IMG/VR virus record: IMGVR_UViG_3300020477_000128 | Span: 1 to 24,439 of that record | Direction: 5' to 3' (one strand) | Source of the DNA: a virus | Length of the DNA stretch: 24,439 bases | Shown: positions 1 through 24,439 of the stretch, one piece after another | Numbering within the stretch: position 1 is the stretch's first letter | Layout: the number at the start of each line of letters is the position of its first letter | Made by a program: the position numbers and the translations under genes | Notes under the pieces: model-generated | Databases searched by the model: none | Seen by the model: only the letters and a program-made list of their open reading frames with translations | What the model was told of the DNA's origin: nothing

Positions 1-894
1 GATAACTTTGTAGTAAGCAGTGGATCTAAAAGTGTAGAGATATTGGTGGTCGCTGGAGGTGGGGGAGGTGCAACTCAACATGGTGCTGGTGGTGGTGCTG
101 GTGGTGTTCTTCATCATCCAGCACTCAGCGTTTCTGCAGGAACTTATCCTGTAACTGTAGGAGATGGTGGAGCAGGTGCTTTGTCTGGACCTGGACCTGG
201 TAATGGAACGGCAACATATAGTGCAAGTGGTGGCAATTCATACTTTGGACCTCCATCTTCTCCAGCTGGACTAACTGCTGATGGTGGTGGTGGTGCATTC
301 CCATTAGGAAGAAGCGGATCTAGTGGAACTCAACCACTCGTTTATCAAAATGCTCCCCCAACATCTGACCCATATCAAGGTGCTGGATTACCTGGTGGAT
401 CTGGTGGTAGTAGTGGTGATGAACCAGGTAAACCTGGTGGTGCCGCAACACAGACTCCGATGAATGGTGCAACTGGATATGGAAATGCGGGTCAGGATGC
501 TACTGGCGCACCAACTTATAATGCTGGAGGTGGTGGTGGTGCCGGTAACACATCACCAACAGAAGGAAAAGGAGGAAATGGAGAACCATTTACTAACTTC
601 CCTGCTCCTGTAATAAGTCCAGGAGTTCCTTCACCAGAACAAGCGGCATTTGAGTCAGCTGTTGGACCCACTGGTCTGTTTGGAGGTGGAGGTGGGCGAG
701 GAAGTGAAGGAAGTGGAAACCAACAACCTGGTGGACCAGGTGGTGGCGGTGATGGTGCCTCTGGTAGTAATCCGGGCACTAATGGTGGTGCAGCAATATA
801 TGGAACTGGTGGAGGCGGTGGTGGTTCTTCGGGATATGGAGCAACTGGTGGTTCTGGTGGTTCTGGTATTGTAGTTATTCGATATTCAAATTGA
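1..894 (+). CDS. Glycine-rich adhesin-like virion protein (5' end outside window)
   Basis: The reading frame is open from base 1, so the true start lies upstream and the first residues seen (DNFVVSSGSKSVEILVVAGG) are internal. The product is about 298 visible residues, dominated by Gly runs, with Pro, Ser, Thr and Asn between them. It begins with a beta-strand-like piece before the first Gly run and ends in GGSGIVVIRYSN. That layout is typical of phage glycine-rich tip proteins, and the known T4-type gp38 adhesins fold such runs into polyglycine-II helices; the role here is inferred. The body closely resembles the gene at 13930 (shared QHG...GGxLH, GTQTP, ATGYGN and GPTGL segments). A late promoter and fibre gene follow directly. 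Glycine-rich tail-tip protein is likely; the exact receptor is unknown. Confidence 0.8.
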   Translation, partial: DNFVVSSGSKSVEILVVAGGGGGATQHGAGGGAGGVLHHPALSVSAGTYPVTVGDGGAGALSGPGPGNGTATYSASGGNSYFGPPSSPAGLTADGGGGAFPLGRSGSSGTQPLVYQNAPPTSDPYQGAGLPGGSGGSSGDEPGKPGGAATQTPMNGATGYGNAGQDATGAPTYNAGGGGGAGNTSPTEGKGGNGEPFTNFPAPVISPGVPSPEQAAFESAVGPTGLFGGGGGRGSEGSGNQQPGGPGGGGDGASGSNPGTNGGAAIYGTGGGGGGSSGYGATGGSGGSGIVVIRYSN

Positions 895-895
895 T

Positions 896-903
896 TATAA
901 ATA
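896..903 (+). promoter_or_regulatory. T4-type late promoter
   Basis: A perfect TATAAATA octamer lies 20 bp before the start at 924 and two bases after the preceding stop codon. T4-family gp55 sigma recognises this octamer. It is the best match in the window to the canonical form. Confidence 0.75.
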
Positions 904-923
904 ACTAAACTAAGTGTAAACAA

Positions 924-1427
924 ATGTCCCAGTTATTAGTAGACGATATTGTAAATAAGGACGATTCGGGTGCTTTTAGTGCCTCGAAGGGTATTAATGT
1001 CTCTGGGATTGCTACATTAGGAATTGCTAGTGCTTCTCAATTTGAAGTTGCTGGTGTTTCTACTTTCCATGATAATATCCGGGTCCCAGATGATAAGAAA
1101 TTACATTTCGGAAATACAGGAGGTGCTTTCGGTGATCTTCAACTATGGCATGATGCTGGTGCTCATAGTTACATTAGAGATCAAGGAAGTGGTGATTTAC
1201 GCATCTATGGTAGTGCAGTAGACATTCGTGACAATGCAGGTACTGCTAGTGTTGCAAGATTTACTGATGATAGTGTTCACCTTGCTGGTATTACCACGGT
1301 TGGTATTTTAACTGCTTATGAATCGGTAACTATTAAGGTAGGTGCTGGTTCAACTGAAGTGGCTACTGAATTAGCAGCCAAAGCATCAACTGGTAAAGCT
1401 ATTGCTATGGCAATGGTATTTGGATAA
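924..1427 (+). CDS. Fibre-like virion protein
   Basis: 167 residues. The N-terminus MSQLLVDDIVNKDDSGAFSA matches the short anchor found on several other fibre genes here (4704, 10316, 15055, 18257). The middle carries HFGNTGGAFGDLQLWHDAG and the following IRDQGSGDLRIYG, a beta-strand-rich motif I recognise from cyanophage structural proteins. There are also repeated VSGIATxGI-type turns. The C-terminus (VGAGSTEVATELAAKASTG...) differs from the other fibres. It has its own late promoter and is followed after 27 bp by the gene at 1455. A structural role, probably a short tail fibre or fibre shaft, is inferred from composition and context. No enzymatic motif is visible. Confidence 0.7.
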   Translation: MSQLLVDDIVNKDDSGAFSASKGINVSGIATLGIASASQFEVAGVSTFHDNIRVPDDKKLHFGNTGGAFGDLQLWHDAGAHSYIRDQGSGDLRIYGSAVDIRDNAGTASVARFTDDSVHLAGITTVGILTAYESVTIKVGAGSTEVATELAAKASTGKAIAMAMVFG

Positions 1428-1430
1428 ATA
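1423..1430 (+). promoter_or_regulatory. Late promoter
   Basis: GATAAATA overlaps the stop codon of the gene at 924 and lies 24 bp before the start at 1455. It is a one-base variant of the T4 late octamer. Confidence 0.6.
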
Positions 1431-1454
1431 AACAAGAAGAGGACTTTTTAGGAC

Positions 1455-1850
1455 ATGGCTGCACCAAATATAGTAAATGTAGCGACCATCACTGGTATTA
1501 CTACCAGGATAGCTGGTATCAGCACTGACATTCTTGGTGCAGGAATAAGTACGGTTGTTACAAATGCCGCTGCAAGTGGTAAAGTATTAAAGATTAATTC
1601 ATTGGTTGCAACAGCAATAGGAGATACTACAGGAGTTTCGGTATATTTGTATGATACTGCTAGTGCTCATGGGGGAGCAGGAAGTACAGTTTCATTAGCA
1701 ACGACAATGACTGTTCCTCTTTATTCTTCGTTGGCTGTTATTGATAAGAGTAATTCAATTTATTTAGAAGAAGATACCCAGATAGGTGTTCGCGCACAAT
1801 CAAATGCGGGGGATATAGATGTTGTTTGTTCCTATGAAGACATTAGCTGA
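1455..1850 (+). CDS. Small virion protein, docking-type paralogue A
   Basis: 131 residues, beta-rich, no transmembrane segment and no catalytic motif. It is a divergent paralogue of the products at 5230 and 15667. All three are 118-138 aa. They share an N-terminal stretch with repeated GITT/GIAT turns, a central YxYxxxxxxG region, a late P(L/I)Y or SYPI strand and a closing beta strand. Each stands directly before a glycine-rich gene of the second docking class; here the strong Shine-Dalgarno TAGGAGGG at 1851-1858 leads into the gene at 1866. I infer a collar or adapter between a fibre and the glycine-rich tip. The family is otherwise unknown to me. Confidence 0.65.
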   Translation: MAAPNIVNVATITGITTRIAGISTDILGAGISTVVTNAAASGKVLKINSLVATAIGDTTGVSVYLYDTASAHGGAGSTVSLATTMTVPLYSSLAVIDKSNSIYLEEDTQIGVRAQSNAGDIDVVCSYEDIS

Positions 1851-1865
1851 TAGGAGGGCAACCCG

Positions 1866-3977
1866 ATGACGATAGGAAAGCGAAAGGGTGCAGCAGCTAA
1901 AGGAACAGGAGCAGCACCGGGAAATGTAGCAAATAGTAAATATGGTGGATCATTAAGTAAGAATGACCATTGGTATTTACACCAAGCATTTGGGATGGTG
2001 GGAGATCCTGGTCTTTCTGGAGCTATGGAGGCTACCGGAGGAATAATTGGTGAATATGTGGATCCAGGTCCTGGTGCAGTTTATAGAACTCATACTTTTA
2101 CGGCATCTGGTAGTTTTGTAGTAAGTAAGATTGGGAGTAGGGATCCAGCAGGTGCTAATTTAGATTATTTAATTATCGCTGGCGGTGGCGGTGGAGGAGG
2201 AGCTTATGAAGCAGGTGGAGGTGGTGCTGGTGGATATAGAGCTAGTACACCTGAAGGACCTGGAGGTCCATCTCCTACTGCAGAATCCAAATATGGTGCT
2301 GCTGTTGGAACTTATACAGTAACTATTGGTGCTGGTGGAGCTGGCGGTGATGATGACCCTCAGGGACCTTTAGGAATTGGAAATGATGGATCCGATACTG
2401 CTTTTTTTCCTGCACCTGTAAGTTCTCCTGATCCCACTTATATGAGTGCAGTTGGGGGAGGTGGAGGTGGAACATATTATTCTCCTTCTCCTCCGGCTAC
2501 AATAGTATTAGGACGGGATGGTGGATCTGGGGGTGGTGCTGCTAACACTCATCCAGGAACTACTGGTCCATTTGCAGGTGGTGAAGGAACAGCGAATCAA
2601 GGATATGATGGTGGTACAAGAGGAAATCAGGCACATGGAACACTTCATAATGGATCAGGTGGTGGTGGTGCTGGTTCAGTAGGAGCAAGTAATACAGATA
2701 ATACAATTGAAGGTTCTACTGGTGGTGATGGAAAGGCTTCTACTATCACTGGTACTTCAATCACTAGAGCAGGTGGAGGTGGTGGCGGTACTTGGAAACC
2801 AGGTAGCGGATCTCCTCCTACTGGAACTGGTGGGGCTGGTGGACCTGGTGGTGGCGGTGTTGGGGGTAATGGACCACCAGGTACTCCTGCTTCTGTAGAT
2901 GCAACTGATGCTACTGAATCTACTGGTTCTGGTGGTGGAGGAAGTGGTGGAAATACTGGATTTGGTGGTGCCGGTGGATCTGGTATAGTTGTTCTTCGTT
3001 ATCCAATTGCATCGTCTACTGGAACAGCAAAAGCAAGTGGTGGGGAAATAAGTTTTTATAATAGTAAAGTAATTCACACTTTTGTAACTTCAGGTACATT
3101 TACTACTGATGCAGGATTTAATGAGACTTGTGAAGTAGTTATCATTGGTGGTGGTGGCGGCGGTGGTGAAGATCAAGGTGGTGCTGGCGGTGCTGGTTGT
3201 TGGCAAGAAAAATCTATTGCAATTAGTACTCCTACTGCAACTCCAATGGCTATAACTGTTGGTGGTGGCGGTAGAGCAGGATATATCCCACGATCCGCTG
3301 GTATTGAAGGTAGTAGTTCATCGGGAGTATTTCCACCAGGAACTGTTACTGCTGGTGGTGGCGGTGGTGGCGGTTATTTAAACAATAATGCACCAGGTCC
3401 ACATGGTGGTTCTGGTGGTGGTGCTGGTGGTCCTAACGATGGTGGTGGCGGAAGAACTGCAGGAGCCACTAGTGCTGATCCATTCCCAGGAACTCCCGGA
3501 GTTAGTCCTGCTAATGGTTGGGGTTTTCCTGGTGGTACTGGTTCTCCTGCCGATAATACAGGTGGCGGTGGAGGCGGTGGTGCTGGCGGTGAAGGATCAA
3601 ATGGTGCTCCTACTGGTGGTGGTACTGGTGGTCTAGGTGTACAGTTACCAACCACTTTCCATAATCCTGAGTCAACTGTAGGATATCCTGGTCCTGGTCC
3701 TTCATCCTATTGGTTAGCTGGTGGTGGTGGTGGTGCTGGTCTTGGAGGTCCTCCAAATGGTGGTGAAGGTGGAGGAAGTGGTGCTCCATATGATAAAGGA
3801 ACTGGTGATTGGGCTGGTGCTGGTAAGGGTGGTATTCAAGCAACAACAGCTGGATCAGGTGGGGTGAATAGTGGTTCTGGTGGAGGCGGACAACAACCAC
3901 CTGCATCCGACGGACCTGCAGGGTTCAATGCCGGAAAAGGTGGATCGGGAATTGTTCTTATAGCATATCCTGCATAA
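1866..3977 (+). CDS. Large double glycine-rich adhesin-like protein
   Basis: 703 residues, about twice the length of the other glycine-rich proteins. Residues 1-50 are a basic, low-glycine head (MTIGKRKGAAAK..., DHWYLHQAFGM) that may dock to the virion. The first glycine-rich domain starts with a hydrophobic strand (DYLIIAGGGGG) and closes at about residues 370-381 with GSGIVVLRYPI. A second complete domain begins near residue 392 (SKVIHTFVTSGTF, then EVVIIGGGGGGG) and closes with GSGIVLIAYPA at the C-terminus. Each domain thus has its own opening and closing strands, which argues for fusion or duplication of two tip domains. It lies 15 bp after the gene at 1455 with a strong ribosome site and probably shares its transcript. 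A receptor-binding tip role is inferred. Confidence 0.78.
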   Translation: MTIGKRKGAAAKGTGAAPGNVANSKYGGSLSKNDHWYLHQAFGMVGDPGLSGAMEATGGIIGEYVDPGPGAVYRTHTFTASGSFVVSKIGSRDPAGANLDYLIIAGGGGGGGAYEAGGGGAGGYRASTPEGPGGPSPTAESKYGAAVGTYTVTIGAGGAGGDDDPQGPLGIGNDGSDTAFFPAPVSSPDPTYMSAVGGGGGGTYYSPSPPATIVLGRDGGSGGGAANTHPGTTGPFAGGEGTANQGYDGGTRGNQAHGTLHNGSGGGGAGSVGASNTDNTIEGSTGGDGKASTITGTSITRAGGGGGGTWKPGSGSPPTGTGGAGGPGGGGVGGNGPPGTPASVDATDATESTGSGGGGSGGNTGFGGAGGSGIVVLRYPIASSTGTAKASGGEISFYNSKVIHTFVTSGTFTTDAGFNETCEVVIIGGGGGGGEDQGGAGGAGCWQEKSIAISTPTATPMAITVGGGGRAGYIPRSAGIEGSSSSGVFPPGTVTAGGGGGGGYLNNNAPGPHGGSGGGAGGPNDGGGGRTAGATSADPFPGTPGVSPANGWGFPGGTGSPADNTGGGGGGGAGGEGSNGAPTGGGTGGLGVQLPTTFHNPESTVGYPGPGPSSYWLAGGGGGAGLGGPPNGGEGGGSGAPYDKGTGDWAGAGKGGIQATTAGSGGVNSGSGGGGQQPPASDGPAGFNAGKGGSGIVLIAYPA

Positions 3978-3980
3978 TCT

Positions 3981-3988
3981 AATAAATA
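3981..3988 (+). promoter_or_regulatory. Late promoter
   Basis: AATAAATA lies 16 bp before the start at 4005. The downstream leader (AACTAAAAAGTAAT) is nearly identical to the leader at 15039-15052, so promoter and leader look like one repeated cassette. Confidence 0.65.
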
Positions 3989-4004
3989 ACTAAAAAGTAA
4001 TCAG

Positions 4005-4703
4005 ATGGGTATAGGAAGACCGATAACATTAACTGCTAATATTGCTTCTAAGAGTATTAGTGTTACATGTGAAACCGAAGGACAGACTAGTTTTACTGTT
4101 ACTGGTGGATATCGGATCAATGAGCTTGCTGTTTTTCGTAATGGTACTCGTCTGGTTGATGGACAAGATTTTACTGCAAGAGATGGTTCCACAGTAACAT
4201 TAGTTTCAGGTGCATCAGTTGCTGATACACTTGAATTTCAGATTTTTGATTCTTTTAATATTGCTGATGCCATTAATGCCAATGCTACTACTCAAACAAT
4301 TGATGGTGCATTAGTAGTTACTGGTGGAGTTACTGGTTCACAGATTGGTATTCAGTCGGGTGGAACTGCTATTGGTGTTGCTCGAACAGTCAACTTTATT
4401 GGTACAGGTAATACTGTTATTGATAAAGGTGATGGTACTCTTGATGTTAGTATTTCAGGATCTGGTGGCGGTGGTATAGGAACTGCTATTAATTACACCG
4501 ATGGAACTGCTACCCCTTTCAGTTATATTGATCCTGAGGTAACAGTTGGTGAAGATTTAATGTTAGATGATACTTCTGCTGGTACATCTGATACTTATAT
4601 TGTATCTGTTATTCCTCAAATTAATATTGCAAGTGGTATAGCAGTCACAGTTGGATCTGGTAAGACTATGATTGTTGACGTTCTACAAATAGGAGATCTC
4701 TAA
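4005..4703 (+). CDS. Fibre-like virion protein
   Basis: 232 residues. Residues 1-90 include a strand-rich module (KSISVTCETEGQTSFTVTGG, then INELAVFRNGTRLVDGQDF) typical of phage fibre/baseplate beta domains. A later TIDGALVVTGGVTGSQIG resembles the DGALVISGGVGIAKS block of other fibres here. The C-terminus (SGIAVTVGSGKTMIVDVLQIGDL) resembles the end of the product at 17679 (GSTLTVSTGTTFVMNVLNVF), so the two may share a terminal domain. It has its own late promoter. Its stop codon abuts the next start (TAAATG), suggesting translational coupling. The structural assignment is inferred; no enzyme motif is seen. Confidence 0.68.
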   Translation: MGIGRPITLTANIASKSISVTCETEGQTSFTVTGGYRINELAVFRNGTRLVDGQDFTARDGSTVTLVSGASVADTLEFQIFDSFNIADAINANATTQTIDGALVVTGGVTGSQIGIQSGGTAIGVARTVNFIGTGNTVIDKGDGTLDVSISGSGGGGIGTAINYTDGTATPFSYIDPEVTVGEDLMLDDTSAGTSDTYIVSVIPQINIASGIAVTVGSGKTMIVDVLQIGDL

Positions 4704-5207
4704 ATGTCAACACTTATTGCTGATAAACTTAAATCAAGGAATACTGGGACGGCAGTTTCTGTTACTGATAGCCTGATTATCGTTGGTTACGGTACAGTTA
4801 CACAGGATCTAGCAGTAGAAGGTAACTTAAATGTTACTGGGGATTTAGTATATGATGAAGCAACTGCTGTTAATTTAGATGTAAGTGGTATTGCAACTGT
4901 TGGAACTCTTGGAGTAACTGGTGTTGCTACTGCATATAATCTAGAAGTTATTGGTATTGCAACCGTTGGAACTCTGGGAGTAACCGGTCTTGCCACTGCA
5001 TATAATCTAGAAGTTATTGGTGTAACCACAGTTGGTTCTGGGGTTACTATTAGTGTTGCCGGTGTTGATGCTGTCTCTGGTGTTATAACTGCAACAACTG
5101 GATCTTATAGTGGAACAGTTACTGCAAATGCATTTGAAGGAGATGGTGCCGGACTTACTGGATTACCTGCGGGGTTCACTGAACTTGATGCAGCTTTGTT
5201 TAACTAA
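4704..5207 (+). CDS. Fibre-like virion protein with 22-residue repeats
   Basis: 167 residues. The N-terminus MSTLIADKLKSRNTGTAVS is the fibre anchor type. Residues about 62-105 contain two near-identical 22-residue repeats (GIATVGTLGVTG...YNLEVI), followed by a third, decayed unit (GVTTVGSGVTIS). Such repeats usually form a trimeric beta-helical shaft. The C-terminal FEGDGAGLTGLPAGF is the common phage-fibre GDGSxLTG motif also seen in 15055 and 17679. AGGAG at 4691-4695, inside the previous gene, serves as ribosome site, so it is coupled to the gene at 4005. A shaft segment is a reasonable inference. Confidence 0.7.
   Translation: MSTLIADKLKSRNTGTAVSVTDSLIIVGYGTVTQDLAVEGNLNVTGDLVYDEATAVNLDVSGIATVGTLGVTGVATAYNLEVIGIATVGTLGVTGLATAYNLEVIGVTTVGSGVTISVAGVDAVSGVITATTGSYSGTVTANAFEGDGAGLTGLPAGFTELDAALFN
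4887..5018 (+). repeat. Two tandem 66-bp in-frame repeats
   Basis: Units 4887-4952 and 4953-5018 differ at only a few, mostly third-codon, positions and encode the same 22-residue fibre repeat with one V/L change. A weaker third unit starts at 5019. The period is a whole number of codons, so gain or loss of a unit keeps the frame. Confidence 0.85.
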
Positions 5208-5210
5208 ATA
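5203..5210 (+). promoter_or_regulatory. Late promoter
   Basis: ACTAAATA overlaps the stop codon of the gene at 4704 and lies 19 bp before the start at 5230. CTAAATA is the alternative heptamer seen before several genes in this window. Confidence 0.55.
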
Positions 5211-5229
5211 ACTCTAAAGTATATCAACC

Positions 5230-5646
5230 ATGGGACTCAAAAGAACTAAACTATTAGACATCCAATCTGTTACTGGTATTGCTACGGTTGGTATTTTTAC
5301 CGTTGGTGTTACTGATTGTACTGGTCCTGTTGGTGTTGCATCCACCACATATCTACGTGGGGTGATGATGCACAATACTGGATTAAATACTTGTACTTCT
5401 TCTTTATTCATATATCCTGCTGGTGCAGCAAGACCTGAGGCTTTATCATATGCAACGACTGATTATAGATTGACAAAAGTAGATCTTAGTGAAGCTGAGA
5501 CATTTTTCTTTGAACCTAATTATCCTATTGTATTAGTAGATCGTGAATCTATTGTTGTAGAGGTAAGTGTGTCTAATATATCAGGAAGTGGTATAGGAAG
5601 TGTAGTAAATTATCAGATTCTTGGCGATACTGACATTCCGGGTTGA
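5230..5646 (+). CDS. Small virion protein, docking-type paralogue B
   Basis: 138 residues, beginning MGLKRTKLLDIQSVTGIATV. It is a paralogue of 15667 (MALERGKLTDVITLGLG...). Shared points are the charged MxLxRxKL start, a central YxxxVMxHxxG/SIMAYAPYAG strand, (N/S)YPIV(L/I)(V/I)D near the C-terminus, and a final NYQILGD/NFLITGD strand. The product at 1455 is a more distant relative. It has a late promoter, and the 59-residue gene at 5658 follows after 11 bp. The recurring position just ahead of glycine-rich genes suggests an adapter role in the fibre tip (inference). Confidence 0.7.
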   Translation: MGLKRTKLLDIQSVTGIATVGIFTVGVTDCTGPVGVASTTYLRGVMMHNTGLNTCTSSLFIYPAGAARPEALSYATTDYRLTKVDLSEAETFFFEPNYPIVLVDRESIVVEVSVSNISGSGIGSVVNYQILGDTDIPG

Positions 5647-5657
5647 GGTAATTAAAC

Positions 5658-5837
5658 ATGGGAGTTAGAACTACTAGTAAAAATGCAGGACCTACGGGTG
5701 TAAATAGTACTCAATGGATGGATGGACATGCTGATAAGTATTATAATACCAACTTCGATAGAGGTGAGGTATATCTTCCCCAACAACCTGAGATGAATAA
5801 TTTTGGCGATGGGTCTGATGGTGACCTTAATACATAG
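5658..5837 (+). CDS. 59-residue protein, possible detached docking head of the next glycine-rich protein
   Basis: An ATG at 5658 with GAGGTAATT-type ribosome site just upstream opens a 59-codon frame ending TAG at 5835-5837. That stop overlaps the TAGGAGGA ribosome site of the next gene. The product is hydrophilic: basic N-terminus MGVRTTSKNAGPTGVN, then WMDGHADKYYNTNFDRGE. It is low in glycine runs. Its DGxxxxxYxxxxF segment recalls the low-glycine heads of 16027 (LDGQLNSRYFRR) and 1866 (SLSKNDHWYLHQAF). Since the glycine-rich gene at 5850 lacks such a head, this may be the same head as a separate gene. That idea is inference; expression is supported by spacing and ribosome site only. Confidence 0.65.
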   Translation: MGVRTTSKNAGPTGVNSTQWMDGHADKYYNTNFDRGEVYLPQQPEMNNFGDGSDGDLNT

Positions 5838-5849
5838 GAGGATAGATAA

Positions 5850-6911
5850 ATGGCTAATGTAACTTTTCCTGCTACTACTGATGGTGATGCTATCGTTAAA
5901 CAGTATAGTAGTATTACCATTAATAGTGGTGATACAGTAACCGTAGATAATAAATGTAAAGGTCTTATACTCTATTGTACAGGAAATTGTACTATAAATG
6001 GTACATTATCCATGGATGAAAAAGGTGCCGCAATGAACGCACCTACACCAGGAGGAGCAATATCACCTAATGGTTTAAGATGGGTTTGGTATGCACCTGG
6101 ATCAACAGGAGGACCTCTTAGTCAACCAGATGTACCTTTAGCAGTTTTAGGACCAGCTGCCGCAGCGATGGATAATCCGGCTGCATATAATGAACCTGAA
6201 ATAACTACAGTTCAATCCATAGTTACAGGTGGTACTGGGGGAAATAACGCTAGTGGCAATTCTGGTGGTTGGCCTGCGAGAAGTGAGAGAGATGGTGGTG
6301 ATGGTCCTGGAGAGGGCGCAACTGGTGGTGGTGGCGGTGGTACTGGTTTTGCTGGTGGTGGTACTGGTGGTGCCGGATATGCTTGGTGTGGCGGCGGTGG
6401 CGGCGGCGGTGCAGGTGCTGGCGGTTATGGTATAGCTGGAGAATCTGCTCCCCCTACTAATACTACTGGTGGAGGCAATGGTGGTTCTGGACCTGAAGGG
6501 GGTAGAGTAGGTGGTGGCGGAGGAGCAGGATCTCCGGCGGGAGAAGGCGCACCTGATCCTGATGGAAATGGTCTTGACGGAGGCGGTGCTGGTGGATTAA
6601 TATGTTTATTCGTACAAGGAAATATAGATATAGGTCCTACGGGAGCAATAAAGGCTCGTGGTGGTGAGGGTGGTAATGCTGCTCCTCCGGGTGCAGGTTC
6701 AAATGGTGGCGGTGGTGGTGGAGCCGGCGGTGGGAGAATTATAATCTGTCATGGTGGAACCTATACTAATAATGGAACTGTTAGCGTTGATGGTGGAACA
6801 GGTGGTGGAGGTGGTCCTACTCCTGCTAGTGCTCCTAATCCTAATAGAGCTGGAAATGGTGGTGCTGGAGCGATTACTGTAGTTCCAGTTGGAGTGCAGA
6901 AACCAATTTAG
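5850..6911 (+). CDS. Glycine-rich adhesin-like protein, distinct type
   Basis: 353 residues, with TAGGAGGA at 5835-5842 as ribosome site. Residues 1-60 are a strand-rich, cysteine-containing head (SITINSGDTVTVDNKCKGLI, then LYCTGNCTINGTLSMDEKG) unlike the other glycine-rich proteins. A long Gly-rich body follows, with GGGGGGGAGAGGYG-type runs and a second strand block (AGGLICLFVQGNIDIGPTGA, GGRIIICHGGTYTNNGTVSV). The end, ITVVPVGVQKPI, lacks the usual GSGIVIIRY strand. The product is probably a tip adhesin of a different subfamily. The stop codon overlaps by 4 bp, on opposite strands, with the stop of the minus-strand gene. Confidence 0.75.
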   Translation: MANVTFPATTDGDAIVKQYSSITINSGDTVTVDNKCKGLILYCTGNCTINGTLSMDEKGAAMNAPTPGGAISPNGLRWVWYAPGSTGGPLSQPDVPLAVLGPAAAAMDNPAAYNEPEITTVQSIVTGGTGGNNASGNSGGWPARSERDGGDGPGEGATGGGGGGTGFAGGGTGGAGYAWCGGGGGGGAGAGGYGIAGESAPPTNTTGGGNGGSGPEGGRVGGGGGAGSPAGEGAPDPDGNGLDGGGAGGLICLFVQGNIDIGPTGAIKARGGEGGNAAPPGAGSNGGGGGGAGGGRIIICHGGTYTNNGTVSVDGGTGGGGGPTPASAPNPNRAGNGGAGAITVVPVGVQKPI

Positions 6912-7510
6912 TAACGGGATACTTTAATTTTAAAATTAGATTTTGTCTTTGCATTTAAAGATCCTTCAATAAAGAAGTTGAATGAGATTGAATGTTTAAT
7001 TCCGGATCCTGCCATTGTATAATGTCTTAAATATGAGGGAAAAAATAAAATGGTTTCCTGAGGACAAGATACTTTAAAGGTAATATAATTAAAGTTATTA
7101 TGATCTTTTACTTCGGGATATATTATAAGGGATTGTTCTAGGGGATTCTCAAAGAATATCGGGGATTTATTATTTCCATAAGGATAATATATACCAGAGT
7201 AGAAGGAATTTTTATGAGAATGTGTGGGGATTTCTCCTCCTTTTTCATAGTAATTATACCAACTTGATACCAAGAAAGGTGTAGTATTGGTGGTATGGTT
7301 TAAATGATTATAAAATACTTCTTTAAATTTTGTTTCTATAAATGAAATAAAATTTTTAGCAAATAAAAAATCTTGTATATCCAGTACTTGTTTTAAGTTA
7401 TCGTTGTTATTTTTAATTTTTTGTGTTAAACTTTCTATTAAATTATCTTTTTCGATGAAAGAACAATCTTCATAAAAAATAGGAACCGTAAAGGGAGTGA
7501 AATAATTCAT
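6908..7510 (-). CDS. 2OG-Fe(II) oxygenase-like protein (only minus-strand gene)
   Basis: 200 residues. SSWYNYYEKGGEIPTHSHKN and the following SFYSGIYY, then LFFPSYLRHYTMAGSG and KHSISFNFF, fit the cupin-fold family that includes 2OG-FeII_Oxy_5 (TIGR02466-like). Likely iron ligands are H97 and/or H99 and H163. The second ligand is His rather than the usual Asp, and Lys172 stands where an Arg normally binds 2-oxoglutarate. Activity is therefore plausible but not certain. The start is supported by AAGAGGAT on the minus strand. It is wedged tightly: its stop overlaps the stop of the gene at 5850 and its start overlaps the start of the gene at 7509. A sigma70-like promoter lies within the divergent gene. 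The substrate is unknown. Confidence 0.78.
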   Translation of the reverse strand: MNYFTPFTVPIFYEDCSFIEKDNLIESLTQKIKNNNDNLKQVLDIQDFLFAKNFISFIETKFKEVFYNHLNHTTNTTPFLVSSWYNYYEKGGEIPTHSHKNSFYSGIYYPYGNNKSPIFFENPLEQSLIIYPEVKDHNNFNYITFKVSCPQETILFFPSYLRHYTMAGSGIKHSISFNFFIEGSLNAKTKSNFKIKVSRY

Positions 7511-8030
7511 GTATAATCCTCTTAAAATTCCTGTCTTTAAAAAGCCTATTATAGGACATAAGGAATATAAAAGTCAAATTTTAGAATTAATTGATAAGTA
7601 TTCTGTAGCATATATTAAAAAAAATACTTTAGATATTAGAAGTGACTATGAATTAAGTAGAGATCATCCTCGACCTTATTTGGATTCTATTAGACCTCGT
7701 ATTAAAGATTGTTTAATAGATTTTGCAAAAATCTCTACACATTATAAAGATGTTGAGATAAGATGTTTTTTCTATCAACAATATCAAAAAGAGCAATATC
7801 ATGGATGGCATGTTCATGATTGTCAGTATAGTGGAGTTTATTATCTTGATATGCCTTTAGATACTCCTAAAACCCAATATATTGATCCTTTTACTAATGA
7901 TATATGCGAGTTTGATATAAAAGAGGGAGATGTTCTTGCTTTTCCTAGTTTTTTAGTACATCGAGCACCTCCCAATCAGAGTGATTCAATGAAAACCATT
8001 ATATCTTTTAATTTTAATTTTTGGAACTAA
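7509..8030 (+). CDS. 2OG-Fe(II) oxygenase-like protein
   Basis: 173 residues. The motif YHGWHVHDCQYSGVYYLD at 97-114 followed by GDVLAFPSFLVHRAPPN around 140-156 and KTIISFNFNF at the end matches the same family as the minus-strand neighbour. Candidate iron ligands are H101, H103 (or D104) and H151. Lys162 replaces the expected 2OG-binding Arg. The start at 7509 has GGGAG at 7493-7497 upstream, which lies inside the opposite gene. Overall similarity with the divergent neighbour is low outside the core, so this is an old paralogue or a separate acquisition. No sigma70 or late promoter is obvious ahead of it. The substrate is unknown. Confidence 0.78.
   Translation: MYNPLKIPVFKKPIIGHKEYKSQILELIDKYSVAYIKKNTLDIRSDYELSRDHPRPYLDSIRPRIKDCLIDFAKISTHYKDVEIRCFFYQQYQKEQYHGWHVHDCQYSGVYYLDMPLDTPKTQYIDPFTNDICEFDIKEGDVLAFPSFLVHRAPPNQSDSMKTIISFNFNFWN
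7548..7577 (-). promoter_or_regulatory. Sigma70-like promoter for the minus-strand gene
   Basis: Read on the minus strand: TTGACT (7577-7572), 18-bp spacer, TATAAT (7553-7548). The predicted start site near 7541 would give a leader of about 30 nt containing the ribosome site. It lies wholly inside the coding sequence of the divergent gene. Only one base departs from consensus. Confidence 0.65.
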
Positions 8031-8037
8031 ATAAATA
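8027..8037 (+). promoter_or_regulatory. Late promoter
   Basis: CTAAATA and AATAAATA overlap here, directly on the stop codon of the gene at 7509 and 17 bp before the start at 8055. Confidence 0.6.
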
Positions 8038-8054
8038 TATAAAAAAAGACTAAA

Positions 8055-8270
8055 ATGGCTGATCCTAATGCGGCGGCAGGTGTTAATATTACTACTGACT
8101 CTGCCATGGTAACCACACTGACTGAAATTAAAGGGCATTGTGAAGCGAATCCTAATTTGTCTACTTTACTTGCTCAATTTAGATCTAATCCGGATAATCG
8201 TCATGTGGAATATTATCTTAGAACTATTGGTGCCATAGAGAAGATTCAGCAGATTATTGATGCTTCTTAA
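8055..8270 (+). CDS. Conserved-looking small protein, function unknown
   Basis: 71 residues, mostly helical in appearance: MADPNAAAGVNITTDSAMVT, then TLTEIKGHCEANPNLSTLLAQFRSN and YYLRTIGAIEKIQQIIDAS. It is acidic to neutral, with a single Cys and no membrane segment or enzyme motif. It has its own late promoter, so late expression and perhaps a virion or assembly role are likely. It sits between two oxygenase groups. Its stop codon touches the left copy of the 44-bp direct repeat, which makes it the probable original left neighbour of the fibre gene at 10316 before the oxygenase cassette arrived. I do not recognise the family. Confidence 0.65.
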   Translation: MADPNAAAGVNITTDSAMVTTLTEIKGHCEANPNLSTLLAQFRSNPDNRHVEYYLRTIGAIEKIQQIIDAS

Positions 8271-8313
8271 TCAGTCGATAAATAAAGAATGATAAATAAC
8301 TAGAAAGGTAATT
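8270..8313 (+). repeat. 44-bp perfect direct repeat, left copy
   Basis: Identical over 44 bp to 10264-10307. It begins at the last base of the stop codon of the gene at 8055 and contains two late-promoter octamers (GATAAATA at 8277-8284 and 8291-8298). Its final TT forms the start of the TTGACA box of the adjacent sigma70 promoter. Outside the 44 bp the flanks of the two copies do not match. Confidence 0.95.
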
Positions 8314-8340
8314 GACAATCTAAAAACTCTCCTATATAAT
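8312..8340 (+). promoter_or_regulatory. Consensus sigma70 promoter for the oxygenase cassette
   Basis: TTGACA at 8312-8317, a 17-bp spacer and TATAAT at 8335-8340: both hexamers and the spacing are perfect consensus. The predicted start near 8347 gives a short leader before the ATG at 8364. This implies transcription by unmodified host RNA polymerase, in addition to the late octamers of the repeat just upstream. Confidence 0.85.
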
Positions 8341-8363
8341 ATCACTGAATACATCATAGGTTT

Positions 8364-8984
8364 ATGGCATATCAGAGTATATGGTATTTTACTGACCTAC
8401 CAGATAAGGTCGTAAATTTAATCGAAGAAGATTTAACAGAAAATTTTGATCCACAGATGGCAGACTCCAAGTTACATGGAGATGCATTAAATAAAGAGAA
8501 AAGAAATTCACAGAATGCATGGATACCTACAACTCATTGGGTAGGTGGATTTATTTGGCATTATATACAAAGAGCAAATAGAGAAAATTTTCTTTATGAT
8601 TTGCGATGTATTGATGGTGAAAGTATGCAATATACTCGATATCAAGAAGGTCAATTCTATGGATGGCACAATGATGCAGGATTAGCCACACAATATAAAC
8701 CAGTATCGGTAGGTAATCGTACAGAGGGATTAGGACAAGATTTTGTAAATGAAAATGTAGAGATGGTGAGGAAATTATCTTTTGCCATGCAACTCTCTGA
8801 TCCTGATGACTATGAAGGTGGTAACGTTCAATTGTTGGATGAATCAGGTAATAGTTATATTGTTCCTCGTAAGAAGGGATGTATAGTATTATTTGACTCT
8901 CGTACTCAACATAGAGTTAATAAGGTAACGAAAGGAACCCGTAAGTCTATCGTTGGATGGACTGTCGGCCCTCGTTGGAAATAG
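8364..8984 (+). CDS. 2OG-Fe(II) oxygenase, prolyl-hydroxylase-like
   Basis: 206 residues; the best-preserved oxygenase of the five. YTRYQEGQFYGWHNDAG supplies H102 and D104 (the HxD pair). KLSFAMQLSDPDDYEGGNVQ is the typical beta-core strand with GG. GCIVLFDSRTQHRVNKV supplies the distal H183, and R193 in GTRKSIVGW is placed to bind 2-oxoglutarate. Length and motif order match P4H/PiuC-type Fe2OG dioxygenases, soluble enzymes that hydroxylate proteins or small molecules. It is the first gene of a three-gene cassette with a consensus promoter 24 bp upstream of the start; the ribosome site is weak (AGG at 8358-8360). The substrate cannot be told from sequence. Confidence 0.9.
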   Translation: MAYQSIWYFTDLPDKVVNLIEEDLTENFDPQMADSKLHGDALNKEKRNSQNAWIPTTHWVGGFIWHYIQRANRENFLYDLRCIDGESMQYTRYQEGQFYGWHNDAGLATQYKPVSVGNRTEGLGQDFVNENVEMVRKLSFAMQLSDPDDYEGGNVQLLDESGNSYIVPRKKGCIVLFDSRTQHRVNKVTKGTRKSIVGWTVGPRWK

Positions 8985-8994
8985 GAGGTAAGTC

Positions 8995-9732
8995 ATGGCA
9001 GAATGTATGACAGAACAGCAGATAATGTTTCAGGAGAAGCACAACAGTGGAACTGCATGGACTCGTAATAAACAGTTTGATAAGGATGGTTATCTGGTAG
9101 TAAAAGATTTATGGGATCCAGAAGAACTTTATCATCCTGTTCCAGAATTACGTGGACAGTTAAATTATTGGGATGATAATCCAGAGCATTTTAACCATAC
9201 TCCTGTTGAAAATCAGGTAGAAGGTTCAGTTGCAAGGTATTGGCATCCACAGTATCGTAAAATTCATAGTGGTGTGCGTAAGAAGTTAGAGAAAACATTG
9301 GGAAGAAAACTTTATAATACCTATTACTATGATAGGTTTTATTTTCCTGGTCAACCTTTACATAAACATGCTGATAGAGATGCTTGTGAGATTTCGGTTA
9401 CTATTCACGTTAGCACTAATCTTCCTGATAACTTAAAAGAATGGGAGGTAAAGATTAAAACTCCCGATACCTATACTGATAAAAAGAAAACTGCTGTATT
9501 AGTTCCTGGTGAAGAACGTGCTCTGGTTCTTGATCCTGGTGATGGGATGGTATATAAAGGATGTGAACGTCCTCATTGGAGAGATCCGATGCCTGGTACT
9601 CCATTAGGGAAGAAAAGTAAGAAATTGTTTGGTAAAAAACCCCAACAGGAACAATATTATCATCAAATCTTTTTCCATTATGTTTTACAAGATGGACAAC
9701 GAGCTCATTGTGCATGGGATAGATCAAGATGA
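8995..9732 (+). CDS. Putative 2OG-Fe(II) oxygenase
   Basis: 245 residues. An N-terminal part (FDKDGYLVVKDLWDPEELYH) is typical of the start of PhyH-like or related dioxygenases. The central YYYDRFYFPGQPLHKHADRD and CEISVTIHVS give H125-x-D127 and the following core strand. GDGMVYKGCERPHWRDPMPG gives H194 as the distal ligand, with R196 a possible 2OG contact. FFHYVLQDGQRAHC forms a last strand. The spacing of about 67 residues between HxD and distal His is normal for the superfamily. TAGGAGG at 8982-8988 is a strong ribosome site, 10 bp after the upstream gene. It overlaps the next gene by 4 bp (ATGA). The substrate is unknown. Confidence 0.82.
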   Translation: MAECMTEQQIMFQEKHNSGTAWTRNKQFDKDGYLVVKDLWDPEELYHPVPELRGQLNYWDDNPEHFNHTPVENQVEGSVARYWHPQYRKIHSGVRKKLEKTLGRKLYNTYYYDRFYFPGQPLHKHADRDACEISVTIHVSTNLPDNLKEWEVKIKTPDTYTDKKKTAVLVPGEERALVLDPGDGMVYKGCERPHWRDPMPGTPLGKKSKKLFGKKPQQEQYYHQIFFHYVLQDGQRAHCAWDRSR

Positions 9733-10286
9733 AGGCACCTCTTTTTGAATTTCCTTCTTATCAGTATGAGATAAGTGATTGGGAGTTTAAGAAGAAAGGA
9801 CTACTCAGTAGAATTAATAAGAGTAAGTTTATACGCACTGAACTCCAAACTTTTGAGACTGATAGACAGACATGTGGAAAATCATATGTTAGATATTTTG
9901 AGGATTTTCTAAAACCTGAACTATCTGAGTTTTGTAAGGAAGCAAAAGTTACTTGTTCTATGACTGATGCATGGTCAGTTAAATATCAGAAAGGAGATCA
10001 ACAGACGGTTCATAATCATAGAGGATGGGGATTCTCTGGAATATTATATGTGGAGTATGATCCAAAAGTTCATACTCCAACTTGCTTTGTAGCACCTTGG
10101 CAAGATCCACGAACTGATACAACTTCTCTTGCATATGTTCCTAATGTAAAAGAGGGAACACTTTTTATTGCTCCTTCATGGGCATTACATTTTGTTCATC
10201 CTAATAAGACCAGAAAGCAGAGAACTGTTGTGGTGTTTGATTTATTACCTGAATTGCCAAGTCATCAGTCGATAAATAAAGAATGA
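9729..10286 (+). CDS. 2OG-Fe(II) oxygenase/cupin-like protein
   Basis: 185 residues. AWSVKYQKGDQQTVHNHRGW and GFSGILYVEYD (H95, H97) followed by EGTLFIAPSWALHFVHPNKT (H154, with H157 nearby) and RTVVVFDL (R165) fit the HxH...H variant of the 2OG-Fe(II) oxygenase fold seen at 7509. Here the Arg is kept. It overlaps the upstream gene by 4 bp and is therefore translationally coupled. The last seven residues (HQSINKE) and the stop are encoded within the right copy of the 44-bp repeat, so the C-terminus was set by the recombination junction. The substrate is unknown; a protein or small-molecule hydroxylase is plausible. Confidence 0.8.
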   Translation: MKAPLFEFPSYQYEISDWEFKKKGLLSRINKSKFIRTELQTFETDRQTCGKSYVRYFEDFLKPELSEFCKEAKVTCSMTDAWSVKYQKGDQQTVHNHRGWGFSGILYVEYDPKVHTPTCFVAPWQDPRTDTTSLAYVPNVKEGTLFIAPSWALHFVHPNKTRKQRTVVVFDLLPELPSHQSINKE

Positions 10287-10307
10287 TAAATAACTAGAAA
10301 GGTAATT
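10264..10307 (+). repeat. 44-bp perfect direct repeat, right copy
   Basis: Identical to 8270-8313. It overlaps the 3' end of the gene at 9729 and ends nine bases before the start codon at 10316. Together with the left copy it bounds a 1,994-bp unit (8270-10263). Recombination between copies would remove exactly this unit and leave the gene at 8055 and the late promoter of 10316 intact. Confidence 0.95.
10271..10292 (+). promoter_or_regulatory. Tandem late promoters
   Basis: Two GATAAATA octamers, 10271-10278 and 10285-10292, lie inside the right repeat copy. The second is 23 bp before the start at 10316. Both also lie in or next to the end of the upstream oxygenase gene. Confidence 0.6.
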
Positions 10308-10315
10308 CTAGAATA

Positions 10316-11290
10316 ATGTCAAGAGTTCGCGCAGACAAACTTGTCGATAGAGCAGCGACAGGTGCTCCGAGTTTAACATATGGTGCAGAAGTACCTGTTG
10401 GTTATGGAATAACAGGTGCAGGTGGAATCAATATTAGTGGGGTTGCCACTGCTGGTAGTTTTGTAGGGAATGTCACTGGAACTGCAACTGGATTAACGGG
10501 TACTCCCGATGTTGATCTAGGAAATATATCTGCAGCTGCTGGTGATCTTACTATTAGAAATATAACTGGTGTTGGTGGTACTCTGACTGCCACCACAGAA
10601 TCTTCTTCTACTACTTCTGGTGCATTGGTAATATCCGGTGGTGTAGGGATAGCAAAGAGTCTTAATGTAGGCGGAAATGTAACAGTTGGTGGAACTCTTA
10701 CTTATGAAGATGTAACTAATCAAGATGTTCTAGGAATTGCAACTTATAGACAATCTTTATATGTAGGTAGTACCGAAGGATCGGGTGCTGGTGCTGGTAT
10801 TAGTATGCATAATACTGGTAATGCTATATTTGCTGGTATTGGTACTATTAATACATTACATACTGGGGTTGCGGTAACTGGTCCTGCGCGAGGACTATAT
10901 GCCGAAGGAATTCTAGTAGAATCATTTAGTTCAGTTGCTACTGCATGGAACAGTGATGGTGATCTTGATATAACTGGTGGTAATGTTATATTTAATTCAG
11001 CAAACTTAGGGGGAACAACTAATACTTTAAATATTATATCTACTACTGGTATTAACACTGATATGGCAGTAGGACAGATGTTAACTGTTACTGGAATCAC
11101 ATCAGTAAATAGCACTAGTTCTTATGTAAACGCATTGAAGATTGATGGAGTAACTACTCCTGTATGGTGGAATGGAGGTAGTGCTCCGAGTGATGGGGGA
11201 GGTAGTGGATTAGATATGTATAGTTTTAATATTGTTAAGACTGGGAATGCCACTTATCATGTAGTTGGTAATCAGACTAAGACTTCGTAA
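10316..11290 (+). CDS. Tail-fibre-like protein pairing with glycine-rich tip
   Basis: 324 residues. Residues 1-35 are the fibre anchor MSRVRADKLVDRAATGAPSL followed by YGAEVPVGYGITGAG. Residues about 102-138 are the block GALVISGGVGIAKSLNVGGN then VTVGGTLTYEDVTNQD, shared with 12306, 15055 (partly) and 18257. Next is a GSTEGSGAG...NTGNAIFAGIG module, then a C-terminal domain (VTGITSVNSTSSYVNALKID, WWNGGSAPSDGGGSGLDMYS, FNIVKTGNATYHVVGNQTKTS) shared with 12306 and, more distantly, 18257. The glycine-rich gene at 11303 follows immediately. The order resembles T4-type fibre gp37 followed by adhesin gp38; I infer that the C-terminal domain docks the tip protein. Confidence 0.78.
   Translation: MSRVRADKLVDRAATGAPSLTYGAEVPVGYGITGAGGINISGVATAGSFVGNVTGTATGLTGTPDVDLGNISAAAGDLTIRNITGVGGTLTATTESSSTTSGALVISGGVGIAKSLNVGGNVTVGGTLTYEDVTNQDVLGIATYRQSLYVGSTEGSGAGAGISMHNTGNAIFAGIGTINTLHTGVAVTGPARGLYAEGILVESFSSVATAWNSDGDLDITGGNVIFNSANLGGTTNTLNIISTTGINTDMAVGQMLTVTGITSVNSTSSYVNALKIDGVTTPVWWNGGSAPSDGGGSGLDMYSFNIVKTGNATYHVVGNQTKTS
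10621..10737 (+). repeat. Shared fibre block, copy in gene 10316
   Basis: This stretch is strongly similar in DNA to 12932-13045 and 18373-18489, and its last part also to 15160-15225. Shared DNA includes ATAGCAAAGAGTCTTAATGT. It encodes the same ALVISGGVGIAKSLN...TLTYEDVTN segment and could serve as a recombination seam. Confidence 0.8.
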
Positions 11291-11302
11291 GGGGGTTAAG
11301 TG

Positions 11303-12271
11303 ATGCTGAACAATTCTTGGTTTAAAAAAGAAAAACCCTTTTTAGGACTCACTGGGATGGGTGGGGGTGTCGGTCCAATGGGTGCAGGAATTCCCGGAAC
11401 CTTTAGTGCTAGTGGGGGGGATATTGATGCTTCTCCTGATCCTAATGGTTATACTTATCATGTTTTCTTTGGTGGGCCTGGTACAACTAATTTTACCACT
11501 GTTGGGGGTCCTCCAACTGGAACAAATGTAGAATTTTTCGTTGTTGCTGGTGGTGGTGATGGTGGAGTTTGTGGTGGTGGTGGTGGAGGTGGAGGTGGTA
11601 TTTTACACCATCCAGGAATTTCTATACCGAGCGATCCTATCAGTTTTACTGTTGATGCGGCAGATGATACAGGTACAACTCCTTCTGGAAGTCCTTGTGG
11701 AAAAAGATCAAATGGAAATAATAGTACTGTAGATTGGGGCGGTAATTGGACTATCGTTACAAATGGTGGCGGTGCTGGTGGTGGTGCTGATAGTCAGTCA
11801 GGAAGTGCTGGTGGATCAGGTGGAGGAAACTCTTATCCAGGTGGACCTGATCCAACTGGACCAACTGCAACCCAACCAACACAGGGTCAACCTGGCCTTC
11901 CCCCAGGATATAATCAATACGGTAATAGGGGAGGTTGCAATCCTGGCCCTGCTAATGGTGGAGGTGGATCAGGTGGTCAGGGACCAAGTGGAACTCCACA
12001 AGGTGGAGGTCCAGCTCAACCCTGGCCTGGATTTGCTGGCCCGTTACCTGTTTTTGCTCCAATGCCTACAGGTTGGAAGAATGCGACTGGACCAACTGGT
12101 AAGTATGCTGGTGGAGGATGTGGATCACCTGGTCCCGCACCAGCAGAAGGTGGAGGTGGTGCAGGACCGAGTGGAGCTGCCACGGATTATACTGGTGGTG
12201 GTGGATGTGGAGGTGATACTGCTACTCGTGGTGCCAAGGGTATTGTTATTATCAGATATTTAACTCCTTAA
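11303..12271 (+). CDS. Glycine-rich adhesin-like protein, MLNNSW-type docking
   Basis: 322 residues. The ATG at 11303 is preferred over the GTG one codon upstream because MLNNSWFKKEKPFLGL aligns with the starts at 13930 and 19133 and GGGGG lies about 7 bp before it. The head is followed by FSASGGDIDASPDPNGYTYH and a hydrophobic strand (NVEFFVVAGGG). A Gly/Pro/Asn-rich body follows, with ILHHPGISI and GPTGKYAGGG segments shared with 13930 and the first gene of the window. The end, KGIVIIRYLTP, is the standard closing strand. It lies 12 bp after the fibre gene without its own promoter, so the two are probably co-transcribed. Receptor-binding tip is inferred. Confidence 0.78.
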   Translation: MLNNSWFKKEKPFLGLTGMGGGVGPMGAGIPGTFSASGGDIDASPDPNGYTYHVFFGGPGTTNFTTVGGPPTGTNVEFFVVAGGGDGGVCGGGGGGGGGILHHPGISIPSDPISFTVDAADDTGTTPSGSPCGKRSNGNNSTVDWGGNWTIVTNGGGAGGGADSQSGSAGGSGGGNSYPGGPDPTGPTATQPTQGQPGLPPGYNQYGNRGGCNPGPANGGGGSGGQGPSGTPQGGGPAQPWPGFAGPLPVFAPMPTGWKNATGPTGKYAGGGCGSPGPAPAEGGGGAGPSGAATDYTGGGGCGGDTATRGAKGIVIIRYLTP

Positions 12272-12279
12272 CCCTAATC

Positions 12280-12287
12280 ACTAAATA
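12280..12287 (+). promoter_or_regulatory. Late promoter
   Basis: ACTAAATA lies 18 bp before the start at 12306 and is followed by the familiar leader AATTAAAAAGTAAG. Confidence 0.6.
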
Positions 12288-12305
12288 ATTAAAAAGTAAG
12301 ATAAA

Positions 12306-13916
12306 ATGTCAGCAGCAAGAGAACTAGGTAATTTAGGTAATCAAAACGCATTAACGGTTGATACCGCCAATTTAAAAGTTGGTATTGTATCTACTTCTCC
12401 TGTTGGTGAGCTTCAGGTTGGTTCTGCTATCACAATGGGTAGTGCGAGTGGTATTATTAGTGCTACTGCATATTATGGTGATGGTGCTAACTTAGAAAAT
12501 GTAGCCAGTGCGGGATTAGGAACAGCGATTAGTAGCACTAAGACGGAAGCAAATAATTTAATTTACTATACTAATGCTGTTTTAGGTATTGGAAGTACTA
12601 CTACTGTTGTTACTCCGGCCAGTACTAATGTTGCATATACTCAATATACTGATATTGATGTTACTGAAAATTGCGATTTAATTGTTGCCGATGGTGATGA
12701 TTTTGTTCCGGATGTATTGGGATTATCAACTGCTGGAATTTCAAACATGAGTGGTGCGGGTGGTAGAGTCCGTGCAGGTCAGTTTGTAAATAATGCAGGA
12801 AGTGGTGCTCCACAATTACCTTATGGTGCAGAAATTCCTGTTGGTTATGGATTAACGGGTGCAGGTCAAATTTACCTTAGTGGTATAGCATCTATTACTA
12901 ATACTACGGAATCTACTTCGGCTACTACTGGTGCATTAGTAATTAGTGGTGGTGTAGGAATAGCAAAGAGTCTTAATGTTACTGGTAACGTAACAGTTGG
13001 TGGTACATTAACCTATGAAGATGTAACTAATATTGATTCTGTTGGTATTGTAACTGGTAGGGTAGGATTCTATGCAGGAACAACACAAGGATCAGGAACA
13101 GGTATTGGTGCTACTATATTAAATACTGGTAATGCAGTTTTTGCTGGTATTGTAACTGCTTCTAGTTTCAGTGGCGCAACGAATGAATGGGTTTTAGGTG
13201 CGGATGGTACATCAAATTATACTTTTACTGGACCTGGATTAACTGGTGCAGAAAATGATCCTAGCATTTATGTGACAAGAGGAGAGAAATATAACTTTAA
13301 GAATTCATCAGGTGGACATCCATTTAGAATTCAAAGTACCCCTAATGGTTCAACTGGAACTCAATATAATGATGGTATTACTAATAATGATGCTGGTGAT
13401 GGAACAACTTTAATATGGGATGTACAGTTTGATTCTCCTAGTCTTCTTTATTATCAATGTACTGCTCACGCAAACATGGGTGGTAAAATATATGTTGGTA
13501 ATAGTGGATCTGGTACCCTTTTAGAAGGAACTTTAGTAGAAGGAATGACTTCTACTACCACTGCATATAGTAGCAGTAGTGATCTTAATATATCTAATAG
13601 TAATTTCCATTTTAGTTCTGCTAATTTAGCAGGAACTAATAATACTCTTAATATTATGTCTAATACGGGCATAAACACTGACATGGCTGATAATCAGGTA
13701 ATGAACGTTACTGCTTTAACTGCCGTTAATGCTTCAACTGCTTTTGTAGATAAGATATCTATTGATGGAAAAGGAGTTGGAATTACAACTCATTGGGTAG
13801 GGGGTAGTGTTCCTACTGATGGTGGAGGAAGTGGAGTAGATACTTATAGTTTTAATATAATGAAGACGGGGGATGAAACATTTATAGTTATTGCTAATCA
13901 AGTGAAGACTTCGTAA
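12306..13916 (+). CDS. Long mosaic tail-fibre protein with cupredoxin-like domain
   Basis: 536 residues, the longest fibre gene here. Residues 1-147 match the N-terminus of 17679 (LQVGxAITM..GxIxA module). Residues about 148-185 (MSGAGGRVRAGQFVNNAGSG, APQLPYGAEIPVGYGLTGAG) match the N-terminus of 10316, including an in-frame internal ATG at 12747, so it looks like a fusion of two fibre genes. Residues about 209-242 are the ALVISGGVGIAKSLN block. Residues about 295-397 resemble a cupredoxin: GGHPFRIQ (H338) and YYQCTAHANMGGKIYVG (C385, H388, M391) could form a type-1 copper site. Residues about 400-536 match the C-terminal docking domain of 10316. The glycine-rich gene at 13930 follows. A structural role is inferred. 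Confidence 0.8.
   Translation: MSAARELGNLGNQNALTVDTANLKVGIVSTSPVGELQVGSAITMGSASGIISATAYYGDGANLENVASAGLGTAISSTKTEANNLIYYTNAVLGIGSTTTVVTPASTNVAYTQYTDIDVTENCDLIVADGDDFVPDVLGLSTAGISNMSGAGGRVRAGQFVNNAGSGAPQLPYGAEIPVGYGLTGAGQIYLSGIASITNTTESTSATTGALVISGGVGIAKSLNVTGNVTVGGTLTYEDVTNIDSVGIVTGRVGFYAGTTQGSGTGIGATILNTGNAVFAGIVTASSFSGATNEWVLGADGTSNYTFTGPGLTGAENDPSIYVTRGEKYNFKNSSGGHPFRIQSTPNGSTGTQYNDGITNNDAGDGTTLIWDVQFDSPSLLYYQCTAHANMGGKIYVGNSGSGTLLEGTLVEGMTSTTTAYSSSSDLNISNSNFHFSSANLAGTNNTLNIMSNTGINTDMADNQVMNVTALTAVNASTAFVDKISIDGKGVGITTHWVGGSVPTDGGGSGVDTYSFNIMKTGDETFIVIANQVKTS
12932..13045 (+). repeat. Shared fibre block, copy in gene 12306
   Basis: Same block as 10621-10737 and 18373-18489. The match to the latter includes GTAGGAATAGCAAAGAGTCT and the bases following. 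Confidence 0.8.
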
Positions 13917-13929
13917 GGAGAATTGATTG

Positions 13930-15024
13930 ATGTTTGGTAATCAGTGGCATAAGAAAGAAAAACCATTACCTACTATAATAGGATTGGGTGGTGGTGCTAC
14001 GAGTTTGGTGAATACTGGTTCTGCTGGATTCGTTGCATCAGGAGGTAATATAGATGGATTAGAACCTGGAAATGGATATAAGTATCATGCTTTTACTGCT
14101 AGTGGATCTTTTGTAGTAGCTGCAGGAGGATCTGCTGATTTCTTAGTCATTGGTGGTGGTGGCGGTGGTGCTCAACAACATGGAGGTGGTGGAGGTGCCG
14201 GAGGAATATTGCATGGATCTGAACTAACTTTAAGTGAGGGAACTTATACAGTAACAATTGGTTCAGCAGGAGCACCAGGATTAAATGCTGATGATGGTCA
14301 AGGAACTTATGCTGGTGCAGGTGGTGACACATATTTGGGACTTCCAGGAGACCCAACCGCACAGTGGACTGGTGAAGGTGGAGGAGGAGGTTTTCCATCC
14401 GGCAGAAATGCTGCATATTTTGACCCTACCAACCCTTGTCTTGCAACTTTAGTCCAAGGTAATGCTCCTCCTACATGTGGCCCCTTAGCAGGAAACGGAA
14501 TGCCTGGTGGATCAGGTGGTGCAACAGGAAACGAAAATCCTACTCCTTCCGTAGGGGGTGAAGGAACTCAAACACCTGCTAATAGTGCAACAGGATATGG
14601 AAATGATGGTACTTGGGCAAGCAATGGTCAAGCTGGTGGAGGCGGTGGTGCTAATGCTGCGGGTGGTCCAAGAGATGGTGGTGCGGGACAACCTTTCCCT
14701 GGATTTGCTGGACCTTTACTAACAGGAATGCCTACCGACTTTATAAGTGCAACAGGACCAACGGGTCTTTATGGAGGAGGTGGTGGTGCTGGTGGTTCTG
14801 GTAGTGCTCCTGCTGGTGGTGAAGGTGGAACTGGTGGAGGTGGAGATGGTGGACCTGGACCTCATCCAGGAACTGCTGGATCTGCTGGTGTAGATTATAC
14901 TGGTGGTGGCGGTGGAGGCAGTGGTGGTCTTGGACCTCCTCCTCGTTCTTCTTGTAATGTGGATAATGGTGCTACTGGCGGTGCCGGTGGTGCAGGGTGT
15001 GTTTTAATTCGTTATCAGGTTTGA
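13930..15024 (+). CDS. Glycine-rich adhesin-like protein, MLNNSW-type docking
   Basis: 364 residues from the ATG at 13930 (a TTG lies one codon upstream). TAAGGAG at 13914-13920 is well spaced for this ATG, and MFGNQWHKKEKPLPTIIG aligns with the heads at 11303 and 19133. Next come a strand pair (YKYHAFTASGSFVVAAGG, ADFLVIGGGGGG) and the Gly-rich body. Body segments AQQHGGGGGAGGILH, EGTQTP, ATGYGNDG and GPTGLYGGG are shared with the first gene of the window. It ends in GGAGCVLIRYQV. It is probably co-transcribed with 12306 and interacts with its C-terminal domain (inference). Confidence 0.78.
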   Translation: MFGNQWHKKEKPLPTIIGLGGGATSLVNTGSAGFVASGGNIDGLEPGNGYKYHAFTASGSFVVAAGGSADFLVIGGGGGGAQQHGGGGGAGGILHGSELTLSEGTYTVTIGSAGAPGLNADDGQGTYAGAGGDTYLGLPGDPTAQWTGEGGGGGFPSGRNAAYFDPTNPCLATLVQGNAPPTCGPLAGNGMPGGSGGATGNENPTPSVGGEGTQTPANSATGYGNDGTWASNGQAGGGGGANAAGGPRDGGAGQPFPGFAGPLLTGMPTDFISATGPTGLYGGGGGAGGSGSAPAGGEGGTGGGGDGGPGPHPGTAGSAGVDYTGGGGGGSGGLGPPPRSSCNVDNGATGGAGGAGCVLIRYQV

Positions 15025-15030
15025 TATAAA

Positions 15031-15038
15031 GATAAATA
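15031..15038 (+). promoter_or_regulatory. Late promoter
   Basis: GATAAATA lies 16 bp before the start at 15055; promoter plus leader is almost identical to that at 3981-4000. Confidence 0.65.
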
Positions 15039-15054
15039 ACTAAAAAGTAATAAC

Positions 15055-15639
15055 ATGTCCCAGATTAATGTCGATACCATTAGAAGCCGAGAAGGTATAG
15101 CACCTTCGTTGGATAAAGGTGTCATTGTAACTGGTGTTACAACTTCTACTGAGGGATATTTTAGTGGTAATGTAACGATTGGTGGTACATTAACTTATGA
15201 AGATGTAACCAATCAAGATGTTATTGGTTTAATTACTGCAAGAAGTGGAATTAAGATTGGTAATGATCAAGATGCCACTGGTATTGGTATAACTCTTGGT
15301 ACTGGTGATATTGGAGCTGCTTCTTTTACAGGAATTGTAACTGCTGGAACTTGTATTAAGGTAGGTAATCCATCAGCGATTGGTATTGCTGCCACTATAC
15401 TGAGTGATGGTAATGCAGTGTTTGCTGGTATAGTAACTGCTAGTGAGTTTAGTGGTGATGGTTCTAATTTAACTGGTGTTGTATCTGGTGTTGAATTATC
15501 AGCGGATGGAAGTTCGGTGGGAAGTGCAATTACTGCGATTAATTTTGCAGGATTTGATTCTGTAACTACTCCTGCTGCTGGACTGTCTACTGTTACTGCT
15601 GGATGGAGTCAAGAAGACGCTTGGCTGTTTGGCTCTTAA
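15055..15639 (+). CDS. Fibre-like virion protein
   Basis: 194 residues. Anchor MSQINVDTIRSREGIAPSLDKG is followed by a partial shared block (GNVTIGGTLTYEDVTNQDVI, residues about 38-57). Two further modules follow: GLITARSGIKIGNDQDATGI and ILSDGNAVFAGIVTASEFSG. The latter is shared with 12306. The GDGSNLTGVVSG motif is common in phage fibres. The C-terminus SQEDAWLFGS is short and lacks the docking domain of 10316 and 12306, which fits with its being followed by a different type of partner (15667). It has its own late promoter. A fibre shaft role is inferred. Confidence 0.72.
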   Translation: MSQINVDTIRSREGIAPSLDKGVIVTGVTTSTEGYFSGNVTIGGTLTYEDVTNQDVIGLITARSGIKIGNDQDATGIGITLGTGDIGAASFTGIVTAGTCIKVGNPSAIGIAATILSDGNAVFAGIVTASEFSGDGSNLTGVVSGVELSADGSSVGSAITAINFAGFDSVTTPAAGLSTVTAGWSQEDAWLFGS

Positions 15640-15642
15640 TAA

Positions 15643-15650
15643 CATAAATA
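15643..15650 (+). promoter_or_regulatory. Late promoter
   Basis: CATAAATA lies 16 bp before the start at 15667, just after the stop of the gene at 15055. Confidence 0.6.
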
Positions 15651-15666
15651 ACTAAAAAAAGAAATC

Positions 15667-16023
15667 ATGGCACTGGAAAGAGGAAAACTAACTGATGTTA
15701 TTACCCTAGGATTGGGTAATACTGTTGCTGGTGTAACGGTGGCAGGTAATAAGAAGGTGTATGTGAAGTCAATAATGGCTTATGCTCCTTATGCTGGGAT
15801 TTCTTCAGGAACTGCTCAGGTTTATATGGTTCCTAATAGTGGAGGAAGTGCGGGAACAGCAAATACTACTAATCAGATTTTTAATGTAGATGTATATGCA
15901 GGAGAGACAGTATTAATAGAACCTTCATATCCTATTGTTATTGATTCGACAGGAGATACAATACAAGTAGGAACAGGTTTAACTACTATTAATTTCTTAA
16001 TTACTGGCGATAAGGAGGCGTAA
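15667..16023 (+). CDS. Small virion protein, docking-type paralogue C
   Basis: 118 residues: MALERGKLTDVITLGLGNTV at the start, VKSIMAYAPYAGISSGTAQV in the middle, and ETVLIEPSYPIVIDSTGDTI then NFLITGDKEA at the end. It is clearly related to the product at 5230 and more distantly to 1455. No catalytic residues or membrane segment are visible. Its last codons carry the ribosome site AAGGAGG (16012-16018) of the glycine-rich gene at 16027, only 3 bp away, so translation is likely coupled. I infer an adapter between fibre 15055 and tip 16027. Confidence 0.7.
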   Translation: MALERGKLTDVITLGLGNTVAGVTVAGNKKVYVKSIMAYAPYAGISSGTAQVYMVPNSGGSAGTANTTNQIFNVDVYAGETVLIEPSYPIVIDSTGDTIQVGTGLTTINFLITGDKEA

Positions 16024-16026
16024 TCG

Positions 16027-17085
16027 ATGGCTCCTCTTAGAAGTACTTTAGGTAAAAGTTTAGGTAGTCTTCTTCGGGTTGGAAGAGGGAAAGATTTAGC
16101 TGGCAGTAAGGAGGGTGGTGCTGCATTAGATGGGCAATTAAATAGTAGATACTTCCGACGTACACCACCACCGCCGTCACCTAGCCCAATAACTGGTGGT
16201 ACAGTATTACCTGCTCCTAGTCGGAGTGGATACAGGGTTCATGAATTTACTTCTTCAGGATCTTTGGTTGTTCCTACCCTGGCAGTGAATCCTGCAGGTA
16301 GTCCCATAACTCAAGTGGAGCTTTTAGTATGCGCTCCTGGTGGAGGGGGCGGATTTTGTAATCCTGGTGACGGCGGCGGCGGCGGCGGAGGCGGCGGTGC
16401 TGTATATTATGATACTACATATTCTCTTTCTCTGGGTACTACTTATACGGTTACCCTTCCAGAGGGTGGAGAAGGTTCCACTAGCAATGCTAGTCACGGA
16501 TCAAAAGGAGGAGATGCTGTCTTTGGACCATTGACAATTGAAGGTGGCGGCGGCGGTGGATCGACTCGTGCTACAGGTACACTACCCGGAGGGGGTTGTA
16601 CTGGTGGAGCTGCTAGTGATTTATGTCCTAATGATGCTACTTCTTCTACTGGGGCTTCTTGGCCTTCAAGTCCAACTGCCAGTTCCCCTCCTGTGGGATT
16701 TGGTCAGGATGGTGGTGATAATGACACTGGATCAGCTGGTGCTGGTGGTGGAGGTGCTGGCGGTGCTGCTGGTGGAGTTGGTCCTATTGCTTCCAATCCA
16801 AATAATGCAACACCTGGTGGTGAAGGAATCTCTTATAGTATAAGTGGAAGTGCCATTTATTATGGTGGTGGTGGAGGTGGAGGAGCATATAGTAGCAACC
16901 CTCCAGCTGGTATAGGTGCTGGATATGATGGTCCTACTGGCGGTGGTGGTCCTGGTGGTCTAAATGCCCCAGGAGAAAATGCTAATGGAGTCGGTGGCGG
17001 TGGTGGCGGTGGAGGAATGCCTGGTGAAAGACCAGGTGGTGATGGATCTAAGGGAAGAGTATATGTTGCTTATCCGAGTGCGTGA
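16027..17085 (+). CDS. Glycine-rich adhesin-like protein with basic and proline-rich head
   Basis: 352 residues. The head (MAPLRSTLGKSLGSLLRVGR, GKDLAGSKEGGAALDGQLNS, RYFRRTPPPPSPSP) differs from the MLNNSW type and resembles in character the head of 1866. After YRVHEFTSSGSLVVPT and a VELLVCAPGGGGG strand comes a Gly-rich body. The body is very like that of 19133 (shared GFCxPGxGGGGGGGG, AVxY, GSKGGD, YGGGGGGGAYS and AGxGGEG segments). It closes with GRVYVAYPSA, a variant of the usual final strand. An uninterrupted run of nine Gly codons, five of them GGC, starts at 16372. Receptor-binding tip is inferred. Confidence 0.78.
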   Translation: MAPLRSTLGKSLGSLLRVGRGKDLAGSKEGGAALDGQLNSRYFRRTPPPPSPSPITGGTVLPAPSRSGYRVHEFTSSGSLVVPTLAVNPAGSPITQVELLVCAPGGGGGFCNPGDGGGGGGGGGAVYYDTTYSLSLGTTYTVTLPEGGEGSTSNASHGSKGGDAVFGPLTIEGGGGGGSTRATGTLPGGGCTGGAASDLCPNDATSSTGASWPSSPTASSPPVGFGQDGGDNDTGSAGAGGGGAGGAAGGVGPIASNPNNATPGGEGISYSISGSAIYYGGGGGGGAYSSNPPAGIGAGYDGPTGGGGPGGLNAPGENANGVGGGGGGGGMPGERPGGDGSKGRVYVAYPSA

Positions 17086-17140
17086 TAGATAGATACGCAG
17101 TATAAAACCTCAACCTAAAAAACCAATATGGATGTATAAT

Positions 17141-17148
17141 CCTAAATA
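17141..17148 (+). promoter_or_regulatory. Late promoter
   Basis: CCTAAATA lies 27 bp before the start at 17176. A TATAAT (17135-17140) directly precedes it, but no -35 box is seen at the right distance. The rest of 17086-17175 holds no other clear signal. Confidence 0.5.
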
Positions 17149-17175
17149 AAAGTAAACTAGGACTTAAATACAAAC

Positions 17176-17616
17176 ATGGCTCACTTTGCAAAACTAGACG
17201 CTAACAATGTTGTTGAGCAAGTCATCGTTGTGAGTAATGATGACATTAAAGATAATAGCGGAACCGAGGTAGAAAGTATTGGCGTTGCTTTCTGTCAGAA
17301 ACTATTAGGTGCTAATACAAACTGGAAGCAAACCTCTTACAATAATAATATGAGAGGTAATTATGCGGGTATAGGGATGACCTATGCAGAGAATGTTGCT
17401 ACTCTTGGAGTGGCATCAACAGATATATTCATTGGAGTTAATACTCATCCATCATGGAGTGTGGGAGTTAATACAGCACAGTGGTATCCACCTGCTAATC
17501 CAGGAGATGCTCCGGCATTAACAGATGCAGAGATGGAGGCAGGTAAATCTTACGTATGGAACGAAACTGATTATAACGCAGATCCGTCAACAGCATGGAA
17601 TCTTATCACATCATAA
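17176..17616 (+). CDS. Conserved cyanophage-type hypothetical protein
   Basis: 146 residues: MAHFAKLDANNVVEQVIVVS, NDDIKDNSGTEVESIGVAFC, LGANTNWKQTSYNNNMRGNY and AGIGMTYAENVATLG. I recognise this N-terminal pattern from many cyanophage genomes, where the product is of unknown function. The C-terminal half has WYPPANPGDAPALTDAEMEA and closes with ADPSTAWNLITS. It is soluble, with a single Cys (residue 40). It is a single-gene unit with its own late promoter and a strong terminator directly after it, unlike the coupled genes around it. A virion or assembly role is possible because of position, but nothing in the sequence shows it. Confidence 0.72.
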   Translation: MAHFAKLDANNVVEQVIVVSNDDIKDNSGTEVESIGVAFCQKLLGANTNWKQTSYNNNMRGNYAGIGMTYAENVATLGVASTDIFIGVNTHPSWSVGVNTAQWYPPANPGDAPALTDAEMEAGKSYVWNETDYNADPSTAWNLITS

Positions 17617-17621
17617 GATAC

Positions 17622-17646
17622 AGGGAGGTCTAACCTCCCTTTTTTA
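17622..17646 (+). terminator. Rho-independent terminator
   Basis: Perfect 8-bp stem AGGGAGGT/ACCTCCCT with a 3-nt loop, followed by TTTTTATT. It starts six bases after the stop of 17176 and is the clearest terminator within the fibre locus. Confidence 0.9.
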
Positions 17647-17650
17647 TTAT

Positions 17651-17658
17651 CATAAATA
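17651..17658 (+). promoter_or_regulatory. Late promoter
   Basis: CATAAATA lies just after the terminator and 20 bp before the start at 17679, so the fibre gene is a new transcription unit. Confidence 0.65.
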
Positions 17659-17678
17659 CTTAGAAACGATATCGTAGA

Positions 17679-18224
17679 ATGGCGATTACCAATGCAAGTA
17701 GGTTAGCTGATTTTGGTTCGGGTATAGGAACCGCAGGTGCCGTATTACAAATTGATAATGCAAATGATCGAATAGGTATTGGAACTACCAATCCTCAGAA
17801 TACATTGCAGGTTGGTATTGCTATTACCATGAATGGAATGACAGGGGTTATTACTGCCCAGTCATTTGATGGTGATGGATCTGCATTAACTGGTGTTGCT
17901 AATACTGGTTTTATTAATGCTACTCAACTTAATGTTATTGGTGTTACTACATCAGGTAGTTTTGAAGGTGATGGTTCTGCATTAACTGGAATCAGTGGAT
18001 TTGCAACTGCACTTTCTTCTAACAGTGCTGATTTTTTAAGTAATATATTCCAAACTCCTGAAATATTACCCGTTGGTGCTGGAACATCTGTTCAGATTAC
18101 AGGTTCAAGTGGGAATGGTAATGTAACTTTTACTAGATTTGGTAGTATTCATATGGGTACTGGATCAACTTTGACGGTAAGTACAGGAACTACCTTTGTG
18201 ATGAATGTGCTTAATGTATTTTGA
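17679..18224 (+). CDS. Fibre-like virion protein
   Basis: 181 residues. The N-terminus (NDRIGIGTTNPQNTLQVGIA then ITMNGMTGVITAQSF) contains the IGIGTxxPxxxLxV pattern common in phage fibre and peptidase-chaperone contexts. It matches residues 1-75 of 12306. Two GDGSALTG motifs (SFDGDGSALTGV and SFEGDGSALTGI) flank a NVIGVTTSG turn. The C-terminus (GSIHMGTGSTLTVSTGTTFV) resembles that of 4005. No glycine-rich partner follows directly; the next gene is another fibre with its own late promoter. A fibre shaft or tip role is inferred from composition. Confidence 0.72.
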   Translation: MAITNASRLADFGSGIGTAGAVLQIDNANDRIGIGTTNPQNTLQVGIAITMNGMTGVITAQSFDGDGSALTGVANTGFINATQLNVIGVTTSGSFEGDGSALTGISGFATALSSNSADFLSNIFQTPEILPVGAGTSVQITGSSGNGNVTFTRFGSIHMGTGSTLTVSTGTTFVMNVLNVF

Positions 18225-18230
18225 TAAATA
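18223..18230 (+). promoter_or_regulatory. Late promoter
   Basis: GATAAATA overlaps the stop codon of 17679 and lies 26 bp before the start at 18257; AAAGGAATT at 18239-18247 is the likely ribosome site. Confidence 0.6.
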
Positions 18231-18256
18231 AAACATAGAAAGGAATTTAGAAACCA

Positions 18257-19117
18257 ATGTCTGAAATTAGGGTTAACGAACTTAAAAGTGAAGATGGAAC
18301 GGGTGCTCCTTCTTTTCCGGTTGGTATTGTCACGATTGCTGATACAACGGAATCAACCGCAACTGATGATGGTGCATTAGTAATAAGTGGTGGGGTAGGA
18401 ATAGCAAAGAGTCTTAATGTTGGGGGTAATGTTACCGTTGGCGGAACTCTAACTTATGAGGACGTAACTAATCAAGATGTATTGGGTCTGAGTACATATA
18501 GAAATGGATTAAATGTAGGATCGGAAGAAGGATCGGGTACTGGTGTTGCTATTACCTTTACCAATCAGGGTAATGCATACTTTGGTAGAACAGGTATTAT
18601 AACTGCTACGCAATTTGTAGGAATTATTACAGGAACTGATGATGTAACGGTAGGTGTTGGTACTACTGCAACTACATTCAGAACAGTTGATGGAGGCACC
18701 CAGAATAACTTCGGTGGTGTGATGAAGGAAGAGTGTGCAATTATTGGAAATAATCTGACGACTGTTGGTGTTGATTTAGCAAAAGGGAATGTTCATTATT
18801 ATACAACTAATGGATCGGGAGCCACTACTGCTGCTATTACTTATCAAGGAGGTAATAATGTAAGTAGTTGGATGGCAATAGGTGATAATGTTTCAGTTAG
18901 TATTATTACTAAACCTAATAACTCAGAGTATGTAAATGCAGTAACCATTGATGGTGGTGCAGTAACAGAAGAATGGTCAGGGGGTAGTACTCCCGCAGCG
19001 GCTAGTGGAGCAGCAAGTTCTTGGACTATTACAACTATTAATATTACTAAGATAGCAGCGACAGGCACTCCAAATAGTGATTATTTGGTCTTATGTCAAT
19101 TTACTAACTATGCATAA
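18257..19117 (+). CDS. Tail-fibre-like protein pairing with glycine-rich tip
   Basis: 286 residues. Anchor MSEIRVNELKSEDGTGAPSF then the shared block at residues about 39-75 (GALVISGGVGIAKSLNVGGN, VTVGGTLTYEDVTNQDVLG). A GSEEGSGTG...NQGNAYFGRTG module follows. A middle section (VGTTATTFRTVDGGTQNNFG, MKEECAIIGNNLTTVGVDLA) is not seen in the other fibres. The C-terminal domain (SEYVNAVTIDGGAVTEEWSG, GSTPAAASGAASSW, then an ITKIA strand) is a divergent form of the docking domain of 10316 and 12306. It is followed closely by 19133, whose head is of the MLNNSW type, supporting a matched fibre-tip pair. Confidence 0.77.
   Translation: MSEIRVNELKSEDGTGAPSFPVGIVTIADTTESTATDDGALVISGGVGIAKSLNVGGNVTVGGTLTYEDVTNQDVLGLSTYRNGLNVGSEEGSGTGVAITFTNQGNAYFGRTGIITATQFVGIITGTDDVTVGVGTTATTFRTVDGGTQNNFGGVMKEECAIIGNNLTTVGVDLAKGNVHYYTTNGSGATTAAITYQGGNNVSSWMAIGDNVSVSIITKPNNSEYVNAVTIDGGAVTEEWSGGSTPAAASGAASSWTITTINITKIAATGTPNSDYLVLCQFTNYA
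18373..18489 (+). repeat. Shared fibre block, copy in gene 18257
   Basis: Third full copy of the block at 10621-10737 and 12932-13045, with mainly synonymous differences. A truncated copy lies at 15160-15225. Confidence 0.8.
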
Positions 19118-19132
19118 GGGGAGGGTTGATTG

Positions 19133-20209
19133 ATGTTAAATAACAGTTGGTTTAAAAAAGAAAGACCTCTTCTTGGTTTGTTTGGGTCTGGGGGAGGACT
19201 TTCCACTGGTGTTGCTTCACCTTTTGAAGCTAGTGGTGGAAGTAAAACCACATCTGGTGATCAAACCCTTCATACCTTTACTTCTCCTGATGGAAATGAT
19301 TATCCCGATCCTGCTGGATTTGTTTGCACTGGGGGAAGTACCAGTGAGATCAAGATTTTAGCCGTTGGTGGCGGTGGTGGTGGCGGTGGGTTTTGTCCAG
19401 GTGGTAGTGGTGGAGGCGGCGGCGGTGCTGTTGTCTATCTTGAAAGTATATCAGCGAGTGGTGGTACGACTTATCCCATAACCATTGGAGGTGGTGGTGC
19501 CGCAGGTGGTCCAAACGCAAATGGATCAAAGGGTGGAGATACTACTACTCCATTAAACACTCTTACGGCATTAGGTGGCGGTGGTGGAATAGTAAATAAT
19601 TCTCCTACTGATGGTGGAGGACCTACGGTAGGATCTGGTGGAGGAGGAAATACTCAATCAGGATCTAGTCCTGGAGGTGGACAACCAGATAACCCACAAC
19701 CTGGATTAGGTGCATCCCCTGGACATCCAGGAGCATCAGATGTAGCATCTCCTCCTGGTGGATGGGGTAATCCTGGTGGATCTGGAAGAGGTGTATCGGC
19801 TCCTGCATATTTTGGCGGCGGTGGTGGTGGTGCTTATAGTGGTGGATCTCCTAATCCAGGTGGATCTCCTCTTCCTGTTGGTGGTGCTGGTGGTGAAGGT
19901 GCAGATTATACTATAAGTGGATCTCCTGTCGGCTATGGCGGCGGCGGTGGTGGTGGTGGTGGTGATGAAACCTCTAATCCTGCTTTAAATGGAGGGCAAG
20001 CACCTACTGTTGGTGGTGGGGGAGCAGGAGGAAGATCTCCTGCTAGACCCCAAACTAGTGGTGGAGATGGAGTGGCTAATACTGGTGGCGGAGGAGGAGG
20101 TCATGGATATGCCACGCCTGGACCTCATGCAGTACCTGCTACTTGTGGACCTGGTGGAGAGGGTGGTTCAGGAATTATAATAATTTCATATCCTACTCCG
20201 GACGCTTAG
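19133..20209 (+). CDS. Glycine-rich adhesin-like protein, MLNNSW-type docking
   Basis: 358 residues from the ATG at 19133 (a TTG lies one codon upstream); AAGGGGAGGG at 19116-19125 is the ribosome site. The head MLNNSWFKKERPLLGLFG is nearly identical to that of 11303. After a HTFTSPDGNDYPDP loop and SEIKILAVGGGGGGGGF strand comes a body strongly like that of 16027 rather than 11303. A run of nine Gly codons (three GGC then six GGT) lies at 19937-19963. It ends GGSGIIIISYPTPDA. It is the last gene of the adhesin locus and is followed by a strong hairpin. Receptor-binding tip is inferred. Confidence 0.78.
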   Translation: MLNNSWFKKERPLLGLFGSGGGLSTGVASPFEASGGSKTTSGDQTLHTFTSPDGNDYPDPAGFVCTGGSTSEIKILAVGGGGGGGGFCPGGSGGGGGGAVVYLESISASGGTTYPITIGGGGAAGGPNANGSKGGDTTTPLNTLTALGGGGGIVNNSPTDGGGPTVGSGGGGNTQSGSSPGGGQPDNPQPGLGASPGHPGASDVASPPGGWGNPGGSGRGVSAPAYFGGGGGGAYSGGSPNPGGSPLPVGGAGGEGADYTISGSPVGYGGGGGGGGGDETSNPALNGGQAPTVGGGGAGGRSPARPQTSGGDGVANTGGGGGGHGYATPGPHAVPATCGPGGEGGSGIIIISYPTPDA

Positions 20210-20234
20210 TAGACACTTTAAGAACTGTTACACA

Positions 20235-20262
20235 AAACCCCCGCAGGAGACTGTGGGGGTTT
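20235..20262. terminator. Hairpin terminator, possibly bidirectional
   Basis: An 11-bp stem (AAACCCCCGCA/TGTGGGGGTTT, one G-T pair) with the 6-nt loop GGAGAC lies 26 bp after the stop of 19133. The T tail on the plus strand is short (TTT), so termination may be incomplete; A residues on the other side could serve the minus strand. It ends the adhesin locus. Confidence 0.7.
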
Positions 20263-20267
20263 ATACT

Positions 20268-20411
20268 ATGTACAGTTTAATAAAAAACATGAGTAAAGAG
20301 ATGACCGGCAAGGAGAAATTACTCTTCATTGCTTCTTTCATCTGGGCAATGCACTGGGGTGTGCGTTTGACTGGTGTTGTTTTTAGTTCCCTTCAACTAT
20401 CTTTCTTCTAA
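20268..20411 (+). CDS. Small membrane protein, unknown function
   Basis: 47 residues. A basic N-terminal part (MYSLIKNMSKEMTGKEK) is followed by a hydrophobic segment at residues about 18-42 (LLFIASFIWAMHWGVRLTGV), suggesting one transmembrane helix or hairpin. The stop overlaps the next start by one base (TAATG), which supports translation and coupling with the metalloprotein gene. The start is uncertain: ATGs at 20289 and 20301 are in frame, and no clear ribosome site precedes any of them; the first lies right after the terminator hairpin. I do not recognise a family. Confidence 0.5.
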   Translation: MYSLIKNMSKEMTGKEKLLFIASFIWAMHWGVRLTGVVFSSLQLSFF

Positions 20412-20848
20412 TGCTTTATTTGACCTACTCTGGTTACAATTACAGTAAGAGAAGGTGTGAACGAGTCGTGAATTGGTTCGTGAATAAACATCTTCCTAAT
20501 TATAAGGTGATTATTAATGTAGATCATCTAGGATTACTTCGAGAGGGTGTATTTGGATGGGTATGGGCTGCTGATTGCGACCATCGACCTCGTGATTTTG
20601 AGATGGAGTTGCATAATCGTCTTAACCCAGAAGATTACACCAAGACCCTTCTCCATGAACTGTGGCACGTTTATCAGCATGTTACAGGTCAATTGAGGGA
20701 TAAGTATAAAAAGCGTTTGTGGAAGGGTGTAGACCACTCTGAGACCGACTATGAAGATCAACCTTGGGAAGTAGAAGCACATCGTATGGAAGAAGTTCTC
20801 TACAAAGAGTACACCACCTATTTGTCCAACTCTAACTTAAAATTATGA
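20411..20848 (+). CDS. HExxH zinc metalloprotein (SprT-like or peptidase)
   Basis: 145 residues. TLLHELWHVYQHVTG contains H82-E83-x-x-H86, the zinc and catalytic site of gluzincin-type metallopeptidases. YEDQPWEVEAHRME (residues 114-127) offers E120, E122 or H124 as third ligand. Size and the HELxHxxQ pattern suit small SprT-like or unassigned phage metallopeptidases. No signal peptide is seen, so it should act in the cytoplasm. It overlaps the upstream gene by one base and the downstream gene by 4 bp (ATGA). The substrate is unknown; processing of phage or host proteins is plausible. Confidence 0.7.
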   Translation: MLYLTYSGYNYSKRRCERVVNWFVNKHLPNYKVIINVDHLGLLREGVFGWVWAADCDHRPRDFEMELHNRLNPEDYTKTLLHELWHVYQHVTGQLRDKYKKRLWKGVDHSETDYEDQPWEVEAHRMEEVLYKEYTTYLSNSNLKL

Positions 20849-21051
20849 AAACTGCTATCAAAACTGAGTTCATTTGTGTTAAACCACGTTCATCGTTAGC
20901 ACAAGATAGATTTGATAACTGTATGGACCGATTACATTCATGTCGTGTAATTAAACGTCAGCATGGTAAAGTATTTCTTGAATCTATTTCTAATCGTTAT
21001 TCCTTTGAGATGTTTGAAGGTAGTGATGACCATTGGGAAGTTATAACTTGA
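20845..21051 (+). CDS. Hypothetical protein
   Basis: 68 residues: MKTAIKTEFICVKPRSSLAQ, DRFDNCMDRLHSCRVIKRQH, then GKVFLESISNRYSFEMFEGS and DDHWEVIT. It is basic in the middle, has three Cys, and probably an alpha-beta fold with a final beta pair. There is no membrane segment or known motif. It overlaps the metalloprotein gene by 4 bp, so it is part of the same operon. I do not recognise the family. Confidence 0.65.
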   Translation: MKTAIKTEFICVKPRSSLAQDRFDNCMDRLHSCRVIKRQHGKVFLESISNRYSFEMFEGSDDHWEVIT

Positions 21052-21079
21052 TTAAATATAAAGGATATGTAATAATACT

Positions 21080-21241
21080 ATGATTGAACTTATTCTTGCT
21101 ACTGCTCTATCTTGTGAGGGATCACAAGAGTTGATTGATACAATTCAATTAAGTAATGAAGAGTATAAAGAAGAACTTATTGAAACCATTAAAACTAACA
21201 CAGAACCAGGATGTTATGAAGGATCAGAACGCAATTCATGA
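21080..21241 (+). CDS. Small cysteine-containing, possibly exported protein
   Basis: 53 residues: MIELILATALSCEGSQELID, TIQLSNEEYKEELIETIKTN, TEPGCYEGSERNS. The short hydrophobic start ending in ALSC resembles a truncated signal or anchor. Two Cys (12 and 45) could pair. I recognise similar ATALSC...GCYxD peptides from cyanophages and marine cyanobacteria, function unknown. A TTAAATA at 21052-21058, 21 bp before the start, could be a weak late promoter, and AAGGAT at 21061-21066 a distant ribosome site. It overlaps the next gene by 26 bp in another frame. Confidence 0.7.
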   Translation: MIELILATALSCEGSQELIDTIQLSNEEYKEELIETIKTNTEPGCYEGSERNS

Positions 21242-21416
21242 AGAAGAGTCGCAAAATCAAAAATGGAATCGTGGATTGGATCTTTACATAGAATCAGTAC
21301 AGAAACCAGATCATCAATTACGTGCATGTGCTCATAATCAAAAATGTTACAATGAGTTGATGGCAGTAAGAGAGCATGTATTAGAGTATGTTAAAACATT
21401 AAGAAAAGAAGTGTAA
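21216..21416 (+). CDS. Hypothetical protein
   Basis: 66 residues from the ATG at 21216: MKDQNAIHEEESQNQKWNRG, LDLYIESVQKPDHQLRACAH, NQKCYNELMAVREHVLEYVK, TLRKEV. An in-frame ATG at 21156 would add 20 residues. It is less likely because it lies deep inside the preceding gene, whereas AGGA at 21208-21211 suits the start chosen. The product is hydrophilic and probably all-helical, with two Cys. No known family or motif. Confidence 0.65.
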   Translation: MKDQNAIHEEESQNQKWNRGLDLYIESVQKPDHQLRACAHNQKCYNELMAVREHVLEYVKTLRKEV

Positions 21417-21476
21417 GTATATACTCGTAGGCATTTATTTTTGTGTAGAGAAAAGTTGTGAAAAGAACACAAATAT

Positions 21477-21484
21477 GCTAAATA
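21477..21484 (+). promoter_or_regulatory. Possible late promoter
   Basis: GCTAAATA lies about 37 bp before the mini-ORF at 21521 and 100 bp before the start at 21584. The 167-bp stretch 21417-21583 also holds a 10-bp palindrome AGTATATACT (21416-21425) and small inverted repeats (ACCTATAAGGT; AGGTC...GACCT). It otherwise has no gene longer than 19 codons. Confidence 0.4.
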
Positions 21485-21510
21485 ATAATAGTCACCTATA
21501 AGGTACACAC

Positions 21511-21529
21511 GAGGAGGAAAATGCATTAA
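21511..21529 (+). other. Strong ribosome site before a two-codon ORF
   Basis: GAGGAGGAAA (21511-21520) is the best Shine-Dalgarno in the region, yet the following ATG is read ATG-CAT-TAA. This Met-His mini-ORF ends 54 bp before the next real gene (21584). It could be a regulatory leader or the remnant of a gene. Confidence 0.45.
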
Positions 21530-21583
21530 AGGTCTACATTATGACCTATATGATGAGTAAACAATTGTAAATGGAGAAGATTA

Positions 21584-21751
21584 ATGCACAATTTAATATC
21601 ACACAATCAGTTAGCAGGATCACAACATAAAGAGTATGGAGTTGATTCTCACAACGATTTAATAGAAGAATACTACGAGTGCTTAATCGAGTGCGATGAC
21701 GATCAAAGTACCTGTAAACGTATATGTAAGGAGGTTTTAGTTTACGGTTAA
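21584..21751 (+). CDS. Small conserved-looking protein, cyanophage type
   Basis: 55 residues: MHNLISHNQLAGSQHKEYGV, DSHNDLIEEYYECLIECDDD, QSTCKRICKEVLVYG. GGAGAAG at 21573-21579 is well placed. The C-terminal half is a helix-rich segment with four Cys spaced C-x3-C-x6-C-x3-C (33, 37, 44, 48). This is a twin CX3C pattern, which could form a disulfide-linked helical hairpin or bind a metal. I recall related small proteins with an LIEEYYEC...CDD...C motif in cyanophages; their function is unknown. Confidence 0.75.
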   Translation: MHNLISHNQLAGSQHKEYGVDSHNDLIEEYYECLIECDDDQSTCKRICKEVLVYG

Positions 21752-21796
21752 AGTCAACTATTAAATCTAAGTAACATGTTAATTTTTTCACATCCA

Positions 21797-21822
21797 CCTT
21801 AGTAAACCTTAGTAAAATTAGT
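21797..21822 (+). repeat. Short iterated motif upstream of a promoter
   Basis: CCTTAGTAAA occurs twice in tandem (21797-21806, 21807-21816), followed by a third TTAGT at 21818. TTAGT thus recurs with 10- and 9-bp steps, about one helical turn, ending 19 bp before a sigma70-like -35 box. This could be a protein-binding site; no known operator is matched. Confidence 0.5.
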
Positions 21823-21841
21823 CCAATGTAAACCTAGACCC

Positions 21842-21870
21842 TTGACTTTGAAAGTCAGGGGTCTTATACT
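21842..21870 (+). promoter_or_regulatory. Sigma70-like promoter with an internal inverted repeat
   Basis: TTGACT (21842-21847), 17-bp spacer, TATACT (21865-21870). An inverted repeat (AGACCCTTGAC/GTCAGGGGTCT, 21836-21846 and 21854-21864, one G-T pair) spans the -35 box and spacer and could act as an operator or as a terminator hairpin with a weak tail. The predicted start site falls at or near the ATG at 21877. Confidence 0.6.
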
Positions 21871-21876
21871 TTAAGA

Positions 21877-22092
21877 ATGGAAAACATGAATCGTCACATA
21901 CATATTTCAGATGCTATGGAGCAAATGAGAAATCCTTTAAGTCCTGTTAAACAGGTAAGAGAAAGTTACTCTAGATTTTTACAAAAACATGTAACTGAAG
22001 TAGAGGTACAGTTTAAGGATGAAGATCCGGCATGGATACCTTATGATACATTATTAGCAATGCAAGAGATTAATGAAGGAAGAACTACTTGA
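21877..22092 (+). CDS. Hypothetical protein upstream of pyrE-like gene
   Basis: 71 residues: [71 protein letters not shown]. An ATG at 21886 is a second possible start. It is helical in the first half, with an acidic EDPAWIPYD motif. No signal peptide or membrane segment. It overlaps the pyrE-like gene by 20 bp, implying coupled translation. I do not recognise the family. Confidence 0.62.
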
Positions 22093-22615
22093 ACTATTAA
22101 AGAAGTATGCCTATAAAAAGGGTGAATATAAACTTTCTTCGGGGAAAACAAGTGAGCATTACGTCAACTGTAAACCTGTAACTTTAAGTGGTCGAGGACT
22201 GACTCTTACAAGTTTACTGATGTTAAAAGAGGTGAATACACCAGTGGTAGCAGGACTTACATTAGGTGCTGATCCTTTGGTAAGTGGTGTGTCTCTCGTA
22301 TCTGCTTTGGATAGTAGAATGGTCAATGGTTTGATTGTTCGTAAAGAAGCAAAGGGGCATGGTACTCAGGCATGGATAGAGGGTCTATTGCCACCTGAAG
22401 GAACCCATGTTACAGTCTTAGAAGATGTAATCACAACTGGTGGATCTGCTATTAAAGCAGTTAAAAGACTTCGGGATGCTGGTTATGTAGTAGAACGAGT
22501 TGTTGCTATTGTAGATCGACAGGAAAATGGGGAAGCGGATACTGCTATGAAAGTAGCAGGATTAGAATTAATCAGTTTATTTAATTTACAACAATTAGTA
22601 GGTAAATTCCTATGA
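22073..22615 (+). CDS. pyrE: Orotate phosphoribosyltransferase-like protein
   Basis: 180 residues, close to bacterial PyrE length. [20 protein letters not shown] is the orotate/PRPP N-terminal hood region. [19 protein letters not shown] carries the flexible-loop R90, K91, K94 and H96. [19 protein letters not shown] is the type I PRPP-binding motif with its acidic pair E117-D118. These are the key residues of an active type I enzyme, which joins orotate and PRPP to give OMP in pyrimidine synthesis. A viral copy would raise UMP supply for phage DNA and RNA in a host with a small nucleotide pool. It overlaps the genes on both sides. A related PRTase of other specificity is possible but less likely. 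Confidence 0.85.
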
Positions 22616-22815
22616 CTTTAAGAACACATACAGTTGAAAAGAAAAATCCTAAGCATATTCAGGAGTGGAGTTGGGAAGAAACTCCTGAAGTTTTAGCAGC
22701 AATAGAACAGTTGCAGAAATCTTCGGAAGCGGTGAAAGCTATTGATTATAAACCTAGACCATTATATGTTGGAACCAAGAACTATGCTCCATTAAAGAAA
22801 TCAGTGGTAAAATAA
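22612..22815 (+). CDS. Hypothetical protein downstream of pyrE
   Basis: 67 residues: [67 protein letters not shown]. It overlaps the pyrE-like gene by 4 bp (ATGA), so it is translationally coupled. It is basic, with a central helix and a Pro/Tyr-rich tail. The late promoter for the ferredoxin overlaps its stop codon. No family recognised. Confidence 0.65.
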
Positions 22816-22818
22816 ATA
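22811..22818 (+). promoter_or_regulatory. Late promoter
   Basis: AATAAATA lies 23 bp before the ferredoxin ATG at 22842 and overlaps the preceding stop codon. Confidence 0.55.
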
Positions 22819-22841
22819 CCATCGAGTTGTATAAGTTAAAC

Positions 22842-23135
22842 ATGTCTTACACCATTACTCTTCAAACACCTGATGAATCAACCGAAACTTTTGATTGTGA
22901 ATCAGATCAATATATCTTAGATGCACTAGAAGAAGCGGGTATAGATCATCCATCTTCTTGTCGTTCAGGTGCATGTTCATCTTGTGCTATGAAGATCGTG
23001 GAAGGATCAGTTAATCAAGAGGATCAATCTTTTCTTGATGACGATCAATTAGAGCAAGGATTTGTTTTGACATGTGTTGCTTATCCTGAATCTGATTTAA
23101 CCCTGCTTTCAGAACAAGAGGAAAATCTGTACTAA
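22842..23135 (+). CDS. petF: Plant-type [2Fe-2S] ferredoxin
   Basis: 97 residues from the ATG at 22842; a TTG 15 bp upstream is rejected because [10 protein letters not shown] is the normal ferredoxin start. The four cluster ligands are C40, C45, C48 and C78, spaced C-x4-C-x2-C-x29-C as in photosynthetic ferredoxins ([16 protein letters not shown] and FVLTCVAYP). The length matches cyanobacterial PetF. Ferredoxin carries electrons from photosystem I, and in cyanophages it can serve phage-encoded bilin reductases or nucleotide synthesis. No such partner is visible here. It has a late-type promoter, suggesting expression during the late phase. Confidence 0.92.
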
Positions 23136-23138
23136 ATA
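23131..23138 (+). promoter_or_regulatory. Possible late promoter
   Basis: ACTAAATA overlaps the ferredoxin stop codon and lies 28 bp before the TTG start at 23167. Confidence 0.45.
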
Positions 23139-23166
23139 ATAGTTTAGTACAATTACCTATTTTATT

Positions 23167-23322
23167 TTGAAGGATAAGAAAGCAGCAAAGAAGATTATTA
23201 GACTTGCCAAAGAACATCCAAATTGGTATACTAAGGAAGATGTTCTTTATGCTAAACAAGTTAAAAGACGTATCAAATTAGAAAAACAAGCAAAAAAGAA
23301 AAATGAAGGAAGAATACAGTGA
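23167..23322 (+). CDS. Small basic helical protein, cyanophage type
   Basis: 51 residues starting at TTG: (M)KDKKAAKKIIRLAKEHPNW, YTKEDVLYAKQVKKRIKLEK, QAKKKNEGRIQ. No ATG is available in frame upstream. The KDKKAAxKII..AKEHPxWYxxEDVLYAK pattern is one I recognise from cyanophage small proteins, which supports the unusual start. Lysine-rich and helical, it may bind nucleic acid (inference). It overlaps the next gene by 20 bp. Confidence 0.72.
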   Translation: MKDKKAAKKIIRLAKEHPNWYTKEDVLYAKQVKRRIKLEKQAKKKNEGRIQ

Positions 23323-23434
23323 GAAGGATTATTGGGAGGGTAAAGTTCCTGATGACCAATTTGATGAATACTTAAAAAAGTATGGTTATGAGTATACTCC
23401 TACTGATTATGAAAAGATCCCTTCTCGTTATTAA
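23303..23434 (+). CDS. Small acidic hypothetical protein
   Basis: 43 residues: MKEEYSEKDYWEGKVPDDQF, DEYLKKYGYEYTPTDYEKIP, SRY. Very rich in Tyr, Glu, Asp and Lys. It overlaps the previous gene by 20 bp in another frame and ends 2 bp before the next start, so it fits a tight operon. No ribosome site is strong (AAAAAG at 23294-23299). No family recognised. Confidence 0.62.
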   Translation: MKEEYSEKDYWEGKVPDDQFDEYLKKYGYEYTPTDYEKIPSRY

Positions 23435-23436
23435 TT

Positions 23437-23640
23437 ATGTCACTCTCTGAACAAACCTTAGATCATTTACTTGAAGCAGAAGGCAACATTCGAGCAGCAA
23501 TTAAATGTGCTGCTGTAAATGAAAAACCTTTAGTAGTAAATCAAATATCTAAGTTATTATATGATTTAGACAGTTTGAAAGAGTTTGAGAAATTACAAGA
23601 CATTGTGGATGCTCACATGAATAATCGTGACGAAGTGTAA
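23437..23640 (+). CDS. Hypothetical helical protein
   Basis: 67 residues: MSLSEQTLDHLLEAEGNIRA, AIKCAAVNEKPLVVNQISKL, LYDLDSLKEFEKLQDIVDAH, MNNRDEV. Appears all-helical with heptad-like spacing and may dimerise. It belongs to a widespread type of small cyanophage protein of unknown role, as far as I can tell. It follows the previous gene by 2 bp and is probably in the same transcript. Confidence 0.65.
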   Translation: MSLSEQTLDHLLEAEGNIRAAIKCAAVNEKPLVVNQISKLLYDLDSLKEFEKLQDIVDAHMNNRDEV

Positions 23641-23721
23641 ATAGAGTATAAAGACAATATAAAGTTTATAGATACTTTAACTAACTAATGTTATAATCTC
23701 CTCACATACTCCACCAGCACC

Positions 23722-23949
23722 ATGTTTTTGCTTAATTTAGACGAACGATACCACTCATATTTGGATGGTAAAAAGAAATTACGGATTGATGGTAAAGAAC
23801 ATCGAGTTAAAGCATACGGTTATACTGACGATGGACAGACTATTGATGGATATTATTTGACTACCGAAGATCATACCTTGTATTATAACAAGGAAGCACA
23901 GTTTTTAAGAATGGAGTCGCTTGATAAAGTGGCACAGAAGGTTGCATAA
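23722..23949 (+). CDS. Hypothetical protein, beta-rich
   Basis: 75 residues: MFLLNLDERYHSYLDGKKKL, RIDGKEHRVKAYGYTDDGQT, IDGYYLTTEDHTLYYNKEAQ, FLRMESLDKVAQKVA. The pattern suggests a small beta-sheet domain with a C-terminal helix. A TATAAT at 23692-23697 lies 24 bp before the start, but no good -35 box is seen. It ends in the loop of a rho-independent terminator, so it is the last gene of its transcript. No family recognised. Confidence 0.65.
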   Translation: MFLLNLDERYHSYLDGKKKLRIDGKEHRVKAYGYTDDGQTIDGYYLTTEDHTLYYNKEAQFLRMESLDKVAQKVA

Positions 23950-23961
23950 CCTTCTTTTTTT
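23936..23961 (+). terminator. Rho-independent terminator
   Basis: Perfect 8-bp stem AGAAGGTT/AACCTTCT with loop GCAT, followed by TTTTTT. The stop codon of the gene at 23722 lies inside the hairpin. Confidence 0.9.
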
Positions 23962-23993
23962 ATGCTATTGTAATTATACGATAAAAAAATCAA

Positions 23994-24395
23994 ATGAAAA
24001 TTGCACTTGCCGCCCTTATAGCTCTGAGTGCTTGTACTCCTGCGGTAGCAGGTGAATCACAAGCAGGTTACTCCCATCAACGTAGTTGTTTTAGAAGTGA
24101 GTATCGTGAAGAGTATATACCCGGAACTGAAGGAGATCCTGGTTATGTAAGATCATGGAAGGAAACTATTGAGGTTCCTTGTAATGATTCAACTGCAACT
24201 ACAGGTACCTATCGTAGACACGTTACTGTTTATGAGGATGTAGATACCAATGATTGTTCTGAAGGTACAATCGCTGGTGGATTACTTGGTGGTGGTCTAG
24301 CAGGATTTGGATCTCGTGGAAAAGACCGTTGGTGGGCAATTCCCGCTGGTATTATCGGTGGATCTATGGTAGGATGTGCAATGGATGGAGGTTAA
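23994..24395 (+). CDS. Putative lipoprotein with glycine-zipper segment
   Basis: 133 residues. MKIALAALIALSACTPAVAG has a hydrophobic stretch and the lipobox LSAC (Cys14), with AVA-G as an alternative signal-peptidase site. The mature part contains six more Cys, four of them in the central region (residues about 32-95), that could form disulfides, and a PGTEGDPGYVRSWKET segment. The C-terminal TIAGGLLGGGLAGFGSRG and AIPAGIIGGSMVGCAMDGG form a Gly-x3-Gly zipper hairpin, as in outer-membrane glycine-zipper lipoproteins. It is likely exported to the host envelope; a role in lysis, superinfection exclusion or as host-derived cargo cannot be separated by sequence. The ribosome site is weak (AAAAAAATCAA). 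Confidence 0.72.
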   Translation: MKIALAALIALSACTPAVAGESQAGYSHQRSCFRSEYREEYIPGTEGDPGYVRSWKETIEVPCNDSTATTGTYRRHVTVYEDVDTNDCSEGTIAGGLLGGGLAGFGSRGKDRWWAIPAGIIGGSMVGCAMDGG

Positions 24396-24409
24396 GAAAT
24401 CTTACAAAT

Positions 24410-24439
24410 TTGACAAATTCACCATTTATACCCTATAAT
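24410..24439 (+). promoter_or_regulatory. Sigma70-like promoter at window edge
   Basis: TTGACA (24410-24415), 18-bp spacer, TATAAT (24434-24439). Both hexamers are perfect. The gene it drives lies beyond the window. Confidence 0.75.

What the first reader, a model, noticed from the sequence alone, without database searches (positions are those of the whole stretch)
1..20209. Repeating array of fibre/adapter plus glycine-rich tip pairs with two docking classes
Seven glycine-rich genes follow fibre-like or small adapter genes. Class A tips start M(L/F)xNxWxKKE(K/R)P (11303, 13930, 19133) and follow fibres with a common C-terminal domain (WxGGSxPxDGG type; 10316, 12306, 18257). Class B tips have basic heads (1866, 16027, perhaps 5658+5850) and follow the 118-138-residue adapter family (1455, 5230, 15667). 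The head sequence therefore predicts the partner upstream. A multi-tip array of this size would give one virion several receptor specificities, or a store of tips for recombination.
Basis: partly seen in the sequence, partly recalled or inferred. Interest (0 to 1): 0.78.

Follow-up and report, generated by a model that had tools for sequence, protein, structure and literature searches.

The report
Phage adhesin tips with matched docking tags
This marine virus of bacteria carries a row of sticky "fingertip" proteins, each starting with a short tag that matches the fibre end encoded just before it, and the same tag-to-fibre matching recurs across many ocean phages, which suggests a plug-and-socket system for swapping host-recognition tips.

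Summary
The window has seven glycine-rich ORFs (one truncated, one split); six have a visible upstream partner, a fibre C-terminal domain or a stand-alone 118-138-aa protein. The "two docking classes" are too few: there are at least six head/partner pairings (A, B1, B2, B3, C, D), four of them in the window. The three "adapters" are not one family.

Over 141 non-redundant pairs from 88 contig groups, the first 30 tip residues predict the partner class for 136 when the tip's own contig is left out; the body predicts 50. Shuffling heads within contigs gives at most 50 matches against 70 of 74 observed. Head models trained on glycine-rich tips also recognise heads on unrelated bodies (LamG, fn3, DUF7483). 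A prospective head-first search gave the predicted partner in 6 of 6 new cases.

The modelled tip body resembles the receptor-binding part of cyanophage Pam3 fibre (Z 13.7); the adapter models as a jelly roll. Best reading: fibre, cap, short docking head, exchangeable adhesin. Docking is inferred, not shown; simultaneous display on one virion is untested. One window tip (1866) lacks a recognisable head. A syntenic array exists in cultured Synechococcus phage Bellamy, so the idea is directly testable.

The parts
1..894 (+). Glycine-rich tip body, head cut off by the contig edge
   Evidence: PF21722 4.6e-13; phrog_2295 5.8e-32, phrog_863 (tail fibre assembly, gp38 type) 1.7e-4
924..1427 (+). Short fibre segment upstream of the B2 adapter
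   Evidence: weak matches to phage tail fibre families phrog_8745/19195
1455..1850 (+). Class B2 cap/adapter, 131 aa, always stand-alone
   Evidence: A4 alignment; at least 489 relatives in IMG/VR; unrelated to B1/B3 by profile
1866..3977 (+). Glycine-rich tip, 703 aa, two tandem glycine-rich units; head atypical for B2
   Evidence: phrog_2295 1.5e-89; head model -0.6 bits
4005..4703 (+). Fibre base segment
   Evidence: phrog_18345 tail fibre 9.5e-17
4704..5207 (+). Fibre segment upstream of the B3 adapter
   Evidence: weak matches to baseplate wedge families
5230..5646 (+). Class B3 cap/adapter, 138 aa
   Evidence: phrog_20100 1.4e-42; homologous to 15667
5658..5837 (+). Head-only ORF, 59 aa: B3 docking head plus NNFGDGSDGDLNT tail
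   Evidence: B3 head model 20.2 bits; counterpart in L149 ends NYWGDGSDGDFESS
5850..6911 (+). Separate glycine-rich body of a different family, paired with head ORF 5658
   Evidence: 51% identical to L149:10286-11374, which also follows a head-only ORF
10316..11290 (+). Fibre with class A C-terminal cap domain
   Evidence: phrog_5906 at 195-322, phrog_36132 at 1-93
11303..12271 (+). Class A tip
   Evidence: A head model 41.4 bits; PF21722 4.9e-7
12306..13916 (+). Fibre with class A cap; N-terminal part is a fused phrog_28668 base segment
   Evidence: phrog_28668 4-140, phrog_36132 154-259, phrog_5906 407-532
13930..15024 (+). Class A tip
   Evidence: A head model 50.5 bits; phrog_2295 2.7e-23
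15055..15639 (+). Fibre segment upstream of the B1 adapter
   Evidence: phrog_6942 tail fibre 1.2e-9
15667..16023 (+). Class B1 cap/adapter, 118 aa, predicted jelly roll
   Evidence: AlphaFold2 pLDDT 89.7; structure matches
16027..17085 (+). Class B1 tip
   Evidence: B1 head model 26.2 bits; body matches Pam3 fibre 7ypx Z 13.7
17679..18224 (+). Fibre base segment (phrog_28668), separate here, fused in 12306
   Evidence: phrog_28668 9.2e-49
18257..19117 (+). Fibre with class A C-terminal cap domain
   Evidence: phrog_5906 2e-14; BLASTP to 10316 1e-41
19133..20209 (+). Class A tip
   Evidence: A head model 42.7 bits; PF21722 2.6e-7

Best explanation
The region encodes several distal tail-fibre assemblies of a tailed phage, most likely a T4-like cyanophage related to Bellamy. 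Each assembly runs fibre segment(s), then a cap, then an adhesin. The cap is either a C-terminal domain of the fibre (classes A, C, D) or a small stand-alone jelly-roll protein (B1, B3; by analogy B2). The adhesin starts with a 20-45-residue docking head that fits only its own cap class. The rest of the adhesin is exchangeable: here a TNF-like/glycine-rich receptor-binding domain like that of Pam3 gp24, elsewhere LamG, fn3 or DUF7483 bodies. Shown: statistical head-cap coupling, independence of the body, portability of heads across body folds, predicted folds. Inferred: physical docking, orthogonality of classes in the virion, and that recombination between head and body changes host range.
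For: Head predicts cap class in 136/141 non-redundant pairs with own contig excluded (88 contig groups), body in 50/141; within-contig shuffles reach at most 50 against 70/74 observed. Restricted to remote partners, head 96/148 against body 9/148 and 14.7 by permutation. Body similarity hardly differs within and across classes (0.214 vs 0.202), head similarity does (0.285 vs 0.127); one contig (L233) carries bodies 56% identical on B3 and C heads. Head models trained only on glycine-rich tips classify non-glycine-rich downstream genes: A 21/25, B2 21/39, B3 3/4, B1 1/1, C 4/8, against 0.9% (A) and 2.1% (B2) of 1228 control ORFs. Prospective head-first scan for class C: 6/6 new contigs with a held upstream gene had a class C cap. 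Tandem tips keep their class head although separated from the cap by one or two genes. Tip model matches Pam3 fibre Z 13.7 and Bxb1 tail tip Z 13.0. Precedents: swapping the gp38 N-terminus restores T2 gp37 compatibility (PMC12892980); a ~30-aa RBP2 N-terminal peptide docks on RBP1 in Przondovirus (PMC13073335).
Against: No complex structure could be predicted (single chains only) and the head has pLDDT below 50. The window's own tip 1866 lacks a recognisable B2 head. About half of the non-glycine-rich genes after B2 adapters are not recognised, and the B2 homologue in phage S-CBWM1 is followed by a phosphoesterase. The L149 head-only ORF scores higher as A (11.4) than C (5.8) although its partner is C. 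No proteomics.
Confidence: 0.77

Rival explanations
1. Head and cap are coupled only because they are neighbours at a recombination boundary: the conserved cap-end/head-start DNA serves as a homology arm for exchanging tips, with no docking.
For: Head and cap sequences are directly adjacent (gaps of about -12 to +28 nt in nearly all pairs); bodies are exchanged freely.
Against: Heads with 64-77% amino-acid identity already differ at 21-48% of fourfold third positions, so DNA homology is poor while protein is kept. Tandem tips not adjacent to a cap keep the class head. Coupling holds for remote caps.
Confidence: 0.1
2. The small B-class proteins are assembly chaperones of the tips, as Pam3 gp25 is for gp24, rather than structural caps.
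For: The closest structural relative of the tip body needs a dedicated chaperone (PMC9608196); B proteins are small and adjacent.
Against: They lie upstream of the tip; A, C and D caps occupying the same place are parts of fibre proteins. A chaperone that holds the body, as gp25 does, should track the body, but the body is not coupled. The B1 model is a jelly roll resembling HFTV1 turret and KHP40 trimeric cement protein.
Confidence: 0.12
3. Co-inheritance: conserved orthologous loci descend vertically, and head-cap matching only marks which orthologue each tip is.
For: Part of the array is syntenic with Bellamy.
Against: Bodies at the same loci are not conserved; within-contig shuffles and remote-cap tests remain strong; the class A pair occurs in T7-like podovirus contigs as well.
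Confidence: 0.1

Closest known systems
Pam3 myocyanophage fibre gp24 (PDB 7ypx, 7yfw; PMC9608196)
   Same: Tip body residues 67-352 match it (Z 13.7, rmsd 3.3 A, 177 aligned residues, 28% identity): TNF-like sandwich plus glycine-rich receptor-binding loops.
   Different: gp24 has a long N-terminal helical domain that docks on the baseplate and a separate chaperone gp25; the tips here have only a 20-45-residue head and sit after a fibre cap.
T-even gp38 adhesin on gp37 (T2, PP01, S16; PMC12892980)
   Same: Separate glycine-rich receptor-binding protein encoded after the fibre, attached by its N-terminus; N-terminus sets compatibility with the fibre.
   Different: One adhesin per phage; attachment region of about 113 aa, with three short helices in S16; beta-helix before the glycine sandwich. 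Here several adhesins, short heads, different cap folds.
Przondovirus RBP1/RBP2 docking (PMC13073335)
   Same: A short conserved N-terminal peptide (~30 aa) on an otherwise variable receptor-binding protein docks on a domain of another fibre protein; shown to be interchangeable.
   Different: One dock type (T4gp10-like) and tailspike bodies; here at least six head/cap pairings, up to four in one genome fragment, on several body folds.
Bxb1 mycobacteriophage tail tip protein (PDB 9d93)
   Same: Fold match of tip body, Z 13.0.
   Different: Siphovirus tail hub context.

Membership tests
Pam3 gp24-type glycine-rich receptor-binding domain | TNF-like sandwich with glycine-rich motifs | tested here: met
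   AlphaFold2 model of 16027, pLDDT 80-93 in most of the sandwich core; Z 13.7 to 7ypx; PF21722 for six window tips, one of them (13927) below the curated cut-off
Pam3 gp24-type glycine-rich receptor-binding domain | Long N-terminal helical baseplate-docking domain | tested here: not met
   Only about 45 residues precede the body; model shows one short helix 12-20 at low confidence
Pam3 gp24-type glycine-rich receptor-binding domain | Tfa-like chaperone gene directly downstream | tested here: not met
   Downstream genes are fibre segments, oxygenases or unknowns, no Tfa match
T-even gp38 adhesin | Sequence membership in gp38-type family | tested here: inconclusive
   phrog_863 matches only 1-894 (1.7e-4) and 16027 (9e-6), in the glycine-rich part; no PDB sequence match to 6F45
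T-even gp38 adhesin | About 110-aa N-terminal attachment domain | tested here: not met
   Heads are 20-45 aa and fall in several unrelated classes
Przondovirus RBP2 docking peptide | Short conserved N-terminus, variable body | tested here: met
   Head and body similarity and cross-class prediction
Przondovirus RBP2 docking peptide | T4gp10-like branching domain as partner | tested here: inconclusive
   No Pfam match for caps 1455, 5230, 10316, 12306, 18257; B1 fold matches are jelly rolls; gp10 domain not compared directly
Kyanoviridae (T4-like cyanophage) | Core T4-like genes | not testable with these tools
   The record is a 24.4-kb fragment; synteny of the array with Bellamy is shown

The most novel reading that the evidence does not exclude
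Marine phages of different morphotypes share a set of at least six mutually exclusive short docking tags and cognate fibre caps, a common socket standard, so that whole adhesins of any fold can be traded between phages and loci; single virions display several specificities at once.
Probability: 0.4. Interest if true: 0.85.

Novelty: new variant of a known kind. Interest (0 to 1): 0.66.

Why it matters
What sets host range in abundant marine phages is poorly known, and the few array proteins found in deposited phages are annotated as hypothetical or only as tail fibre or putative lectin. If heads are docking tags, a 30-residue motif identifies the adhesin and its socket from sequence alone, whatever the adhesin's fold, and explains how tips are exchanged without breaking assembly. 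The cultured phage Bellamy (Synechococcus WH8109) carries six such pairs in four classes, so the idea can be tested in a laboratory system.

Tried and rejected
Two-class scheme: rejected, at least six classes. One adapter family: rejected. KKE(K/R)P as a class A marker: rejected, shared with C. A hand-written regex for class A heads was partly written after seeing the non-glycine-rich heads, so the conclusion rests instead on profile models trained only on glycine-rich tips; many of the control ORFs that scored there are further tips in the same arrays. Cap fusions: no B-class adapter fused to a fibre among the sets found, so I could not show that adapters are detached fibre ends. S16 gp38 did not appear among fold matches, which does not exclude it. 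PDB sequence searches gave nothing useful. Class A caps gave no match in the annotated phage collection. No papers describing this system were found; the paper on gp38 adhesins of the T4 superfamily (Trojet 2011) is not held.
Full report
What was checked. The window is a complete 24,439-base IMG/VR record, a fragment of a virus. It holds seven glycine-rich ORFs, 28-33% glycine. Six match the Pfam glycine-rich domain PF21722 and/or phrog_2295; the seventh, 5850, does not. Class A tips start at 11303, 13930 and 19133 if the ATG is used (one codon after the ORF start) and follow fibres 10316, 12306 and 18257, whose C-terminal ~130 aa align and match phrog_5906. Of the three proposed adapters, 15667 and 5230 are homologous, but 1455 is not related to them by BLASTP or profile comparison.

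The wider sample. I fetched relatives by a class A head DNA pattern, by each adapter family, by class A and class C fibre ends, and from cultured phages. Each glycine-rich ORF was paired with the gene directly upstream. Unsupervised clustering of the last 110 aa of the partners gave the classes A (with a small subclass), B1, B2, B3, C and D. By profile comparison B1 and B3 are related, A and D weakly related, and B2 and C unlinked. Typical heads: A, MLNNSWFKKEKPLxGLxGxGGG; C, (KKEKP)xFTGLKFGFG; B1, MAPxKSSLxRSxGKLL; B2, MxxxNGGxIGxxxxPT or MGYIGRRIG; B3, MGARSTxxxxxxxxDGHLLEYFRxxFGAGGG; D, M(A/S)PxLSR. B-class partners are always stand-alone (longest 188 aa), whereas A, C and D partners are fibre ends (median 251-288 aa).

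Statistics. In 149 non-redundant pairs the nearest other head has the same partner class in 140, the nearest body in 51, permutation mean 23 and maximum 37. With the tip's own contig left out, and two minor clusters dropped, 136 of 141 heads against 50 of 141 bodies predict the class; the confusion matrix is almost diagonal. In 23 contig groups with two or more classes 70 of 74 tips match, while 20,000 within-contig shuffles average 29.6 and never exceed 50. This controls for phage relatedness. If similar partners are excluded, heads still predict 96/148 against 9/148 for bodies. Body similarity is the same within and between classes (0.214, 0.202) and head similarity is not (0.285, 0.127); in L233 two tips of one phage have bodies 56% identical but B3 and C heads.

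Portability. Models of heads trained only on glycine-rich tips were applied to non-glycine-rich genes downstream of the same partners: A 21 of 25, B2 21 of 39, B3 3 of 4, B1 1 of 1, C 4 of 8. Of 1228 control ORFs 11 scored as A and 26 as B2. The foreign bodies examined include Laminin_G_3, fn3 and DUF7483 domains. In phage S-SKS1 a B2 adapter is followed by two genes with NGGxIG heads, the first of which carries a LamG domain. A prospective scan for the class C head DNA pattern gave six tips in new contigs with a held upstream gene; all six partners were class C (109-158 bits), and a seventh tip followed a same-head tip in tandem. Two of the six (L291, L310) look closely related. Class A pairs also occur in contigs with a T7-type fibre N-terminal domain PF03906 and a phrog_6651 internal virion protein.

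The window's own fit. With models trained without the window, the three A tips score 41-50 bits, the B1 tip 26 and the head-only ORF 5658 20 bits as B3, matching partner 5230. Tip 1866 is not recognised as B2 although adapter 1455 is B2; by eye only IGKRKG resembles IGRRIGK. The 5658/5850 pair is a split tip: 5658 ends in NNFGDGSDGDLNT, and 5850 has its own start and ribosome site. In L149, from a related phage, a 51% identical body follows a 53-aa head-only ORF ending NYWGDGSDGDFESS whose head is of the A/C type, after a class C fibre. So the same body appears with a different head. The L149 head scores higher as A than as C (11.4 and 5.8 bits), so this is only supporting evidence.

Structure. 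The model of tip 16027 (mean pLDDT 61, sandwich core mostly 80-93, head below 50) matches Pam3 fibre gp24 at Z 13.7 and the Bxb1 tail tip at Z 13.0, well above the next group (ALK/LTK, about 7). [quoted passage not shown] The adapter 15667 model (pLDDT 90) is a ten-strand jelly roll, best matched to the HFTV1 turret (Z 10.1) and the KHP40 trimeric cement protein (8.9), with many other jelly rolls close behind, so only the fold, not the function, follows.

Mechanism. Best reading: fibre segments end in a cap; a short head on the next gene's product plugs into the cap of its class; the rest of that product is the adhesin. Alternatives considered: DNA homology arm (against: third positions diverged at kept amino acids, tandem tips keep heads), chaperone (against: upstream position, cap fused to fibre in three classes, body not coupled), and vertical co-inheritance (against: within-contig shuffles and remote tests). 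Physical contact has not been shown.

One virion or a store? The window and Bellamy mostly give each tip its own cap in several classes, which would allow co-display. L180, L185, L193 and L167 carry further same-head tips after one cap, which fits a store of alternatives. Both may exist; neither is shown.

Novelty. A docking N-terminus on a separate adhesin is known (gp38, PMC12892980; Przondovirus RBP2, PMC13073335). New here are the number of separate head/cap pairings in one genome, their sharing across myovirus- and podovirus-type contigs, and their use with several adhesin folds. I found no description of it in the papers searched.

Noticed in passing
6908-10286: Five genes in the middle of the array are 2OG-Fe(II) oxygenases or matches to families annotated 'ferrochelatase'. 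Relatives of 8364-8984 lie in 51 of the fetched loci, 50 of which also hold a glycine-rich tip, and the cassette is syntenic in Bellamy. They might hydroxylate residues of the tips; untested.
   Followed up: partly
12306-13916 versus 17679-18224 and 18257-19117: 12306 fuses a phrog_28668 base segment to a fibre segment; at 17679/18257 the same two parts are separate genes, suggesting that fibre segments join end to end.
   Followed up: partly
924, 4704, 10316, 15055, 18257: Fibre segments share a start of the type MSxIRVDxLxxxxGTGAPSF, which may itself be a docking head for the segment before it.
   Followed up: no
5658-6911; L149:10086-11374: Split tips: a head-only ORF ending GDGSDGD(L/F) followed by a separate glycine-rich body, each with its own ribosome site.
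   Followed up: partly
L180, L185, L193, L167, L139, L306: Two or three tips with the same head class in tandem after one cap, some with different body types.
   Followed up: partly
L266 (S-SKS1) 8001-11257: B2 adapter followed by two genes with NGGxIG heads and non-glycine-rich bodies (LamG detected in the first), annotated hypothetical.
   Followed up: partly
17176-17616: phrog_7759 protein recurs inside these arrays; in L057, L078, L083 and L100 a similar small gene overlaps the start of a second B2-type tip.
   Followed up: no
18794-24439: 99.9% identical to L009 (IMGVR_UViG_3300030329_000721), which continues for 7.8 kb beyond the window.
   Followed up: no
22073-22615 and 22827-23135: Phosphoribosyltransferase and 2Fe-2S ferredoxin genes downstream of the array; Bellamy also has a ferredoxin gene downstream.
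   Followed up: no

Follow-up and report, generated by a model that had tools for sequence, protein, structure and literature searches.

A 44-bp repeat around a cyanophage oxygenase operon as a probable one-off duplication of the operon's right end

Introduction

When three oxygenase genes in the tail-fibre region of a cyanophage lie between two perfect copies of a promoter-bearing repeat, are those copies the means by which the genes move, or a by-product of something else? The window in which this arrangement occurs, by which we mean the whole 24,439-bp stretch of DNA analysed here, is an entire metagenomic virus record (IMG/VR, IMGVR_UViG_3300020477_000128). Judged by its gene content it is a T4-like cyanophage fragment from the tail-fibre region, and among annotated phages Synechococcus phages Bellamy and S-SM2 (Kyanoviridae) are closest to it. 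The original prediction read the arrangement as a new kind of mobile cassette, one that moves by promoter homology and whose promoter was duplicated on entry. Overall, we believe that a standard oxygenase operon has, in one phage, had a 44-bp piece carrying the end of its last gene and a late promoter copied to its left edge, and that the repeat is the scar of that duplication; we put the probability of this reading at roughly 70%.

Results

An exact repeat search places the two copies of ATCAGTCGATAAATAAAGAATGATAAATAACTAGAAAGGTAATT at 8270-8313 and 10264-10307, both on the plus strand and 1,994 bp apart from start to start, in agreement with the original prediction. No other exact direct repeat in the window comes near this length: the second longest, between fibre paralogues, has 27 bp, and 44 bp stands so far above that background that we reject a chance origin. 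Outside the copies the flanks agree at chance level (22/100 on the left, 33/100 on the right), and the exact 44-bp repeat was not found on other IMG/VR contigs. Each copy contains the late octamer GATAAATA twice, at 8277-8284 and 8291-8298 on the left and at 10271-10278 and 10285-10292 on the right, all on the plus strand. These conform to NATAAATA, the octamer upstream of late genes that serves as the late promoter motif of cyanomyoviruses (PMC2984593), and elsewhere in the window GATAAATA stands ahead of several fibre-region genes as well. The left neighbour, gene S (8055-8270, plus strand), is a 71-aa open reading frame whose TAA stop overlaps the start of the left copy by one base; it has no homologue in IMG/VR, phages, PHROGs or Pfam. 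The right copy takes in the end of gene C, with its first octamer inside that gene, and drives the fibre-like gene F (10316-11290, plus strand). Elsewhere in the window a 20-bp exact repeat, ATAAATAACTAAAAAGTAAT, stands ahead of two different fibre-region genes (3982-4001 and 15032-15051), which suggests an extended late-promoter/leader consensus in the fibre region.

The description of the enclosed genes as three oxygenases holds, for two of them by Pfam match and for the third by predicted fold. Gene A (8364-8984, plus strand; PF13640, phrog_61, PKHD/PiuC-like) and gene C (9729-10286, plus strand; PF13759, phrog_81) match 2OG-Fe(II) oxygenase families above the Pfam cutoffs. Gene B (8995-9732, plus strand; phrog_2954) belongs to a group usually annotated as ferrochelatase. 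Its profile search against solved structures returned only a weak and irrelevant match to OB-fold proteins, and the assignment therefore rests on fold comparison. The AlphaFold model of gene B (pLDDT 89.5, built on a 50-sequence alignment) is confident and predicts an oxygenase fold of the double-stranded beta-helix type; its top Foldseek matches are prolyl-4-hydroxylase, AlkB and HalD, at TM-scores of only 0.4-0.6, and no ferrochelatase is among the 50 top structure matches shown. Residues H125xD127 and H194 are conserved in the same alignment. Gene B is thus probably an oxygenase of the superfamily to which genes A and C belong, and the ferrochelatase label that it shares with many phage relatives is probably a propagated error.

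Two further oxygenase genes, missed by the original prediction, lie directly upstream of gene S at 6908-7510 (minus strand) and 7509-8030 (plus strand). Both belong to the gene C family (phrog_81); they are divergent, and their start codons overlap. The minus-strand gene runs antisense inside the late fibre region and is preceded by an 11/12 sigma-70 match at 7577-7548, within its neighbour's coding sequence.

We assembled 101 distinct upstream regions of the A-B-C cassette, from IMG/VR and from phage genomes that include Bellamy and S-SM2; the loci were gathered by pattern-seeded scans, so that the sample is biased to closer sequences. Gene B sits beside gene A in all 101, and A-B-C is a widespread oxygenase operon of marine cyanophages embedded in the late tail-fibre region. 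Just before gene A, overlooked by the original prediction, the window carries a perfect (12/12) host-type, early sigma-70 promoter, TTGACA-N17-TATAAT, at 8312-8340 on the plus strand, which falls within the TTGACA-N16-18-TATAAT form of cyanophage early promoters. The promoter and the left 44-bp copy overlap by two bases, which close the copy and open the -35 box. The promoter lies 53 nt ahead of gene A in the window and at about -53 in most relatives, and a match of at least 11/12 occurs in this position in 77 of the 101 upstream regions, compared with 6/636 upstream of other open reading frames in a control drawn from a smaller, first set. In an alignment of 53 upstream regions, conservation per column stays at background level until the -35 box, where it rises sharply, and a leader element just 3' of the -10 box, TGAATACATCAT (8346-8357, plus strand), is conserved too. 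The cassette carries its own early promoter, and as a rule this is the sole promoter ahead of the operon.

What lies beyond that promoter differs from phage to phage. The left neighbours of the cassette are very diverse, falling into 36 families (clusters) among 63 loci, so different phages place different genes at the operon's left edge, and the neighbour's stop codon most often lies 48-57 nt before gene A. The onset of conservation at the -35 box, the diversity of left neighbours and this regular spacing together argue for a sharp left edge at the early promoter. To this extent the mobile-cassette idea stands, since the genes are shuffled as a unit; the part of it that makes the repeat their means of moving does not, as we set out below. 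Several phages have also gained genes within the operon at fixed internal points. Extra sequence occurs at the A-B junction in four loci (L010, L011, L025, L027) and at the B-C junction in six (L002, L029, L032, L044, L081, L083), and in S-SM2 the addition at the B-C junction is an extra oxygenase.

The two copies differ in standing. As originally predicted, the right copy encodes the last residues of gene C, reading HQSINKE and then the stop codon. Among 32 distinct gene C ends the HQ motif is near-universal and is followed by S or A, the C-terminus often taking the form HQ[S/A]IN, and of 53 distinct gene C 3' regions, 32 have a late octamer that runs into the coding sequence. Aligned at the C-F junction of relatives, the 44-mer reaches a top score of 35, and at least 8 relatives exceed 21; aligned upstream of gene A in the 100 other cassettes, its best score is 16. 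A homologous block is found at the end of gene C in L006, L079, L084, L099, L101, L102 and others, with up to 32 bases exactly shared, and it is present in relatives that lack any left copy. Among the 97 loci whose downstream sequence is available, the window's flanking exact repeat has 44 bp and that of every other cassette 8-12 bp. Because the gene C end is conserved on the right, nothing equivalent precedes gene A in the 100 other cassettes, and the flanking repeat occurs only in the window, we take the right copy to be the native gene C 3' end together with gene F's late promoter, and the left copy, private to the window, to be its displaced derivative, a gene C stub with a late promoter attached. 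The spacing agrees: the gap from S to A is 93 nt, and excising the 44-bp left copy brings it to 49 nt, restoring the usual distance. In a different branch of relatives the end of gene C could form a hairpin followed by a T-run (L002, 8570-8610; L083, about 4930-4975; L085, about 2045-2085; for example GACCACC...GTGGTC TTTTTT), an apparent terminator within the last codons of gene C and before the next late promoter.

That the left copy is unique among the 101 upstream regions is also what an assembly or amplification artefact would produce, a chimeric read or graph error having joined two molecules at the left junction of a genome that is truly single-copy. The window is a single metagenomic record, and with gene S lacking homologues the linkage of S to A is seen in this record alone. 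Against this, the promoter-to-A junction is novel sequence, for which a graph error is insufficient and a physical chimera would be needed, and the structure is tidy, with an S-to-A spacing that is otherwise normal. We consider an artefact quite improbable.

The standing of the two copies bears directly on insertion. One could suppose an earlier genome in which S, a promoter block and F followed one another, and into which the cassette recombined alongside the block, bringing its own gene C end and promoter as the right copy, in a manner reversible by recombination between the copies. The geometry of the repeat fits such an event, as does the occurrence of the cassette next to many left neighbours, and in relatives the right copy does travel with gene C. 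The left copy, however, holds the last codons of gene C, so that the supposedly empty site would already have been the scar of a lost cassette, and the copies are identical even where every relative differs, which would require nearly identical parents. These two demands make a promoter duplicated on entry unlikely, and as an insertion design it also runs against the presence of a native right copy in relatives without a left one. Insertion by duplicating a promoter should moreover have left further examples. In 83 loci (844 kb) no pair of late octamers shares at least 20 bp, in a search that left out pairs differing in their first base; an empty-site form was not found either, with a search query that was limited, gene S having no homologue. 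Nor do the relatives all carry both copies, the outcome named beforehand as fatal to the cassette proposal; none of them has both. We therefore regard insertion beside an existing promoter block as unlikely, and the claim of a new mobile element moving by promoter homology is not supported, since among 97 loci the flanking repeat occurs in the window alone. That restriction, together with the lack of any other late-octamer pair sharing at least 20 bp, argues against the repeat as the cassette's means of moving: a self-excising or self-inserting unit should show an empty site or repeated promoter duplications, and 97 cassettes and 83 loci yielded no second duplication.

Established kinds of mobile element fit no better. 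A transposon or insertion sequence is rejected because the cassette genes are oxygenases only and the right "repeat" is native gene C coding sequence, unpartnered in relatives. A homing-endonuclease cassette is rejected because no endonuclease is present among the open reading frames scanned from 5850 to 12271; PHROG matches to endonuclease V (E 0.0003-0.0009) are weak, and the genes they hit are clearly 2OG oxygenases.

Discussion

The duplication we favour would have been most likely recent and local. In outline, the 44-bp piece of the C-F junction would have been copied directly ahead of the operon's -35 box, probably when recombination-dependent replication switched template, or recombined, at the short match AATT/TT. 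AATT forms the end of the left copy and its last TT opens the -35 box, while the right copy continues differently. Such a match suits template switching or illegitimate joining in replication of this type, though a microhomology of 2-5 bases is weak evidence. At the same time, two close parents, one with S, promoter and F and the other bearing the cassette, could yield the same structure without any duplication within a genome, and this counts against our reading.

If duplication is the right account, the operon's early promoter would now have late promoters in tandem ahead of it. The late octamers in the left copy are intact, in sense orientation, and 73 and 87 nt before gene A, and the pairing of an early with a late promoter ahead of a single gene has been proposed as "middle" control in cyanomyoviruses (PMC2984593). 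Both points are consistent with selected promoter capture, in which the duplication was retained as an early-only operon became early plus late, an extension that is compatible with the duplication itself. A late octamer lies within 110 nt of gene A in only 2 of the 100 other upstream regions, however, which gives no indication of late expression being generally favoured, and read-through from a late promoter at 8030 could already reach gene A. We find selection for late expression doubtful, and the left copy might be neutral. By sequence arithmetic, and as originally predicted, recombination between the two copies would delete exactly the cassette, 1,994 bp, and leave gene S (8055) and the fibre gene (10316) with one promoter block. 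The copies could thus serve as a substrate for clean loss of the operon, in our view an incidental one.

The operon sequence itself is already known from Bellamy and S-SM2. Like the window, both have the genes among tail-fibre genes and in the order A-B-(extra)-C, and in both an identical, perfect early promoter lies 53 nt ahead of gene A; unlike the window, they lack the left 44-bp copy (their longest flanking repeat is 9 bp) and have other left neighbours, and S-SM2 has its additional oxygenase between B and C. In a limited search of the literature we found no description of the operon's promoter-defined edges. A partial parallel is the PeSL (promoter early stem-loop) known from T4-type phages (Arbiol 2010 and Comeau 2014, cited in PMC4503421), where a shuffled gene module is likewise edged by a promoter element. 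The operon in the window has an early promoter as its left boundary, and its right boundary is a late promoter that lies within the last gene. A PeSL cassette pairs an early promoter with a stem-loop terminator between genes, and we do not class the operon as one: the early promoter is present, but neither the stretch from 8055 to 8364 nor that at 10286-10316 contains a terminator-like hairpin, and such a hairpin occurs in just 5 of the 101 cassette upstream regions.

Two other cyanophage systems offer partial likenesses. The putative mobile cassette zwf-gnd-petE-PTOX (PMC3037559) also comprises metabolic genes that move en bloc, but it lies near an endonuclease, whereas the A-B-C operon contains none. 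In S-PM2, a spontaneous 9.5-kb deletion illustrates how cleanly and quickly accessory blocks can be lost from cyanophage populations, although the block lost is a different region (PMC4503421); we found no mention in PMC4503421 of direct repeats at that deletion, and a literature search for T4 deletions between repeats found nothing.

A weaker form of the mobile reading may survive, in which exchanges prefer the promoter-defined left edge of the operon and often its built-in late promoter on the right. In its fuller form, A-B-C would be a promoter-bounded exchange unit, with the early -35 box as its left edge and the late promoter in the gene C stop as its right, which drops between fibre genes and of which the 44-bp duplication is a by-product. 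We advance this tentatively, as possible rather than probable. If it is true, an operon inserted ahead of a new neighbour would supply that gene's late promoter.

What replaces the exotic mobile cassette is a reading that can be tested, that of an early-promoter operon set amid the late fibre genes of many cyanophages. The gene B result bears on its relatives as well, whose ferrochelatase label, on the evidence of the predicted fold, is probably wrong. And in one lineage a late promoter would have been duplicated before the operon, which makes the expression timing of these abundant oxygenases open to test.
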